Shown: positions 1 to 64,000 of the stretch, piece by piece
How the letters are laid out: every line of letters begins with the position of its first letter
Numbering within the stretch: the stretch's first letter is position 1
Assembly: GCA_020722725.1 (NCBI GenBank)
Contig: DYKG01000001.1
Span: 1-64,000 of the forward strand
Reading direction: 5' to 3'
Source of the DNA: Candidatus Methylomirabilis sp.
GTDB lineage: Bacteria > Muiribacteriota > Ozemobacteria > Ozemobacterales > Ozemobacteraceae
DNA length: 64,000 bases
Made by a program: the position numbers and the translations under genes
The notes under the pieces: model-generated
The model's input: the letters and a program-made list of their open reading frames with translations, nothing else
Database searches by the model: none
What the model was told of the DNA's origin: nothing

Positions 1-617
1 CCGAAGATCGGCCTTTTCCGGTACTGGGTTATGCTAAAAAGTGCGAAAGTCCACAATTTAGTGATAAATTGGATTTAAGTGTTGGCAGATTCACCTCAAA
101 GGCGAAAGATTTGATAGACCGGGAGTATAACAGCAAATGGCCAAACCAACAGCCTCGCTTTTGGTGGAGAAACCTGTCAGAAGTCGAAATTGCTGGCTGG
201 GAAGCCCGAGCAAACGGAAAATTCAACAAGAATCTTTCTGCATGGTTCAGTTATACAAGACTGGAAAAGGTGAATGACACATCCAATGATGCCAGACTCG
301 ACGAAAGACCTGAATACAAGTTTACGTCAGGGGTTGAATTTAATCGTGGTCGCTTTGGCTCACTGCTTGTCTGTGAACACCTTGGGGCTGCAAAATACGT
401 TGCTGTCGGCGGCGGAAAAACCATGTCTGAGAAGATTGATTCCTCTACAAGGTTTGACCTTACCTGCCGATACCAGTTCAAAAGCTATTTTGCGATTTAT
501 GCGAGTGTCGAAAATCTTACCGACGCAAAGATTCAGTCTTTTGGTCATGTGCCTGGTGCTCCGCCAATCTATGAGTCGCCGCGTCGCGGTGTTGTCGGCA
601 TGGAATGTAAATTTTAA
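1..617 (+). CDS. TonB-dependent receptor, C-terminal part
   Basis: The reading frame is already open at the first bases of the window, so this is the 3' end of a longer gene and its start lies outside. The about 205 visible residues alternate polar and hydrophobic residues like beta-strands. They include the typical late motif of these barrels (VENLTDAKIQ) and end in an aromatic residue (MECKF), as outer-membrane barrels do. TonB-dependent receptors import large or scarce ligands such as metal chelates, cobalamin or heme across the outer membrane. The FmdE-family gene starts 12 bases downstream and ECF transporter genes follow, so the receptor is probably the outer-membrane entry of one uptake route. 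The ligand cannot be told from this fragment. Confidence 0.82.
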   Translation, partial: EDRPFPVLGYAKKCESPQFSDKLDLSVGRFTSKAKDLIDREYNSKWPNQQPRFWWRNLSEVEIAGWEARANGKFNKNLSAWFSYTRLEKVNDTSNDARLDERPEYKFTSGVEFNRGRFGSLLVCEHLGAAKYVAVGGGKTMSEKIDSSTRFDLTCRYQFKSYFAIYASVENLTDAKIQSFGHVPGAPPIYESPRRGVVGMECKF

Positions 618-629
618 TAGAGGTTGTTC

Positions 630-1247
630 ATGATTTCAATTGATAAATCTATTAGTCTTGATAAAAAGGAATTTTTAGACACCCTCGATGGGGCAGAGAA
701 GTTTCACGGACATTTATGTTTTGGCATGTTCAGTGGCATAAAAGCCACTTTATTGGTAAAGAAGATGCTTGGCTATGACTCTTTTCCAAATAAAGATCTG
801 ATTGTTATTTCCGAAATCGATCGCTGCCTGACCGATGCAATCATGTTTATTACCGGGTGCAGGCCCGGCAAGCGCACCATGAAACTTAGAGATTACGGCA
901 AGTTTGCTGCCACTTTTTGCTCGCTTGAGCATCAGCAGGGTTTGCGTATCTCGCAAAATGCCAGTGCATTTCAGCTATTGAATGAAAAAATTGAAGCCAT
1001 GAAGATTGATAAACACGACAAATTGACAATAGCCGGCATTTTCTTTGACTATCCGTGGCAAGACCATTATCATTGCAGCATTCATGACATTGTATTCGAT
1101 GAGAATGATCTGCCTGGTTATCCCAAGGTAAGAGTTCAGTGTACGGTATGTGGTGAATTGGTTATGGACAATCGCCATATTGGCGATTTAAAAAACGCCT
1201 GTTGCCGGCCATGTGCATTGAAATCAGGCAAATTGGAAAGTTTGTGA
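630..1247 (+). CDS. FmdE-family zinc-binding protein
   Basis: A 205-residue protein resembling the FmdE family, named after subunit E of formylmethanofuran dehydrogenase but widespread outside methanogens. The N-terminal part has the family's HGH motif (FHGHLCFGM) and conserved cysteines (ITGCRPG). The C-terminus has a zinc-finger-like pair of CxxC motifs (CTVCGE, CRPC). An upstream TTG at 624 is in frame, but ATG 630 has the better placed ribosome site (AGAGG, six bases before). The gene lies between a TonB receptor and ECF transporter genes and overlaps the next gene by four bases. A role in handling a metal or metallo-ligand brought in by that importer is inferred. No methanogenesis genes are nearby. 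Confidence 0.75.
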   Translation: MISIDKSISLDKKEFLDTLDGAEKFHGHLCFGMFSGIKATLLVKKMLGYDSFPNKDLIVISEIDRCLTDAIMFITGCRPGKRTMKLRDYGKFAATFCSLEHQQGLRISQNASAFQLLNEKIEAMKIDKHDKLTIAGIFFDYPWQDHYHCSIHDIVFDENDLPGYPKVRVQCTVCGELVMDNRHIGDLKNACCRPCALKSGKLESL

Positions 1248-1798
1248 AGCTTAAAGATATTGTTTTAGCCAGTCTTCTTGGCGCCTGCGGTGGCCTCGGA
1301 ATTTTGACCACCAATTTCTTTCATGCCATGATCCCCATTCCGGGTTTTGGGGCTCTTTTCTTTCTGCCTTTTTCAACAGCCTGTATTATTATTGCCCGAA
1401 GCAGAATCGATCACCCCGCAGCTGCTACCATCACAAAACTGATTCAGCAAACTGTGATTCTCATGCTTCCTGGCGGCCCAACAGTAACAAAAAATCCGAT
1501 CATGATTCCTCTGATGTCGTTAGATGGTGTGCTTATTGATTTGTATTACCGATTTAAACCATCTGATCTGGCAGAATCAAAAATCTTAAGCGGCCTTTTG
1601 GGCTCGATAAGCGGTTCGGCGGGAATTCTGCTTCAGACCGGGTTGCTTTATCTGATAATAGGTGCCGATCAATTTTTTCTCGCAAAAGGGGTGCGGTTTT
1701 TTCTCGGAATCTTTGTCGCAATGCATGGCATATTGCGTTTTTGTGGCGGGGTTATGGGTTCTGCCATTCTAAAAGCAATCCCCAGGCGGGTGGTATGA
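1244..1798 (+). CDS. Probable ECF transporter substrate-binding (S) membrane protein
   Basis: A hydrophobic 184-residue protein with about five or six predicted membrane segments, the size of S components of energy-coupling-factor importers. GTG 1244 overlaps the FmdE stop (GTGA) and follows GGAAAG, so translation is probably coupled. No substrate-specific motif was recognised. The assignment rests mainly on position, because the T and A components of an ECF module follow directly. By elimination it is the specificity subunit of a TonB-FmdE-ECF uptake system. Another integral membrane function cannot be excluded. Confidence 0.6.
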   Translation: MKLKDIVLASLLGACGGLGILTTNFFHAMIPIPGFGALFFLPFSTACIIIARSRIDHPAAATITKLIQQTVILMLPGGPTVTKNPIMIPLMSLDGVLIDLYYRFKPSDLAESKILSGLLGSISGSAGILLQTGLLYLIIGADQFFLAKGVRFFLGIFVAMHGILRFCGGVMGSAILKAIPRRVV

Positions 1799-1808
1799 CT
1801 GATTTTTC

Positions 1809-2540
1809 ATGAGGTTAAATTTAAAAAAAGGTTTTAATCATTATTTTAATTTTAGCAATTGCTATTTTGTTGATCGACCAGTAATTTCTTTTGCGATACG
1901 ACTTTTTTTGTGTTTATTGTTCTTCATGCTGGCAATCCGGGGAAATAATTTTTTCTCACTGGGAATGAGCGCAATTGGTTGCTTGATTTTCAGGCTTTTG
2001 TGCTGTCGTCACTTTTCTGGAATAGAATTAGAACTAAAGAGCGTGACATTTATTTCTCTGGCAGCGATGTTGTTGGCTTTGCCGACACATTCCAGTTCAG
2101 TTTTGGAATTTGTCGGATTGATTTTTCTTCGCTTCTTTGTTTTTTTTTCCTCATCGATTTCTTTTGCCAAAAGCCTTTATCCGCGCGAGGCGGTCTGCTT
2201 TTTTCACGGCATCATTCCCCTGTCTTTGCTAATGGCAGTTGAAATGGCGCTCAGGTTTGTTCCGCTACTCGCAAAGGAAGCTATCGAAGTCTTTTCCATT
2301 CAGAAGGCTCGCAGCGCTTTTGTCCGTGGCACGTTCAAAATGAGGATAAGCGCATTTATGCTGCCCTTTTTTGTCAGGTTGTTTCGAATCGCTGATCGGG
2401 TGGCATTTTCTCTTAAAAGCCGCAAAATCTCTCCTGAAAAAAATAGAATCGTTGTGCCACCCGAAATGATCCTGACCACCTTAAATTTGATTAAAGAACA
2501 GAATATAATGAGCTCAAATGCAAGCAAGAATCAAGATTGA
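1809..2540 (+). CDS. ECF transporter transmembrane (T) component, CbiQ-like
   Basis: A 243-residue membrane protein of the CbiQ/EcfT type. It has several hydrophobic helices followed by a cytoplasmic helical region containing QKARSAFVRG, which matches the Ala-Arg coupling motif by which T components contact the ATPases. The start is the ATG ten bases after the previous stop. The gene overlaps the following ATPase gene by 23 bases, which suggests coupled synthesis. EcfT-type proteins join the S component to the two ATPase domains in the inner membrane. Base composition is somewhat A+T-rich compared with the genes further right. Confidence 0.75.
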   Translation: MRLNLKKGFNHYFNFSNCYFVDRPVISFAIRLFLCLLFFMLAIRGNNFFSLGMSAIGCLIFRLLCCRHFSGIELELKSVTFISLAAMLLALPTHSSSVLEFVGLIFLRFFVFFSSSISFAKSLYPREAVCFFHGIIPLSLLMAVEMALRFVPLLAKEAIEVFSIQKARSAFVRGTFKMRISAFMLPFFVRLFRIADRVAFSLKSRKISPEKNRIVVPPEMILTTLNLIKEQNIMSSNASKNQD

Positions 2541-3759
2541 AAAATTCTGCTATTCAGCTGATTCTGAAGTGGTTTTGCGGGATCTGGATTTTTCTATTGA
2601 GGCCGGGCAAATTTACCATATTATGGGCCCGTCAGGATGTGGAAAAAGCACATTGCTTGCCATTCTCAGCCGAGACCTTCCCGCTGCTGGCGATTTTTCC
2701 GTGTTTCACGGAGATGTTTCGGGTTTGGATCAATTTTCCGGAGTCAGAACAACCCAGGATCCTCAAATGCAGCTGGCTGCCGCAACCGTTATTGATGAAC
2801 TACTGCTGGCGCCTGAATATCATGAGCCCGATGCATTAACGGCTATAAACAGGGCTCTTGAGAGTGCCAGGGAATTTAAACTAACTCATCTTCTTGAGAA
2901 AGATACTCACCATTTATCATTCGGTCAGGCAAGAATTCTAGGATTGGCGTTGGCATGGCAATACCGGCCAAAAATCCTGTTTCTGGACGAGCCATTTTCA
3001 GGGCTTGATAAGACCTATCAAAATCTTTTAAGCCAGGTTATTCAAAAAATCAATTCTGAAGGCTGCACCGTGATTCTTACTCATACTTCAAGCATTTTCG
3101 GGGGAAGGATTATCAGTCTGAACCCCTTATCGAGCAGTGAAATATCATCTGCGCCCGAATTTCCGGTGGTTTCGGCAACCGGGCCAATCATGGGAGAAAG
3201 CCTTGATTGGCCAACACGTAACGGTGAGGGTAAAATTAATTTTCGGGTTGAGCCTGGAGAAATGCTTCTTATAACTGGTCCAAACGGGTTCGGTAAAACG
3301 CAGTTGTTGCAGCGGCTGGCCAGAATAAGCGATTTCTCATCTGGCCGTTTTGAGTTTGCGGGAAAATGTGCATATTCGCCCCAGAGTCCCGATCAGGAAA
3401 TATTTTCCGGCACACTCCTGGACGAGATTTTGGTGGGCTCAAATGAAGACGCTGGAACTGCCGAAAAGCTTGCAGACTTTTTTCAGTTGAAGCCATTTTT
3501 ACTGCAATCACCAATTCTATTAAGTTTTGGGCAGAAAAAGAGGGTATCTTTGATCGGGGCGTTTCTTCGGAAGACCGAATGCCTGCTTCTTGACGAACCA
3601 ACGGCAGGGCTGGATCCGGCAAATCGACATCGCCTGATGCTTTGCTTAAGTTACTTTATTAAACATGGCGGGATCGTAATCTGCGCAACACATGATCCAG
3701 ATCAGTTTAACGAATTCAAACCAAAGCTGCTCCAATTAGACGCTTTGAATAATCCTTGA
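2518..3759 (+). CDS. Fused double ATPase of an ECF transporter
   Basis: A 413-residue protein with two complete ABC ATPase domains in one chain. Domain one has Walker A GPSGCGKST (37-45), signature LSFGQ and Walker B ILFLDEP. Domain two has Walker A GPNGFGKT (near 255), signature LSFGQ and Walker B LLLDEPTAGLD. Fused A1-A2 ATPases are known from ECF systems of the YkoD and related types. The protein would power the S and T components encoded just upstream. It is the last gene of this run, and a long imperfect hairpin follows at 3910-3944. Both nucleotide sites look intact. Confidence 0.9.
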   Translation: MQARIKIEKFCYSADSEVVLRDLDFSIEAGQIYHIMGPSGCGKSTLLAILSRDLPAAGDFSVFHGDVSGLDQFSGVRTTQDPQMQLAAATVIDELLLAPEYHEPDALTAINRALESAREFKLTHLLEKDTHHLSFGQARILGLALAWQYRPKILFLDEPFSGLDKTYQNLLSQVIQKINSEGCTVILTHTSSIFGGRIISLNPLSSSEISSAPEFPVVSATGPIMGESLDWPTRNGEGKINFRVEPGEMLLITGPNGFGKTQLLQRLARISDFSSGRFEFAGKCAYSPQSPDQEIFSGTLLDEILVGSNEDAGTAEKLADFFQLKPFLLQSPILLSFGQKKRVSLIGAFLRKTECLLLDEPTAGLDPANRHRLMLCLSYFIKHGGIVICATHDPDQFNEFKPKLLQLDALNNP

Positions 3760-3909
3760 AGCTTTTTCGGGTGCTCCAAAAAAACTTGGAAATGAAGCCA
3801 CAAAGAATTTAGAGAAAGGCTTCTTGGGTCTTGACGGCCTTGATTGCTCGGCAAGGTTTTTGCTGTGTATGATTTATTTGGAAATGTTGTAGAAACAGAA
3901 ACAGTAAGG

Positions 3910-3944
3910 CAGAAACAGCAGCTTTGAAAAAGCTTCTGCTTCTG
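3910..3944. terminator. Imperfect 15-bp hairpin between convergent genes
   Basis: Arms 3910-3924 and 3930-3944 pair with two mismatches around a five-base loop. The hairpin lies in the 237-base gap between the converging ECF ATPase and secreted coiled-coil genes. No clean T-run follows on either strand (TCTTGTCGTTT on plus), so intrinsic termination is plausible but unproven. Nothing else was recognised in 3760-3996. Confidence 0.4.
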
Positions 3945-3996
3945 TCTTGTCGTTTCTGGTTGAGTTCACTTTATTCAGCCAACTCGAGGGTTTCAA

Positions 3997-4590
3997 TTAA
4001 AGAGCCATTACCTTCTGGTAGGTTTCTTCGATTTTTTTCAGGGCTTCGGCGGCGAGTTTTTCTGCTTCGGCTTTAACATCAGTTCTCATTTTTTCATAGG
4101 CTTCGGTGACCCGTGACTTATCTTCGGCGCTGAGTCTATCGAGGCGGCCCATCATTTTTTCTTTTCCGGCTTCCATGTGCTCAACCAGTTTGGTTTTTGC
4201 ATTTGTGATATTTTCTTTGAACTTGTTGTAGCGTTCGGTTGCTTTTGCTTTGCGTTCTTTCAGTTTTTCTTCAGCCTGGGTAAGTTTTTCGGCGGGGGAA
4301 GCGGCGCCGTCTTTGGCCGGTTTGGCTTCTCTGAGTTCTGCCAGCCTTTCAGAGGCTTTGTTGAGTCTTTCAGACAGAGTAGCAAGTTTCTCATTGAGTT
4401 TGTCGAAGCGGCCTTTGATGCGTTCAAGAATCCTGGCTTTGCGTTCTTCCATCTTCTGAAGAATTTTGTTTACATCGGGAGCTTTCTTTTCAAACTTAGC
4501 ATCGGGCGATGCTGCCTGGGCATATACCCCAGCGGGTATCAGAGCGACGAAAAGGGCCAGCACAATGGTCATTGCGATAAACTGTTTCAT
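3997..4590 (-). CDS. Small secreted coiled-coil protein of unknown function
   Basis: A 197-residue protein with a clear Sec signal peptide: Lys near the N-terminus, a hydrophobic core over residues 5-20 and a probable cut after VYA-QA near 25. The mature part is very rich in Lys, Glu, Ala and Leu, with heptad-like spacing throughout, so it should form long alpha-helices or a coiled coil in the periplasm or outside the cell. No family was recognised. The start is firm because GGAGG lies eight bases before the ATG. A near-consensus sigma-54 promoter lies 38 bases upstream. The gene is divergent from the 4856 operon and convergent with the ECF genes. Proteins of this look can be chaperone-like or envelope spacers, but no function is claimed. 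Confidence 0.8.
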   Translation of the reverse strand: MKQFIAMTIVLALFVALIPAGVYAQAASPDAKFEKKAPDVNKILQKMEERKARILERIKGRFDKLNEKLATLSERLNKASERLAELREAKPAKDGAASPAEKLTQAEEKLKERKAKATERYNKFKENITNAKTKLVEHMEAGKEKMMGRLDRLSAEDKSRVTEAYEKMRTDVKAEAEKLAAEALKKIEETYQKVMAL

Positions 4591-4627
4591 GGGTTTCCTC
4601 CGGTTTTAGTTTGCTGTTTTTTAATGA

Positions 4628-4643
4628 AGCAACAGCTGTGCCA
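4628..4643 (-). promoter_or_regulatory. Sigma-54 (-24/-12) promoter
   Basis: On the minus strand the sequence reads TGGCACAGCTGTTGCT. This matches the -24/-12 consensus TGGCACG-N4-TTGCW at all positions but one, with exactly ten bases between the GG and GC dinucleotides. Transcription would start near 4617, leaving a leader of about 27 bases with a strong ribosome site before the ATG at 4590. It would drive the secreted coiled-coil gene and require an enhancer-binding activator. Confidence 0.7.
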
Positions 4644-4689
4644 ATTTTGAGATTGGCTTCAGAAAACGATTTTGGCGGGTGTGTCAACA

Positions 4690-4764
4690 TTTTGACGTTT
4701 TTGCAGCTTGCCGGGCGTCAGATTTTTAACGCTCGCCAATTCAATGACAAAGTTTTGACGTTTT
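4690..4764. repeat. Two exact 12-bp direct repeats 63 bp apart
   Basis: TTTTGACGTTTT occurs at 4690-4701 and again at 4753-4764. The start-to-start distance of 63 bp is six turns of B-DNA. Relative to the predicted sigma-54 start near 4617, the copies are centred about 79 and 142 bases upstream, within the usual range for enhancer sites. The second copy also abuts the sigma-28-like promoter of the opposite gene. Confidence 0.6.
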
Positions 4765-4767
4765 GTT

Positions 4768-4795
4768 AAGAGTTTATACCTCGGTGTGCCGATAA
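4768..4795 (+). promoter_or_regulatory. Sigma-28-type promoter of the 4856 operon
   Basis: The -10 element GCCGATAA (4788-4795) is an exact match to the flagellar sigma-28 consensus. AAGAGTTT (4768-4775) matches the TAAAGTTT -35 box at six of eight positions, with a 12-base spacer. The 14 bases TGCCGATAAGTTTA at 4787-4800 recur identically before the chemoreceptor gene at 18589-18602. The first gene of the operon begins 61 bases downstream. Confidence 0.55.
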
Positions 4796-4855
4796 GTTTA
4801 CCGGACAATTGTATATTGTAAGGAAATTGCCATTAAGCCAACGTTAAAACAATTC

Positions 4856-6388
4856 ATGCTGCTGCTGATCATTGGCCAGATCTTTCTGGTCGGTGCGATC
4901 ATTCGATCTGATTCGGTCTCTTTCAGCGATGTTGAAGATTTCGATGAAGCCCAGGCAGATATGGAAATGAAGGTGCCTGGCCTTTGCGAGTCAGATCTGA
5001 TGCTCGATCAGATGCAAGAAGACCAGATGCCTGAGCCCGAAAATCAGGAAGAAGAAGTTTCCCTGCTTGATCTGAAGTTTCGCAACGAAGACAGCTTTGA
5101 AGTCGCCGATTTCCATCTTTCTGAACGGGTGAAAATTTATCGCAAGAACCAGGGCGGCAAACTTCTGCGCATCAGATTGATGCCGGCCATTTCCACAATA
5201 ACCGCTAATCAGCAGCAGGAGCTGGAAAAACATTTCGATAAATTCTCGCTTTATCAGACTGACAAGTATTCAGAAATGCTGTTTTCAGCCGGGGGGCGCA
5301 TCGGAAACCCCTATGTGGCAACAGACAGCGCCGGCCTTTTCCGCTTAAGCATTCCTTTTCAGCGTGAAAAGAAAGGCTTTCCCGTGCCTGCCGGTGAAAA
5401 GGTCGCCGATGGCGTAACCTATTATCGTGATCGGGTGCCGGTCAACGGCAGACATTCAGATGTTCACATTATCAGAATTGAGCCTTTTGCAAGCACCATC
5501 AAGGTTTTTCCGGTGCTTGCAAATGAAGGTATTGCCCAGAAAGAAGTTCTCTCGTCGATGGCTAAGCGCTATAACGCAATTGCTGCCATCAACGGTGCTT
5601 ATTTTACTTCACGCGGCGACCCGATTGGAACTTTGATCATCAATCGCCATCTGATCAGCTCACCGCTTTATCGTCGCTCCGTTTTCGGGATTACCGAAGA
5701 CGAAACGCTGGTTTTTGGAAACCCGGATTTTGCCGGCGTTCTGCGATCCGGAAAAACTTCAGTGAAGATCGATGCGGTCAACCAGCCCAGACGTGGTGAT
5801 AGCCTGGTAATATACACTCCCGAATACTCGCGCAGCACTCTGACCGGTGAAGATGGTCTTGAGCTGGTTCTGGTCAAAGAAAAAATCGTGGGAATTCATC
5901 AGCGCGATGCTTTGATTCCGCCCGATGGCGTGGTGGTTTCTGCTGGTGGAGGCAAAGCGCGGGATTTGGCCGGTTTGCGGCTTGGTCAGACGGTTAAGCT
6001 CGATTATTCTATCGATCGCCCCTGGAACCTGATTAAACATGCGGTCTGCGGTGGCCCTCGCCTCATTTCTGATGGGCAGATTGATATCAACGGTAAAGAA
6101 GAAAAATTTGACAATTCGATCGTTAATGGACGCCACCCTCGCACTGCAGTAGCTTTAACTTTTTCGGGAGATCTGCTGTTCGTCGTTGTTGATGGTCGTT
6201 CACAGCGAAGCAATGGCATGAAATTAAATGAACTGTCATCCTATCTTCGCCGGCTTGGGGTAAGGCATGCAATAAACCTCGACGGCGGCGGATCTTCGTC
6301 GATGATAGTCAGGGGCAAAACGGTTAATAAACCTTCAGACGGAGGGGAGCGCCGGATTTCCAACGGAATTTTGGTGACAATGCAATGA
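4856..6388 (+). CDS. Phosphodiester glycosidase (NAGPA)-family exported protein
   Basis: A 510-residue protein with a hydrophobic N-terminus (residues 1-16) acting as signal or anchor, then a Glu/Asp-rich stretch to about residue 70. The C-terminal 300 residues carry the NAGPA/phosphodiester glycosidase signature: AINGAYF, CGGPRLISDG, GRHPRTAVAL, VVVDGRS and INLDGGGSSSM. The family removes N-acetylglucosamine from phosphodiesters in animals and occurs in bacteria near polysaccharide and cell-wall genes. The exact bacterial substrate is unknown. It is the first gene of a long plus-strand run and overlaps the next gene by four bases (ATGA). A sigma-28-like promoter lies upstream. It should act in the periplasm. 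Confidence 0.8.
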   Translation: MLLLIIGQIFLVGAIIRSDSVSFSDVEDFDEAQADMEMKVPGLCESDLMLDQMQEDQMPEPENQEEEVSLLDLKFRNEDSFEVADFHLSERVKIYRKNQGGKLLRIRLMPAISTITANQQQELEKHFDKFSLYQTDKYSEMLFSAGGRIGNPYVATDSAGLFRLSIPFQREKKGFPVPAGEKVADGVTYYRDRVPVNGRHSDVHIIRIEPFASTIKVFPVLANEGIAQKEVLSSMAKRYNAIAAINGAYFTSRGDPIGTLIINRHLISSPLYRRSVFGITEDETLVFGNPDFAGVLRSGKTSVKIDAVNQPRRGDSLVIYTPEYSRSTLTGEDGLELVLVKEKIVGIHQRDALIPPDGVVVSAGGGKARDLAGLRLGQTVKLDYSIDRPWNLIKHAVCGGPRLISDGQIDINGKEEKFDNSIVNGRHPRTAVALTFSGDLLFVVVDGRSQRSNGMKLNELSSYLRRLGVRHAINLDGGGSSSMIVRGKTVNKPSDGGERRISNGILVTMQ

Positions 6389-8193
6389 AAATGATGAAAA
6401 TGTTTATCTCTCTTGCGATTCTGGTTAACCTGCTGATCTCGGCAGGTTTTGCCGCTGAAGTTGAAATTATGCCGCTCAAAGATATCAAGGTCGGCATGAA
6501 GGCGATCGGTAAAACCGTGATTATCGGTAAAAAGATCGAGACTTTCGATGTGGAAATTCTTGGTATTCTTTCCAACAACAAAGTTAATGAAAACCTGCTG
6601 ATCAACGGTAATTCGATTCTGGTTAAAGTCAGCGGTGATGTAATAAAAAGAGCCGGTGGTATTGCTGCGGGTATGAGTGGAAGCCCGGTTTATGTCGATA
6701 ATAAACTTATCGGCGGTGTCAGCTCTGGCTGGGTAATGACTGACCACACCGTCGGACTGGTGACGCCAATCGAAGAGATGCTCGAAATCAATCAATATCC
6801 CGTACTTTCGTCAGTTGAAAAAACATTTGAAACAGTGTGGAATCTTTCTGAACCGGTTGTTATCAATGGTCAGACCATAACTAAAATCAGAGAAACTGAA
6901 GTTTGTGTTGACCAGGCCATGAAAGGTGAAGCAATTTTCCGCAAAGTTGCTGCCGATATTTTTGTCGATGGCCTCAGCGGAAAAGCTGCTGAAAACTTTA
7001 AAAGCCGGATGAAAAACCGCAATATTCGCATTGCCCGGGCTGCACGTGGTGATGTTTCGTCTGCTGAGACTATGAGCGTTTCACCAAGTGCTTTTGAACC
7101 GGGTTCTGCTATTGGAATTCAGCTGGCAAGAGGCGATATAAATCTTTCGACTCTTGGAACCCTCACCTGGCGTGATGGAAATAAGATTCTCATGCTTGCT
7201 CATTCTTTCCTGAAAAAGGGAAATGTCGGGTATCTGATGACCGGTGCCGTTATTCATCATTCGTTTGCAAGTGTTCAGATGCCATTTAAAATCGGTGCTC
7301 CCACCGAAATGCTTGGTATCATAACTCAGGATCGCGAAAAGGGGCTTGCCGGAGAAATCGGCCGCCTGCCTGAGATGGTTCCGGTGCAGATCGATGTGAT
7401 TGACAAAGATCTTGGTATTACTAGAAACATTAATTTCCAAATTGTCAGTGATGCAGGCGTTTTCTCTATGGTTTTAGAGTCAACCATTCTTCAGGCTCTC
7501 GAAGGGGTCATCGACCGTGAAGGCGATGGGACAGCTCTTCTTGGGATCTCACTCGATTGTGCCAATCGAGAAGGAGAAAGATACAGCTTTCGCCGTGAAA
7601 ACCTTTTCTATTCAAGAACCGATATCGTTCAGAGCCTGATCAATGAATTGACCAGCCTGATGGAAATGGTTATCGAAAGCGACATCGAAGAAGTGATGCC
7701 GACTCGCTTATTGCTCAAGATTGAAATTGAAAAGAAGCGCAAGACAGTGGCCATCGAAAAAGTTGAGGTAAAAAATTCTTCGATTACCAGCGGTGGCATT
7801 CTTGATGTTGATGTGACGTTGAAGCCGTTTCGCGAACCGGTTTTTGTTAGAAAGGTCAAATTGTCGATTCCGCAGGATATCGGCAAGGAGAATCTGGTAT
7901 TGTCTGTATATGGTCTGAACATGAGAATTGAAGATACGGAAGCGGTTACAGATACCCGCGAAAGCAAGCCAGCCCGCGAAACAAAAGCCGATGAGAATTT
8001 GCCCCATGATTTTGATTCGGCAATCAGAAACTGGGCCGCTTCACCAAAAAACTCCGATCTTCTGTTTCAGTTAACCGTAGAAGGTGATGAAATGAAAAAA
8101 ATCAAATTGAACGGAAAAGACCAGGAAATTCAGCCTACCAACCTGATTGTTACTGGTAGGATAGACACCACGCTGACTCTGAGCGAGGATTAA
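6385..8193 (+). CDS. SpoIVB-like peptidase S55 domain protein
   Basis: A 602-residue protein with a signal peptide (residues 1-23, FAA cut). A serine-protease-like motif GMSGSPVY at 96-103, followed by NKLIGGVSSGW, matches the Ser region of the S55 family. A second family element, STLGTLTW near 255 followed by MLAHSF (His 273), matches the His region of SpoIVB. In SpoIVB the His region comes before the Ser region, and here the order is reversed. The C-terminal 200 residues are charged and beta-rich with no recognised domain. S55 proteins are secreted signalling proteases in spore formers, but no sporulation genes are seen here. The gene sits between a glycosidase-like gene and the Mla genes, so an envelope role is inferred. 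Confidence 0.75.
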   Translation: MKMMKMFISLAILVNLLISAGFAAEVEIMPLKDIKVGMKAIGKTVIIGKKIETFDVEILGILSNNKVNENLLINGNSILVKVSGDVIKRAGGIAAGMSGSPVYVDNKLIGGVSSGWVMTDHTVGLVTPIEEMLEINQYPVLSSVEKTFETVWNLSEPVVINGQTITKIRETEVCVDQAMKGEAIFRKVAADIFVDGLSGKAAENFKSRMKNRNIRIARAARGDVSSAETMSVSPSAFEPGSAIGIQLARGDINLSTLGTLTWRDGNKILMLAHSFLKKGNVGYLMTGAVIHHSFASVQMPFKIGAPTEMLGIITQDREKGLAGEIGRLPEMVPVQIDVIDKDLGITRNINFQIVSDAGVFSMVLESTILQALEGVIDREGDGTALLGISLDCANREGERYSFRRENLFYSRTDIVQSLINELTSLMEMVIESDIEEVMPTRLLLKIEIEKKRKTVAIEKVEVKNSSITSGGILDVDVTLKPFREPVFVRKVKLSIPQDIGKENLVLSVYGLNMRIEDTEAVTDTRESKPARETKADENLPHDFDSAIRNWAASPKNSDLLFQLTVEGDEMKKIKLNGKDQEIQPTNLIVTGRIDTTLTLSED

Positions 8194-8199
8194 AACTTT

Positions 8200-8991
8200 A
8201 TGATTCTGACTAATATTGCTAAAGGGCTTATTGAATCGCTGGGCAGTATGACCATACTGTTTCTGCAGACCATATACTGGACCTTAAACGCCCTCAGAGG
8301 CGGCAGATTCTCGGCTAAAAATCTGTTTGATCAGATGTCGAGAATTGGCGTCGATTCTTTGTTGATGGTTGCCATTACCGGCTTTTCAACCGGGGCGGTT
8401 CTCGTCGTGCAGATCGGGTACCAGTTTGCCCAGATGGGTGCCCAGAGCTATGTTGGCGGCGTCGTCAGCCTGGCAATGGCCCGCGAGCTCGCACCGATTC
8501 TAACGGCAATCGTGGTTGCCGGCCGCGTCGGCAGCGCTATTGCTGCAGAAATAGGCACGATGAAGATCACCGAGCAGATTGATGCTCTCGAAACCATGGC
8601 GACTAACCCGGTCGATTATCTGGTGGTTCCAAGATTCTGGGGCTGCACCATCATGCTGTTCATGCTGACCATTTTTACCAATGTAATTGGCATGATTGGC
8701 GGCTCGATCGTGGCAATTTACCAGATCGGTCTGACCATGGTCGCATTCAAAGATTCCATACTACATATGCTGCTGGTTCAAGATCTTATGGGCGGCCTTA
8801 TCAAGGCAACCATCTTTGGTGCTATCATAGCCATTATCGGCTGCTATAAAGGCTTTACAACCGAAGGAGGTGCTGAAGGCGTAGGTGAAAGCACGACCAG
8901 CGCGGTTGTCGTTTCAATCATGATGATTCTTGCGGTTAATTACTTTCTGACCGTTGGCATTAATAACTTCAATACGGCGTATCTGCAATGA
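8200..8991 (+). CDS. mlaE: MlaE-family lipid ABC transporter permease
   Basis: A 263-residue inner-membrane permease of the MlaE/YrbE family, with about five or six hydrophobic helices. It contains the conserved region MARELAPILTAIVVAGRVGSA followed by EIGTMKITEQIDAL. With MlaF and MlaD it should move phospholipids between inner and outer membranes in the periplasm. It begins six bases after the S55 gene and overlaps mlaF by four bases (ATGA). No MlaA, MlaB or MlaC gene is present in this operon. Confidence 0.92.
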   Translation: MILTNIAKGLIESLGSMTILFLQTIYWTLNALRGGRFSAKNLFDQMSRIGVDSLLMVAITGFSTGAVLVVQIGYQFAQMGAQSYVGGVVSLAMARELAPILTAIVVAGRVGSAIAAEIGTMKITEQIDALETMATNPVDYLVVPRFWGCTIMLFMLTIFTNVIGMIGGSIVAIYQIGLTMVAFKDSILHMLLVQDLMGGLIKATIFGAIIAIIGCYKGFTTEGGAEGVGESTTSAVVVSIMMILAVNYFLTVGINNFNTAYLQ

Positions 8992-9734
8992 TTATTATTT
9001 CAAACGTTCATAAGAGATTCGGATCGAAGCAGGTTCTTAAAGGCATAAACCTGAAGATTTATGACGGAGAATCACTGGTCATTCTTGGCCCTTCAGGCTG
9101 CGGAAAAAGCGTGCTGTTAAAGCATGTGATCGGGCTGATGCGACCAGATTCAGGCCAGGTTCTTATCGATGGTGAAGATATTACTACCTTTGGTCAGAAA
9201 CGTCTCGATGCCCTGAGAATGCGCATGGGCATGCTGTTTCAGTCTGCTGCCCTGTTTGACTCGCTGAACGTCGAAGAAAATGTGGCTTTCGGCCTGCGAA
9301 GACATACCAACCTGTCCGATCGGGCAATTCATCACATAGTTTCTGAAAAGCTTGAAATGGTAGGCCTGCCTGGCACCAATTACCTTATGCCCTCTGAACT
9401 TTCAGGCGGTATGCGCAAAAGAGTCGGCCTGGCCCGCGCCATTGCCATGGAACCCGAAATTATTCTCTATGACGAACCCACAACAGGACTGGATCCAATT
9501 ATGACATCAGCTATCGATGAACTTCACCTGAGCCTGAAAGAAAGACTCGGGGTCACTTCAATCGTGGTAACCCACGATCTGAAATCGGCGTATCGAGTAT
9601 GTGACCGTATTGCCCTGCACTATGGCGGGCAGATTGTCGAAATCGGCACCCGTGAAGAAATAATCAACTCACCAAATCCAGTTGTACAGCAGTTTATCCG
9701 GGGCGAGGCCCATGGCCCGATGACTCTGGTTTGA
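8988..9734 (+). CDS. mlaF: MlaF-family lipid transporter ATPase
   Basis: A 248-residue single-domain ABC ATPase. Walker A GPSGCGKSV is near residues 35-43, signature LSGGMRKRVGLARA near 142, Walker B ILYDEPTTGLDP near 162 and the switch histidine in VVTHD. The LSGGMRKR form is typical of the MlaF/MkL branch. The start overlaps the mlaE stop and mlaD follows after 18 bases, so the three form one transporter unit. All catalytic motifs are intact. Confidence 0.93.
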   Translation: MIIISNVHKRFGSKQVLKGINLKIYDGESLVILGPSGCGKSVLLKHVIGLMRPDSGQVLIDGEDITTFGQKRLDALRMRMGMLFQSAALFDSLNVEENVAFGLRRHTNLSDRAIHHIVSEKLEMVGLPGTNYLMPSELSGGMRKRVGLARAIAMEPEIILYDEPTTGLDPIMTSAIDELHLSLKERLGVTSIVVTHDLKSAYRVCDRIALHYGGQIVEIGTREEIINSPNPVVQQFIRGEAHGPMTLV

Positions 9735-9752
9735 GGACACAGGAGATAAAAC

Positions 9753-11135
9753 ATGAACTCGACAATTAAAGTTGGACTGATGACCATTGTTACCGCGGCC
9801 CTGTTGATTTATATGGTTTTCATCATTGGCGATTTCAGCCTGGGCGAGAAGGGCTATGGCTTTGTCATCAGTTTTTACTCGGTAAACGGCCTCAACAAGG
9901 GGTCGAGCGTTTCCATGTCCGGGGTAAAAATCGGTAAAGTTGAAAAAATCGAAATCCGCGATGATCAGGTTTATGTCTATGTGTTCATTCGCGAACGTGA
10001 CATGCATATCCGCAAAAAAAGCACTTTTACCATCTCGACCGCCGGTCTGATGGGGGAAAAATTCGTCGAAATCATGCCGACCCGCGATTACTCTTCACCT
10101 TACGTGGCTGAAGGCGAAGTGGTTCCGGGCACCGACCCGACCCGCATGGACGAGTTGTTTGAGCAGGGTAACGTGCTGATTCAGAAACTGCAGGAACTTA
10201 CCGCCTCGGCAAAAGATATTATTGGTGATCCGGAACTGAAGGAAAACACCAGAATGATCTTCAGAAATGCCAGAACCGCATCTGACAAGATGAATGAAAT
10301 GATTGCTTCAGTTAGAACAAGAAGTGATCGCATTGTTGAAAGTCTCGATAACATTCTGCACAAAGTCGATACGGAGATATCTGAAAACCGCGATGAATTA
10401 AGGGCAATCATTGCCAATTTCCGCAAGTTGAGCGAAAACATCAACGGTGTGGTTGACGATAACCGCGAAGGCATACAGGAAATCGTCGATAACATCGGTG
10501 AAGTTACCGGTCGCATCGATGAAATGATTGAAGAGTTAAACAAGAACAATGATCTGACCGACGACCTTCGCGAAACTATAGAATCTCTACGTGGTGCCGC
10601 CGACAATGCCAAAGAAATCAGCCGCGAAGTCAAAGAAATCGTAGCCGATAAAGAAATCAGGAACAAGATCAATCGCGGTCTCGATGACGCCCATAAACTG
10701 GCTCAGGCAGTCGATAAGGTGTTCCTCAACATTCGCCAGACCAGAATCGATTTCAAATATCTGCTTAGATATCGTGAAGATAACGAAACCTTCTATTCAG
10801 ATCTCGGCGTCGATTTCTACCCGAGCGACAAAACCTTCTACCGCTTTGGCGTGGAAGATGTGGGTGGAGACGATCTCTTTAACATGATGGTTGCCCGCGG
10901 CGCTGATACCAACTTCATCAGGCGCGCTGGTATTATCAGTTCGAAAATCGGTGCCGGTGTCGATTACATCATGGCCAATGACCTGGCCTTGAGCGTTGAC
11001 TTCATTGATACCACCGACTCTGAAATCAGATTCAAGGCCGGTTATATGCTGACTGAAAATATCAAGTTTGAACTGCGCGTCGATGATGTGGTTGATCGCC
11101 GCGATGTGAACTTTGGCATGGAGTATAAATTCTGA
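9753..11135 (+). CDS. mlaD: MlaD-type MCE protein with long coiled coil and beta-strand tail
   Basis: A 460-residue protein. An N-terminal membrane anchor (about 6-26) is followed by one MCE domain (about 35-115, with GLNKGSSVSMSGVKIGKV and GLMGEKFVEI). Residues 130-330 form a long heptad-rich helix. The last 110 residues are a run of short amphipathic beta-strands ending MEYKF, like an outer-membrane barrel. MCE proteins bind lipids for MlaEF-type transporters. The long helix plus barrel-like tail suggests a span from inner to outer membrane, which could replace the missing MlaA and MlaC. AGGAG lies before the ATG. This geometry is inferred from sequence only. Confidence 0.85.
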   Translation: MNSTIKVGLMTIVTAALLIYMVFIIGDFSLGEKGYGFVISFYSVNGLNKGSSVSMSGVKIGKVEKIEIRDDQVYVYVFIRERDMHIRKKSTFTISTAGLMGEKFVEIMPTRDYSSPYVAEGEVVPGTDPTRMDELFEQGNVLIQKLQELTASAKDIIGDPELKENTRMIFRNARTASDKMNEMIASVRTRSDRIVESLDNILHKVDTEISENRDELRAIIANFRKLSENINGVVDDNREGIQEIVDNIGEVTGRIDEMIEELNKNNDLTDDLRETIESLRGAADNAKEISREVKEIVADKEIRNKINRGLDDAHKLAQAVDKVFLNIRQTRIDFKYLLRYREDNETFYSDLGVDFYPSDKTFYRFGVEDVGGDDLFNMMVARGADTNFIRRAGIISSKIGAGVDYIMANDLALSVDFIDTTDSEIRFKAGYMLTENIKFELRVDDVVDRRDVNFGMEYKF

Positions 11136-11136
11136 T

Positions 11137-12204
11137 ATGAAAAACTGGCAGGCCGGCCCGGGTCGCCTTCATGGGCATCAGATGAAAGCAAATCAGCCAT
11201 TGCAGCAGAAACCACGGGTTCTGCTGGTTACAACCGGCGGTACTATCACAATGCTGCGAGGTGCCGGCGGCAGTCTGCAGCCATGTGATGACGCTGGTGA
11301 GCTGATTTCGCGCATTCCTGAATTGAGTCTTTTGGCCGATATAGACGTTCTATCGCTGGCAAACGTGGATTCAAGCAATCTTACGCCTGACTTGTGGATC
11401 TCGATTGGCCGGGCCATCTATCAGAAAATGCGAGATTATGATGGTTTTGTGGTTACTCATGGCACTGACACGATGGTTTACACTTCCGCAGCTCTGTCAT
11501 TCATTCTTCAGGAGCTGAATAAACCGGTAATCGTAACCGGTGCCCAGGTTCCCCTTGAAGAAATTGGTTCAGACGGACGGGCAAATCTGATCAATGCTGT
11601 GCGAGTTGCCATTTCAGATCTTGCAGAGGTGGCAATTGTCTTTGGTTCCATGGTTATTCGTGGCACCCGGGCAAAAAAGATCTCGGTATTTGATATGCAG
11701 GCGTTTGTCTCAGTAAATGAAATTTCTCTTGGAACCATTGGTCTAACCATAAAATACAGCGATTTCGCCGGATTGCGTACGCGAAAAAAGCCGCTTTTGC
11801 GGGCATTTTTGAATGAAAATGTGGCGATGCTGCAGGTTTACCCGGGAATGAAGCCGGAAATTGTCGATTTCGTCGCCGATAACCACGATGGTATCGTTCT
11901 TGAGGGATATGGTGCCGGCAATATTCCGAATCAAAAGAATTCTCTAATTCCGGCGATCAGAAGGGCAACAGAAAAGAATGTTCCAGTTGTCGTCTGCACC
12001 CAGTGCATCGTCGGATCAACGGAAATGGAACTTTACCAGGTCGGCAGGGCTGCTCTCGATGCGGGCGCAATTCCGGCAATGGATATGACCCCAGAAACAT
12101 CGCTGGTCAAACTGATGTGGGTTCTGGGCCAGACCGATGATTTGGCCGATGTGGATTCGATGATGCAAAAGCCTTTTGTCGGAGAACTTCACGAGGTCGG
12201 ATAA
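11137..12204 (+). CDS. ansA: L-asparaginase, type I-like
   Basis: A 355-residue enzyme of the asparaginase/glutaminase family, hydrolysing asparagine to aspartate and ammonia. The first catalytic threonine motif is TTGGTITM and the second is THGTDTMVYTS. Other conserved parts are VTGAQVPLEE and a C-terminal region with CTQC and MDMTPE. The start is uncertain. ATG 11137, just after the mlaD stop, is used here. TTG 11113 would overlap mlaD, and ATG 11182 would give a chain beginning close to the conserved domain. No signal peptide is visible, so it should be cytoplasmic. It shares the strand and close spacing of the Mla operon but has no obvious functional tie. Confidence 0.88.
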   Translation: MKNWQAGPGRLHGHQMKANQPLQQKPRVLLVTTGGTITMLRGAGGSLQPCDDAGELISRIPELSLLADIDVLSLANVDSSNLTPDLWISIGRAIYQKMRDYDGFVVTHGTDTMVYTSAALSFILQELNKPVIVTGAQVPLEEIGSDGRANLINAVRVAISDLAEVAIVFGSMVIRGTRAKKISVFDMQAFVSVNEISLGTIGLTIKYSDFAGLRTRKKPLLRAFLNENVAMLQVYPGMKPEIVDFVADNHDGIVLEGYGAGNIPNQKNSLIPAIRRATEKNVPVVVCTQCIVGSTEMELYQVGRAALDAGAIPAMDMTPETSLVKLMWVLGQTDDLADVDSMMQKPFVGELHEVG

Positions 12205-12205
12205 A

Positions 12206-13648
12206 TTGAAAAAATGTCCTGAATGTGGCAATAATAGCCCGGTTCACAGCGGATTCTGCGTAGCATGCGGAACTTCGCTGGAACTCGCTGCCAATACCCG
12301 GCGCGAGCGTTTTCTCTTTTTTCTTACCCCGTTGTTTCTGAGCATTCTTGGTATTGCAGTCTGTGCTGAATTTTCAATTAAACAACCGCTTGAATCCGGG
12401 TTAAGTCTGGGCGGAACATTCGCTTTCATCTATCTGGGTGCAGGGCTGGCGTTCTGGATTTTTGCCAGGCTGTTTGGCCTGCCATCCGCTGCCGATAGTT
12501 ACTGGCATGCGGGAATGTTCACTCTGATTCATCTAATTGCCTGTATTTTTCTGACCTATAATCTCGAAGTGCTGATTTTTGACATAAACAACCCGGGAAT
12601 GGGAATTCTCGATTATGGGAAAGCCCGATTTTCGGTTCTGATCGCTATCTATTTGCCGACGCTTCTGGTCGGGGTTCTGGCAATTTCTGCCAGGGCAAAA
12701 AGTTCTTGTCGGGTCGATTTGGCTCCGGGCCGCAAGTTTGTGCTTACTCAGGGTTTCTGGTTGATTTCTGCCGCAGCAGTTCTTCTGGGAATTTTGATTC
12801 AATTGTTTCTGCCCGGCGAAGTCGGCAGATTGATTAAAGCCAGAATGTATTATGAAGCTGATGCGGCTGAGCTTGCGATTAAAACAGCAGAAGCCGGGTT
12901 AGCTGAACGCGAAGATTTTGCCCCGCTGCATTATTTGAAAGGCAGCGCAATTCTCGATTCGGCACCAGGCGGTTACACGCCGGCACAGGCGCTGTATCAC
13001 CTGCAGCGTGCAGTTGTTCTGGTTCCCAATAATGCGTTGTACCATTACAAAATCAGTCAGGCTCATGAAATTGAGCATAACGTCGATGAAGCAATACAAT
13101 CGGCATCAGCGGCCGTGTCGCTGCAACCTGGCGATTCATTTCTATGGTTGCATCTGGGAGAAATTTACCTGAAATACCGGCGCCTGAATGACGCTATCGC
13201 AGCCTATCGCTCGGCGCTGAAGCTCGAACCCGCTAATGCGACCCTGTTGAATAATCTTGCATTTACCTGTCTCGAAGCGAACGTCGATTTGCCGCAGGCT
13301 CTTGAAATGGCGCGTCGATCGGTTGAGTTGCTGCCAGATTTTGTCTTCAATACCGACACTCTTGCCTGGGCGCTTTACAAAAACGGTCGTTATACCGAAG
13401 CTCTCGATGTTATTGGCCCGATCTATGCGGATCGGCCGGAAATGACACCAGAGGTTGATTTTCATTATGCCATGATTCTGCATGCAAACAAGCTCCTTAC
13501 TGAGCCGGTAAAAGCTCTTGAAAAGCTTCTTGCACGGCCTGAAGTCGCCAGTGATCTGCCTTTTCAGAAGCAGATCAATGAAGCGAAAATGAAAATTCTG
13601 TTAGAATCCGTGCCCGAAAATACCAAAGAGGTGGTGCAGCAAAAGTGA
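12206..13648 (+). CDS. Zinc-ribbon, multi-pass membrane and TPR protein
   Basis: A 480-residue protein. The N-terminus holds a zinc ribbon (CPECG and CVACG within the first 25 residues). About five membrane helices follow (roughly 35-215), then five or more TPR-like helical repeats to the C-terminus. The start chosen is TTG 12206, two bases after the asparaginase stop, because GAGGT lies eight bases before it. An in-frame TTG at 12176 lacks this. No specific family was recognised. TPR domains bind proteins, so a membrane scaffold is a reasonable guess. It overlaps the following peptidase gene by four bases (GTGA) and the two may act together. Confidence 0.75.
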   Translation: MKKCPECGNNSPVHSGFCVACGTSLELAANTRRERFLFFLTPLFLSILGIAVCAEFSIKQPLESGLSLGGTFAFIYLGAGLAFWIFARLFGLPSAADSYWHAGMFTLIHLIACIFLTYNLEVLIFDINNPGMGILDYGKARFSVLIAIYLPTLLVGVLAISARAKSSCRVDLAPGRKFVLTQGFWLISAAAVLLGILIQLFLPGEVGRLIKARMYYEADAAELAIKTAEAGLAEREDFAPLHYLKGSAILDSAPGGYTPAQALYHLQRAVVLVPNNALYHYKISQAHEIEHNVDEAIQSASAAVSLQPGDSFLWLHLGEIYLKYRRLNDAIAAYRSALKLEPANATLLNNLAFTCLEANVDLPQALEMARRSVELLPDFVFNTDTLAWALYKNGRYTEALDVIGPIYADRPEMTPEVDFHYAMILHANKLLTEPVKALEKLLARPEVASDLPFQKQINEAKMKILLESVPENTKEVVQQK

Positions 13649-14913
13649 TTAAAAGAAATATCTCTCTTACTAAGCTACTGCTGCTGCTGACATTGCTGCT
13701 GGCAGCCGGACCTGCAAAGGCCGTTCTTCACATCGATACCAGTTACAATGGCCAGTTTCGCAACTCTTCGGGATTCGCCAAAATTATTGCCGATCTGCCT
13801 TTCGTTTATCAGGAATCATTTCAGAAAATTCAAAAAGCTCTTGGAATAGCGCCGCGTGAGCAGATGTACATCGTTATCATGTTTTCCGATTATCTGACTC
13901 ACAATGGCATCAGGCTCAGAGGCAAGCGTCAGTCGTTGCGCACTGCCAACCATCTGGTCGTTCATTACATTTATCTTGACCTGGATTTTCTGATCAATGG
14001 GCAGGCTACTCTTCTCGAAGAAATGACCCATGAAATGACTCATGCCATAATGGCAGATATCATGGGGCTGAAAAATTATGATGCATTGCCAATGTGGTTG
14101 AAAGAGGGAACCGCAGTTCACGCTGCCGATCAGGGCCTGGCTCGAATCAAGGCTTTGACGCGCAAGGGTTTTCGCGTTGAAGATATTGGTGGAGAAGATG
14201 AAAACCTCGACGGAAACCCGATTTCATTGGAAAAATATGTTGAAAACTATTTGAAAATAAGTTTTCTGCTCAAAACTTTCGGCAGCAATGCTTTGCATCG
14301 TTTTGTTAAACGCCTGATGAAAACAGGCGATGTGGCTCGCGAACTGGCCACCTGTTTCAATGGTCTCACTGAAGAAATCATGAATCAGTATGCTGACGAT
14401 TTTATCAAAAGAACTCTCCTCGATAATTCCAGGCCGCTCAATGCGAGCGAAAATCTGCATCGCGGCACGAGATTTTTCGACGAAGGCGAATACCTCTCGG
14501 CCCGTCTTGCTCTCACCGATGCTCTTTACGGCGGACTTAACGATTCTGAATTTCAGAAGGCAGCCTATCTGCTGGCTGAATGTTATATTCAGGAGCGCAA
14601 CCCCCAGGGGGCACTACAGATGCTGAAACAATTCAAGCCAGATCCGCGAAATGTTCCCGTTGATCGCTATGAATTTCTCAGCGCTTATTCAGAATATGCA
14701 ATGGGTTTGTGCACCAAAGCATATTTTGGGTTCAAAAAAGCATTTGAAACGTCAAAAAACCAGGCGGTTCAGGAAGGCTCGCTGTATTACATCATCAGAA
14801 TTCTTACCGAGCTTGGCAACAAGCAGGAAGCGGCGCGGGTGCTCGGCATTCTGCGCACCAGTTTCCCCACCAGCCCTTACGCCGATTTTGCCTTGAAAGT
14901 TCTGACTCCCTGA
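13645..14913 (+). CDS. Peptidase MA-like metalloprotease with TPR tail
   Basis: A 422-residue protein with a signal peptide (residues 1-26, PAKA cut) and a zinc metalloprotease-like domain. The HExxH motif is HEMTH at 129-133, and the downstream WLKEGTAVHAAD supplies a possible third-ligand glutamate, as in the peptidase MA family. The C-terminal half is helical with TPR-like repeats. GTG 13645 overlaps the previous stop, and GAGGTGG lies about ten bases upstream. It is the last gene of the 4856-14913 run. It should act in the periplasm, with unknown substrates. Confidence 0.75.
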   Translation: MIKRNISLTKLLLLLTLLLAAGPAKAVLHIDTSYNGQFRNSSGFAKIIADLPFVYQESFQKIQKALGIAPREQMYIVIMFSDYLTHNGIRLRGKRQSLRTANHLVVHYIYLDLDFLINGQATLLEEMTHEMTHAIMADIMGLKNYDALPMWLKEGTAVHAADQGLARIKALTRKGFRVEDIGGEDENLDGNPISLEKYVENYLKISFLLKTFGSNALHRFVKRLMKTGDVARELATCFNGLTEEIMNQYADDFIKRTLLDNSRPLNASENLHRGTRFFDEGEYLSARLALTDALYGGLNDSEFQKAAYLLAECYIQERNPQGALQMLKQFKPDPRNVPVDRYEFLSAYSEYAMGLCTKAYFGFKKAFETSKNQAVQEGSLYYIIRILTELGNKQEAARVLGILRTSFPTSPYADFALKVLTP

Positions 14914-15037
14914 CTTTTTCGTGGTTTTAAAAAACAATTTTGGGGTTAAGCGGTAATCAGCTGCTTTTATTAATGATTTGACCGTTTGGAATGGAAACAA
15001 TGCTTAACCGAGAATTGCTGATACGGGTTGCGTTAAA

Positions 15038-15066
15038 TTGACATAGTGCCGCTGCTCATGATAGCT
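15038..15066 (+). promoter_or_regulatory. Possible sigma-70 promoter of the punA-prfA run
   Basis: A perfect TTGACA (15038-15043) is followed after 17 bases by ATAGCT, a poor -10 match. It lies 35 bases before the purine nucleoside phosphorylase start, in the 188-base gap 14914-15101. No convincing terminator for the preceding gene was found in that gap. Confidence 0.3.
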
Positions 15067-15101
15067 TGCAGCCTGTAAGAAATTCTGTTGCAAGGTGAAT
15101 C

Positions 15102-15917
15102 ATGAAAGAAAAAATCGCTCAAGCTGCCCGTTTTATCGGTGACAAAGTAAAGACCAGACCAACTGTGGCTCTGGTACTTGGCTCAGGTCTTGGCAAGTTT
15201 GCCGATGAACTGAAAAATCCCGTTGTTATTCCTTATGAAGAAATTCCATATTTTCCGATTTCAACCGTAAAGGGCCATGCGGGTCGCATGGTTATCGGCG
15301 AAGCCGGTGGCAAACAGGTCATGGCAATGCAGGGGCGCTTTCATTACTATGAAGGCTATTCGATGCAGGAAATAACTTTTCCGATGCGGGTAATGATGGC
15401 GGTAGGAGCGAAAGACCTTATCATCACCAACGCTTCCGGTGGCTTGAACCGCAATTTCAAGGTTGGTGATCTGATGATCATGACCGATCACATGAACCAC
15501 ATGGGCGGTAACCCGCTGATTGGCAGGAACGACGACGATGTTGGCCCCCGCTTTCCGCCAATGCAGGGCGTTTATACCCCTGAGCTGGTTGAAGCTGCGA
15601 TGCTGATTGGTCGTCAGATTGGTGCTCCGGTTCAGCGTGGCGTTTATGTTGCCGTCAGCGGCCCGAACTATGAAACTGCTGCAGAATTGCGGGCTTTTCG
15701 CATTCTCGGAGCGGATGCCGTCGGCATGTCAACGGTGCCCGAAGTTATCGTGGCGGCACATGGGGGAATCAGGCGCATTCTTGGCATCAGCTGTATTACT
15801 GATATGGCAACCGGCGAAGGCCATGAAGACGTGAATCACGAAGAAGTCATCGCCGCAGCTGCCGCCGCTCAGCCTTATTTCCTGGAACTGATCAGGAAAA
15901 TGCTGGAAAGGCTGTAA
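15102..15917 (+). CDS. punA: Purine nucleoside phosphorylase
   Basis: A 271-residue cytoplasmic enzyme of the trimeric PNP family that cleaves inosine and guanosine with phosphate in purine salvage. Conserved elements are in order: VLGSGLG, VKGHAGRM, GRFHYYEGYS, NASGGLN, GPNYETAAE and DAVGMSTVPEV. Length and motifs match the family closely. The gene begins a run of housekeeping genes (prfA, prmC, tsaC), with only three bases before prfA. Confidence 0.95.
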   Translation: MKEKIAQAARFIGDKVKTRPTVALVLGSGLGKFADELKNPVVIPYEEIPYFPISTVKGHAGRMVIGEAGGKQVMAMQGRFHYYEGYSMQEITFPMRVMMAVGAKDLIITNASGGLNRNFKVGDLMIMTDHMNHMGGNPLIGRNDDDVGPRFPPMQGVYTPELVEAAMLIGRQIGAPVQRGVYVAVSGPNYETAAELRAFRILGADAVGMSTVPEVIVAAHGGIRRILGISCITDMATGEGHEDVNHEEVIAAAAAAQPYFLELIRKMLERL

Positions 15918-15920
15918 TCG

Positions 15921-16997
15921 ATGCTGGAAAAGCTCGAAACCATCAGAGAAAATTTTCGAGAGTTGACGGCCAAACTTGCCGATCCGGTCACTATTGCTAA
16001 TCAGGGCGAATTCCAGAAGCTGGCCCGGCGCCGGGCTGAGCTTGAGCCGATAGTCGAAGCCTTTGAGGTTTACCGGCAGAAACTCGACAGTCTTGAAGGC
16101 GCCCGGCAGATGCTCAGCAACGAAAAAGATCCGGAATTACGGGAAATGGCTGAGCTTGAGATCGAGCATCTCGAACCGGAAATTGAAAAAATGGGTTCAG
16201 AGCTGAAAATGCTGCTGATTCCTAAAGATGCCGACGATTTTAAGAACACTATTATCGAAGTGCGGGCCGGTACCGGTGGCGAAGAAGCAGCTCTTTTTGC
16301 TGCGGTTCTATATCGCATGTATTCGCGATATGCCGAACGGCAGGGCTGGAAGTGCGAAATGATGAGCATGAACGAAACCGGGCTTGGCGGCATAAAAGAA
16401 GTGGTTTTTTCAGTTCAGGGAAATGGTGCTTACGGCCGTTTGAAGTTTGAGAGCGGCGTTCACCGGGTGCAGCGGGTGCCTGAAACCGAGGCATCGGGGC
16501 GGGTTCATACTTCTGCGGCGACGGTAGCGGTGCTTCCTGAAGCCGAAGATGTGGATGTACGCTTCGACGAGACTGAACTGCGAATCGATGTGTTTCGCTC
16601 TTCGGGTCCGGGCGGGCAGAGTGTTAATACTACCGATTCGGCAGTGCGCGTCACCCATATTCCCACTGGCATCGTTATCAGCTGCCAGGATGAAAAGAGC
16701 CAGCACAAGAACAAAGCGAAGGCTCTGCGAATTCTCAAAGCCCGTTTGCTCGACAATGCAAAAATGCAGCAGGAGCGCGATCGGGCTGAAAACCGTAAAA
16801 GTCAGGTTGGCAGCGGCGATCGCTCTGAGCGCATCAGAACCTACAATTTCCCGCAGCAGCGATTGACCGATCATCGAATTGGTTTAACTCTATATCGGCT
16901 GAGTGAAATTGTCGAAGGCGATATCGACGAAGTGATTAACAGTTTGATTGAAGCTGACAATTTGAGAAAACTGTCTGAACAGGAAATTTCAGACTGA
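15921..16997 (+). CDS. prfA: Peptide chain release factor 1
   Basis: A 358-residue class I release factor. The GGQ motif that triggers peptide release is present (SSGPGGQSVN), as are the preceding AGTGGEEAALF and HRVQRVPETE. The latter carries the PxT tripeptide used by RF1 to read UAA and UAG, so this is RF1 rather than RF2. It lies directly upstream of prmC, which methylates the GGQ glutamine, the classical arrangement. The next gene follows with no gap. Confidence 0.97.
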   Translation: MLEKLETIRENFRELTAKLADPVTIANQGEFQKLARRRAELEPIVEAFEVYRQKLDSLEGARQMLSNEKDPELREMAELEIEHLEPEIEKMGSELKMLLIPKDADDFKNTIIEVRAGTGGEEAALFAAVLYRMYSRYAERQGWKCEMMSMNETGLGGIKEVVFSVQGNGAYGRLKFESGVHRVQRVPETEASGRVHTSAATVAVLPEAEDVDVRFDETELRIDVFRSSGPGGQSVNTTDSAVRVTHIPTGIVISCQDEKSQHKNKAKALRILKARLLDNAKMQQERDRAENRKSQVGSGDRSERIRTYNFPQQRLTDHRIGLTLYRLSEIVEGDIDEVINSLIEADNLRKLSEQEISD

Positions 16998-17858
16998 GTG
17001 ACCACTCTAAAAAACGTTTTAATTGAAGCCCGAAAAAAGCTTGTTGATGCTGGTATCGACGATGCTGCAAGCAATGTTGATCTGATGGCTGCTTCTATTC
17101 TACAGACCGATCGCGGGCGTTTGCCTTTGCTCTGGCATGAACCCTGTGAAAGCGCTTTTATTGAAAGTTTGATGACGATGGTACAGCGTCGCTGTCAACA
17201 CGAACCTCTTCAATACATCCTTGGCAGCTGGTCATTCCTTGATTTTGTTGTTAATACCGGGCCGGGGGCACTTATTCCACGACCTGAAACCGAAGAGCTT
17301 TTTGTTGATCTTTCCGGTTATATTGAAAAATTTATTTTAAATAAAAATTTTTTATTTGCCGATGTCTGCACCGGCACTGGCATCCTGGGCGTAGCGCTGG
17401 CACGAAAGTTTCCATCATCACATGGCTGGCTCAGCGACATTTCAAATGATGCTTTGAATATTGCAAAATCGAATCTTGAGCTTGTGGAAAACTGGCCGGA
17501 TAGACTTGGCCTATTGAGGGCAGACCTGCTCAGTAGTTTTGCGTCGGCAGTATTTGAAGTCATCGTTGCCAATCCCCCCTATGTCTGCTCATCAGATATG
17601 GCTGGTTTACAGCCTGAGGTGCGTGATTTTGAGCCGGCACTGGCCCTTGATGGTGGCGAAAATGGCCTCGACCTTATTGGAAAAATGCTCGAACAGGCCT
17701 GCTTTTGCCTGAAAAATGGCGGCCTGCTGGCTTTTGAGCATGGTCATGGGCAGAGAAACGATATTTTAAGCATTATTCCACCCTCATTCGAAGTGTTGAA
17801 AACCGCAGATGACCTGTGTGGCCGCGAAAGATACATGGTTTTAAGGGCAATCCGATGA
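16998..17858 (+). CDS. prmC: Release factor glutamine methyltransferase
   Basis: A 286-residue enzyme that uses S-adenosylmethionine to methylate the GGQ glutamine of release factors. The N-terminal helical domain is followed by the Rossmann fold, with DVCTGTGILGVALA as SAM-binding motif I and ANPPYV as the NPPY catalytic motif. RPETEE before motif I is also typical. GTG is the start, directly abutting the prfA stop. The stop overlaps the next start (ATGA). Confidence 0.95.
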   Translation: MTTLKNVLIEARKKLVDAGIDDAASNVDLMAASILQTDRGRLPLLWHEPCESAFIESLMTMVQRRCQHEPLQYILGSWSFLDFVVNTGPGALIPRPETEELFVDLSGYIEKFILNKNFLFADVCTGTGILGVALARKFPSSHGWLSDISNDALNIAKSNLELVENWPDRLGLLRADLLSSFASAVFEVIVANPPYVCSSDMAGLQPEVRDFEPALALDGGENGLDLIGKMLEQACFCLKNGGLLAFEHGHGQRNDILSIIPPSFEVLKTADDLCGRERYMVLRAIR

Positions 17859-18475
17859 TTAGAATTTCTATTGCGCAACTTTTACGAGACGAAAAAAAAC
17901 TCGGCGAATTCGCACAATGCCTCGCCAACGGCGGGGTTGCAGTTATTCCCACTGATACGCTTTATGGTTTCGCCATAGCTGCCAATTGCCCGGCTGCCGT
18001 CGATAAAATTTTCGCGATTAAAAACCGCGACAGTCGCAAACCCCTGATTCTTTTTCTGGAAAATTTTGAAAACCTTGATGAAACCGGTATAAAAACCGAT
18101 TCAAAGCAGGCAGAAATGCTGCAGAAATACTGGCCGGGTGCTTTGACAGCTGTTTTTCCATGCCCGCTGCACCCCTCGATTTCAGCCTTCAATTTTCCAA
18201 CTCTTGGCATCAGGGTTCCGGGGCATCGACTTCTACTCGCCCTGTTGCAGCGCCTGCCATGCCATTTACTGACCACTTCCGCAAATCGCTCTGGGTTTCC
18301 TTCTGATCCTGACCCTGAAAAAATCGCCGGCGAATTTGCCGGTGAAATTGACTGGTTGATAGAAGACGGGATTCTGCCCACTGCTCTGGCTTCAACGGTA
18401 GTTGATCTGAGCAGTGAGCCGTGGCGCGTATTGAGGCAGGGTTCGATCAACCTCGACGCGTATTTATCAGAATAA
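17855..18475 (+). CDS. tsaC: Threonylcarbamoyl-AMP synthase
   Basis: A 206-residue protein of the YrdC/Sua5/TsaC family that makes threonylcarbamoyl-AMP for the t6A modification of tRNAs reading ANN codons. Family motifs seen are PTDTLYGFA, KNRDSRKPL, LGIRVPGH and TTSANRSG. It is short, with no C-terminal Sua5 domain, hence TsaC-like. ATG 17855 overlaps the prmC stop. The gene order prfA-prmC-tsaC is common in bacteria. Confidence 0.93.
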   Translation: MIRISIAQLLRDEKKLGEFAQCLANGGVAVIPTDTLYGFAIAANCPAAVDKIFAIKNRDSRKPLILFLENFENLDETGIKTDSKQAEMLQKYWPGALTAVFPCPLHPSISAFNFPTLGIRVPGHRLLLALLQRLPCHLLTTSANRSGFPSDPDPEKIAGEFAGEIDWLIEDGILPTALASTVVDLSSEPWRVLRQGSINLDAYLSE

Positions 18476-18519
18476 GAAGTCGGTAGCCAAGAAGCTTGAA
18501 AACCAAAACATTTTACCAA

Positions 18520-18546
18520 ATTAAGAGCCTGAGCTTAACTTTTTTT
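18520..18546 (+). terminator. Weak terminator after tsaC
   Basis: A short imperfect stem (TTAAGAGC...GCTTAA with a bulge) is followed by a run of seven T (18540-18546). It separates the housekeeping run from the chemoreceptor promoter just downstream. The stem is marginal. Confidence 0.35.
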
Positions 18547-18569
18547 CACCATGACAATTTAGCAAATGA

Positions 18570-18597
18570 TCAGCTTTTTTGTGCCGCTTGCCGATAA
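18570..18597 (+). promoter_or_regulatory. Sigma-28-type promoter of the chemoreceptor gene
   Basis: GCCGATAA at 18590-18597 matches the sigma-28 -10 consensus exactly. TCAGCTTT (18570-18577) matches the -35 box at five of eight positions after a 12-base spacer. The start of the chemoreceptor gene lies 58 bases downstream. Chemoreceptors are classical members of the sigma-28 regulon, which makes this the best supported site of its kind here. Confidence 0.65.
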
Positions 18598-18654
18598 GTT
18601 TAGCTGAATATTTAATTAAACCTGTGGTAGAATAACACTCCAAAAGAATAGGCA

Positions 18655-20193
18655 ATGAAAAAGGTACCGCTACAATATAAAATTACGCTTCTTATGCTGA
18701 TTTTGGCACTAATTCCCGTGCTTGGTGCCAATTTCATTTTTCATTTCACGCGAAAAGTTTTCACTGCCCGTTATGTTATAACCGGAACGAAAAACGTGGC
18801 GATTCAGCTCAACGGAATGGGCAAGACCGAAGATGTCATCGAACTTGAAGAACGACCATTGGAGGAATTCCAGGATCCTGATGCTGAAACTCCGCTAACC
18901 GAAGAAGAATTACAGGCAAAAAAAGCCAAAGCAATCCAGGAGGCTGCCTATTCTCTTGAAACAAAGTTAATGAACGTCGGAATTCTCGATGAGTTCGTTG
19001 AAAGCAAGACAAAAGAACTTGAAACGCTTGACGAGGCTTTGATCGATCTTGAAAAATTTGCCAGATATTTTTATATCGGGTCTCTGGTGTTTATCCCCTG
19101 TGCGGTAATCATTCTCTGGATCTTCATGAATTCAATGTCAGCACCAGTCAAAGATGTTATTGAAAAGCTCAAGGCATTTCAGAATGAGGCTGGCGAAGTT
19201 GTTCAAACCGACTTACTGGAATCAGCGATTCAGTTTGAGAGTTTTCTTTCGACCGCAAAAACCATACTGAATGAAACCTATTCAATTTCTCAGGAGTTGA
19301 ATCGCAAGCTTGAGCCATTGACCAGTATGGTGGTGTTCAGCGATGAGAACGTCAGACAGTTTTTCACTGATGTACAGGAAATTTCGCGCAGTTCGAATTA
19401 CATTGCCAACACTCTTGAATCGACCACTTCGCATATTCAGGAAGTCTCGGCTTCTGCACAGACTATTGCCGACCGATCCCATGAGGCTGCAACCGATTCT
19501 GCTGAAGCTGCAGCCATTGCTGCTGAAGGTAAAAACGCGGTCAGTGAAACCATTGACACCATGGAATCGATAAAAGATGAAGTTCTCGGTCTTGAAGACG
19601 TTATCGAGAACCTTAACTCTGCCGGTAAGCAGATCGGTGAAATCGTTAACACGATTACCAACATCGCATATCAGACCAACCTTCTTGCACTTAACGCGGC
19701 AATTGAAGCAGCCCGTGCCGGTGAACACGGACAGGGTTTCACCGTGGTTGCCGGTGAGGTCAGAAAACTCGCCGAAGAATCAGGCGAAGCCGCCGAAGAT
19801 ATCGGCAAAAAAATTAAAGAAATGTTGCAAAAGACCGGCAAAGCGGTCGAAACAATCAATCGTGGTGCGGAAAAGGTTATCGATGGCGTTAATATTGCCA
19901 ACGTTGCCGGTAACAACCTCGATAAGATCGTCAGCTCGGTCATGAATGTTAACAAGATGATTCAGGATATCAGTGCCGCCAGTACCGAGCAGTCACAGAA
20001 TATTGATTCGCTCAGGGGCAGTATTGAAAGCATCTCTGGCGCAACCAAGATAACCTCAGAAGGCACTAAGAGAGTTGCTGCCGCAGTCAAAGAGCAATTG
20101 GCCCACATCAGGCAATACATGAACGTTACCAGAGAGCTTTTGACCCTGGTGCAACTGATGAGCGACATGCTCGACAAATTCAATCTCCATTAA
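18655..20193 (+). CDS. Methyl-accepting chemotaxis protein
   Basis: A 512-residue chemoreceptor. The first membrane helix spans about 9-30 and the second about 138-160, leaving a short acidic external domain of roughly 105 residues with no known sensor fold recognised. The cytoplasmic part is a long helical hairpin. Its tip is the highly conserved kinase-contact region, with [27 protein letters not shown] and [14 protein letters not shown] canonical HAMP domain is not obvious after the second helix. The protein passes ligand or mechanical signals to CheA/CheW at the cell pole. Tsc/Che partner genes are not in the window. A sigma-28-like promoter precedes it. Confidence 0.93.
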
Positions 20194-20246
20194 ATCTTTC
20201 AACTCCTGCCTGTTTTTGTCGATGTATTACCTGAGGTGCAAAATTG

Positions 20247-21284
20247 ATGGCCCATAATTCTTTGTTTTCCTGTAATTTCGATGAATTCAAAAAGATCGTA
20301 ACTGACCTGGGATTGCCGCAGTTCCGCGCACGTCAGGTCTGGGACTGGGTTTTCAAGAAATTTGTCTTTTCTTTTGATGATATGACCAATTTATCAAAAA
20401 AAGACAGAGAAACGCTGCAACAGGAATTTCCCAAAATTCTGCCTCCGGTAAGGAAACTTGCCAAAGCGCAGGATGGCACCATAAAAATTGTTATTGAACT
20501 GCATGATGGCAATCTGGTTGAAGCCGTTGCCATGCCCGATGAAGATTCTCTGACTTTTTGTCTGTCAAGCCAGGTTGGATGCCCGATTGGCTGCATTTTC
20601 TGCCGCACCGGCGTTGGCGGATTGACCCGGAATCTTACCTGTGAAGAGATTCTTCTACAGGTAATGATGTTGATCAGAAAAACCGGACAAAAGCCGACTA
20701 ATATAGTATTTATGGGAATGGGCGAACCATTTCTCAATCGCCAGGCGGTTTTTGCCGCGATCGACGCGCTTACTGACCCGACCGGGCTTGGTCTGGCAAC
20801 CCGCAGAATAACCGTTTCCACTTCTGGTGTCACGATTGGCATCGATGCGCTGGCGAAAAGGCCGGGAGAAGTTAATCTGGCGGTGTCTTTGCATAGCGTT
20901 GACAATCTTACCCGCACCCGCCTGGTTCCAATTAACAGGAAATACCCACTGGAAAAGCTTCGTGCCTCAATTGCCGCTTATTGCGAAGCCACCGGTCGTC
21001 GTGTCACCTTTGAAATGGTTCTGTTAAAAGGCATTAACGATCAGGAAGTCGATGCATTCAACCTCGTCAATTTTTGTGAGGGCCTGGTATGTCATATCAA
21101 CATTGTAAGATTTAACCGGTTCCCAGGGGTTAATCTTGAACCCGCTGGCGAAGAAAACGAACGCGAATTCCGCCGAATTCTGAAAAAGGCCGGAATCGCG
21201 GTAACTGTCAGAAAATCACGGGGCAGTGATATTCTCGCTGCCTGCGGGCAACTTTCAGGAAGTGACAATGAGCAAGAAAAGTAG
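20247..21284 (+). CDS. rlmN: 23S rRNA (adenine2503-C2)-methyltransferase
   Basis: A 345-residue radical-SAM enzyme that methylates A2503 of 23S rRNA and A37 of some tRNAs. The iron-sulfur cluster motif CxxxCxxC is at Cys112, 116 and 119 (CPIGCIFC). GMGEPFLN and the C-terminal cysteine in AACGQL, used for the methyl transfer, are present. ATG 20247 is chosen over TTG 20244 because GAGGTG lies eight bases before it. The gene overlaps the PASTA gene by 17 bases. RlmN also heads the Firmicutes prpC-prkC-rpe cluster that this region resembles. Confidence 0.95.
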   Translation: MAHNSLFSCNFDEFKKIVTDLGLPQFRARQVWDWVFKKFVFSFDDMTNLSKKDRETLQQEFPKILPPVRKLAKAQDGTIKIVIELHDGNLVEAVAMPDEDSLTFCLSSQVGCPIGCIFCRTGVGGLTRNLTCEEILLQVMMLIRKTGQKPTNIVFMGMGEPFLNRQAVFAAIDALTDPTGLGLATRRITVSTSGVTIGIDALAKRPGEVNLAVSLHSVDNLTRTRLVPINRKYPLEKLRASIAAYCEATGRRVTFEMVLLKGINDQEVDAFNLVNFCEGLVCHINIVRFNRFPGVNLEPAGEENEREFRRILKKAGIAVTVRKSRGSDILAACGQLSGSDNEQEK

Positions 21285-22476
21285 CGAATCCTGCCTTTCC
21301 ATTCTGCTGAAAATGTCGATTATGCTGGGAGTTTTGGCATTGGTGGCAATTGTCAGCGTGTATTTCGCTTACCAGAAATTAAATGAATTTTTCAATCGTG
21401 GTGAAACCATGGTTATTCCGGATTTTCGCGGTATGCACATTGTCGAGGTTTTCAAAAGCAAGCCAGCCGGGCTCGATGTTGTAAGACGTGACGAAAAATA
21501 TGATGATAAACAGCCCAAAGACCACGTTATCGCTCAGTTTCCCGATCCTGGAACCGTGGTAAAACAGGGCAAAAAGGTGCAGCTTTCTATTTCGCTCGGA
21601 ATTCAGAGAGTAAGTGTTCCCGATATGAGGGGCAATAACATGCGCGAAGTCGATCTGGCTCTGCTGAATTCTCAGCTGGTTGCCGGTGATCGTGCCTATA
21701 TTTACTCCGACAAAGTGGCTCATGATCGCCTGATTGGCCAATCGCCGATGCCCGGTGAAGAATATGGGGTCAATAAAGAAGTCGATCTGCTGATAAGCCT
21801 TGGCCGTCGCCATGAAAGCCTGGTTCTGCCAAGTCTTGTCGGTTCAACCCTCGATGAAGGAAAAAACAAGCTTAAAGCCTGGGGTTTTAATTTCGGTCGA
21901 ATCTATTCAAGAAAAGACTCTGGTCGTCCCAAATTTCAGATTATTTCAACCACACCATCTCCCTATTCAAGATTGAAAAAAGGTGAGGTTGTCAGTCTGC
22001 TGATTTCTGCCGGCGATGATGAAGGAACTGCGACCAGTGAAGATTTGAAGAAATTTGAAATTTTCTCGGGCGCCACAGCCACATCCGCCAAAATGCCTGA
22101 TCCTGCTGAAAAACCTGATCAGAAAATGCCGCCGCCCAGGATTCTCATTGCTGACTCACCAGCTTCGGCGAATGTGACCGGCAATCCGGCAGTTAAACCA
22201 GCCGTTAATCCTGCGATAAATCCCGCAATTGTTGTGGCGCCGCCAGAAGTTGAGCAGGAAGCTTCAGCAATGAAAGAACTCAGCTTTGTAATGCCCGATG
22301 GTTTCATGCCCAAAGAAGTGAAGTTTATCCACATAACTCCGGTGGGCAGGGAGCAGATTTATGCCGGAACCCACAAACCTTTGGATCTTGTTAAGGTTAA
22401 GGCACCTAAAGTGCCGAATAGTAAAGTACAGATATATATAAATGATGTCCCCATCGAAGAAAGAACTATCGAGTAA
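21268..22476 (+). CDS. Membrane-anchored PASTA-repeat protein without kinase
   Basis: A 402-residue protein with a short cytoplasmic tail, one membrane helix (about 13-35) and three consecutive PASTA-like repeats (about 45-260). Each repeat contains a P-(D/S)-(F/M/L)-x-G element (IPDFRGM, VPDMRGN, LPSLVGS) and ends in VxLxIS(L/A)G. A Pro/Ala-rich linker and a small beta-rich end follow. PASTA repeats bind peptidoglycan stem peptides or muropeptides. They normally form the external part of a PknB/PrkC kinase, but here no kinase domain is present. The next gene encodes a kinase-fold protein, so the two may form the split equivalent. The start at ATG 21268 follows AGGAAG. Confidence 0.85.
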   Translation: MSKKSSESCLSILLKMSIMLGVLALVAIVSVYFAYQKLNEFFNRGETMVIPDFRGMHIVEVFKSKPAGLDVVRRDEKYDDKQPKDHVIAQFPDPGTVVKQGKKVQLSISLGIQRVSVPDMRGNNMREVDLALLNSQLVAGDRAYIYSDKVAHDRLIGQSPMPGEEYGVNKEVDLLISLGRRHESLVLPSLVGSTLDEGKNKLKAWGFNFGRIYSRKDSGRPKFQIISTTPSPYSRLKKGEVVSLLISAGDDEGTATSEDLKKFEIFSGATATSAKMPDPAEKPDQKMPPPRILIADSPASANVTGNPAVKPAVNPAINPAIVVAPPEVEQEASAMKELSFVMPDGFMPKEVKFIHITPVGREQIYAGTHKPLDLVKVKAPKVPNSKVQIYINDVPIEERTIE

Positions 22477-22496
22477 GGTAAGTATCGGAGGCAGTA

Positions 22497-23714
22497 ATGA
22501 TCGGTGAAATTATCAGCGACAAATATAAAATTGTTGCGCCATTGTCTGAAAGCCTGATGTATGAAGTATTCAAGGCTGATGAAATTGCGACCGGCGCAAC
22601 CGTTGTCGTTAAAATTCTTAAAGAGAATATGGCAGCCAGCTCTGAACGGGTTAAATGCTTCAGTGACGAAATTCGCGCCTTTGCCAGCATTTCCCATCCA
22701 CTGGTTGCTGAAATTCTCGATATCGACATGTTGAATGACCGTCCGTACGTGGTTACTCAGCTGGTTGAAGGAAATGATCTGCATGCCTGGATCAAGGGCA
22801 AAACTTTACCATTTGCCGAAGTTATCAAAATCATGCAGGATCTGGCAACTCTGCTGCAATATGCGTGTGATCAGCAGGTCAGCTGCCGAACCATCAAGCT
22901 TTCCAATGTTATTCGCAGTAAGGATGGAAAGCTGAAAGTGCTTTCTTTTACCCATCCCAGGCTTAAGCTTGTGGGAAATGCACGGTCTAATGAAGGCTCC
23001 GGGGTTCAATCAGATCTGTATTTTCTGGGAAACACCATGTTTGAATTGCTGACCGGTGAATCACCGATTAGAAATCGTGGTGGACTTAACGAGCTTTGGG
23101 ATATGAAACTTGAAAGCCTTTTGCGGGTGCGGCATTCTGATCTTAATCCCGATCAGATAAGCAAAGTGGTTGGCTTTATCAGAAGAACTCTGACCCGTGA
23201 AATGGAAAACCGTTTTGCTTCTCATGAAGAATTTCTAAAAGCCATCGCTGATCTGGCTGGAATTGTGCGCAGCAATGCCATCAGGCAACGGGGTCGTCAG
23301 CTTTCTATGGCTTCGCAGGTTGTCGATGCTCTTAATGGGCGCATGTCAAACGTTAACACTGCCATGCCGGTCATGATGCCAAAAACTGCAAGTATGGCAG
23401 CGGCGGCAGTGAATCAGGTTAATAATGATACTGTGGCTGAAAATATTGAAACTATCAGAACTGCTGATGCAATCTCAGGCAACCTGGCTCTGGCAGCAGA
23501 GAGTGATGAGGAAACTGGAATTTCGGAACTAAACGATGGTCTGCCTGAATTGAAAAAATCTCGCCAGCCCGCTCTTCGTCTGCTTAAAAACGACGATGTC
23601 AGTACCGATAAAAAAGTATGGAATGAAGCCGAAGAAACCCATTGGTTGCGTAATCCGGTAATTTTTATGGGTTTGACTCTGTTGGTCATGATTCTCATGA
23701 TTCTTTTCTGGTGA
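22497..23714 (+). CDS. Tail-anchored pseudokinase of the PknB type
   Basis: A 405-residue protein whose first 260 residues align with Hanks-type Ser/Thr kinases. The beta-3 lysine is kept (VVVKIL, Lys39) and so is the helix-F aspartate (SDLYFLG, Asp173). The catalytic loop, normally HRDIKPSN, reads CRTIKLSN (130-137), and the DFG triad reads SFT (150-152). The catalytic and metal-binding aspartates are both lost. The glycine-rich loop is also degenerate. A linker of about 110 residues leads to a C-terminal membrane helix (about 383-405), so it is tail-anchored with the kinase fold in the cytoplasm. GGAGG precedes the ATG. It probably pairs with the PASTA protein as a non-catalytic sensor or scaffold. 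Confidence 0.82.
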   Translation: MIGEIISDKYKIVAPLSESLMYEVFKADEIATGATVVVKILKENMAASSERVKCFSDEIRAFASISHPLVAEILDIDMLNDRPYVVTQLVEGNDLHAWIKGKTLPFAEVIKIMQDLATLLQYACDQQVSCRTIKLSNVIRSKDGKLKVLSFTHPRLKLVGNARSNEGSGVQSDLYFLGNTMFELLTGESPIRNRGGLNELWDMKLESLLRVRHSDLNPDQISKVVGFIRRTLTREMENRFASHEEFLKAIADLAGIVRSNAIRQRGRQLSMASQVVDALNGRMSNVNTAMPVMMPKTASMAAAAVNQVNNDTVAENIETIRTADAISGNLALAAESDEETGISELNDGLPELKKSRQPALRLLKNDDVSTDKKVWNEAEETHWLRNPVIFMGLTLLVMILMILFW

Positions 23715-23718
23715 TTTT

Positions 23719-24375
23719 ATGAAAAGAAAAGCAATGATTGCGCCATCTATTCTTTCAGCCAATTTTGCCAATTTTGGTGAAGACCTCAGAGTGCTTGAAG
23801 AAGTTGGCGCAGACTGGGTTCATGTCGATGTCATGGACGGTCATTTTGTACCGAATCTGACTTTTGGGCCCCCGGTAATCAAGGCATTGCGACCACACAG
23901 CCGGCTGCCATTCGATGTTCATCTGATGATCGAAGCCCCGGAAACCTGGCTTGATGCCTATAAAGATGCCGGTGCCGACCGCATTACTTTTCACATTGAG
24001 GCCTGTAACCATTCTCACCGCTATCTTGCCAGGGTCAGAGAGCTGGGGCTGGCATCAGGCATAACCCTTAATCCACAGACCCCCCTATGTTTGATCGAAT
24101 ACCTGCTCGATCAATGCGATCAGGTGCTGTTAATGTCGGTTAATCCAGGGTTTGGCGGCCAGAAATTCATTGAAGGGGTTTTACCAAAAATTTCCCAGTT
24201 GCGCAAAATGATCGATGAGCGTGGTCTAAAAACCCTGATTCAGGTTGATGGGGGAATCAGTCTGCAGAATGCCCAAAGAATTTTCGATGCAGGTGCCGAT
24301 GTATTAGTAATGGGGTCTGCATTTTTTTCCGCTACCGATAAGAAAGAGCTGGTCAAAAGAGTGCAGAACCTCTGA
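23719..24375 (+). CDS. rpe: Ribulose-phosphate 3-epimerase
   Basis: A 218-residue TIM-barrel enzyme interconverting ribulose 5-phosphate and xylulose 5-phosphate in the pentose phosphate pathway. Family motifs are SILSANF, VHVDVMDGHFVPN, FDVHLMIE, MSVNPGFGGQ and QVDGGI. All metal ligands and catalytic aspartates appear present. It starts four bases after the pseudokinase stop. Rpe also lies downstream of prkC in Firmicutes. Confidence 0.96.
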   Translation: MKRKAMIAPSILSANFANFGEDLRVLEEVGADWVHVDVMDGHFVPNLTFGPPVIKALRPHSRLPFDVHLMIEAPETWLDAYKDAGADRITFHIEACNHSHRYLARVRELGLASGITLNPQTPLCLIEYLLDQCDQVLLMSVNPGFGGQKFIEGVLPKISQLRKMIDERGLKTLIQVDGGISLQNAQRIFDAGADVLVMGSAFFSATDKKELVKRVQNL

Positions 24376-24399
24376 AATTAGATTACAGAGGCGAACAAA

Positions 24400-25743
24400 A
24401 TGCTCGAAGCTCCAAGAAATATGATTGGGCTCCTGGTTCAGCTCGAACAGGAATCCAGAGAAAACCCAGATGATATTCAGCTGATGCTGAGACTGGCACG
24501 CCTGTATCTCAAGAATGGTGCAGAAGACGATGCGGTAAGGGTTTTTCAGAAAATTCTCAAAATTGAACCGGAAAATGCGGTTGTTATGGTTGAACTGGCC
24601 AACTGCCGTATTCGCCAGCGCCTGTTTGAAGAAGCAATCTTTCTTCTCGAACGGGCCCAGGAGATAAAACCTGGGTTCTATGCGGTTTTTCTGACCTTTT
24701 CCCGGCTCCATGAAGCGATGAAAAATGCTGAAAAGCAGGTCAGTTTCATGATGCTTGCTGCCAATGCCGCACCCGAAAAGACTGAAATCAGATTGGGTCT
24801 TGCCGATCTGCTGAAGCGATTTGGTGATTTAACCGGGGCAATTGCTCAATACCGCGCTCTGATTGACGAGCATCCGAAACTCGAACCGGCTCTCTTTGCG
24901 CTTGGCACTCTGCTGATGAACCGCAATGAGCTCAATGATGCAATGCTTTGCTTCAGGCGCATCCTCAATATCAATCCCGGTGCTTTTGATGCCCATTTTA
25001 ATCTGGCGAACTGCCTGTTTCGCCAGAAAAAATACCAGATGGCGATCACCCATTTCCGCTTTGCCAGCCGCAGTCGCCAGCTGCTCGAGCGTTCTTTGTA
25101 TCTCTCAGCTCAATGCCACGTTCAGATGAAAGACTTTGATCGGGCGATCGTGGCGATGGAACAGCTGGTAACCTACGATGAAAACAATATTTCCTATCAT
25201 AAAAGTCTGGCAGAAATTTATTCATCAGCCGGCGAGCATGATCTGGCAAAAGATGCCTGGAAGCAGCTGAGCCGAATTGCTCCTGATCGCCCGGAATTCA
25301 TGGTTAAGCATGCCCAGACTCTGGTATTGCTCAAAGACTTTGACCGGGCTGAAAAAGTTCTCGACACCCTTTTTAGAATGCATCCAGGGCATGTGGAAGG
25401 TCATCGGGTACTGGGAGAAATCTATTTGCAGAAGGGTCTTTACAAGACGGCTGTCGAAGAGTTCACCCGAACTCTGATGATCAACGAAAATTATTCTGCC
25501 GTCTATCTTGACCTGGCAAGGGTCTATGCCGCGATGAACGATGCCTGGAAGGAATATGAGTCGCTGAAAAAGGCGGTTGAACTCGGGGTTGAGAAAGTTG
25601 AAGTGCTGCTTAAACTTGGTCAGCTTGAAAAACGTCTGAAAATGCCGGCATTCCTCGATCGCTTTCGTCGAATTATCGAGCTCGATCCACATTCACTCTG
25701 TGCTCAGGAGGCCGAATACTATCTCAAGCATCAGGCCGCCTGA
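24400..25743 (+). CDS. Soluble TPR-repeat protein
   Basis: A 447-residue protein made almost wholly of TPR-like helical repeats, about a dozen units of 34 residues. Typical elements are LARLYLKNGAEDDAVRVF and FNLANCLFRQKKY. No signal peptide or membrane helix is seen, so it is probably a cytoplasmic protein-binding scaffold. AGAGG lies before the ATG at 24400, 24 bases after rpe, so it is likely the last gene of that transcript. A palindromic element followed by T-rich sequence comes 48 bases after the stop. Confidence 0.85.
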   Translation: MLEAPRNMIGLLVQLEQESRENPDDIQLMLRLARLYLKNGAEDDAVRVFQKILKIEPENAVVMVELANCRIRQRLFEEAIFLLERAQEIKPGFYAVFLTFSRLHEAMKNAEKQVSFMMLAANAAPEKTEIRLGLADLLKRFGDLTGAIAQYRALIDEHPKLEPALFALGTLLMNRNELNDAMLCFRRILNINPGAFDAHFNLANCLFRQKKYQMAITHFRFASRSRQLLERSLYLSAQCHVQMKDFDRAIVAMEQLVTYDENNISYHKSLAEIYSSAGEHDLAKDAWKQLSRIAPDRPEFMVKHAQTLVLLKDFDRAEKVLDTLFRMHPGHVEGHRVLGEIYLQKGLYKTAVEEFTRTLMINENYSAVYLDLARVYAAMNDAWKEYESLKKAVELGVEKVEVLLKLGQLEKRLKMPAFLDRFRRIIELDPHSLCAQEAEYYLKHQAA

Positions 25744-25790
25744 TTAACCACATTAAAGAAAATGTTATACGGTTCACAGAAGAAATATTC

Positions 25791-25824
25791 GCAGGGGCCG
25801 ACCTCTGTGTCGGCCCGCTTTTAT
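25791..25824 (+). terminator. Palindromic repeat acting as possible terminator
   Basis: Arms GGGCCGAC (25795-25802) and GTCGGCCC (25809-25816) flank a six-base loop and are followed by GCTTTTATAT. It lies between the converging TPR and prepilin-peptidase-like genes. The unit is a copy of a dispersed repeat also found at 59952-59979. Confidence 0.6.
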
Positions 25825-25839
25825 ATAAAAAGGATTGTT

Positions 25840-26562
25840 TTATACAACCGTTAGCATTGCCAGTATTGCCGCCATCTGCATGGCGGCAAATATTTTTTCG
25901 GCAGCGTCTGGTTTGAAAATGCTTAAAACTGCCGGCACCAGTATTATTATCGCGGAGTAGAAGCCCATTCGCGGTGCCAGAGCGAAAATTGTCAGAAAAC
26001 TCAAGCCCGCCCATGCCGGAAAAATTTCATATTTTTGTTTAAAAGTGGCGATTGTGCCAATCATAAATGCTATCAATGGCGCGGCTTTAACCGGTAAAGA
26101 TAAAAATGGGCACCCATTTATCGGGAAATTGAAAAGAATAAAAATCATGGTCGGCAAGATATAGGGGCCGGGTTCGAGAACTTCTCGGCGAATAAAAATT
26201 ACCGTGGCCACATACCAGATTACCGCTTTGCTGGCCATTGCAATGAATGACAAATTTAAACCGGTTTTTAAAAAGCTCAGGGCAAGAATCGCGGCGATCG
26301 ATGCCTCTACAACCGGGTATTGCCAGGAAATCGGAGCCTGACAGTAGCGGCATTTTCCGCGAAGCAGAAGCCAGCTGAAAACCGGAATCAGATCACCGGC
26401 GTGCAACTGATGAGTGCATTTGGGGCATGAAGATGGCGGAAAAATTACGGAAGTGCCACTTGCCATGCGAAGAATGACTACATTGCAGAAACTGCCAAGC
26501 AGGCTGCCAAAGACGGCAAAAAATACGGTCAGAAGATTTTGCAGTAACTCGTTATGAGGCAT
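25840..26562 (-). CDS. Prepilin-peptidase-like membrane protein lacking catalytic aspartates
   Basis: A 240-residue polytopic membrane protein of the PilD/GspO family. The N-terminal domain is well kept, with GSFCNVVI and two CxxC pairs (Cys46/49 and Cys71/74), as in the zinc-binding methylase region. The peptidase half should carry one aspartate before ILP and another in GxGD. Here the first region reads FIRREVLEPGPYILPT and no GxGD occurs. The only aspartates in the whole chain are in HAGD and KPDAA. It therefore seems unable to cleave prepilins, though it might still bind or methylate them. The pilin-like gene is just upstream, separated by a strong terminator. The ribosome site is weak. 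Confidence 0.8.
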   Translation of the reverse strand: MPHNELLQNLLTVFFAVFGSLLGSFCNVVILRMASGTSVIFPPSSCPKCTHQLHAGDLIPVFSWLLLRGKCRYCQAPISWQYPVVEASIAAILALSFLKTGLNLSFIAMASKAVIWYVATVIFIRREVLEPGPYILPTMIFILFNFPINGCPFLSLPVKAAPLIAFMIGTIATFKQKYEIFPAWAGLSFLTIFALAPRMGFYSAIIILVPAVLSIFKPDAAEKIFAAMQMAAILAMLTVV

Positions 26563-26591
26563 AAATATCTTTCAAATTCAAAATTTTGATC

Positions 26592-26620
26592 AGAATAATT
26601 GATTTGACGAAATAAGGCAA
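26592..26620 (-). promoter_or_regulatory. Possible promoter of the prepilin-peptidase-like gene
   Basis: On the minus strand TTGCCT, a 17-base spacer and TATTCT match the sigma-70 consensus at four of six positions each. It lies just after the pilin terminator, where a new promoter would be needed to transcribe 25840-26562. Confidence 0.35.
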
Positions 26621-26655
26621 AAAAAAAAAGAGCGACCAAAGTCGCTCAATTTTTT
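26619..26655 (-). terminator. Strong intrinsic terminator of the pilin gene
   Basis: A perfect 7-bp stem, GAGCGAC (26630-26636) with GTCGCTC (26641-26647) and loop CAAA, is followed on the minus strand by eleven T (26619-26629). On the plus strand it is followed by six T, so it can work both ways. It ends the pilin-like transcript 20 bases after its stop. Confidence 0.88.
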
Positions 26656-26667
26656 CAGGTAACTGAA

Positions 26668-27015
26668 TCAGGAATCTTTGCCTTCAACAATTCCGTGAAT
26701 GGCGCATTGTATGAGACCAGTGCCATCAAGGTCGCCAGTGGCGCTATATGAACAGCCGGTTTCGGGTTTGGAAATCTCGCTCTTGAGATACTTACCAGAT
26801 ACCAGGGCCTGCAAATTTACGCTCTTCATCATTGCGGTGTGATCCATGTTGTACATTTCAACTGCACCAAGGATAACGCGCATGTTTGCGTAGCAGGCTT
26901 TTTCGCGAGCCTGTTCACGAGCCTTGCGGAAGTTCGGAATCGCAATAGCGGCCAGAATACCAATAATAGCAATAACGATCATAAGTTCGATCAACGTGAA
27001 GCCTCTGCGTTTCAT
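26668..27015 (-). CDS. Type IV pilin-like protein
   Basis: A 115-residue protein with a class III prepilin leader: short basic MKRRG, cleavage before Phe, then FTLIELMIVIAIIGILAAIA with the conserved Glu at position 5 of the mature chain. The remainder is short and has two cysteines (GCSYSA and IQCAIHG), possibly a C-terminal disulfide loop. Size and sequence fit a minor pilin or type II secretion pseudopilin as well as a major pilin. A good promoter lies upstream and a strong terminator follows, so it is transcribed alone, which suits an abundant product. PilT and PilB are encoded nearby on the same strand. Confidence 0.88.
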   Translation of the reverse strand: MKRRGFTLIELMIVIAIIGILAAIAIPNFRKAREQAREKACYANMRVILGAVEMYNMDHTAMMKSVNLQALVSGKYLKSEISKPETGCSYSATGDLDGTGLIQCAIHGIVEGKDS

Positions 27016-27065
27016 AATAAAACCCCTTTCAATAAAAAATAATTAACGGTACCACCGTCAACCTA

Positions 27066-27094
27066 ATACTAACCACAAAACCGGGTTTTGTCAA
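27066..27094 (-). promoter_or_regulatory. Sigma-70 promoter of the pilin gene, with palindrome in the spacer
   Basis: On the minus strand TTGACA (27089-27094), a 17-base spacer and TAGTAT (27066-27071) form a good housekeeping promoter 51 bases before the pilin ATG. A perfect palindrome, ACAAAACC/GGTTTTGT with one central base (27075-27091), fills the spacer and overlaps the -35 box. It could be an operator, or the terminator stem of the preceding gene. Confidence 0.6.
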
Positions 27095-27100
27095 ATCACT

Positions 27101-29779
27101 CTATTTTGGCTGATTAACCAGTTCTATAAGAGTTTCGGCGTAGAATTCGTAGTTCATTAACAGAAATCTTTGAAGATGTGCAATTTGCTTCATTTCCCTG
27201 ACCTTTTCGTCTATTTTCAGCTCAGAATTTGCGGGAACCTTTGAAAAGCGGGCGCGGCCTTCATTTATTGAAATTTTATAAACCTGAGTCTGCCTGATTG
27301 GTGCCAGATGCCAGTAATAAAAGCCGTTCTCAATAAGCACCAGATGCTCGAATGATGATAAGAAAATTTTTGTGTTGCTCTTTTTGTTTTCAGATGCCAG
27401 CAGGTCACGCCCCTGAATAAGCAATGGTACTGCTGGTTTAACGTTTATCAGGTTAAGCAGGGTTGGCAGCAGATCGATGTGAGAGCCGGGGGTCTCGTTT
27501 ACTTTAAATCCATGTGCTTCAGGGTGAATGATGAAAAAAGGTACGTTGGTCAGATAGGGCGCCAGATTCCAGCCATGACCATGCGTACCATGTTCGCCAA
27601 GCATGGTTGCATGGTCAGACGAAACTGCTATCCAGGTGTTTTCTCTCAAGCCTGCTTCATCCAATGCTCTAATCAGTCGATCAAGTTGTCGATCCATGTA
27701 AAGAAGACTGTTTTTAAACCGTCCAACCGATTTGCCTTCAAGAAAATCGCTTTCAGAAAAGACCTTGGGGGCATTGGCATCGATTCGGTCGAACGGCGCA
27801 TGGGGAAAAATGGTGCGATAGAAGATGAAAAAAGGTTTTTCATTGCCTTTTTGCCGATTGAGCTGATCAATAATTCGATCGACGACAAAATGCTCTTTTA
27901 CCCCCCATATCCAGCCGTCTTCCTTTTTTACACCCGGCATGGTTCTGGCATCATAAACCCGGTCGGCTCCGCGGGGCATAAAAAATGATACTTTTCCAGT
28001 GTCACCCAGGTATTCTGAGAAAAACAAAGAGCAGTCGTAGCCAGCGGCTTTTAAAACTTCGATCAGAGTATTGCCCTGGAACCGGGGCTTATGTCTGAGT
28101 ATATGGAATGATGAGGTCATTAGGCTGGTGAATATGGAAAAATCTGCATTGGCCGATTCAGGGAAGGTGGAGAAATAGCAGGGAAAAGCTTCGATGCGGT
28201 CTTTGTGCTTTTCCAGCATGGGCGTGGTTGAGTCTTTTGCGCCAAAAAGTGATAAATACTGGTTGCCAGTCGATTCTAGAAGGATGAAAATAAGGTTTGC
28301 CGGTTTCTTTGCGTTTGTCGGACTGGAAAGAAATTCTCTGGTAGCCATGGTCATGTTGAAACCTGTTTTGGCCAGTTCATCATGCAGAGCGATTGGGTCT
28401 GGTTTTGATTCAAATAAGTCGTGAAAATGGGGAACCGATGCAATTAGATTTCTGATCGGGTCACCGAGAATATTTATAGGCATCGTTGCTATTCTTAGAC
28501 CAATGAAGCTGACCATCGATACCAGAAGAAGCAAAGCGCCTGAATATCCGGTTGTCCTGGCAAATTTTACGCCATAATCACTTTTGGAAAATCGGAAAAT
28601 CAGAAAAGCCACGAACGGGGCCATGAACAGGCCGGCAAAATTTTGCCAGGTTAGCAGAGTCATGGCAGTTTCAAAAATGCTGGAAAAGCTGTTGAGGCCA
28701 ATAACCCAGTTGATCGCATGGTAATCGAGTCGTTGTCCGTTCTTTAAAAAAACAAAAGCATCCAGAGCGTAATATGCTGAAAACAAAGCGAGTGAAAGTA
28801 TTGCCACGGCTTTTTCAAAAGACCGTTTTAAAACTCCGATTAAAATTACCGTTGTAAAAATCGCCAGCACTGGAATTACGGATAGAAAGCCGTAACTGAA
28901 TGTAAAAATAAGCAGCCAGAAATTGAAAAGTCCGGGCCCCATCGGAATTATGGGAATTAACTGAGTCAGAAGCAGGGAATAAAAAGTCAGGGAATGCCAT
29001 GCATGCTTTTCAAGACTGGCATTATGGCCGCAATTATAGATAAAAAAAGAGCCGACCGCCCAGATAAAAGGAAAAGTAATCGCTGCTGTCATGAAGGTAG
29101 TGCGGTAAATGATCGAATATGAGCTTAAATAAATGGCAGAGGCCGCAAAGCTCAAACCCCAGAAATGGTAAAGAAATTTTGCTGAAGCGGCCTGGAAAAT
29201 TTTCGGGCCCAGAATTACAACCGTAAAAACTACCGCATAAAAGACCATGGAAAAATTGCTGACAAAATAAGTTGGAAGTAAAAAGGGGGGTAGGCAAAAG
29301 AGATCGATCAAACGCGGTCGTTTGCTGAAAAAGTAAAACACCGCAAAATACCATAGAGCAACCCAGAAGATGAATGGACTCTGAAAAAACAGATCCATGG
29401 TAAAAACTGCCTGGAGATCAGCAAAAATAACCTGATTGTCAAAAATTCTGAAAATGACTGGTTTTCCCGCGATCCTGATAGAAAAGAAAGTTAAAATCAG
29501 GTAACTGAGTGGGTAAACAAGAGCATTCCGATATTGAAAATCTTCGGGCAGCTTTCTTACCGATTGGTAATGAAGGGCGAAAAGCAGCAGAAAAACAACG
29601 GCCATGAACCAGTTGCCGTAATCAGGAAAAAAAAGGTCGGGCCGGAACAATTCGCCAAGATTGCCTGGGGTATTGATTAAAACTGCAAATGTGCGAATGG
29701 CGTATAAAAGAACAAGAGCTGCAGCGGCAGTTTGACCCAGCCGGCCGTAGCTCCTGCTCAGAAAACTGATCAGCTTCAT
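27101..29779 (-). CDS. LTA synthase/sulfatase-family membrane protein
   Basis: An 892-residue protein with about a dozen or more predicted N-terminal membrane helices (to near residue 450) and an external alkaline-phosphatase-fold domain. Catalytic-region motifs are LLEST (metal ligand), PESANADF at the nucleophile, and SSDHATMLGEHG (metal ligands). The nucleophile position, Thr in LTA synthase, seems to be Ser here. Family members transfer phosphoglycerol or phosphoethanolamine to lipids, glycans or teichoic acids. ATG 29779 is taken as start, seven bases after the pilT stop. An upstream in-frame start would overlap pilT by 65 bases. Its role in an outer-membrane organism is probably glycan or lipid decoration. 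Confidence 0.82.
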   Translation of the reverse strand: MKLISFLSRSYGRLGQTAAAALVLLYAIRTFAVLINTPGNLGELFRPDLFFPDYGNWFMAVVFLLLFALHYQSVRKLPEDFQYRNALVYPLSYLILTFFSIRIAGKPVIFRIFDNQVIFADLQAVFTMDLFFQSPFIFWVALWYFAVFYFFSKRPRLIDLFCLPPFLLPTYFVSNFSMVFYAVVFTVVILGPKIFQAASAKFLYHFWGLSFAASAIYLSSYSIIYRTTFMTAAITFPFIWAVGSFFIYNCGHNASLEKHAWHSLTFYSLLLTQLIPIIPMGPGLFNFWLLIFTFSYGFLSVIPVLAIFTTVILIGVLKRSFEKAVAILSLALFSAYYALDAFVFLKNGQRLDYHAINWVIGLNSFSSIFETAMTLLTWQNFAGLFMAPFVAFLIFRFSKSDYGVKFARTTGYSGALLLLVSMVSFIGLRIATMPINILGDPIRNLIASVPHFHDLFESKPDPIALHDELAKTGFNMTMATREFLSSPTNAKKPANLIFILLESTGNQYLSLFGAKDSTTPMLEKHKDRIEAFPCYFSTFPESANADFSIFTSLMTSSFHILRHKPRFQGNTLIEVLKAAGYDCSLFFSEYLGDTGKVSFFMPRGADRVYDARTMPGVKKEDGWIWGVKEHFVVDRIIDQLNRQKGNEKPFFIFYRTIFPHAPFDRIDANAPKVFSESDFLEGKSVGRFKNSLLYMDRQLDRLIRALDEAGLRENTWIAVSSDHATMLGEHGTHGHGWNLAPYLTNVPFFIIHPEAHGFKVNETPGSHIDLLPTLLNLINVKPAVPLLIQGRDLLASENKKSNTKIFLSSFEHLVLIENGFYYWHLAPIRQTQVYKISINEGRARFSKVPANSELKIDEKVREMKQIAHLQRFLLMNYEFYAETLIELVNQPK

Positions 29780-29786
29780 CGGCTCA

Positions 29787-30848
29787 TCAGGCGCTCTTGA
29801 GCATGCGTTCAAGTTCTTTCGGGTGCATGGTGTGAGACATGGCTTCTTCAAGAGTGATGTCTCCGCGCAGATACAGGTCGCGCAGACACATTTCGAAAGT
29901 CATCATACCTTCGTCGTGGCTGGTCTGCATTACTGTATATAGACCGGAAATTTTCTGTTCACGAATACAGTTGGCAACTGCGGGGTTACCAACCAGAATT
30001 TCATTGCAGACCACGCGGCCTTTCCCGCTTGCCATCGGGATCAGCTGCTGGGCGATGACAGCACGCAGAACGAACGAAAGCTGTGAGCGAATCTGGCTCT
30101 GCTGATGTGGCGGGAAAATATCGATTATACGGTTGATTGTCTGGGCTGCATCGGTGGTGTGCAGGGTGCCAAAGACAAGGTGCCCTGTTTCCGCCATCGT
30201 ACATGCCGCCCCGACGGTTTCAAGGTCGCGCATTTCGCCGACGAGAATAACATCGGGATCTTCGCGAAGTACACGTCTGAGTGCTTCACTGAATGAGCTG
30301 GTGTCAATGTGAAGTTCGCGCTGATTAACCACCGATTTCTTGTGGTAGTGCAGGTATTCAATCGGATCTTCAATCGTCATGATATGACAACGCCGGGTTT
30401 CGTTGACGATGTTGATCAGGCAGGCGAGAGAAGTGGATTTTCCCGAGCCGGTCGGGCCGGTGAACAATACCAGCCCTTTGCGCAGTCGGGTGAATTCGCG
30501 AAGTTTTTCGGGCAGGCGCAGTTCTTCAAGGGTTGGGATGCGGGTTGGAATAATACGAAAGGCGGCGCCAATACAGCCCCTTTGCTTGTAAACATTGACG
30601 CGGAACCGGCCGAAGCCGTGAACCGAGTAAGAAAGATCGAGTTCTTTGCATTCTTCGAATTCTTTCTGCTGTTCGGCAGTCAACATGTTGTAAATCAGCG
30701 ATCTGGTGTCCATGGGGGTCAGAACATCCAGGTCGGTTTGAATCAATTCTCCGTCAACGCGGATAACCGGAGGGGTACCCACGGTGATATGAAGATCTGA
30801 AGCACCGTTTTCAATGACCAGGTTTAACAGATCGTTAAGTACAAACAT
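29787..30848 (-). CDS. pilT: Type IV pilus retraction ATPase
   Basis: A 353-residue hexameric ATPase of the PilT family that depolymerises type IV pili for twitching. It has the N-terminal PAS-like region (ASDLHITVGTPP), Walker A GPTGSGKST (131-139), the Asp box region (EDPIEYLH), Walker B GEMRDLET and the His box (GHLVFGTLHT). The C-terminal helical region has the usual length. AAGGAG precedes the ATG. It is the downstream partner of pilB, with a 37-base gap. PilC, PilM-Q genes are not in the window. Confidence 0.95.
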   Translation of the reverse strand: MFVLNDLLNLVIENGASDLHITVGTPPVIRVDGELIQTDLDVLTPMDTRSLIYNMLTAEQQKEFEECKELDLSYSVHGFGRFRVNVYKQRGCIGAAFRIIPTRIPTLEELRLPEKLREFTRLRKGLVLFTGPTGSGKSTSLACLINIVNETRRCHIMTIEDPIEYLHYHKKSVVNQRELHIDTSSFSEALRRVLREDPDVILVGEMRDLETVGAACTMAETGHLVFGTLHTTDAAQTINRIIDIFPPHQQSQIRSQLSFVLRAVIAQQLIPMASGKGRVVCNEILVGNPAVANCIREQKISGLYTVMQTSHDEGMMTFEMCLRDLYLRGDITLEEAMSHTMHPKELERMLKSA

Positions 30849-30885
30849 TTGCCCGCACTCCTTAGTATTATCTTATTTATAAATG

Positions 30886-32691
30886 TCAGTGCTCACCCAT
30901 GGTGACGCGGACTACTTCTTCGAGAGAAGTCATGCCGGTCAGGGCTTTTCTCAGCGCCGATTCGCGCAGGGACAACATACCTTCTTCAATTGCCTGGCGT
31001 CTGATATCGTCGGTAGAACCGCCGTTGAGAATGATATCTCTGAGACGCTCGGTCATGAGCATAACTTCGTAAACGCCAACGCGGCCTTTTGAACCTGAAT
31101 TGTTGCAGGTTTCACAGCCTTTGCCCTTGTAAAACATCATGTTTTTCTCATTGATGTGGGGCAGGTCGAGGCGGCGCAGCAATTCAGGGGTGATGCCGAA
31201 CTGGCTGATCTGTTCAGCTCTCGGTTTAATTTCAAATTTGCAGTCTTTGCAGATTTTTCGCACCAGACGCTGTGCCTGTACGATAACAACCGAAGTTGTT
31301 ACCATGAAGGGCTCGATGCCCATGTTTACGATACGACCGATGGTGCCCGGGGCGTCGTTGGTGTGCAGGGTCGAAAGAACCAGATGGCCAGTCATCGACG
31401 CTTTGATGGCGATTTCTGCGGTTTCAAAGTCGCGAATCTCACCGACCATGATTACGTCCGGGTCCTGGCGCAGGAAAGAGCGCAGGGCGGCAGCGAAGGT
31501 CAGGCCGATTTCAGGCTTGCACTGAACCTGATTTACCCCATGCAGCATGTATTCTACCGGGTCTTCGGCGGTCATTACGTTGGTGTCGATAGAGTTCAGC
31601 GAGGTAAGAGCTGAATACAGGGTCGTGGTTTTGCCTGACCCGGTGGGGCCGGTAACCAGAATGATGCCGTATGGTGAGGCGATACCGCCCTTGAATCTTT
31701 CGAGGGTTTTCGGCTCGAAACCAAGGTCTTCGAGGTTAACCTTCAAAGAGGTCTGGTCGAGAATTCGCATAACGATCTTTTCGCCCCAGATTACCGGCAG
31801 AACCGAAACGCGCAGGTCGATCATGCGATTGTTCACTTTGATCTTGATACGACCATCCTGCGGCAGACGCTTTTCTGCGATGTTGAGCGAAGACATGATT
31901 TTGATACGTGAAGTGATCGCGGCCGTAGCCTTTTTGGGCGGGCTCATTGCGGTGAACATCATGCCGTCCTGGCGGTAGCGGACGCGCAGTTCTTTTTCGA
32001 AAGGCTCGATATGAATATCTGAAACGCCGTTTTGAACGGCCTGAGAAATAACAAGGTTACAAAGCCTGATGATCGGTGCATCGTTTTCGCCGAGTTCGCC
32101 GAGCTGATCGAGGTCTTCATCGTCAGCGTGCCCGATATCTTCAAGGTCGTCCATCAGTTTGTCCTGCTGGGCAACAGCGCCGTAGGCATCCTGAAGGGCT
32201 TTGTTGATGTCGGTATGGGTGGCGACGACCGGCTTGACCATCAGGCCGCTCATCAATTGAATATCATCGATGGCAATGATGTTAAGCGGGTCGACCATGG
32301 CGACGGTGAGCTTGTTCCCGACTTTGTTGATCGGAATCAGCATGTGTCGCTTGGCGATATGCTCGGGAACGAGTTTCGCAATAACCGGATCAATCAGATA
32401 GTTAGACAGGTCGATGAACGGAATGCGCAGCTGTTTGGAAAGTATCTGTACGATATCCTGTTCGGTGACCAGATGCATTTCGACCAGTACAGCGCCAAGA
32501 CGTTTTCCGCTTTTTTTCTGCAGAGCCAGAGCTTGTTGCAGCTGCTCTTCATTAATCAGGCCTTCGTGAATCAGCGCATCGCCAAGACGCATTTTCTTGA
32601 GCGCAGCTGTAGAAGCACCTGGCCTGGGTGGCCCTGGAGGCATCGTGCCTTCTGGTCCCTGGCCGGGCTGTGCAGGAATAGATTGATTCAT
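30886..32691 (-). CDS. pilB: Type IV pilus assembly ATPase (PilB/GspE)
   Basis: A 601-residue assembly ATPase. The N-terminal Pro-rich tail leads into an MshE_N/GspE-type domain (about 35-190). The ATPase core follows, with Walker A GPTGSGKTT, EDPVEYM, Walker B GEIRDFET and LSTLHTND. Near the end is the zinc-binding four-cysteine element (CKDC and CETC) typical of PilB and GspE. It drives pilus extension from the cytoplasmic face. A candidate promoter lies at 32743-32771 and AAGGAAGG is the ribosome site. Confidence 0.95.
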   Translation of the reverse strand: MNQSIPAQPGQGPEGTMPPGPPRPGASTAALKKMRLGDALIHEGLINEEQLQQALALQKKSGKRLGAVLVEMHLVTEQDIVQILSKQLRIPFIDLSNYLIDPVIAKLVPEHIAKRHMLIPINKVGNKLTVAMVDPLNIIAIDDIQLMSGLMVKPVVATHTDINKALQDAYGAVAQQDKLMDDLEDIGHADDEDLDQLGELGENDAPIIRLCNLVISQAVQNGVSDIHIEPFEKELRVRYRQDGMMFTAMSPPKKATAAITSRIKIMSSLNIAEKRLPQDGRIKIKVNNRMIDLRVSVLPVIWGEKIVMRILDQTSLKVNLEDLGFEPKTLERFKGGIASPYGIILVTGPTGSGKTTTLYSALTSLNSIDTNVMTAEDPVEYMLHGVNQVQCKPEIGLTFAAALRSFLRQDPDVIMVGEIRDFETAEIAIKASMTGHLVLSTLHTNDAPGTIGRIVNMGIEPFMVTTSVVIVQAQRLVRKICKDCKFEIKPRAEQISQFGITPELLRRLDLPHINEKNMMFYKGKGCETCNNSGSKGRVGVYEVMLMTERLRDIILNGGSTDDIRRQAIEEGMLSLRESALRKALTGMTSLEEVVRVTMGEH

Positions 32692-32742
32692 TACTGCGGT
32701 TCCTTCCTTATTTCTTCACAGAAACAATTCCATTAGACTGTC

Positions 32743-32771
32743 ATGATATACCAAGTTTCACTGAATTTCCA
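32743..32771 (-). promoter_or_regulatory. Candidate promoter of pilB-pilT
   Basis: On the minus strand TGGAAA, a 17-base spacer and TATCAT match sigma-70 boxes at four and five of six positions. It lies 52 bases before pilB and just after the aroE stop. Confidence 0.4.
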
Positions 32772-32776
32772 CTAAT

Positions 32777-33601
32777 TCAGAATATACAACTCCTCATAAT
32801 TTTTTCCGGTGGTTCAAGACCGGTCAGAATTCGAAAAGATTCAAGCGCCTGAATCAGCAGGGGTTCTCGCCCATCGATTACTGTACTGCCGTTTTCTTTT
32901 GCAGCGACCAGCAATTTTGAATTCAGATTATAATTAACATCGATAAAAACGTGATGTTTGTTTAGCTTTGTTTCAAGCTCGGGTAAACGATCTTCGTCAT
33001 TCCAGCCAAGAGGGGTTGCGTTGATGACAACCTCAGATTCTTCGATTCCCTGTTCCAGACTCGCTTTGTTCCATGGTCTGACAGTCGATTCAGAGCCTGC
33101 ATAATTCGGAATTGCGCGTGGCTGTCTTGCAACCTGAACAATTTTTTTAAATGAACACAGCTTCAGCGCATATAGAGTCGCCGTGGCAGCACCGCCATTG
33201 CCAAGAACCAGAGCATTTTGCCGGTTGGAAAATTTTCGCAGGATGTTTTCAAGCGCTATAACATCGGTATTGTAACCGTGGGTTTGCCCTTCGATGAATT
33301 TTAAAGTATTGACCGTTCGCAAAATTTTCGCAGGACCGTGCAGTTGATTGCACATGGTGGCAGCGGCCGCCTTATGCGGTCGGGTAACATTTATACCGAG
33401 AAAACCCAGGGCGATCAATCCTGAAATGGCTTCTTTGAGTTTTTGAGGAGTAACCTGGAAGGCATGATAAATCGCCGGAAAGGAAAGGGCAGCGAAAGCC
33501 TCATTCCACATCAGGGGACTGAGCGAGTGGGCTACCGGATCACCAACCAGACCAAAAAAGTGGCTGGCATCAGATGCTGCCTGATTAGGTTTTTTTTTCA
33601 C
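32777..33601 (-). CDS. aroE: Shikimate dehydrogenase
   Basis: A 274-residue NADP-dependent enzyme that reduces 3-dehydroshikimate to shikimate in aromatic amino acid synthesis. Substrate-binding motifs are GDPVAHSLSP, NVTRPHK with the catalytic lysine, and GYNTDV. The nucleotide fold has GNGGAATAT, and NATPLG follows. Length and domain order are normal. It lies 34 bases downstream of the STAS gene. No other aromatic pathway gene is adjacent. Confidence 0.93.
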   Translation of the reverse strand: MKKKPNQAASDASHFFGLVGDPVAHSLSPLMWNEAFAALSFPAIYHAFQVTPQKLKEAISGLIALGFLGINVTRPHKAAAATMCNQLHGPAKILRTVNTLKFIEGQTHGYNTDVIALENILRKFSNRQNALVLGNGGAATATLYALKLCSFKKIVQVARQPRAIPNYAGSESTVRPWNKASLEQGIEESEVVINATPLGWNDEDRLPELETKLNKHHVFIDVNYNLNSKLLVAAKENGSTVIDGREPLLIQALESFRILTGLEPPEKIMRSCIF

Positions 33602-33635
33602 AGCGAATCTGTTTTCTGGCAGAAGACAAAACCTA

Positions 33636-33980
33636 TCAGGAAAAGCTCTTTAAAGCGCTTTCTTCCGAATCAAAAATTTCGAAAACTTTGGTCAGTCTTG
33701 TCAGTTCGAAAAGTTCCTGTACTGCTGGTGAAAGGTTGATCAGTTTCAGATCGCCTTTGACTTTTTTTAGTTTTTTGAGGGTTGCGGCGACAACGCCAAG
33801 ACCCATGCTGTTGAGATAATTAACTTCCTGGAAGTCCATGATCAGCCTGTTCTTGCCATCGGCAACGATCTGATCGATACGGTCTTTGAACTGGTTGACC
33901 GTTTCGGTACCGATTTCGCCGCGCAGCACTACCAGAGTAATATCATTACCTTTAGGACGAACGTCTATTCTTATTTCCAT
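33636..33980 (-). CDS. STAS-domain anti-sigma factor antagonist
   Basis: A 114-residue single STAS domain of the SpoIIAA/RsbV type. The phosphorylatable serine lies in NSMGLGVV (Ser58), after LIMDFQEVNYL. In such partner-switching systems a kinase phosphorylates this serine and a phosphatase restores binding to the anti-sigma factor. No kinase or phosphatase gene is adjacent, so the target is unknown. GGGAGG precedes the ATG. A hairpin terminator separates it from the PorV-like gene upstream. Confidence 0.88.
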   Translation of the reverse strand: MEIRIDVRPKGNDITLVVLRGEIGTETVNQFKDRIDQIVADGKNRLIMDFQEVNYLNSMGLGVVAATLKKLKKVKGDLKLINLSPAVQELFELTRLTKVFEIFDSEESALKSFS

Positions 33981-34009
33981 TATGAGTTTCCTCCCATTTG
34001 CTTCTGCCA

Positions 34010-34064
34010 GTCAGCACAAATAAAATTACCTCATCTTTCTCTTGAATGCAAGAGAAAGACGAGG
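34010..34064 (-). terminator. Terminator after the PorV-like gene
   Basis: A 16-bp stem with one mismatch (arms 34029-34044 and 34049-34064, loop AATG) is followed on the minus strand by T-rich TAATTTTATTTG. It ends the transcript carrying the lipoprotein and PorV-like genes. Confidence 0.65.
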
Positions 34065-34098
34065 TTTATTGTAAAGGGGATTTATAAAAGCTTTCAGC

Positions 34099-35067
34099 TT
34101 AGAATTGCTTTGAAGCCGATATTCTATGAGCATCTCCCAGAGTTTCATCGGCGTATGAGTAGTCAAAGCGCCAGGTATCGAGTTTGAAGCTTGCGCCAAG
34201 GGTCAGGTCGCCGTCATTGGCGCCGAGCCTGAGCGCGGCATAATCCTGAACCCACCATTCGGCACCGGCAAAAAGCTTCGCATCCATATCTTTCACTTTG
34301 TTGATATCGGCTGCCAGAGTCAGTTTTTCGCTGGCTTTATGTGCCACGCCGACCTGAAGAGTGGTGGGTACGCTGTCTGAATGGCCGGAAGCGGTATCCC
34401 ATTCAAGGGATTCGCCAATGTCACGAACCGACAGGCCGAGTGTGGTTTTCTCGTTTGCTTCATAGAGGAAGCCTAGATCGAAGCCGAATGAATCGGCTGA
34501 GCTGGTGAACAGATCCTGACTCAGATATTTGAGGTTGATGCCGCCATACCAGTGATCAGCCAGTTTGCGGGCGTATGAACCGAAGGTTGCTTTTTCTGAA
34601 TCATCGAAATAGCTGAAAATATAAACCGATTTGCCGGCGGTATAAGTGCCGTCCGGGTTGGTTGCCGGCAGGGTCTGGGTCGGATCGTTGGTGGCAAGTC
34701 TGGTTTCTGGTATGCCGTCAACACCAAACCTGATGTGCGACAGGGCAACCACGCCGTTGTCTTTTCCATCTTTGCTTTTAAGCGGGTGGGCGTAGTTGAA
34801 GAAGTTGTATTCCCGGTCCATGCTCAGGTCGGCGTGCATGAACGAGCCTTCGGCTTTTTTGAGCCTGGCAAGGCCGGCCGGGTTCCAGAAGGCTGCGGTT
34901 GAATCGTCAGCCAGTGCGGTGAAAGCGCTGCCCATGCCGAGGGCTCTGGCGCCTACGCCCATTTTGAGATATGCTCCTGCCTGTCCTGCTGATTCAGCCA
35001 TTGCGGCGCTGCTGAGAGTGCCTGCGCTGATTGCTGCGAGGAAGAGCGTCTTTAAAACCTTTTTCAT
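34099..35067 (-). CDS. PorV/PorQ-family outer-membrane protein
   Basis: A 322-residue beta-barrel protein with a signal peptide (residues 1-24, AMA-ES cut). Its N-terminal conserved block (GVGARALGMGSAFTALADD and AFWNPAGLA) is diagnostic of the PorV/PorQ group related to FadL-type barrels. It ends in SKQF with a terminal aromatic residue. PorV carries C-terminal-domain cargo from the type IX secretion translocon to the attachment complex in Bacteroidetes. Related proteins occur in other phyla with no proven type IX system. The start at ATG 35067 has AGGGG upstream. It follows the two giant-protein cassettes on the same strand, which suggests a role in exporting or placing them. Confidence 0.85.
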   Translation of the reverse strand: MKKVLKTLFLAAISAGTLSSAAMAESAGQAGAYLKMGVGARALGMGSAFTALADDSTAAFWNPAGLARLKKAEGSFMHADLSMDREYNFFNYAHPLKSKDGKDNGVVALSHIRFGVDGIPETRLATNDPTQTLPATNPDGTYTAGKSVYIFSYFDDSEKATFGSYARKLADHWYGGINLKYLSQDLFTSSADSFGFDLGFLYEANEKTTLGLSVRDIGESLEWDTASGHSDSVPTTLQVGVAHKASEKLTLAADINKVKDMDAKLFAGAEWWVQDYAALRLGANDGDLTLGASFKLDTWRFDYSYADETLGDAHRISASKQF

Positions 35068-35141
35068 ATTGTTTCCCCTTACAAGTCGATAGAACTGGTT
35101 ATCTATCATTTCGGCAGTAACATTGATTTTCTGAACGATTA

Positions 35142-35159
35142 TTTTGCACAATTGCAAAA
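35142..35159. repeat. Inverted repeat before the PorV-like gene
   Basis: Perfect 7-bp arms TTTTGCA (35142-35148) and TGCAAAA (35153-35159) surround CAAT in the 109-base gap between lipoprotein B and the PorV-like gene. It may be an operator or a weak stem. No T-run follows. Confidence 0.4.
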
Positions 35160-35176
35160 AATGTTTGAAAAATCAA

Positions 35177-35869
35177 TCAGATACCGGTTAATCCAAGGTC
35201 CTTGAGTGATTTGTAAATCTGCGCCACCGAACTGTCATTTGAGCTGTCTTCGGCTCTGGCAACGTTGATCTGCGATCTGGCCCTGTCGTCGTCACCCGGC
35301 TCATTGCGCCAGAAATAGCAGAAAGCCAGCATGGCATGGGCTTCAGCGTTGCTGATACCAATCGGATGAGTAGACTGGAAAACGAAAGCAGTGTTCTGCA
35401 GGCCGACCTGCTCGAGCACCTGAATCGCCTGTTTGAACCCGGCCAGCTGGCCGCGCTGCATTAATGCAGAGGCCAGGCCGACTCTTGATTCATTGTTGGT
35501 GGAAGCTGCCTGGGTAAACGCTGAATAGCCGGATTCGATACCTGAGGATTTGGTAAGAGCCCATCCCAGGCCGTTGTAGGCATCGGTTTTCTGAGTGTCG
35601 GTGATATTGCTGATCGTCAACATCTGATTGAATTTGTTGATGGCACTGGAATAAGCGCCATATCTGAAGTCTTCCCAGCCTGATGCAACAAGCGAATCCG
35701 GGTCGGTTTCGCCGGTGCCGCCAGTGCCGCCCCCGCCAGTTCCGCCGGTTCCGGGAGTCGGAATTTCCGGGGGAATGGTGTATCGGCCACTGCCGCCACC
35801 GCTGCCGCAGCCGCTGGCAATCATAATAATCATTGCGATGGTAAACAGCACCATTAGTTTTTTGTTCAT
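35177..35869 (-). CDS. Lipoprotein B, small TPR-like, partner of the 3257-residue protein
   Basis: A 230-residue lipoprotein. The signal peptide ends in ASGC (Cys21), followed by a Gly/Pro-rich flexible stretch and a helical, TPR-like domain. It is a clear paralogue of the 45833-46591 protein: both end with GxSNAEAHAM, a YFWR element, and an identical GLTGI terminus. GGAG lies eight bases before ATG 35869. An earlier in-frame ATG at 35887 lacks a site. It starts 26 bases after the giant gene's stop, so the two are co-transcribed. An envelope-anchored partner or assembly factor of the giant protein is inferred. Confidence 0.82.
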   Translation of the reverse strand: MNKKLMVLFTIAMIIMIASGCGSGGGSGRYTIPPEIPTPGTGGTGGGGTGGTGETDPDSLVASGWEDFRYGAYSSAINKFNQMLTISNITDTQKTDAYNGLGWALTKSSGIESGYSAFTQAASTNNESRVGLASALMQRGQLAGFKQAIQVLEQVGLQNTAFVFQSTHPIGISNAEAHAMLAFCYFWRNEPGDDDRARSQINVARAEDSSNDSSVAQIYKSLKDLGLTGI

Positions 35870-35895
35870 TCTGCTATCTCCAATCATTTGTGCAA

Positions 35896-38800
35896 TCAGC
35901 GCAACACTGCGATTTTATGCGTGTATTTGGCTTTCTTGTTCCAGTTATCCGGGTCTCTTACCGTAATTTTAGCGAAGTAAACGCCGTTGGCCACGTTTTT
36001 GCCGCCGGTTGACCGCAGATCCCACAATACATCCTGAATCTGCAGAGCGCCGTTAGTGCCGGTTCTGATACTGAGATTGCTGCCGTCAGCAACCTTGTGG
36101 CCGGCTGCGTCGTAGATTTTCACTTCAATTTCGCCCCAATCCACATCGGGCCGGTTGGTGCTGATGCGCAGGTTTGCTCTGTTGCGGGCGGGGTTCGGAT
36201 ACTGGTTCACTTCGTAGATGACCAGCGGTGGCAATACCTGGAACCGGATCGCCGGTGAAGTTGCCTGGTTGCCGGCCTTGTCGGTCAGGCGCAGGCTCAT
36301 GTCATATTCGCCGCCCACCAGATCTTCGGTCGGGGTGAATCTGGCAATCTGACTGCCCGCATCTACCGTTACCGGGTAAGCGCGGTTGTTGAGAATTGCC
36401 ATGGCTTTGGCTGCTTCGAGACCAGAGCCGAATTCGTCAACTTTCCAGATGAAGGTTGGTCTGGGCTCTCTGATCGGCTTTTCCACATCAATTTTGGTTT
36501 CAAGGCTTGCACGCGGAGCCAGAACGTCTTTCATGATTGCAAAGGTGCCTGGTTCGCTGGCGTTGAATTCGATCACGCCATCTTTAAGGCTGTAAGTTAA
36601 CGGTTTCCAGCCCGCACTTACATCGCTTCGGTAGAGGCCGGTTGCGGCGGCAAGCTGATCGGCACTGAGTTTAAATGTCGATTTGATATTGCCGGCAATT
36701 CTTCCCGATGGCAGGTTAATGGTATAAGCAATGCCGACAGGAATAAGTTCGTCAGCACTTCGACCCTCAACCACACTGGCACGCAGCGATGAAACCTGGG
36801 CTTTGGTCAGTTCAGCCAGAACCGAAGGAACGATCATCGATGCAGATGTTTCACCGGTTACCCGGGTAAGCTGTTCGGGAACGATGGCTACCAGACTGTT
36901 TTCCTTGAGAGTTCCCGGTTCGAAAACTGCGGTGAAGTTCTGGTCTGGTGACTGGACCGAAGCTCTAACTGATGCATTTACGAATGCAGTAGAAAAGCTC
37001 ATGTTCGTTGTTCCGGTATTGGTCGAGATGTCGGTGGCAGTTACCTTGACCGTGGCTACACCGGGGTAGTTCATGTCAAGATGTGCGCCGCCGATGAAGA
37101 TGCGGTTGTTCGGCCCGGCATTGAGAACGAGAGATACGGCAGTGCCGCCGCTCTGGGTGATTACTGCGGTCGGGGCCCCGGACAAATCTTCATTTGAACT
37201 TACCACGATGCTGAAGTCAAATTCGTTGGCCGGGTTGCTGAATGCGGTAATTGTAAGAACCGGAGGCGTTATATCCTGACCCTGGAAGGTCACTCTTGCC
37301 AGAGCACTGTCGCTAAGATTGCCGAACAGGTCTTTCACGCCAGAAGCTACAATCGTGTAGTTTTTGGTTTCAACGATGTCGTCGAAGGCGGTTATGGTCA
37401 CCGATTTCAGATCGGCACGCAGGCTTACCGACTCGATAGCGACGGTGTCGGCACCGCTGGTGAGCTGGAAGTTGCCGACCTGCTGTGAACTTACCGCTTC
37501 AACCTGTTCGTCAAATACCAGATTGAATTTTTTCTGTGAATTCAAGCCATCATAGGTAATGGCGCTGATGATCGGGCCAAGAGTGTCGGCGGTGAAGACG
37601 CCGGTATTATTGCCTGAAGTGATCGGGTCATCGTCGATGCTGCGATAACCTGGATTAACAGTGAGTGTGTATTGGGTGTTATGAGTCATTGTGTAAGTCA
37701 GCGGAATTTCGACGGTATTGTCATTTACCACGATCGGGGTCACCGCGCCGATACCTGCCGGTGTTGCCGGTGACAGCGAATAATTGCCGGGGATGCCTGC
37801 ATCGGCCGGATTAACCGTATGACTGAAAGTGACTCGGATGTGATTTTTGTCGATCTGCGCAACGCTGGTAACTTTGAAGGTCGAGTTTACCACTGCGATG
37901 TCTTTGCTGGTGTCGGTCGATTCGTTGCCGGCCAGGTCGATGACGGTCATTTTATAAGTGCCGTCAACCACGGGCTGGTTGGCCGAATCGCGGCCATCCC
38001 ATTCGACTTTGAACGGAGTTGCGGTTTCTTCGAGCAGCAGTTCACGAATCAGCGACGATCCGGCGGTAATTTTCACCAGAGCGGTTCCCGAGCTCACTGA
38101 AATATCATTACTGTCAACTTCAATTCTGAGGCGGGTAACGTTCGGGTTGAACCGGGTTACTTCGTTCCCGTTATCGACCCTGAAGGTTCTGATGCTTACA
38201 ATACTTGGAGCAGTTCGGTCGATGACAATGGTGCCGGTTGCCTGACTGCCGACGCCCAGCGGGCCTGCAATATTGCCGGCGCGGTCAACCACGTTGGCCA
38301 GATATTCGCCGTCGAGCAGGGTGCCTTGCGGGGTGTTTGTATCTTTGCCGTCAAAGCTGATCGTATAGCCGCCGCCGGTAAGGCCGGTGAGCGGGTAAGT
38401 GTCGGTTGAAACACCGACATTGATCAGTCGCATTTTTAGCGAATCGCCTGAAGACGGGCCGAACACGTCGATTTTTGCAAACGAACTTACCAGAGGACTG
38501 AAGTAAGCTTTGTTGTTATAGGTTCTTACGTTGCCGTAGCGCCACAGTGAGGCTTTGGGTGCCAGGCCATCGTAAACGATGCTGCCGCGCTTGCTGGCTT
38601 CATTGCCAGCGTCATCATAAAGGCGCAGCACATATGTTGTCGGGCCAGTCTGGCCAACTAATGAACCGTTGATGACACCGTTCCAGTTCGCTGTTCCGAT
38701 CAACCCTGCGAGATTTACCGGCAGGCTGGCCACTGAAGCGTCGCCCTGGTAAATATGCAGCCACAAACTGCTTGCCAGCGGCGCGGTTTGGAAGTTGATG

Positions 38801-41800
38801 GTGATTGTTGCGATTCCGGACAGAATATAGGGGCTGAACGGCTGATCGATCAAATCACCGGTTGGTGAAGTCTGTTTTGCGGTGGTTGACTGGTAGGTCG
38901 TAACCACATAGTTGTTGATGTTGGGGCCTTTCGATCTGATCTGCAGCTGTGAAGGCAGCTGCACTTCGTTATTGCCGCGGTTTCCGGCTTCGTCATAGCC
39001 GCCTGATACAAAGTAGGTGTAAGTTCCCTGTGCCGTATTGGCGTCAAAGTTCGCCGAGTTGGTGAATCGGGCAGTGGTAGAGCTGATCCATGACTGGAAG
39101 GTGAACGACATGACGGTGTTGAGAGTGTCGCCGAGGCGCAGTTGCGGCTGGAACCCGCTACCTACGCTCTGATCCATGGGCTCGTCAAAGGTAACCTCAA
39201 ACTGGGCGCTATTGGCCGGAGTTATGCCAATGGTGCCGTTGGGAATGGCGGCCAGCGGTGTCGGCTGCTGGTTATCGAGAACCAGCGTGTAGCTGGCGTT
39301 TTTGAAGCCGTTGACCGAGTTGTCTTTATCGGCAAGGTTATAAGACAGTGATGCCGTTTCAATGAAGGTCGCGGCACTGGATGCATCAGAGAAACCGCTT
39401 ACCTGCACGTAACAGGGTCGGCGCTGCAGATTCGAAGACGACAGGTCGCTGTTGTTGGTGAAGCGCGCAACCGTTCTGGTAATACCGCCCTGAACATGGT
39501 CAAGCCAGCCGACGAATGCTGCCGTGTCTTTCGGATTGATCGGGTCATCCTGGGTGAAGAGCTTGAGCACCGGGGTCTTGGTGCGGTCGATGGGAATGTA
39601 GACATCGGCCGACAGAGTTGCGGTTTCGAATGAAACTTCATAGAAGAAGTTGTTGATCGTCTGACCTTTGGCCAGCTGAATCTGCTGGGCCGACAGGGAT
39701 TTTGCCGGAGAAACGGCGAGAGTCTGAATTCTCGGTGCGGCAATTGAACCGGGATAACTGATCGGAATCAGTTCCTGGGCGGTTCCGCCCTGCACCGGGT
39801 ATCTGATGCTGCCGTTGCCCCAAAGATCGATGAAAGCACTTTCAGAACATGCGATGTAGAATTTGCTGGTTCCCCAGCCAAGCATTGTCTTGAGCGCTTC
39901 TGCGGTCAGCGGTATGGTAACGGTATTAGAGGCGTAATCCACGTTGATTGTTTTAAATGCGGTGTAATCAACCATAGTGGCATTCAACGGAATAGAGCCA
40001 TTGGTCAGGTCTGCTTTTGCATAAAGATATATGCGTGACAGATCCACCGGCAGGTCGCGGCTTAACTCGATAGTTTCGGCAAGGTTTTTATACGGATCGG
40101 TATAAAGCCGTGCGCGTCTTTCGGGCGCGGTCTGGAATCCGATCTTGAGCAAAGGAGTAACCCCGGTCAGGTCAAGAGCTGCGCTCTGAATCGAGAACTG
40201 ACTGTTGAGCGGAATCAGCGTTCCAGGAGTGGCAACATTGTAATCGATGGGAACGATGCGGTTGCCATCGAAATCTCTGATCAACGGAGCCGGATCAGCC
40301 GGATCAGGCGGTTCATATTCGCTGCCGCTGATCTGCATGTGGAACCGGGCACCGACTCTGGTATAGTTGAGTGCGATCCAGTCCTGCGCCTGCTGTGAAA
40401 GCCTGATTCTAAGTCTTCTGGTGGTGTCGAGTCCGACTACAGTGTCTGGAGCCGCAGTGGTGATAAAGCGGTAACGGTTTGCGTAAGTGTCAGAAGGATT
40501 GCCGCGATTTTTCCAGATTGCCAGATTGCGCAGGCTGGTATCGTTTATCGACAGCGGGTCCATGTCTTTATCGAATTCGAGATAGAGAAATTCTTTCTCA
40601 GAAGGCACATTGGCGTTGTAATAACCGGTTACCAGTCTTGGTCTGGTGGTATAAACGGTTGGAATATTAACCGGGAAAGTTGCGAGCGTTCTTGCCAGCG
40701 GTCTGAGCCAGTTGCCTGCCTCGTCGAGGGCGATCGGGTCGTAAGTGTTGACCGTTGCTTCGCCGGTGGTGGTATTGTGTGCAATTGAGATGTAGAGGTT
40801 TGTCTGACCCCAGTCAGAAACAATCGCTTTGGTACCTGATGAGAGCTGAATGTTGATGCGATTGGCGGCATAGGTTTCAAGAACGAAATCATTGACCGGA
40901 TCCAGGGAAGTAGCACCGCCGGGAACCTGAACATCTGCGTGGTCAATGGTTTTGCCAAGCCGAACCAGATCAAGGTTGGCCTGAAGAAGCGTCGGTTCGA
41001 TCGGTTCATTGAAGTCCAGAGTAAGAATATTGCCGCTGTAATTGGCCATGGTCAGGTAGGGTCTGGTGGTGTCAATCGCCAGTTCGTGGTCAACCCAGGC
41101 TGTATTGCCTGCACCATCGCGAACGTAGATTCTGAAGGTTCGGGTCGCCAGATCGAAGGTGTTGGTTGCCAGATCGAGGGGCAGCGAGTAAGCCGTCAGC
41201 GGGTTCTGAATCTGGGTAAGCTTATAGGTTGAGGTGCCGTCGATCGGCGTGAAATCTACATAAGCCATGCCGTTGCCGGTGATGTCACCGGTATTGGTCA
41301 CGCTGATCGAAGCTACAATGCCGTCAGGCGCAACACCATCGCCATCGGCAGAGCGGTAGCCATCGCCAACATTGGCTATCCAGTCATTCTGATTGCGGTT
41401 TTCCACACGCAACTGTGAATCTGTTATGACCGGGGGATCGTTATCAACGGTGAAAGTTGCCATCTTTAGAGGGCTTTGAGTAAAGTTCTGGGCGTCATCA
41501 GACACGATGACACGGTAGCGCGGCGTTTCGTTGTTCAACGCGGGCCAGCCAGTCAGGGTGGTAGTAGCGACTCTGAACATGCCTTCCCAGACTTTGGTGC
41601 CGGGTATCTGATGAATCGGTGTCTGGAATATTTCGGTTACATTGTCTGAACGATAAAGAATTGCAGTGGCAGAACCGGGGTCATCAAATTTGTTGATTTC
41701 AGTTCTGACATAGAGCAGGTCATTGATATTGATCGCATTCGAAGCAACGTTGTCATTGTTTTCGTCGAGGACTGCCAGAATGACATTTTGCGGGTCTGGC

Positions 41801-44800
41801 AGCAGAGTGTCGATACCGAATGGATTGTCAGGATCACACTGCATGGTGGTCGAGGCAAGCACAATCGAAGATGCATCGGGATGCAACACTCTTACGCCAA
41901 AGCTGGCGACATTTGCATCGACTCCGCCGGCGCTCACGGTAAAGGTGTCGCGATATACATAGTTGCCCGCCCCACTGATCGGGAAAGGCTGGAATGTCAG
42001 CGGTGTCCAGTAAGTTCGCATGTCACCGTCATTGTAAGCGGTATTTGAATCATCTGCCGCCGAGTTTATCAAGCTTCGAATGTCGGCAAGCACGGTTGCA
42101 GCCGGAGAATTGTCGATGTTATACAACGAAGTGAGAACAACGGTAAGAGTTACCTGATCACCGGGATTGGCGATGCGGTTCTGTTCCAATGCCGGCACTG
42201 AATCGAGGCTGAGGTCAGCTCTGGTCTGTGGGAAAGGAGCAAAGGACGGGGTTTTAGACAGAAATCTTATCGAGTTGGTATAACCGTACTTCATGTTGCC
42301 TGAGGCATCGTAAGCTAGAATGGTCAGAGAGCCGACGGTTCCAAGCCCTTCGGGAATTGTCCATTCATAGACGTATTCGCCCAGCACTGGCGGCGGGAAC
42401 AAGGTCGGACCCGGGGGGGTAAGGCCGTTGGCAAGATAAAGATTGGTGAAATCGATCATCGGCAGAATGCCATCATTGTTGGTCACTCTAAGTCTGATTT
42501 GAATTACATCGTTGAGATTTGCTTCGTTCAGTCGGCCCTGATCGACTTTGAAAGCGATCGGGTAAATTTCCAGCTTGGGCGGGCGGTTATCGATGCGCAC
42601 CTGGTTGGAGGTGGTTGATACCATTTCGTTGCCGTTAACGTCGGTGAGCTTGATGGTGAAAGCAACCTGTTCGTCGTTGGTTGTGCCTTCAATCGGCATA
42701 TAATCGTCAGTTGCGCGCCATCCGGTAGCGGTGACCGACCATGGAACCTGGCGGGCGGTTTCGTTGATGCCGAGCTTGGTCAAATCGATGGTCATGGTGC
42801 CCATGTCGCCGGTATTGCCCTGAATATCGACCTCGAGCCTTACCACATCGGTTGCAACACTCGGATATGTTGTGTAAACCCCGTCGAGATCGACGATCGT
42901 GTTGCTGTTGTTATCGAAAACCTGGGTCATTGTGTTGGCAGCTATGGTTAGCGGCTTGTTATCGACAAACAGCGACTCGGTGGTGCCGAGTACCCGGTTG
43001 CCGGCATTGTCAGTCAGCTCAACTACCAGTGCAATGTTTTCACCATCAGTGGTGCCTGCTATAACTGTATGTGTGTAGCCATAAATGCCGTCATTGGCGA
43101 GATTGTCGTTGTTAGCACCGTCGTCGTAAAGAATCTGGGCAGAATTGCCGCCGAGACTGGTCAGGTTGACCACCGGCGTGCCGCCATCTACTCTTGTCAG
43201 ATCAGCTTTTGCCGTAATCGTTACTTTATCGCCGACGTTCACAACGCCGGTTTTGCCTTTTAGTTCCTGAACGGTGGCTGAGGCATACATGATTACCGGC
43301 GGGCGGCAATCAACTTCAAATGTTCCTGAGAGTGAATTCATCGTATTGCCGGCTTTGTCTGAAACAATGGCGCGGAAAACGTAACTGGTGCTTTCCATGG
43401 CTGCTTCAATACAGTCATGAACCAGATAATAGCGCAGCAGAACCGGGTCGTAGTTCATTACGTATGAACTGCTGCCGCCGACATAGGAAAGGTCGATGGT
43501 ACAGGTTCCAGAATCCTGGTCGGGCACTGGAACGATGATTTCCAGTCGGTCACCTATGTTAACTACGCCTGATTTGTTGAGGTCGGTCATGTAATTGATC
43601 GCCATCGGGCCCACATCAGGTTTTTTGTTGTCGAGATGAACCATGATATTGCCTGAAATTGCATTCCCGGCGTTATCTTCACCTCTGAACGCGAAATAGT
43701 GGTCATCATTCAGGTCGCCTTCAGGAATATCGATTGATGCTGTATATGAACCAACTCCGTCATAGATGAGATCAAGTGGAGCGGTCTGGCCAATCTCGGT
43801 AAGGGTAACCTTGACTGTTTCGCCATCATGAATTGCAGCTCCTGAGCTGGCAAGTTGAACGAAGAAGGTAACCCGGTCATCGATTCTTACATAAGGGTGC
43901 GAAGCCGAGATTGCCGGTGAAGACGTATATCTGCTTCCCATCAGTTTGGGAATTTCGTTGTCAATGTTGATGCTGTTGGCTACCGTGTAAACAGTGTTTC
44001 CCGCATCATCGGCCGCATAAATGGTGAATGAAACGCTCTGATCATAGGTAGTTCCGTTAGTCGGATCACCTACCGTATGATCGAGGCGGTAAGTCGTTCC
44101 TGAATAAGGTGAAAGGGTGCTGCTTGCAGTGCCGCCGATTCTTTCAAAGTTTGTCCAGATTGATCCACCGTCGATGCCGGTCAGGTTGGCTTGAATGGCG
44201 ATCTGATCGCCATGCCTGGCGGTCTGGCTTGGGCGACTGATGTTCTGAATCTGCCCGGCGCTGATAATCGGAGGTGTGTTATCGACATAGACGATCGGCA
44301 GAACTACCTGGCTGATCGTATTGCCTGCCGTATCTTTCGCAGTTACGGTAAATGCCCGGGGTGTGGTGTTTTCGGAGGTGTATTGATGAATGTCATACCA
44401 GAGTTCAAAAGTTGTGGTTGCGCTGTTGTTGAAAGGAATAATCTGGTTGGCGACTCCACCGATACCGGTTAAGTCAACGGTAATGGTAACGTCGGCCGTA
44501 ATGCTTGAAAGGTTGCCGTAGAAATGCAGCTGGTCGCCGATAATCGCGATGTTGTCGCCGATCAGACCGCCTTGTTCGCTAATTGCTACGCCGAAAGGCA
44601 GCGAAAATTCAGGAGGCATGTTATCGAGAGCCAGAGGATTGGAGGTTCCCGGTGAACTTTCGTTGCCCACATCGTCAGTGGCACGAACTTCGAAAGTTAC
44701 GAAGTTGCTCTGAATATCAGGCACATCGGCCAGATAATAATCGTATTGGAAAGTGGCTTCGCTGCCGATTGCGCCGGCAGTCCTGATCATGGTGATTCCG

Positions 44801-45669
44801 GCCGGGAAAAGAACCGGATGGAAAACCCTGACTTCATCGTAGTCGTATTTATCGATTACGGCTTGAATTCTGATTGTGTCGCCTGAAGTGACCCATGTTT
44901 TGCCAGTGGTCATGTTTATTGCGGTTACTGACTGAATTTTAGGTTCGATGGTGTCATAGTTAACTGAAAGATCCCAGCTGCGGCTGTTGCCAGCGTCGTC
45001 GGTAGCTGAAACGGTAAGGCCGACCGCAGTTCCTTCACGATTGTTCGGGAAAGTAAGAGAAAGCTGATAAACCGGTGATGAATCGGGGCCGCCTACGCGT
45101 GAGAAAATGTGGCTTGCGCCCAGACCGATATTGGTAAGGTTGGCACGGGGAATATCGCTGTCGAGGGCACTGTTCATCGTGATATCGAGCTGAATGTTGT
45201 CGCCGATTTTGAAAAAGCTGCTGGTGCCGGTGCCACCGGTCACGCTCGGGCCGTATTGTGAGAAGGGTCTTCTATTGTCTATCAGCAGGCTACCGCCAAC
45301 CCGCACGCCGTCTTCATCGACGAACTGAAATGACTGAGTGGTGTTGTTTTCTACGTTACCGGGAGAAACCGTCAGGAAAGCAGAGTAAAAGTTTCCAGCA
45401 ATGTTAGGCAGAGCAAAATAGGGGTTGCCGAACTGACTGAGATTGACAAACGGGTATTGACTTGTATCTGCAGTGGTAGATCGGCAGCTGAAAGTGATAG
45501 TGTCGCCAATACCGGCAATACCATCGCCGTTCAGGTCTGATGAAATGACGGCAACCTGGTTCGAGACCACCGCCCAGCCTGCGGTAACTGTACCTAATAA
45601 CAGGTAAAATACGAGAATGCTTCGAAATACCCGATTTAAAAATCTTCTGTCTGCCTTTTTGTTTGCCAT
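35896..45669 (-). CDS. Giant secreted Ig-like repeat protein B
   Basis: A 3257-residue exported protein, signal peptide to about residue 33. The first 1300 residues are about ten Ig-like modules of 110-130 residues, each with a GD-x-(I/V) strand, a D-x-(A/V)-GN element and a closing DN-x-x-P. The middle part (about 1500-2700) has modules like SbsA/Big_5 Ig-like domains (VTFDEPMD). A 100-residue block near 2840-3050 (FEPGTLKE) precedes a last Ig-like domain. The final 100 residues form a FlgD-like or type IX-sorting-like domain (YPNPARN, IYDAAGHKV, GVYFAKITV, ending IAVLR). It should be a very long surface fibre or adhesin. It is paralogous to 46595-59719. Confidence 0.85.
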   Translation of the reverse strand: MANKKADRRFLNRVFRSILVFYLLLGTVTAGWAVVSNQVAVISSDLNGDGIAGIGDTITFSCRSTTADTSQYPFVNLSQFGNPYFALPNIAGNFYSAFLTVSPGNVENNTTQSFQFVDEDGVRVGGSLLIDNRRPFSQYGPSVTGGTGTSSFFKIGDNIQLDITMNSALDSDIPRANLTNIGLGASHIFSRVGGPDSSPVYQLSLTFPNNREGTAVGLTVSATDDAGNSRSWDLSVNYDTIEPKIQSVTAINMTTGKTWVTSGDTIRIQAVIDKYDYDEVRVFHPVLFPAGITMIRTAGAIGSEATFQYDYYLADVPDIQSNFVTFEVRATDDVGNESSPGTSNPLALDNMPPEFSLPFGVAISEQGGLIGDNIAIIGDQLHFYGNLSSITADVTITVDLTGIGGVANQIIPFNNSATTTFELWYDIHQYTSENTTPRAFTVTAKDTAGNTISQVVLPIVYVDNTPPIISAGQIQNISRPSQTARHGDQIAIQANLTGIDGGSIWTNFERIGGTASSTLSPYSGTTYRLDHTVGDPTNGTTYDQSVSFTIYAADDAGNTVYTVANSINIDNEIPKLMGSRYTSSPAISASHPYVRIDDRVTFFVQLASSGAAIHDGETVKVTLTEIGQTAPLDLIYDGVGSYTASIDIPEGDLNDDHYFAFRGEDNAGNAISGNIMVHLDNKKPDVGPMAINYMTDLNKSGVVNIGDRLEIIVPVPDQDSGTCTIDLSYVGGSSSYVMNYDPVLLRYYLVHDCIEAAMESTSYVFRAIVSDKAGNTMNSLSGTFEVDCRPPVIMYASATVQELKGKTGVVNVGDKVTITAKADLTRVDGGTPVVNLTSLGGNSAQILYDDGANNDNLANDGIYGYTHTVIAGTTDGENIALVVELTDNAGNRVLGTTESLFVDNKPLTIAANTMTQVFDNNSNTIVDLDGVYTTYPSVATDVVRLEVDIQGNTGDMGTMTIDLTKLGINETARQVPWSVTATGWRATDDYMPIEGTTNDEQVAFTIKLTDVNGNEMVSTTSNQVRIDNRPPKLEIYPIAFKVDQGRLNEANLNDVIQIRLRVTNNDGILPMIDFTNLYLANGLTPPGPTLFPPPVLGEYVYEWTIPEGLGTVGSLTILAYDASGNMKYGYTNSIRFLSKTPSFAPFPQTRADLSLDSVPALEQNRIANPGDQVTLTVVLTSLYNIDNSPAATVLADIRSLINSAADDSNTAYNDGDMRTYWTPLTFQPFPISGAGNYVYRDTFTVSAGGVDANVASFGVRVLHPDASSIVLASTTMQCDPDNPFGIDTLLPDPQNVILAVLDENNDNVASNAININDLLYVRTEINKFDDPGSATAILYRSDNVTEIFQTPIHQIPGTKVWEGMFRVATTTLTGWPALNNETPRYRVIVSDDAQNFTQSPLKMATFTVDNDPPVITDSQLRVENRNQNDWIANVGDGYRSADGDGVAPDGIVASISVTNTGDITGNGMAYVDFTPIDGTSTYKLTQIQNPLTAYSLPLDLATNTFDLATRTFRIYVRDGAGNTAWVDHELAIDTTRPYLTMANYSGNILTLDFNEPIEPTLLQANLDLVRLGKTIDHADVQVPGGATSLDPVNDFVLETYAANRINIQLSSGTKAIVSDWGQTNLYISIAHNTTTGEATVNTYDPIALDEAGNWLRPLARTLATFPVNIPTVYTTRPRLVTGYYNANVPSEKEFLYLEFDKDMDPLSINDTSLRNLAIWKNRGNPSDTYANRYRFITTAAPDTVVGLDTTRRLRIRLSQQAQDWIALNYTRVGARFHMQISGSEYEPPDPADPAPLIRDFDGNRIVPIDYNVATPGTLIPLNSQFSIQSAALDLTGVTPLLKIGFQTAPERRARLYTDPYKNLAETIELSRDLPVDLSRIYLYAKADLTNGSIPLNATMVDYTAFKTINVDYASNTVTIPLTAEALKTMLGWGTSKFYIACSESAFIDLWGNGSIRYPVQGGTAQELIPISYPGSIAAPRIQTLAVSPAKSLSAQQIQLAKGQTINNFFYEVSFETATLSADVYIPIDRTKTPVLKLFTQDDPINPKDTAAFVGWLDHVQGGITRTVARFTNNSDLSSSNLQRRPCYVQVSGFSDASSAATFIETASLSYNLADKDNSVNGFKNASYTLVLDNQQPTPLAAIPNGTIGITPANSAQFEVTFDEPMDQSVGSGFQPQLRLGDTLNTVMSFTFQSWISSTTARFTNSANFDANTAQGTYTYFVSGGYDEAGNRGNNEVQLPSQLQIRSKGPNINNYVVTTYQSTTAKQTSPTGDLIDQPFSPYILSGIATITINFQTAPLASSLWLHIYQGDASVASLPVNLAGLIGTANWNGVINGSLVGQTGPTTYVLRLYDDAGNEASKRGSIVYDGLAPKASLWRYGNVRTYNNKAYFSPLVSSFAKIDVFGPSSGDSLKMRLINVGVSTDTYPLTGLTGGGYTISFDGKDTNTPQGTLLDGEYLANVVDRAGNIAGPLGVGSQATGTIVIDRTAPSIVSIRTFRVDNGNEVTRFNPNVTRLRIEVDSNDISVSSGTALVKITAGSSLIRELLLEETATPFKVEWDGRDSANQPVVDGTYKMTVIDLAGNESTDTSKDIAVVNSTFKVTSVAQIDKNHIRVTFSHTVNPADAGIPGNYSLSPATPAGIGAVTPIVVNDNTVEIPLTYTMTHNTQYTLTVNPGYRSIDDDPITSGNNTGVFTADTLGPIISAITYDGLNSQKKFNLVFDEQVEAVSSQQVGNFQLTSGADTVAIESVSLRADLKSVTITAFDDIVETKNYTIVASGVKDLFGNLSDSALARVTFQGQDITPPVLTITAFSNPANEFDFSIVVSSNEDLSGAPTAVITQSGGTAVSLVLNAGPNNRIFIGGAHLDMNYPGVATVKVTATDISTNTGTTNMSFSTAFVNASVRASVQSPDQNFTAVFEPGTLKENSLVAIVPEQLTRVTGETSASMIVPSVLAELTKAQVSSLRASVVEGRSADELIPVGIAYTINLPSGRIAGNIKSTFKLSADQLAAATGLYRSDVSAGWKPLTYSLKDGVIEFNASEPGTFAIMKDVLAPRASLETKIDVEKPIREPRPTFIWKVDEFGSGLEAAKAMAILNNRAYPVTVDAGSQIARFTPTEDLVGGEYDMSLRLTDKAGNQATSPAIRFQVLPPLVIYEVNQYPNPARNRANLRISTNRPDVDWGEIEVKIYDAAGHKVADGSNLSIRTGTNGALQIQDVLWDLRSTGGKNVANGVYFAKITVRDPDNWNKKAKYTHKIAVLR

Positions 45670-45696
45670 TTAAATGGTTCCTCCGCGGTAGTGGAA

Positions 45697-45718
45697 CTGA
45701 TAGTTTTCGACTATTCAG
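45697..45718. repeat. Inverted repeat in the leader of giant protein B
   Basis: CTGATAGT (45697-45704) and ACTATTCAG (45710-45718) pair with one bulged base around TTTCG. It lies 28-49 bases before the ATG of the giant gene and could form an RNA hairpin or an operator. Confidence 0.35.
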
Positions 45719-45757
45719 TTAGTTAATCGACACTTTAAAGAGAAACCCGTAGTGAAA

Positions 45758-45800
45758 AAGAAAAAAATGCCGGGGCGCTGTTTTAGCTGCCCCGGCTTTT
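45758..45800 (-). terminator. Intrinsic terminator between the two giant-protein cassettes
   Basis: Perfect 8-bp arms GCCGGGGC (45769-45776) and GCCCCGGC (45789-45796) are followed on the minus strand by ATTTTTTT (45761-45768). It lies 36 bases after the lipoprotein A stop, so giant protein B needs its own promoter or read-through. No clear promoter was found in the 88 bases that remain. Confidence 0.85.
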
Positions 45801-45832
45801 CCCTGTAACTCCCCTTCAATGGGGTATATTCG

Positions 45833-46591
45833 CTATATGCCGGTTAATCCGGCTTTCTTTAAAGTTTGGTAGATCTGCCCGACGGCAGAAGTTGAAGAAC
45901 TGTCAATTGCCCTGGCGGCCAGAATCTGTGCTCTGGCTTTGTCGGCATCGCCGGCCTGGCCTCGCCAGAAGTAGGCGTAAGCCGTCATGGCATGGGCTTC
46001 GGCATTGCTGACCCCGATCGATAGATGCTCGAGGGTAAGAACGCAGGCCGTGTCTTCCAGCCCGATCTGTTCGAATATTGTCACGGCCTGAGCTATGGAA
46101 GAGGTGGTGCTTTGTTGTATCAGACCCATGGCATAGCCGAGCAGCGATTCTTTCAGGTTTCCCGCCTGAATGAAATCTGAGATTCCCGACATGGTGTCGT
46201 AATTTTTAACTTTGGCCCAGCCACGGCCGTTAAAAGCCTGCTGGCGCTGTTCTGCTGTCGCACTGCTGTCTGACAGAACATTGTCAAAAAACAGAATAGC
46301 GCTGCTCCAGTTGCTGTAATCCATGGCTGACCAGCCCGCCGTAATTTTCTGGGACGGAGTCGTGCTGGTACCGGTACTTGTGCCGGTGCTTGTACTGGTA
46401 CCAGTACTGGTGCTTGTGCCTGTCGAAGTGCTGGTTCCAGTACCGGTTATGATTGGCCCGGTGGGGTTTTCGCCCGGCAGAATCTGGCGGCCACTGCCGC
46501 CACCGCCGCCGCAGCCGATCAGTGAGATGATCGCTGCAACCAGCATTGAGAACATGATACTGAGAAGCTGTTTTTTCGTGCATTTATGCAT
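45833..46591 (-). CDS. Lipoprotein A, Thr/Ser-Gly linker and TPR-like domain
   Basis: A 252-residue lipoprotein with lipobox LIGC (Cys27), followed by five glycines. A low-complexity linker (residues 49-78) made only of Gly, Thr and Ser holds the domain away from the membrane. The C-terminal helical domain matches lipoprotein B, including GVSNAEAHAM and the GLTGI end. GAGGT lies seven bases before the ATG, and the start is three bases after the stop of the giant gene, so translation is probably coupled. It forms the second half of the giant protein A cassette. Confidence 0.82.
   Translation of the reverse strand: MHKCTKKQLLSIMFSMLVAAIISLIGCGGGGGSGRQILPGENPTGPIITGTGTSTSTGTSTSTGTSTSTGTSTGTSTTPSQKITAGWSAMDYSNWSSAILFFDNVLSDSSATAEQRQQAFNGRGWAKVKNYDTMSGISDFIQAGNLKESLLGYAMGLIQQSTTSSIAQAVTIFEQIGLEDTACVLTLEHLSIGVSNAEAHAMTAYAYFWRGQAGDADKARAQILAARAIDSSSTSAVGQIYQTLKKAGLTGI
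46358..46447. repeat. Low-complexity repeat coding the Gly-Thr-Ser linker
   Basis: About 90 bases of short, imperfect repeats (variants of GGTACTTGTGCC on the plus strand) encode residues 49-78 of lipoprotein A. Such tracts are prone to slippage, so linker length may vary between strains. The flanking gene is in frame here. Confidence 0.75.
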
Positions 46592-46594
46592 GGA

Positions 46595-49500
46595 TTACCT
46601 CAATATCGCAATCTTGAAGGTTTCTTTAACCTTGCGGTTCTGGTCATCGGGGTCTCTAACTTCGATGCGGGCAAAATAAACGCCGTTGGCAACTTTTTTA
46701 CCTGCAGTGTTTCTGAGATCCCAGGGAATATCGTAAACAAAGCGGGCGTTGATTCCCCACTTTTCGTTCACCGGTCTGATTCCATCGAGGGTTGCAACCT
46801 TGTGCCCGGCAACGTCGTAGATTCTTACCCTGACCAGACTTTCGTCGATATCGCCACGGTTAGCGCTGATTCTGACGAAGGTGCGCACCCGCGCCGGGTT
46901 GGGGTATTGGGCAATCTGGGTAATCTGTAGCGGTACCGTTACTTCGAATCTAACCGGAGCCATGGCTGAGACGTTTCCGGTGTTGTCAGATGCTCTGATT
47001 ACCAGATCGTGCCAGCCGCCGGTCAGATCGGCCTGCGGTATAAAGGTGAATTTGCCGCTTGCATCTACCGTTACGTTCTGCGCCGGGCCTGAATCGATAC
47101 TGGCGGATACGGTGGTGAGATCGAGCCCTGAACCGGCTTCCACGATTTTGCCATGGAATTCGGGTCTGGGGGTGCGGAAGGGCTCTGCCAGGTTTATGTC
47201 TGTTGAAATTGTAATTTCGGGAGCTTTTGTGTCATGCAGAATTGCAAGCATCTGGCTGGTGGAAATTCTGGTGGCAAGCTTGTTGCCTCTGGTCGGGGCA
47301 GCGCTGATGAATTTCCACTGGTTGTTGTCTTGATAGAACAGACCCAGGCCGGTTGCAGAGCTTGCTGCCGGCATTTCAACGAAGACGTTGAAGCCCTTAT
47401 TCACTTTGGCGCTGCTGATCGAGATCTCATGGGCATGGGAAACCGGTTCGAGTTCTGCCTGGTTGAGACCTGAAGCTGCCTGAGCGGCACGCATGCCGAG
47501 CGCAAGCTTCGCTTGCCGCTGCAGCGCGGTTCTGATCTGGCTGTTGGCTTCGCTGCTTTTTTCCAGACGATGGGTCATGATTTTGATTACTGCGTCTTCT
47601 TTGAGGCTGTCGGCGGCAAATTCGGCAGTCAGACTGTTGTCGGCCGATACGAGACTGGCCACTTTGCTGGCACTGATGTAAGCCACAGTGAAGGTGCTGT
47701 TGCCGCTGCCCTGGTTGCCGGCGAGGTCTTGTGCGGTGGCAAGCAGGGTGCCGTTGCCGGGGTAAGAAGTGCTCAGATGTACGCCGATCATGAACGATTT
47801 GGAATTGGCACCGGTCTGCATGGTGGTGGTGATGATCGGGGCATTGCTCTGGGCAATCTGCAGAACCGGGGCGGCTTTCAGATCTTCGTTGCTGACCACG
47901 ACAACGATAATGTCATTTTCGTTGGCCGGGTTAGAGAAAGCAGAAACTTCGAGAGTCGGCGCGGTAAGGTCGCGGCCCTTGAAGCTCAGGCTGTTGGTGG
48001 TCGGTGAGAGGTTGCCGTAGGTGTCTTCGATGCCGGTGACCGAAATCTGATAATCGGCGTTTTCGATCAGATTCTGGCTTGCAGTAAGCAGAACTGTTTT
48101 CGCGTCTGACTGGGTGGTGGCGGCAGAAAGGGCTACTGCGCCGCTCGGGCCGGTGAGACTGTATTTGCCAACATCACCGGCACTAGCAGCACTGAAGGTT
48201 TCATCGAAGATCACCTTGAATTCCTGCTGACCTGAAAGGCCGGCGAAGCTGACTTCGGTAAGTTTCGGGCCCTGACCGTCGGCAGTCAGAGTTCCGGTGT
48301 TGTCGGGACTGTTGATGCCCGCGCCGTAAATGCTTTTTATTGTGTTGGGAGTTATGGTGAAAGTGTAATTGGTCAGATGGGCAAAGTTGGGCACAACAGT
48401 AAAGCTTACCGCCTGCGGTTCGATGCGGTTCAGGTTGGTAACAGTAAGGCCTGGGGCGGTAATTATGGCTCCAGAGAGATTTGGGTTCACTTCGTGGTTG
48501 AAAATGAGCTTGGCAGTTGAAGAACTGATCTGGCTTACACCAACAACCTTGAAGGTGGTGGTAAGAGCGAATACGCTGATGCTGCCGGTGGCCGGGTTGC
48601 CAGCATAGTCGGTCGCTCTGAATGAATAGGTGCCGTCGAGAACCGTGGTGCCGGCAGAATTTTTGCCATCCCAGAAAGCGCTCTTATTGCCGCCTGAATT
48701 GTTGACCCGCAGTTGATTGATTTTGATATTTGAGCTGTTGAGCACTTCCATCCAGTAAATGCCGGTTTCGTTGAGCGTTTCGCCTGAAACAACCCTGATT
48801 TCAAGGTTGCCGGCGGCTGGTGAATAAGAAGTTACCGGCATGCCTGCCACCAGAGTGCTGTAGGTCGAAATGCCCGGGCTCTGGGTATCGATTACGATGT
48901 TGTAAAGGATCGGGTTGCCTGAAGCAAGCATTCCCACGTTGCCTGCCTGGTCGACCAGGTCGAGGGCATAGGTTCCATCTGGCATCAGTGGCTTGGGAGA
49001 AGTGCCACGACTGAAGCGACCGTCGAAATTGCCTGACCATTGATTGGTTCCGGCGGTAGAAAGGTCGTAGGTATCGGTAGAAATGCTTCCTCTAACCCGC
49101 ATTTTCGGGGCACTGGTTTCAGAAGCGCTGAATTTAACGTTCAGATAACTGTGTATTGCCGGGTTGAAGTAAACTGCGCCGGTTGCGATTACACCACGGG
49201 TAACAGTGGGGCCGGTAAGAGTCGCGGGTGCAGAGGCATCCATGGTCCAGTCATAGGATTCGAGAGAGAAATCACCTGACGCGTCGACCAGTTTAACCTG
49301 GTAAGTTGTCGGGAAGGCCGGATTTGGGCCGTTGGTGGCTGACCAGGTAAAGGTAGCTGCCGTTCCACTAAGAACCAGAGGGTAAGAGGCTACGGTAACG
49401 CCGCTCTGCATAAAGTGCAGATCGATCGGTGCCGCATCGGGAGCCTGGGCAAGTTGAATCGTCAGAGTTGCGGCGCCTGGTGCGACGTTGAAGCTGAACG

Positions 49501-52500
49501 GCATGTCGTGCAGAATTTCGCTGGTGCCACTGGCAGTGGTTGATTGATAAGAAGTCGCGTAGATGCTGGCGACTACCGGGCCGCGCGAGCGAATCTGCAC
49601 GGTTCCGACCACCGCATTGTTCAAAACGTTGCCGGTAAGGTCGGTGGCAGTAACCTGGTAGTTGTATTCGCCCTGCGGAATGTCTGGATTAATGGCTTCG
49701 GCGGTTACAAACCTTGCCTGAGTGGTTGAAAGCCATGATTCGAAAGTGCAGGCGATGTTTTTTGTGCTGGTAGCAAGTTTTAGAACCGGAGTTGCCGAGG
49801 CTTTCATCGGTTCACTAAAGGTTACGGTGAATGTTGCTCCGCCGACGGGTTCAGAAGTCAGAGGCGTGCCGTTGAGCGAGAGCACTGACAATACCTGAGG
49901 AATATCGCGGTCAATGATCAGAACTGTTGTCGAAGCGGCGCCAGATGCCATGTTGCCGGCGAGATCGAAGGCAGTGATTGCATAGGTGCCGGTGCTCAGT
50001 AGAGCGGCCTGAGCCGCGGTGACGGTTGCGCTGTATTCATCGGTCGCGTCGTTAAGAGTCATGCTGTATGCGGCGGTTGCAATACCGTTGGCAGCAACCA
50101 GAAGCAGGCTGTCGGTGGCAGTGCTGGTGAATTTAACTTTGAGGTCGCCATGCAGCGCCTGGTTGTAGTAGAGCGGGTTATTGCTGCCGTCTGAAACGGT
50201 GCTGATGCTGGCCGCAGTTATATCAGGGCCGATGGCATCGTAAATCAGGGGCAGGGTATTGGTCGCACTGAGGTTACCGATGCTGTCAACCATTCTGAAC
50301 CGGTATTCGCCGGGTCCGACGTTGCCGGGAGTGCCGAAGAAGGCCGCATCAACGGTGACAGTGGCCACTTTGTTGGCAATATCCGGGTTGACCACGATAT
50401 TGCTGACCAGCTGATTGCTGCTGTTGTAAACCATCATGTTATGCGGAGCCTGGAACGGGCCAGAGCTGTAATTGAGACTCAGTGTCGCAATGCCTGGCAT
50501 TGCATTAATCGAGAATGGCCGGTTCAGCAGTTCGGTTGAACCACTGAGCATGTTCTGCTGTGAGCGCAGAGTTGCTGTGACCACCGGAGCCTGAGTGAAG
50601 AGATCGATGCTGAAACTGCCGGGGGTGGGGTTAACGTTGGGGTTGCCTGCCAGATCGCGGGCTCCGGTAACCTGGTAACTGTAACTGCCGGGTGCATAAC
50701 CGCTCAGATTCGTGGTGTTGGTGAACTGGCATCTGAATGAATCGAGCCAGACCGGTGAGCCGAGGTTGATGATCGTGCTGCCGGTGGCGATGGTAGCAGT
50801 CGGAGCGATAGCAGTATTCATGTGTTCATCGAAGGTGATGACGAATACGCCGGTGCCGGCTGCGATTCCACCAGAGATGTTGGGAGTGGCTACGGTAACC
50901 GTGGGTAAAGCGCTGTCAACGATAAGTCTCGCGCTCGATGCGGTGCCAATGGCAATGTTTCCGGCCCGGTCGGCGAACAGAACGTCGTACACGCCATCGG
51001 CCAGGGTTGAGCCGATCGAAACGTTGTGCGAAGTGGCAGAGCCAGCCATCGGATAAGTTGAGGTTGCCGGGCTGATATCGCGCAGCAGCATGATCAGCTC
51101 TTCATTGGCAGTTGTGGTGGCAAGGAAGGTCGAGTTGCCCTGTAGCGGCGACAGAAAGTGAATCAGGCCGGCCCCGGTGTCGGAAGCGATACCTGAGCCC
51201 TGCATGGCGATTACGTTGTTGATGTTAGGAATGTCTACATCGACATAGAAAGGCTCAGGCAGATAAGAACCGGAAATGTTGTCCTCCGCATCGCGGATCT
51301 TGAAGCGATAAGTGCCGGTCGGGTGAACTCCGGCATAAACAATCGATGCAGGGTCGGCAATCGGAATGGCGATGCTGGCGACCTGGACGTCGGTGCTGTC
51401 GAAGATCAGCAGACTGTGCTGATTGTTGAACGGGCCGCCGCTGTAATCAATATTGAAAGTTGCCGGGCCGAATGCCGGGTTAAAGGCGAGGTTTTTCTGC
51501 TGAGTCGCATAAATGTGGGCCTGATCGGTGTAAACATCGATCTGAGCAAACGGGCCTTTGGTCTGAATTTCGACCTTGAAGGTGCCGACGCTGGGAGCGA
51601 GCATGGCATTGCCTGCCAGATCGCGGCCACCACTGATATTGTAATTGTAGAAGCCGCTCGGCATTGATGAGGCAATTTCGACTGCATTGGTGTAATAAGC
51701 GGTTGAGGCAATTGCCGGGTCAGCCCAGCCAGCAAAATTCATGCTTATTGTTGCTGATGAAGTTGCAAGAGTCAGGGTTGGAACCACTGCCAGAGATGCG
51801 TCCATGTTGTCTGAGAATACGACGGTGAAAGTAGTTCCACCGATTGGGCTGTTACCGATGAGGCCTGACGGGCTTACCGCCAGAACGGTGGGAACCTGTT
51901 TGTCAACCACCAGCATGCGGACAGACGGTCCGGTGCCGATGTTTCCTGCCAGATCGACGATGCTCAGGGTATAGGTGCCGTTGGTAAGCAGGTCGCCGGT
52001 GGATATCTGGTAATTTCCCGGCAGGGGTTGATTCATATTATAGGTCGTGGTTGCATTGGTTGCGTAAGAATAGATGGCCAGTCGCAGATTGTCGGTGGTT
52101 GAAGTGGTGGTCACATTCAGGGTGAAGTTTCCGACACTGGGGTTGTAATAGCTTACAGTAGCTGATTCAGAGCCAATTCCGGTTAGGGCGAAGCTGTTAA
52201 CGTCTGGTGCCAGATTGTCATAGACAAGGTTGGCGACGCTTTCAGTCTGGTTCATGGCCGAATCAATGATTCTGACGCGATAGGTGGTCGGACCGGTCAG
52301 GCCCGGGTCGATATCGAAATCAGTCGAGGCAAAAGTCGCGGTTGCGGTATTTGCTAAGGAGACTGCGGTAACCGGCACGCGACCGTAGCGCACATTTGAA
52401 TCGTCGTAGATTTCCAGATAATGGGGCAGATACTGTGTCGGAGCGGTGGTATACTGAATTGCAAAAGTTGCCGCGCCGATCTGCTGGCTCCATGGTTGGT

Positions 52501-55500
52501 CGATGCGAACAGTGTTGTCAATCGTTGTCTGAACAGTTGTGATTTTGACATTTCCTGCCGCTACTTCAGGGGCGTAAGTGCGAACTTCAACCAGGAACGA
52601 CGAGGTGCCGTCGTGGGTATTGGTTGCTTCGTCACGTCCGCCGGTAACTTCCCAGGTCCAGGTTCCGTTGATGGTGGCCGAGGTAAAGGCAGTGTTGTTG
52701 GTGAACCTGGCAATATCGGTGGCAAGCCAGCTATGGAAAGTGAAACTCATGGTCGTGGTGCCGGTAGCGAGTCTGAGAGTCGGCACTACCAGCGGATCCA
52801 TGGCTTCGCTGAATTCGACGCGGAATTCTGAGCCGGCGGGCAGTCTGCCGATGTAATCGCCGGGAATTACCTGAACCACGGTGGGTTTCTGGGTGTCGAT
52901 TTCAATGGGTGACGAAGCTGTGTCGCTGAATCCGTCGGGGGCCGTATCGTTTTTCAGTGCCAGATCGTAGGCAAACGATGCCACGACGTTATATGAAGCA
53001 TTGAAAATATCTCTTATTCCGTTCACTTCGATACGTGCGGGTATTCTCTGCAGATTGGTCGGGAAGTCGGCGGCGTTGGTGAAACGGGCAACCGTTCTGG
53101 TTTTGCTGTTAACCGTGCGGTTGGTATAGCTCACAAAAGTGCCGTTGCAGATTACTGCACCGGTATCCTGTCTGATCAGCTGTGCAGTAGGCTGAATCTG
53201 TGTCTGAATCGGAACATCGACACCATCGAGATTGGCGGGATATACTTCGACTTCAAAGGTAAGTTGCCCGGCGGTTTTCTGGCTGACCGGCGGTTTGTCG
53301 CTCATCGAACAGGCGGCTACGGTTACCGGGTTGTATCCGGCTGGGTAGATCATGTTGAGGGAGCCAGGGTTGCCTGAAGGCAGATAGGGGGTGTTGTTTG
53401 TTCCCCATAGGTTGGTGAACGCTCCGGCATTTATCTGCAAGCGCCAATCTGGGGTAGCGCTGCTCTGGAAGAGGTTGATGACGTTATTTACGTCGGTTGC
53501 CGTCAGTTTAAGCGCGATGGTTGAACTGGCGTAAAGATTGTCGGTTGGTAGCTGCAGGTCTTCAAGCTGAAGAACTACTGAAGAACCGGAGTCGAATTCA
53601 TGTAATATGACCTTGTTGTGGAATCCACTGACCCTTTTTGACAATGTGGGAATCGGCATAAGCATGAGCGGTTCGGTGGCATTGGCGCGGGCGAAGTCAT
53701 TGGTAAACAGCAGCAGTCGGTCACTGGCGGTAAGTTTGAGTGAACGGCTTGCCATGTCGAGTTCGGGGGTTGCGGCGTCAAAATCAAAGGCCGGTGTGGG
53801 CCGGTTATCGGTGGCCTCAAGGGCAGCCTGACTTGAAATTGCCTGCATATCTTTGGTAAGGAAATCTTTAACGAATACGCGCCCCGATCTGGTGGCAAAT
53901 CTCAGCTTGTTGCTGCCATTGCCAAGCTTGCGGGCGACCCATTCGCGGCTGTTACTGCTCAGGGTTATGCGCAGGTGCTTGTTGTCAGACCATGAAACGG
54001 TATCAAGAGTGGGCTGAAATACATAGCCATCGGCGTAATCTACGCTGCTGTAGTCATAGGTCAGGTTTTTGTAAAGAAGAACGCCGGCTGATGCCTGCAG
54101 AGTTGCGGGGTCAACATCTTTGTTGAAGGTGAAATCGAGAACAATGCCTGCTGGCCAGGTCTGGGTCATTACCAGCGAAGTTACGCGGGCCGGTTCCCGC
54201 CATGATGAATCGGTTATGGTTACCGGTGCGAAGTTGATCGGTCTTATTTCATTGTGTGTCAGATCGCTGACTGCAGATGATGCAGTGTTGGTTACCTGAA
54301 GATAGAGAGAGGTCGAGGCCCACTGGGCGACCGTAATTTTCTGGGCATTGTCGAGTACGATTTCAAAATCGGTCAGCGAGTGGTTGACCGTCTGCCCAAC
54401 CGGGAAATTCAAATAAGCGGTTGAACCTACCGGCAAAGTGTTGCTGCCTACCAGAGTCCATTCGTCGATGTTGAGGCTGGCATTGGTGTATTCCTCAGAA
54501 AGGTTCACCTTGATTATCGACCCGTCGAACTGTGAAGAACTGATGTTGGGCGCAACATTATCGATAAAGTAAGTCGCGGTGGCGCGGTCAGTGTTTCCGC
54601 CATCGTCGCGGGCGATCAGGTAAATTTCTTTGTTTACCCCGTCGAATGCAGCGAATTTAGAAGAGCCGATTCCCGACAGGGTGGCGGCCGAAGAACCGTT
54701 GATTGTCAGATCAAGAGTGCCTGAGCCGAGTTGCGAAAAATCGAGCCATGCCTTATTGATTGGAACATCGTTGGCGAAGTTGCAGGTAACATTGAGCAGG
54801 TCGCCCACCGTTGAAGTTCCAAGGTTGTAAACCGGGTTTGAAAGGCCGTAATCAGGGTTAAGAGTAAAGGTTGCCGTTACCGTTGGCGGTTCATTGCGCA
54901 CGGTGAATGCTGAGTTTGCCTGAACCATGTCAGCAACGTTACCCATATCGTCAACCGCGGTAAGCTTAAAATAAATATTGTTGCCGCGCTGAATGCCCCA
55001 GCCGCCGGTTCCCGGTGCGGAAACGGTGAACGTTGCTTCGTGGCGATTCAAGCTGCTGTTGAACGTCATGGTGCCGGTTGCGAAATCTACAGTTCCTGAG
55101 CCGATGGTTGCCTGCACGGTGGCATCGAGATATGCCGCAGCGCTGGCATATACGGTAATCACATCGTTTATGTTGGCAACGTTGGCAATTGGGTTGTCAC
55201 CGTTATCCTGGCTGATTACAATGCCGCTTGAACTGAATTTGACCGGCTGGCAATCTACAACCTGCTCAGTGGATGAGGCATTGGTAAGGTTACCGTTTGC
55301 ATCATAGACTTTAGCGGTAAAGATGTGATTGGTAAATTTCTGGTTGTATTCGGTTGCAACAAAGCTGTAGGTGTAGGTTCCCAGCAGATAATTCATTGCC
55401 TGGGCAGACGGGCCGCCGATTGCGGTCAGATCAACGGTGGCATTTCCGGCATTGGCAGTATCAACGATACCAAGTTCAAAGTTTACCTGATTGCCGATTC

Positions 55501-58500
55501 GAATGCTTGGAGTGCCTGATGCAATGGTAACATTCAGACCGGTGGCCAGAACCTGAGGTAAGTTGTCAACGGTTAACGTTGTGGTATATGTAGTAACGTA
55601 GTTCTGATCGTTGTCAAAAGCCTTAACCACCCATGATGCCGGGGTCAAACCATCGAGGGTGCCGGTGGCGATGTCGAATATCAGGGTAAATTTACCCGAA
55701 CCGGCATCGATCAGTGTCTGATTTGCCGTGCCGCCGAGCGATGTCAGATCGATAGTCGGGCCGGTGCCTTCGTTATTCTGCACCCAGACATCGAAACGAA
55801 TCTTGTCGCCGATTGCCAGTGGTGAAGTGCCCATTTGAATAGTCGCAGTGGCTGCTACGATGCCGGGCAGCTGGCAGTCAACCCTATAACCATTTGAAAC
55901 TGCCATTGTCGAGTTTCCCGCCCGATCATAGAGCATTGCTCTAAATTCATGGCCAAGGGCTTCGAAAGTGGTTGATGCAGTGGGAACAAGAATTGAATAT
56001 GATGCCTCGTCGCTGGCAAGAAGAGCGGTGGCTGAGCTGCCAATCGCTGTAAGATCGATGGTTCCGGTTGAGTGATCTGAGGCAAAAGTTCCGTAGGGAA
56101 TATTGAACGAAACGATTTTGTTGAAGTTGATGGTGCTGATGACGCTGTCGCTGTAACCAGGCTTGTAAGTTGAAGCATCGATGATGAAATCATTGATGGT
56201 CAGCGGCTGGTTGTCAATTGGAACATAAATGAAAGTGGAAGTGGCATTGCCGGCGTTATCGGTTGCAGTTACGTTGAAGCCGGTGTTAATGTGGTTGAGT
56301 GTGCCGGTGGCAACTCCGCCGGGCAGTATGTAATCGAACCAACCGGTGCTTGAAGGCGAAGCGGTCATGTTCGAAGCGCCTGACTGGCCAAGTGGCAGCA
56401 TGTTGATAAGAATGCTCGAAAGTTCGCCGGTTGGCTGGCTGGCGCTGGCAATCTTAGCATGGAAAGACAGGTAATCTTGAATTCTTACATAGCCGTCATC
56501 CATTCCAATGTTTACGTTGTGATAGGAGTTGGTAGCGATGCCGGCAATGAATGGTGGCTCATTGTCGATCATCATTGAGTTGGTGTTGGCAGTTACCAGG
56601 TGAGCGATAACATCGCTGGCCAGAATGTTGTCATAAACCGTGTCGTTGACACTTACTCTGAAAGAGGTTTGGGCATCACGTACAATGCCGGCTCTTATTG
56701 AGTCTTTCAAAGTAAAACTTCGAGTGTAAACTCCTGAACCAGCCGGGTTTTCTGGTATAAAAACCATAGTTGGTGTATCAGGAGAGGTAAAGGAAAGATC
56801 AATCGCAGAAAGGTCCACAGTTACTGAGCCCATTTCTACGCCGGTGGCGTTAACCGTGATGGTGAAAACATCGTCAACGTTAATGTCTGCGTCAGAGTTT
56901 GTCAGTGTTGCGCTGGTTATTACCGGCAAAGTGTTGTCTATTCTTACTATCGGTGAAGTATTTTCCTTGAGAAGCTGAACATTGTCTTTGTCCAGGACAG
57001 TGACAGGGAAGCTATAGGAAACATCATCTTCCAGAGCACCTGCTGGAATTGTCCAGACCGCTCGATATTGATCGAGCCCCGCCATCTTTGGCATTGCCAA
57101 TGATGCCGGCCCGCCAACCGAACTCAAATCTACGGTAACGGTAAGCGGGGTTATGTTGCCTGACGCCGCCATGTTGGCGGTTATTTCAAGTTTGCAGGTC
57201 GTGGTCGCAAATTCAAAGCCAGAATCAGAGTTGTTCGGGTTTAGAACATTGGCGACCAGCGTATAGGGTCGGTTATAGATTTTGTAACCGCTGGTAAAGT
57301 CGGAGACTCGATGCGAGATCATGGTCAGGTCGGCGGCAATGGTGTCGTTGGCTGAAACCCGAAAGCTTTTCGCGCCATCGACGGCGAAACCGGCTGCGGC
57401 TTCGGTCGGCAAGGTGAAGGTCTGGGAATAAGTGGTGCCGGTTTGAAAGTTCAGGGTTGACAGTGGGCTTAAGCCAAGAGATGAAAGGTTGACCGTTACT
57501 GAACCGGCTTCGATGTTGGTTGCGGTGCAGCTGATGGTGAAATCGGTGCCGGCAAGAATGGTAGGATTGGCAGCGGTGATCGAAATTCCTGAAAGAGTGG
57601 GTTGAACGCTGTCGATGCCTATCGGCGGGGTGGTCGAGCGCTGCACGAACTGCACGTTGTCCTTATCGCGAACGCTGACGACGAAAGTGTGATAAACGTT
57701 GTCTTCAAGCGCTCCGGCGGGAATTACATATTCGGTGCGATATTCATCACTCGCGCCGACTCTGGGCATTGCCTGGGCTGCGGGCCCGCCGATCGGACTC
57801 AAATCAACCGAAGCGGTCAAGGGGGTTATTGCACCGGTTGCGGGCACAGTTGCGCTGATGATGATTTTGCAGGTGGTGGTCGCAACATTGTAAGGTGAAT
57901 CGGAGTTGTCTGGATAGAAGACATCAGAAGTAACTATTAGATTGCCGTTGTAAAATTTATGCGCGGGAGTAGTGGCATTAACCGTGTGGGCAATTACGGC
58001 GGGATGGGCGGCTATTGAGTCGCGGGCGGTTACCGTGAAGGTTTTCGGGCCTTCGACGGCAAAACCGGCTACTGCAGCAGTTGGCAGAGTAAAGGTCTGC
58101 GAGTAAACATTTCCGGTTACTATGGTCAACTGCTCGGCATTGCCGAGGCCAAGACCGGACAGATCAACAAAAACGCCGCTGGTGCCACCAGTTTCAATTA
58201 AATTGGCTTCAACTGCGATGGTGAAATCTTCTCCAGCGATGACCGTTTGCTCAACGCTGGTAATGGTAATAACGCCAACGGTTGGCTGAACGTTATCGAT
58301 CTGAACATCGGGGGTGGTTCCCTGTAAGATGGTATTACCCGCCTGGTCAACCGCACTTGCCTGAAAGCTGAAATTGGCGGTGTCTTCTATGGTTCCGGCG
58401 GGAATTGTGTAAACGCAGCGGTAATCACCATTGGCAACCTGGGTCATGGCCTGGGCGGCAGGGCCACCGATCGGTGTAAGGTCGGCCTGTACTGTGATCG

Positions 58501-59719
58501 TGTCCGGACCGGCGTCGATTGGAATCGAAGCAACGATCTCCAGCTGGCAAGTGGTGGTGCCAACGTTAACTGTAGAGTCGGTGCCGCCTGGCAGAAGAAT
58601 ATTGGCTGTGAGATAGTTGAAAGCCGGGGTGTCGAGGTCGATGGCAAAGGTTCGGTCAACGGTATTCACATTGCCGGCGTCATCGACAAAGCGGAAAGTA
58701 ACCAGCATTGCGCCGCTTTTTATATCGGCTTCGCTCAGAATCACGTCCTGCTGCCATACTGCCGGGTTGCCTTCTCCGGATGAACTGATGAGAGGCATGA
58801 CAACCCCTGCAGAGATGCCTGCAGGGTTTGCTCCGGAAGTCAGAGTTGGAATGGTGACCGTTACGGTTTCGTTGTCATATTGGGTTACTCTGGCTGTCAG
58901 CCTGATAATATCTCCGGCAAGCGCAGTAGCATTTCCTGAAAGCACCTGAATTCTTGTCTGTGCAGTGTCTATGACTGAGGGCCTGGTATCGAGAATGAAA
59001 TCATTCGAAACAAAAATCATTGCCGGGTGTAATGGGTCTTTGAGGGTAATCTGCAAAGGCCCGGTGTATTCGCGGTTAGCCAGATAGAGTTGGGTGCTGG
59101 CATCAAGAGTGAGGCTGAAAACACCGCCGGCGCCTGTATAGGGAACGTCAACGTTGTTGCCCCCACCTATGGGTGTAAGATTTACATAGGCTTTGGTGCC
59201 GCCATAGGGGAAGGCCTGATACTGAGCATCGGTGATGCTTATCGTGATATCCTGTCCGTTTGGGATCACCGCTGGAGAAACTGTAGGATTCGAGCCATCT
59301 ACTTGAACCAGGTCAAATAGAATTGTGTTGGTAACGTTGGATCCGGTAACCAGAAGGTTTGTCTGGCCACTGATGGTAACGGCTGCGCTTCCAGGGTTAA
59401 GACCTGCCCGCCACTCATCAAGATCGATATCAACCCTGTATTGACCAGTCTGAGCGTTGATCTGGTTCATGATGAACTGACCCATACCAAGATTGGCACA
59501 ATCTACATAGGGCGGAACCAGCCAGAATTCAGTCTGAGTTGTAAAGGTCGCAATTGTTTCAATTCTTATCTGGTCGCCGAAATTGGTGTAACCGTTGTTG
59601 TCGCGGTCGAGCTGCAGGGAAAGGAAAGATGCATCGATTACCGGTGCAGCACTTGCATTGGAGATCAGCAACGCCTGTATAAGAATAAAAGCGAAGAACA
59701 GCCAATTTAATCGCTTCAT
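46595..59719 (-). CDS. Giant secreted Ig-like repeat protein A
   Basis: A 4374-residue exported protein, signal peptide 1-24 (NASA-AP cut). The first 1700 residues are Ig-like modules, with three tandem supra-units of about 240 residues (56565-58625). The middle has at least four Big_5-like domains (EFSEAMDP, VFSDNMDA, TFDEHMNT, TFSEPMKA) alternating with GxxTYxxRxxD-type modules. A block with AEFAADSLKED lies near 3990, then an Ig-like domain, then a 105-residue FlgD-like or type IX-sorting-like end (YPNPARV, IYDVAGHKV, GVYFARIEV, IAILR). Extra N-terminal residues from an in-frame start at 59746 are unlikely, because AAGGAG lies before ATG 59719. It should be a cell-surface filament or adhesin. 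A sigma-28-like promoter precedes it. Confidence 0.86.
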   Translation of the reverse strand: MKRLNWLFFAFILIQALLISNASAAPVIDASFLSLQLDRDNNGYTNFGDQIRIETIATFTTQTEFWLVPPYVDCANLGMGQFIMNQINAQTGQYRVDIDLDEWRAGLNPGSAAVTISGQTNLLVTGSNVTNTILFDLVQVDGSNPTVSPAVIPNGQDITISITDAQYQAFPYGGTKAYVNLTPIGGGNNVDVPYTGAGGVFSLTLDASTQLYLANREYTGPLQITLKDPLHPAMIFVSNDFILDTRPSVIDTAQTRIQVLSGNATALAGDIIRLTARVTQYDNETVTVTIPTLTSGANPAGISAGVVMPLISSSGEGNPAVWQQDVILSEADIKSGAMLVTFRFVDDAGNVNTVDRTFAIDLDTPAFNYLTANILLPGGTDSTVNVGTTTCQLEIVASIPIDAGPDTITVQADLTPIGGPAAQAMTQVANGDYRCVYTIPAGTIEDTANFSFQASAVDQAGNTILQGTTPDVQIDNVQPTVGVITITSVEQTVIAGEDFTIAVEANLIETGGTSGVFVDLSGLGLGNAEQLTIVTGNVYSQTFTLPTAAVAGFAVEGPKTFTVTARDSIAAHPAVIAHTVNATTPAHKFYNGNLIVTSDVFYPDNSDSPYNVATTTCKIIISATVPATGAITPLTASVDLSPIGGPAAQAMPRVGASDEYRTEYVIPAGALEDNVYHTFVVSVRDKDNVQFVQRSTTPPIGIDSVQPTLSGISITAANPTILAGTDFTISCTATNIEAGSVTVNLSSLGLSPLSTLNFQTGTTYSQTFTLPTEAAAGFAVDGAKSFRVSANDTIAADLTMISHRVSDFTSGYKIYNRPYTLVANVLNPNNSDSGFEFATTTCKLEITANMAASGNITPLTVTVDLSSVGGPASLAMPKMAGLDQYRAVWTIPAGALEDDVSYSFPVTVLDKDNVQLLKENTSPIVRIDNTLPVITSATLTNSDADINVDDVFTITVNATGVEMGSVTVDLSAIDLSFTSPDTPTMVFIPENPAGSGVYTRSFTLKDSIRAGIVRDAQTSFRVSVNDTVYDNILASDVIAHLVTANTNSMMIDNEPPFIAGIATNSYHNVNIGMDDGYVRIQDYLSFHAKIASASQPTGELSSILINMLPLGQSGASNMTASPSSTGWFDYILPGGVATGTLNHINTGFNVTATDNAGNATSTFIYVPIDNQPLTINDFIIDASTYKPGYSDSVISTINFNKIVSFNIPYGTFASDHSTGTIDLTAIGSSATALLASDEASYSILVPTASTTFEALGHEFRAMLYDRAGNSTMAVSNGYRVDCQLPGIVAATATIQMGTSPLAIGDKIRFDVWVQNNEGTGPTIDLTSLGGTANQTLIDAGSGKFTLIFDIATGTLDGLTPASWVVKAFDNDQNYVTTYTTTLTVDNLPQVLATGLNVTIASGTPSIRIGNQVNFELGIVDTANAGNATVDLTAIGGPSAQAMNYLLGTYTYSFVATEYNQKFTNHIFTAKVYDANGNLTNASSTEQVVDCQPVKFSSSGIVISQDNGDNPIANVANINDVITVYASAAAYLDATVQATIGSGTVDFATGTMTFNSSLNRHEATFTVSAPGTGGWGIQRGNNIYFKLTAVDDMGNVADMVQANSAFTVRNEPPTVTATFTLNPDYGLSNPVYNLGTSTVGDLLNVTCNFANDVPINKAWLDFSQLGSGTLDLTINGSSAATLSGIGSSKFAAFDGVNKEIYLIARDDGGNTDRATATYFIDNVAPNISSSQFDGSIIKVNLSEEYTNASLNIDEWTLVGSNTLPVGSTAYLNFPVGQTVNHSLTDFEIVLDNAQKITVAQWASTSLYLQVTNTASSAVSDLTHNEIRPINFAPVTITDSSWREPARVTSLVMTQTWPAGIVLDFTFNKDVDPATLQASAGVLLYKNLTYDYSSVDYADGYVFQPTLDTVSWSDNKHLRITLSSNSREWVARKLGNGSNKLRFATRSGRVFVKDFLTKDMQAISSQAALEATDNRPTPAFDFDAATPELDMASRSLKLTASDRLLLFTNDFARANATEPLMLMPIPTLSKRVSGFHNKVILHEFDSGSSVVLQLEDLQLPTDNLYASSTIALKLTATDVNNVINLFQSSATPDWRLQINAGAFTNLWGTNNTPYLPSGNPGSLNMIYPAGYNPVTVAACSMSDKPPVSQKTAGQLTFEVEVYPANLDGVDVPIQTQIQPTAQLIRQDTGAVICNGTFVSYTNRTVNSKTRTVARFTNAADFPTNLQRIPARIEVNGIRDIFNASYNVVASFAYDLALKNDTAPDGFSDTASSPIEIDTQKPTVVQVIPGDYIGRLPAGSEFRVEFSEAMDPLVVPTLRLATGTTTMSFTFHSWLATDIARFTNNTAFTSATINGTWTWEVTGGRDEATNTHDGTSSFLVEVRTYAPEVAAGNVKITTVQTTIDNTVRIDQPWSQQIGAATFAIQYTTAPTQYLPHYLEIYDDSNVRYGRVPVTAVSLANTATATFASTDFDIDPGLTGPTTYRVRIIDSAMNQTESVANLVYDNLAPDVNSFALTGIGSESATVSYYNPSVGNFTLNVTTTSTTDNLRLAIYSYATNATTTYNMNQPLPGNYQISTGDLLTNGTYTLSIVDLAGNIGTGPSVRMLVVDKQVPTVLAVSPSGLIGNSPIGGTTFTVVFSDNMDASLAVVPTLTLATSSATISMNFAGWADPAIASTAYYTNAVEIASSMPSGFYNYNISGGRDLAGNAMLAPSVGTFKVEIQTKGPFAQIDVYTDQAHIYATQQKNLAFNPAFGPATFNIDYSGGPFNNQHSLLIFDSTDVQVASIAIPIADPASIVYAGVHPTGTYRFKIRDAEDNISGSYLPEPFYVDVDIPNINNVIAMQGSGIASDTGAGLIHFLSPLQGNSTFLATTTANEELIMLLRDISPATSTYPMAGSATSHNVSIGSTLADGVYDVLFADRAGNIAIGTASSARLIVDSALPTVTVATPNISGGIAAGTGVFVITFDEHMNTAIAPTATIATGSTIINLGSPVWLDSFRCQFTNTTNLSGYAPGSYSYQVTGARDLAGNPNVNPTPGSFSIDLFTQAPVVTATLRSQQNMLSGSTELLNRPFSINAMPGIATLSLNYSSGPFQAPHNMMVYNSSNQLVSNIVVNPDIANKVATVTVDAAFFGTPGNVGPGEYRFRMVDSIGNLSATNTLPLIYDAIGPDITAASISTVSDGSNNPLYYNQALHGDLKVKFTSTATDSLLLVAANGIATAAYSMTLNDATDEYSATVTAAQAALLSTGTYAITAFDLAGNMASGAASTTVLIIDRDIPQVLSVLSLNGTPLTSEPVGGATFTVTFSEPMKASATPVLKLATSTKNIACTFESWLSTTQARFVTAEAINPDIPQGEYNYQVTATDLTGNVLNNAVVGTVQIRSRGPVVASIYATSYQSTTASGTSEILHDMPFSFNVAPGAATLTIQLAQAPDAAPIDLHFMQSGVTVASYPLVLSGTAATFTWSATNGPNPAFPTTYQVKLVDASGDFSLESYDWTMDASAPATLTGPTVTRGVIATGAVYFNPAIHSYLNVKFSASETSAPKMRVRGSISTDTYDLSTAGTNQWSGNFDGRFSRGTSPKPLMPDGTYALDLVDQAGNVGMLASGNPILYNIVIDTQSPGISTYSTLVAGMPVTSYSPAAGNLEIRVVSGETLNETGIYWMEVLNSSNIKINQLRVNNSGGNKSAFWDGKNSAGTTVLDGTYSFRATDYAGNPATGSISVFALTTTFKVVGVSQISSSTAKLIFNHEVNPNLSGAIITAPGLTVTNLNRIEPQAVSFTVVPNFAHLTNYTFTITPNTIKSIYGAGINSPDNTGTLTADGQGPKLTEVSFAGLSGQQEFKVIFDETFSAASAGDVGKYSLTGPSGAVALSAATTQSDAKTVLLTASQNLIENADYQISVTGIEDTYGNLSPTTNSLSFKGRDLTAPTLEVSAFSNPANENDIIVVVVSNEDLKAAPVLQIAQSNAPIITTTMQTGANSKSFMIGVHLSTSYPGNGTLLATAQDLAGNQGSGNSTFTVAYISASKVASLVSADNSLTAEFAADSLKEDAVIKIMTHRLEKSSEANSQIRTALQRQAKLALGMRAAQAASGLNQAELEPVSHAHEISISSAKVNKGFNVFVEMPAASSATGLGLFYQDNNQWKFISAAPTRGNKLATRISTSQMLAILHDTKAPEITISTDINLAEPFRTPRPEFHGKIVEAGSGLDLTTVSASIDSGPAQNVTVDASGKFTFIPQADLTGGWHDLVIRASDNTGNVSAMAPVRFEVTVPLQITQIAQYPNPARVRTFVRISANRGDIDESLVRVRIYDVAGHKVATLDGIRPVNEKWGINARFVYDIPWDLRNTAGKKVANGVYFARIEVRDPDDQNRKVKETFKIAILR
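56565..58625 (-). repeat. Three tandem two-domain supra-units in giant protein A
   Basis: Protein repeats of about 240 residues begin near 58625, 57960 and 57280. Each has ATTTC or GTTTC near its start, then IGGPA or VGGPA, IPAG(A/T)(L/I)ED, and in the second half SQTFTLPT or RSFTLKD. The first two pairs are the most alike. They probably arose by unequal duplication. Edges are approximate. Confidence 0.75.
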
Positions 59720-59812
59720 GGCAACTCCTTGAAAAGATCCGGGCAATTTGCAACCATATTCAAACCTTGATTCCGGCTAAATTTTGACAACTCAGACAAT
59801 TAGTCCTTCTGT

Positions 59813-59840
59813 ATATCGGCTCTATAAAGCAGATGCCTTA
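59813..59840 (-). promoter_or_regulatory. Sigma-28-type promoter of giant protein A
   Basis: On the minus strand GCCGATAT (59813-59820), the -10 form used by Bacillus sigma-D, is preceded after 12 bases by TAAGGCAT (59833-59840), five of eight to the -35 box. The ATG lies 93 bases downstream. It is in the 395-base gap 59720-60114, which otherwise holds palindromic repeats and a plus-strand promoter. Confidence 0.5.
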
Positions 59841-59887
59841 TTGTTTTTTTTATGGGTAAAACGCTCTTTTCAAATTCGCGTAAAGAA

Positions 59888-59979
59888 ACGGGCGAACACG
59901 CTGGTTTGCCCCTACAATTAAATCTATCGTTATTATGTTAGCCACATACTTGTAGGGGGCGACCCATGTGTCGGCCCGC
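59888..59979. repeat. Two facing copies of a GTAGGGGC-type palindromic repeat
   Basis: One copy at 59952-59979 (GTAGGGGGCGACC...GTCGGCCCGC) matches 25791-25818 with only four differences in 28 bases. A second, divergent copy at 59888-59914 lies in the opposite direction (GGGCGAACACG...TTTGCCCCTAC). The pair frames about 37 A+T-rich bases. They resemble REP-type elements. Confidence 0.65.
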
Positions 59980-60031
59980 TTCAGGTCGTTGTAAAACATG
60001 TGAATTTTAAGTGATTGGTAATATATTCGTT

Positions 60032-60061
60032 GGTGCCGCAGAGGCGGAGCACCCAGGCACC
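60032..60061. repeat. Small palindromic repeat
   Basis: GGTGCC (60032-60037) and GGCACC (60056-60061) flank a G+C-rich loop that can pair further (GCGGAGCACCC). It resembles other short intergenic elements in the region but has no second copy in the window. Confidence 0.4.
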
Positions 60062-60080
60062 GCCCGCAATTAAAATGGAT

Positions 60081-60108
60081 TTGACGCTTTAGTCGAATAT
60101 GATAAAAT
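60081..60108 (+). promoter_or_regulatory. Sigma-70 promoter set for a leaderless transcript
   Basis: TTGACG (60081-60086), a 16-base spacer and TAAAAT (60103-60108) match the consensus at five of six positions each. The usual start seven bases after the -10 box falls on the A of ATG 60115. No convincing ribosome site precedes that ATG. Confidence 0.55.
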
Positions 60109-60114
60109 TGAGAT

Positions 60115-60957
60115 ATGAATGAAATAAATCGGGTTTTTGGGCGGGTACCAGGCGCAGACCGGGCGCTTCTGCATTTGAATGAGACGTTTGCGCTCAGGCA
60201 GCGAAGTGAGAACGAAATTTCGCTTTTTGCGCTGAACGGAAAAATGTTGCGTCTGATCAAAGAAGATGTCGATGCTGGCCCTGATTGCATTGTCTGCCAG
60301 CAGATGCCGGCTAATAATGAAAATCTGCCCGAAGACGGCTGGGTGCTCGAAGATGGGGTGCTGCGCATTCCTTTTCTGACCAAAATCGAGCTGCAGAAAG
60401 TCGAACTTTTTGATTCGGTCGGAAATATTGAAATTCGCGATTTTCCAGGTCATATGAAGGGTATGATTGCCCGACGCCTGCGCCAGGCTGATTTTGCCAG
60501 AGTTAAGCCGGTTGAAGACCGGTGCGGGCTGCTTACTTCGGCGTTAAATGAACATTTGACCGAATCGGCAGAAATTCCGCTGGTCGAAGTTCTGGGTTTC
60601 GGCGAGGGAAGCCCGTCGATGGGTGATGCGGCCCTTTGCGGCATGCTGCTGACCGGTCGCTGCTTTGCACTTGGCCGGCGCTTTAAATTGAACTGGTATA
60701 ACCGCCTGCGGGTTGAAGTCAGGCGCCTGCTGCACCGCACCGACCACCGTGGTAAAAACTGGCTTTCATTTGCTCTTGATGGCCGCATGACTGCCCTGCA
60801 ACGCGGTTTCTTCATGGCGATGGCCCGCGATTTCGAATGTGCCGACGAAATTGTGGTAAAAAAGATTGCCGGCGAAGAAATTTTTAACGGCCGGGCTTTT
60901 CTGATCGGCTGTTTTGCCGCCCTCGAAATGATTCAGAAATCGCTCTATAATAAGTGA
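60115..60957 (+). CDS. DUF2877-like protein
   Basis: A 280-residue soluble protein. Residues 161-176 (GFGEGSPSMGDAALCG) resemble the glycine-rich signature of the DUF2877 family (GxGxGxTPSGDDxLxG), and the length fits. Some DUF2877 members sit near acyl-CoA-synthetase-like and carboxylase genes of ureide or carboxylate metabolism. No such genes are here, so no reaction is assigned. No signal peptide or membrane helix is seen. It stands alone, divergent from giant protein A and convergent with the next gene. A perfect palindrome follows 20 bases after the stop. The promoter position suggests a leaderless mRNA. Confidence 0.65.
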   Translation: MNEINRVFGRVPGADRALLHLNETFALRQRSENEISLFALNGKMLRLIKEDVDAGPDCIVCQQMPANNENLPEDGWVLEDGVLRIPFLTKIELQKVELFDSVGNIEIRDFPGHMKGMIARRLRQADFARVKPVEDRCGLLTSALNEHLTESAEIPLVEVLGFGEGSPSMGDAALCGMLLTGRCFALGRRFKLNWYNRLRVEVRRLLHRTDHRGKNWLSFALDGRMTALQRGFFMAMARDFECADEIVVKKIAGEEIFNGRAFLIGCFAALEMIQKSLYNK

Positions 60958-60977
60958 TCTGTTTAATTTTATCCGGT

Positions 60978-61004
60978 CATCGAACCAATTCAATTGGTTC
61001 GATG
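60978..61004. repeat. Perfect 27-bp palindrome between convergent genes
   Basis: Arms of 13 bases (60978-60990 and 60992-61004, CATCGAACCAATT and its complement) surround a single C. It lies in the 162-base gap between the DUF2877-like gene and the converging unknown gene. As RNA it would form a strong stem, but no T-run follows. It may be a two-way terminator or a protein-binding site. Confidence 0.7.
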
Positions 61005-61030
61005 CACCACTGAATATTTCCATGCTTTCC

Positions 61031-61067
61031 CGGTTGCTTCGACCTCTTGCAGAGGCTCGGCAACCGT
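61031..61067. repeat. GGTTGCTTCGACC palindromic repeat, copy 1
   Basis: CGGTTGC (61031-61037) and GCAACCG (61060-61066) form the ends, with TTCGACC and GGCTC inside. Copies 2 and 3 are at 61820-61857 and 63686-63732. It follows the end of the unknown 61120-61653 gene and may stabilise or end its mRNA. Confidence 0.65.
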
Positions 61068-61119
61068 TCTGATGGAAAAACCTGATTGGGTTTTGAAAAA
61101 CTCGATGATTGTCTTTTGA

Positions 61120-61653
61120 TCAGCTGATAGCTGAAGATGGTTCGATCAATGGTTTGTTTAAAAAAGTTGTTTGAAAAAATATTTCTTCGGGAGTTCTGAA
61201 TTTGGGGTTGGCCTGCTGTTTCTGCAGGTTTTCCATCCGGGTTGACTGCTGACCCGAGATAAAAGCGTCGAAATCGTTGAGAAACTTATCGAGGGCGGAT
61301 TTGGCTTTGTTCTGCATTGCCGGATGATTTTTGATTTCTTTTTTCAATGAACCGATTTCTTCTGGTGAAAAGCGGTTGCTGATATTCTGCAGGAAGTTTT
61401 TTGTTTCGGGGGTAATGCCCTGGTCGAATACTTTGGTAGCCATGACCGAAGCGGCGAGAGAAATCTGGTTCTCTTTCGGCATATTGCCGGTCATTCCCCA
61501 GAACTGGTTCATCAGGTCGTCTTTATTGAAAGAAGTATGATTCATGCGCCGACCTTCATCATCGAAGCTGATCGAGACTTCGGCCCTGCTGTTATTATTT
61601 GCCGTGCGGTTATATCGGGTAAACATGGTCTGGTTGTAAGCACCAACGTTCAT
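61120..61653 (-). CDS. Unknown soluble protein under a sigma-28-like promoter
   Basis: A 177-residue protein of no recognised family. The first 40 residues are Asn/Thr/Ser-rich and probably flexible. The remainder is helical and Lys/Glu/Asn/Gln-rich, with an FSPEEIGSLKKEI segment. There is no signal peptide or membrane helix. GGAGG lies eight bases before the ATG and GCCGATAA lies 34 bases upstream, a good fit to a sigma-28 promoter. A flagellar, chemotaxis or secreted-via-flagellar-apparatus role is therefore possible but rests on the promoter alone. It is convergent with the DUF2877-like gene and downstream of hisS on the same strand. Confidence 0.75.
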   Translation of the reverse strand: MNVGAYNQTMFTRYNRTANNNSRAEVSISFDDEGRRMNHTSFNKDDLMNQFWGMTGNMPKENQISLAASVMATKVFDQGITPETKNFLQNISNRFSPEEIGSLKKEIKNHPAMQNKAKSALDKFLNDFDAFISGQQSTRMENLQKQQANPKFRTPEEIFFQTTFLNKPLIEPSSAIS

Positions 61654-61686
61654 TTTTTGCCTCCGGATAATTATTTTCTTAGAAAA

Positions 61687-61714
61687 TTATCGGCAGGTGG
61701 CCGCTCATAGTTAA
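61687..61714 (-). promoter_or_regulatory. Sigma-28-type promoter of the unknown 61120-61653 gene
   Basis: On the minus strand GCCGATAA (61687-61694) is preceded after 12 bases by TTAACTAT (61707-61714), five of eight to the -35 box. The predicted leader is about 27 bases and includes the GGAGG site. The 341-base gap 61654-61994 also holds two palindromic repeats. Confidence 0.55.
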
Positions 61715-61819
61715 TATTTTTTTTACAACAGGGCAAAAAAACCACAATTTACATAAAGAACCTCAAGAGAAGTTGGGTAAAACCAATCACGATAAATTCA
61801 TTCGATTAGTTTTTTCACT

Positions 61820-61857
61820 GGTTGCTTCGACCCCGTTTACGTGGCTCAGCAACCGTA
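61820..61857. repeat. GGTTGCTTCGACC palindromic repeat, copy 2
   Basis: GGTTGCTTCGACC (61820-61832) and GGCTCAGCAACCGT (61844-61857) match copy 1 closely at both ends, while the loop differs. The ends pair as GGTTGC/GCAACC. Confidence 0.65.
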
Positions 61858-61935
61858 AGGTGCCCATGTCAGCTTTAAAACTGTATCGTGATCGCCAGAG
61901 TTATACAAAAGCACATTGAAAATAATACTACTGTC

Positions 61936-61958
61936 ATCGCCCGACTAGATCGGGCGAT
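61936..61958. repeat. ATCGCCCGA hairpin repeat after hisS
   Basis: Perfect 9-bp arms ATCGCCCGA (61936-61944) and TCGGGCGAT (61950-61958) with loop CTAGA. The surrounding TGTCATCGCCCGA...TCGGGCGATCCA is the form of a widespread REP-like element known mostly from Alphaproteobacteria. It lies 37 bases after the hisS stop and could end or protect that mRNA. Confidence 0.6.
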
Positions 61959-61994
61959 CCATGCGTTTCCGAATAAAATGAAATTTGATTTGAA

Positions 61995-63350
61995 TCAGAG
62001 CTTGCCGGCGATGAATCGGGCGGCTTCCCGCCAGCCAAGAACCTGCTGTTCGCCGCTTGTCAGATTCTTGATGCTGATTTGCCGGCTGGCGGCCTCTGCC
62101 GCGCCGAGAATGGCCACCCATCTTGCTCCCACTGATTCGGCGTAGGATATCTGTTTGCCGAGTTTGGGAGTTTCAGGGTAAATTTCGGTTTTGATGCCCT
62201 GGTCGCGAAAAGCTTTTGCTGCTGCAACGACTTCGGGGTCAGCAACGTCGTCAAAATGGCAGAGCATCAGATCGGGGCCGGCAATCTTTTTGTTGAGCAG
62301 TCCGCGTTCTTCAAGAATGAGAACCAGGCGCTCGAAACCGATTGAAAATCCTACGGCAGGCAGGTCTTTGCCCCTGAACATGCCGATCAGGCCATCGTAA
62401 CGTCCACCACCACCGATGCTGCCGCTGAATTCGGGTGAGCGGATTTCGAAAATGGGGCCGGTGTAGTAACCAAGACCACGGGCCAGCGAGGTGTCGATGC
62501 AATAGCGCCCGGCCGCTGCGGTCTGGTCCAGCAGACTGGTCAGAGACAGCAGTTCATCGATGAATGTCGCTGCTTCGGGAACTTCTTTGAGCAGGTTGCG
62601 AAGCCTTTCGAGCTCCTGCTTTTCATCGAGATTTTCAGGTCTGATAATCAGGCCGAGCAATTTATCAACCTGTTGATCTTCGATGCCGCGTTCGTTAAGT
62701 TCTTTTTTGACGCCGGCCACTTCAATTTTGTCGAGCTTATCGACGGCAACCAGCGTGGTGCTTTCTTTTTCAATCTCGATTCCGGCAGCTTTGATCAAAC
62801 ATTTGAGCAGCTGACGATGGTTAAGATGAATTTTGAAATTGGTGAATCCGAGCTGGCAGAAAACTTCTGCCACCGCCGAACAGACTTCGGCTTCGGCAAT
62901 CAGTGATTTGGTGCCGGTAATATCCACATCGCACTGTAAAAATTCGCGGAATCTGCCTTTGCCGGGGCGGTCAGCACGCCAGACCGGCTGAATCTGGCAG
63001 CGTTTGAAAAAGCGCGGCAGATCGGGATAATTGGCTATAACTCTTGCCAGGGGAACGGTCAGATCATAACGCAGGCCAAGGTCACCAAGGTCTTTTTCTT
63101 CGACCTGGTCGTTTTCGAGGGCGCGGGCAAGCTTGTCGCGGCGGTGCAGAATTCTGAAAAGCAGCTGATCGCCTTCGTCGCCGTACTTTCCCAGCAGTGT
63201 AGACAGGTTTTCAATCGATGGGGTTTCAATCTGCACGAAACCATATTTTTCATAAACCTGGGCGATGGTGGCGGCGACAAATTTGCGATGTGCCAGCTCT
63301 TCCGGCATGAAATCGCGCATTCCACTCGGCGGCCTGGTTGAAATAGCCAT
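61995..63350 (-). CDS. hisS: Histidyl-tRNA synthetase
   Basis: A 451-residue class II synthetase that charges tRNA-His. Motif 1 lies near the N-terminus (RDFMPEE, IETPSIE). Motif 2 is GRFREFLQCDVDITG. The His-A and His-B elements are seen in ARGLGYYTGPIFEI and GGGGRYDGLIG, with GFSIGFERL as motif 3. A C-terminal anticodon-binding domain is present. GAGGAAG precedes the ATG. A small coding frame ends two bases upstream, and a promoter candidate lies inside that frame. Confidence 0.96.
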   Translation of the reverse strand: MAISTRPPSGMRDFMPEELAHRKFVAATIAQVYEKYGFVQIETPSIENLSTLLGKYGDEGDQLLFRILHRRDKLARALENDQVEEKDLGDLGLRYDLTVPLARVIANYPDLPRFFKRCQIQPVWRADRPGKGRFREFLQCDVDITGTKSLIAEAEVCSAVAEVFCQLGFTNFKIHLNHRQLLKCLIKAAGIEIEKESTTLVAVDKLDKIEVAGVKKELNERGIEDQQVDKLLGLIIRPENLDEKQELERLRNLLKEVPEAATFIDELLSLTSLLDQTAAAGRYCIDTSLARGLGYYTGPIFEIRSPEFSGSIGGGGRYDGLIGMFRGKDLPAVGFSIGFERLVLILEERGLLNKKIAGPDLMLCHFDDVADPEVVAAAKAFRDQGIKTEIYPETPKLGKQISYAESVGARWVAILGAAEAASRQISIKNLTSGEQQVLGWREAARFIAGKL

Positions 63351-63352
63351 TA

Positions 63353-63487
63353 TTATCTTCCTCGGATTAGATGTGCTCCTTTACAACTTCTGAAGCCATT
63401 TGTTGATAACAGAGGCGCGGGCATCTTGTCAATGCTGCGATAAGAGCCATCGAGATCGATACTGAACTGGCCGGGGCTGGTATTCAT
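63353..63487 (-). CDS. Possible 44-residue leader peptide upstream of hisS
   Basis: A short frame starts with ATG 63487 behind AGGAGA at good spacing and stops (TAA) two bases before the hisS ATG, with the hisS ribosome site inside its last codons. This spacing would couple hisS translation to it. The peptide has a single His near its end and is otherwise plain, so it is not a classical His attenuator. It has no recognised relative. The hisS promoter candidate within it competes with this reading. Confidence 0.35.
   Translation of the reverse strand: MNTSPGQFSIDLDGSYRSIDKMPAPLLSTNGFRSCKGAHLIRGR
63403..63432 (-). promoter_or_regulatory. Candidate hisS promoter
   Basis: On the minus strand TTGACA (63427-63432), an 18-base spacer and TATCAA (63403-63408) give a start near 63396, about 46 bases before hisS. 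It overlaps the small upstream frame. Confidence 0.45.
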
Positions 63488-63557
63488 ATTTTTTCTCCTG
63501 ATTACAGTTGATAATACCAGTCACATTTGATTTATTCGCAAATACCATTTAAAGCAA

Positions 63558-63581
63558 GCCGGCGCGGTGGCCGACCCCTGC
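63558..63581. repeat. Divergent GCAGGGG-type palindromic repeat
   Basis: On the minus strand GCAGGGGTCGGCC...GCGCCGGC resembles the repeat at 25791-25818 in its first half. It lies in the 391-base gap between hisS and the last partial gene, where nothing else but the small frame, a promoter candidate and another repeat was seen. Confidence 0.45.
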
Positions 63582-63685
63582 AAATAAATTTCTGTGACTC
63601 GCACAATTCTTATATCGGTAAATCGGCAGAGTTTTTCGAGAGGTAATACCGATCATTAAAATTTGTTCGTTTTATTTGTTGCACC

Positions 63686-63732
63686 GGGCGCTTCGACTCT
63701 GCTTCGCTGAAGCTGCGCAGCTCAGCGACCGT
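63686..63732. repeat. GGTTGCTTCGACC palindromic repeat, copy 3
   Basis: GGGCGCTTCGACTC at the start and CTCAGCGACCGT at the end match copies 1 and 2 with compensating changes. The middle has an extra nested stem (CTTCGCTGAAG and AGCTGCGCAGCT). It lies just after the last partial gene. Confidence 0.6.
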
Positions 63733-63741
63733 AAAAGACGG

Positions 63742-64000
63742 CTATTTCAGGTTTTCTTCGGCCAGCTTTTTTAACTGGGCGAAAATAGAATTTTCTTTCA
63801 GGCTCAAATAGACTTTTCGCAGCAACCACAACCCGGTCATGCTGAAAATTGCGCCCAGAGAAGCAGGCAGCCATAGGGGAATGCTGAATTGCCGGTCGAA
63901 ATCAGTGAAAAGTTCTAATTCTTTGGGGCAGCCCAGGCTTCGGTCAGTTGATTCAATCTCGATCAGCAGCATAGTGCGGTCATCGCCGTCATAATCTCTT
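63742..64000 (-). CDS. Partial membrane protein, C-terminal part
   Basis: The frame is open to the window edge, so at least 85 C-terminal residues are seen and the start lies outside. An Asp-rich stretch (DYDGDDRT) is followed by LLIEIESTDRS. One membrane helix (PLWLPASLGAIFSMTGLWLL) follows, then a basic helical tail. The family was not recognised. An external domain with a cytoplasmic tail is likely. Confidence 0.6.
   Translation of the reverse strand, partial: RDYDGDDRTMLLIEIESTDRSLGCPKELELFTDFDRQFSIPLWLPASLGAIFSMTGLWLLRKVYLSLKENSIFAQLKKLAEENLK

Follow-up and report, generated by a model that had tools for sequence, protein, structure and literature searches.

The window analysed here, a stretch of 64,000 nucleotides, lies within a 285-kb contig of a 3.6-Mb Riflebacteria (Ozemobacteraceae-like) MAG, whose named relatives belong to Candidatus Riflebacteria and include Ca. 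Rifleibacterium amylolyticum and Ca. Ozemobacter sibiricus. Its minus strand carries, in this order, giant A, lipoprotein A, giant B, lipoprotein B and a gene for a PorV/PorQ-family barrel (Table 1). That is, the cassette is duplicated as the original prediction had it, each of two giant genes being followed by one of two paralogous lipoprotein genes, after gaps of 3 bp (pair A) and 8 bp (pair B). The longest ORF for giant A has a TTG start at 59746. Because a strong hairpin with a U tract follows lipoprotein A, pair A looks like a transcription unit of its own; the stretch from giant B to the PorV-family gene showed no terminator hairpin, and there is one behind that gene, so that giant B, lipoprotein B and porV may be transcribed as a single unit.

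Table 1. Features of the duplicated cassette and its downstream neighbour (positions in the window)
Feature	Position	Strand	Description
Giant A	46595..59719	-	4374 aa from ATG; N-terminal signal sequence, Ig-like array, C-terminal sorting tail
Giant A sorting tail	46598..46951	-	Predicted T9SS type-A-like C-terminal sorting tail
Lipoprotein A	45833..46591	-	252 aa; lipobox Cys27, Gly/Thr/Ser-rich linker, TPR domain
Intrinsic-terminator-like hairpin and U tract	45768..45797	-	Between lipoprotein A and giant B; z -5.1
Giant B	35896..45669	-	3257 aa; signal sequence, Ig-like array, C-terminal sorting tail
Giant B sorting tail	35899..36246	-	Predicted T9SS type-A-like C-terminal sorting tail; PorU C-terminal domain match
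Lipoprotein B	35177..35887	-	236 aa; predicted disordered linker, all-helical TPR domain at residues 61-236
PorV/PorQ-family outer-membrane barrel	34099..35068	-	3' of pair B; longest ORF 34099-35157, likely ATG near 35068
Terminator-like hairpin	34028..34065	-	3' of the PorV-family gene

Ig-like domains with a period of ~110 residues make up most of both giants, which also share the C-terminal domain claimed for them: A and B are 36% identical across the final ~1140 residues, with weaker similarity further in. For giant B, the final ~110 residues match NCBIfam NF033707 (4e-17), the model for the C-terminal domain of PorU, the T9SS sortase, and in a search of the genome this model recovered both giants. 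When a profile of 15 Riflebacteria tails was compared with the PDB, PorU came first (3.7e-16), followed by FlgD, by PorZ (5m11) and by the sorting domain of RemZ (8glj, 0.002). The identities of 5m11 and 8glj rest in part on PMC10994853. Invariant in the 15 tails are P11, N12 and P13, D40, G76, G82, Y84 and K105; the tail is always terminal, and its last strand is KxAVLR-like with an invariant lysine, type A tails being reported to conserve a lysine in that strand (PMC11285876, PMC10994853). Thus the hallmarks of the C-terminal sorting domain of T9SS type A cargo (an Ig-like domain at the terminus, PNP, G.Y and last-strand lysine) are all present. With the Pfam model Por_Secre_tail (PF18962, cut-off 27 bits) giant B reaches 22.7 bits and giant A is unlisted; some relatives' tails pass the cut-off, at 28.1, 27.4 and 30.0 bits. 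To judge from these sequence matches, the last ~110 residues of the giants are a T9SS type-A-like sorting tail whose closest counterpart in the PDB is PorU.

Lipoproteins A and B are 47% identical, and both indeed end in GLTGI. This ending is typical only within one family (f1), that is, among close relatives, and was rejected as a signature of the lipoprotein family. Across 58 homologues the invariant residues are the lipobox Cys27 and two glycines of the TPR region, Gly106 and Gly137. Lipoprotein B matches TPR_19 (26.4 bits), and AlphaFold2, run on the alignment of the 58 homologues, predicts a linker disordered to about residue 60 and then an all-helical stretch (residues 61-236, pLDDT ~97), for which a structure search returned generic TPR matches including MamA, PilF and PilW (TM ~0.5). 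Both marks of a TPR lipoprotein are accordingly found, the lipobox cysteine in the sequence and the TPR fold in the predicted model. The paralogues number one to eight per genome, are roughly 200-280 aa long and each lie behind a cargo gene. In several genera of the family the tandem pairs A and B recur ~10-25 kb apart, from which we conclude that the two pairs have long stood in tandem. A PorV-family gene stands directly behind lipoprotein B in most genera of the family.

In a first survey, the lipoprotein profile matched in 39 of 40 genomes of the phylum, and at the loci retrieved 59 of 65 lipoproteins followed a tail-bearing ORF, ~55 of them unmistakably; in four of the 59, all from genus g10, the upstream ORF had a weak tail match and a different end. 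Two of the six unpaired lipoproteins were at contig edges and one was a fragment of a broken gene, and for the rest the tail gene was slightly further off or an ORF start had been miscalled. We then devised an unbiased census, in which lipoprotein profile (E<1e-15) and tail profile were searched independently in 12 whole Riflebacteria genomes, all more than 90% complete. A sorting tail ended upstream on the same strand for 44 of the 47 lipoproteins, where chance would supply 0.03; the distance from tail to lipoprotein was 0-135 bp in 43 of these pairs and 520 bp in the other. One of the three lipoproteins lacking an upstream tail was near a contig end. No tail was found within 1 kb downstream of the census lipoproteins or on the opposite strand, and the nine weak TPR matches in these genomes were all without a tail upstream. 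The original prediction had named lipoproteins mostly without giant neighbours as the outcome fatal to itself; this refutation fails, 44 of the 47 having their partner directly upstream.

The reverse relation is looser: a lipoprotein stands behind 44 of the 77 tail matches in the 12 genomes, some of these matches being internal or doubled, and behind 4 of the 6 in the window's own genome. A tail can therefore do without a lipoprotein, only about half of the tail matches being paired. Tailed proteins of ~900 aa with no family lipoprotein behind them (L072:5568-8222 in G000:C65, L119:4665-7382 and L120:1181-3871) are encoded near, or are similar in size to, a ~1000-aa protease-like cargo, and a further class of tailed giants of 4000-5700 aa, with no lipoprotein following, was seen on G009:C50, G009:C24, G009:C44, G010:C118 and other contigs. 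In four genomes of genus g10 (G018:C27, G019:C171, G020:C40 and G021:C286) the lipoprotein A-like gene has been kept and the giant upstream of it replaced or altered; in three of the four, a tail-bearing giant is encoded at another place on that contig.

Giant size does not define the partner. Within Riflebacteria the tailed partners include Ig proteins of ~1800 aa and proteins of ~1000 aa that match Peptidase_MA weakly. A scan with the lipoprotein recovered distant homologues in Eisenbacteria, KSB1, TA06, WOR-3 and Poribacteria, and at 14 of the 18 scan loci outside Riflebacteria the upstream gene ends in a classical PNPF ... WDG ... SGVYF ... KK tail (two of the 14 have an upstream gene that is cut by a contig edge or frame-shifted, leaving a tail fragment only). 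When a profile of the homologues was run against whole genomes, 12 of 14 new full-length matches with room upstream had a tail directly upstream; among the additional matches was a second form of the lipoprotein, of ~300 aa, with an extra N-terminal domain. Outside Riflebacteria the tail genes often overlap the lipoprotein gene, several by a few bases, or end within ~30 bp of it. Exceptions with other neighbours (L191, L206, L226 and L231) occur in Poribacteria; at L195 the tail-bearing gene is downstream rather than upstream of the lipoprotein, and L202 and L229 have too little upstream sequence. The pairing nonetheless recurs in Eisenbacteria, KSB1, TA06, WOR-3 and some Poribacteria, and the passengers there, among them subtilase, BNR-repeat and purple-acid-phosphatase-like proteins, are unrelated, with the tail constant.

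The strict pairing that had been proposed therefore stands, and the class of partner proposed with it, giant Ig-like proteins, does not: we rejected giants as the defining partner, since ~1000-aa and smaller unrelated passengers keep the same kind of lipoprotein, and the feature that partners share appears from their sequences to be the sorting tail, not giant size or an Ig array. Because only the tail is common to all upstream partners, the tail or its immediate vicinity is, by elimination, the likeliest thing for the lipoprotein to recognize. Distances among lipoproteins correlate with those among their partner tails (r 0.59) above anything obtained in 2000 within-genome shuffles of partners (mean 0.18, maximum 0.50), so each pair is evidently copied and inherited as one unit; such co-segregation could arise from linkage by itself and is not proof of specific binding.

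With regard to export machinery, the PorV/PorQ-family neighbour of pair B scores 133 bits with NF033709 (cut-off 90) and is below the strict PorV equivalog cut-off (49.8 vs 250); PorV is its sole PDB match (5e-5). A PorV-type outer-membrane carrier is thus present, at the level of the PorV/PorQ family, which is above its cut-off in 33 of 37 relatives. In distant Riflebacteria families (loci L133, L137, L138 and L139), tailed proteins of ~630-680 aa are followed directly by a PorV-family gene with no lipoprotein between. Neither the SprA/Sov translocon nor the PorU sortase was found above cut-off in any of 37 Riflebacteria genomes, and of 19 pair-carrying genomes from other phyla the same SprA model passed its cut-off in 14; a GldL search of the 37 genomes gave no match and was equally silent in control genomes. 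Because no canonical SprA or PorU was found, we do not file the Riflebacteria system as a T9SS, and the idea of a canonical one there was rejected. Many relatives encode a C25 peptidase of ~610-700 aa (as at L144:3826-5883 in G006:C48) with C25 propeptide and C25 C-terminal domain and no sorting tail, and it is possible that this tail-less peptidase is a stand-in for PorU.

Riflebacteria genomes each have an outer-membrane barrel of ~800-1400 aa, mostly single-copy, with a short SprA match (L126:94-3099 in G000:C85, with relatives L127-L131, L143 and L145-L165); it occurs phylum-wide and contains a stretch resembling SprA 591-715. A profile of the ~1000-aa barrel aligns in collinear pieces with genuine SprA, in two parts of its N-terminal portion (E about 1e-13 to 1e-22). 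It matches far better, in some of the other-phyla genomes, a distinct barrel of ~1100 aa (up to 3e-54), and it found no match among PDB sequences. The predicted model has more than 30 strands, with SprA structures among its first matches beside other large barrels (TM ~0.2). Since the ~1100-aa barrel matches better and the structural matches are generic, we did not accept this protein as SprA itself; from sequence and model it is a candidate 'mini-SprA', that is, a reduced translocon. A tyrosine recombinase gene adjoins the gene for this barrel in several genomes.

Among described systems, the pair most resembles T9SS type B cargo, for which a PorP/SprF-like partner is often encoded directly downstream, is required for secretion, is present in about equal amount and is believed to keep the cargo surface-bound (PMC12618676, PMC9143113). 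As in the type B pairs SprB-SprF and Fjoh_3952-Fjoh_3951, the outer-membrane partner of a large surface protein that bears a C-terminal sorting domain is encoded by the next gene, with several pairs per genome (PMC12618676, PMC9143113); the census showed a dedicated partner gene right behind the cargo gene in 44 of 47 cases. Unlike type B, the tail here is type A/PorU-like, and the next gene encodes not a PorP/SprF-family barrel but a TPR lipoprotein of ~200-250 aa. The present pair would thus follow the logic of type B with different parts, as an analogue with no sequence kinship to PorP/SprF. In the PorE-PorP-PG1035 complex, PorE is a larger, multidomain lipoprotein (PMC7192894), unlike the small TPR lipoprotein here.

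Type A cargo with PorV offers the other half of the comparison: PNP, IYD, G.Y and the conserved lysine are shared, PorU is the best PDB match, and a PorV-family barrel is encoded next to pair B. Type A cargo, however, shares one PorV and has no cargo-specific lipoprotein described for it, and neither SprA nor PorU was found above cut-off in the 37 Riflebacteria genomes. SprE/PorW is likewise a TPR lipoprotein tied to type 9 export (PMC10994853), but as a translocon component it is not encoded behind each cargo, whereas here small paralogues stand each behind one cargo. Finally, PilF/PilW and BamD combine a lipid anchor with a TPR domain and gave weak structural and sequence matches; they are general assembly factors without linkage to tailed cargo, and the matches are those of a generic TPR (TM about 0.5).

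We are highly confident that tailed protein and lipoprotein stand in a functional cargo-partner relation. Building on the observed pairing, lipoprotein family, tail, lipidation motif, predicted TPR fold and PorV-family neighbour, we consider it probable that each two-gene unit supplies a type-A-like tailed cargo together with its own outer-membrane TPR lipoprotein, which recognizes the tail and escorts or anchors the cargo. Lipoprotein-cargo binding, the direction of export and the anchoring role enter the following scheme as we infer them. Sec would carry both proteins across the inner membrane, as their signal sequences indicate; the lipoprotein would be lipidated at Cys27 and placed in the outer membrane, where a predicted flexible linker of 30-60 residues would let the TPR domain reach out; and that domain would recognize, in the cargo encoded on the same transcript, either the sorting tail or the stretch immediately preceding it. 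The PorV-family barrel would gather tailed cargo at an outer-membrane translocon, for which the 'mini-SprA' barrel is the Riflebacteria candidate, and the lipoprotein would remain bound, in about equal amount, keeping the cargo on the outer membrane, as is thought for PorP/SprF. For this last part, a cargo-specific anchor or carrier role, our assessment is tentative; we prefer it to a chaperone role because one helper per cargo suggests that the helper is consumed, that is, that it stays bound.

The chaperone reading, on which the lipoprotein is a periplasm-facing export adaptor that holds the tail of its own cargo, passes it to the translocon and does not stay bound, with a task like that of SprE/PorW, BamD or PilF/PilW, is one that we rate as rather unlikely. 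Periplasm-facing TPR lipoproteins of the outer membrane are common helpers (PilF and PilW are among the structural matches), the TPR lipoprotein SprE is part of the extended T9SS translocon (PMC10994853), and co-transcription with the cargo would suit a chaperone. SprE/PorW, BamD and PilF/PilW, however, are general factors present once per genome, in contrast to the one to eight copies here, one per cargo, and a reusable chaperone need not multiply along with its cargo.

We think it improbable that the giants are exported in some other way, with the FlgD/PorU-like tail being one more Ig fold and the lipoprotein a general tether of the surface layer or envelope. The absence of SprA and PorU above cut-off in the 37 Riflebacteria genomes would fit such a reading, as would the scores of both window tails below the Pfam gathering score for Por_Secre_tail and the resemblance of FlgD-type Ig folds to the tail. 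Against it stand the tail's constant terminal position, its KxAVLR-like last strand with invariant lysine, its occurrence in unrelated passengers and its place beside a PorV-family gene, and canonical SprA is present in most of the tested genomes of other phyla with the pair. That the lipoprotein gene hitch-hikes by co-transcription and serves some unrelated function in the envelope, a reading to which co-segregation through linkage would lend itself, is very improbable given the excess of pairs over expectation in the census and the same gene order in several other phyla, with replacement of passengers and gene overlaps. The cargo-partner unit with a tail-recognizing lipoprotein is thus the reading that we retain.

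The original prediction knew of no described system of this exact form, which holds for the pair as far as the literature searched here goes, though not for the tail and the PorV-family gene, both known T9SS-type elements. In a literature search that took in a minority of subscription papers, we came across no account of a TPR lipoprotein that serves a single type-A-like cargo, nor, at the level of titles, of a T9SS in Riflebacteria; PMC11285876 does not name Riflebacteria among the T9SS phyla that it lists. Pairs of a tailed cargo and its own outer-membrane partner are already known in kind, and one TPR lipoprotein per type-A-like cargo may be what is undescribed. We would go further only speculatively, to a doubtful third class of T9SS-related surface display, in which type-A-like cargo proteins each have a TPR lipoprotein as receptor and anchor, which would be distributed across several candidate phyla, and which in Riflebacteria would operate without canonical SprA, possibly by way of 'mini-SprA' and the PorV-family carrier.

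The findings suggest that the type 9 principle would extend to Riflebacteria. T9SS-type sorting tails occur in many proteins, including those of phyla for which only part of the machinery, or none, is known; a passenger-independent lipoprotein, kept across phyla, is a concrete candidate receptor for these tails and lends itself to tests with small soluble domains. The pairing points to delivery or retention of proteins at the cell surface by one helper per cargo, and it gives a likely role to the widespread 'TPR lipoproteins of unknown function'.

Downstream of the cassette, window positions 25840-32691 hold type IV pilus genes (PilB-like and PilT-like ATPases and a prepilin peptidase N-terminal domain), among which sits a sulfatase-like gene. 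Upstream, the ORFs at 60115-60957 (+) and 61120-61653 (-) are without any Pfam match, and two intergenic inverted repeats, at 61036-61083 and 61811-61856, are alike, with the form GGTTGC ... GGTCGAAGCAACC.
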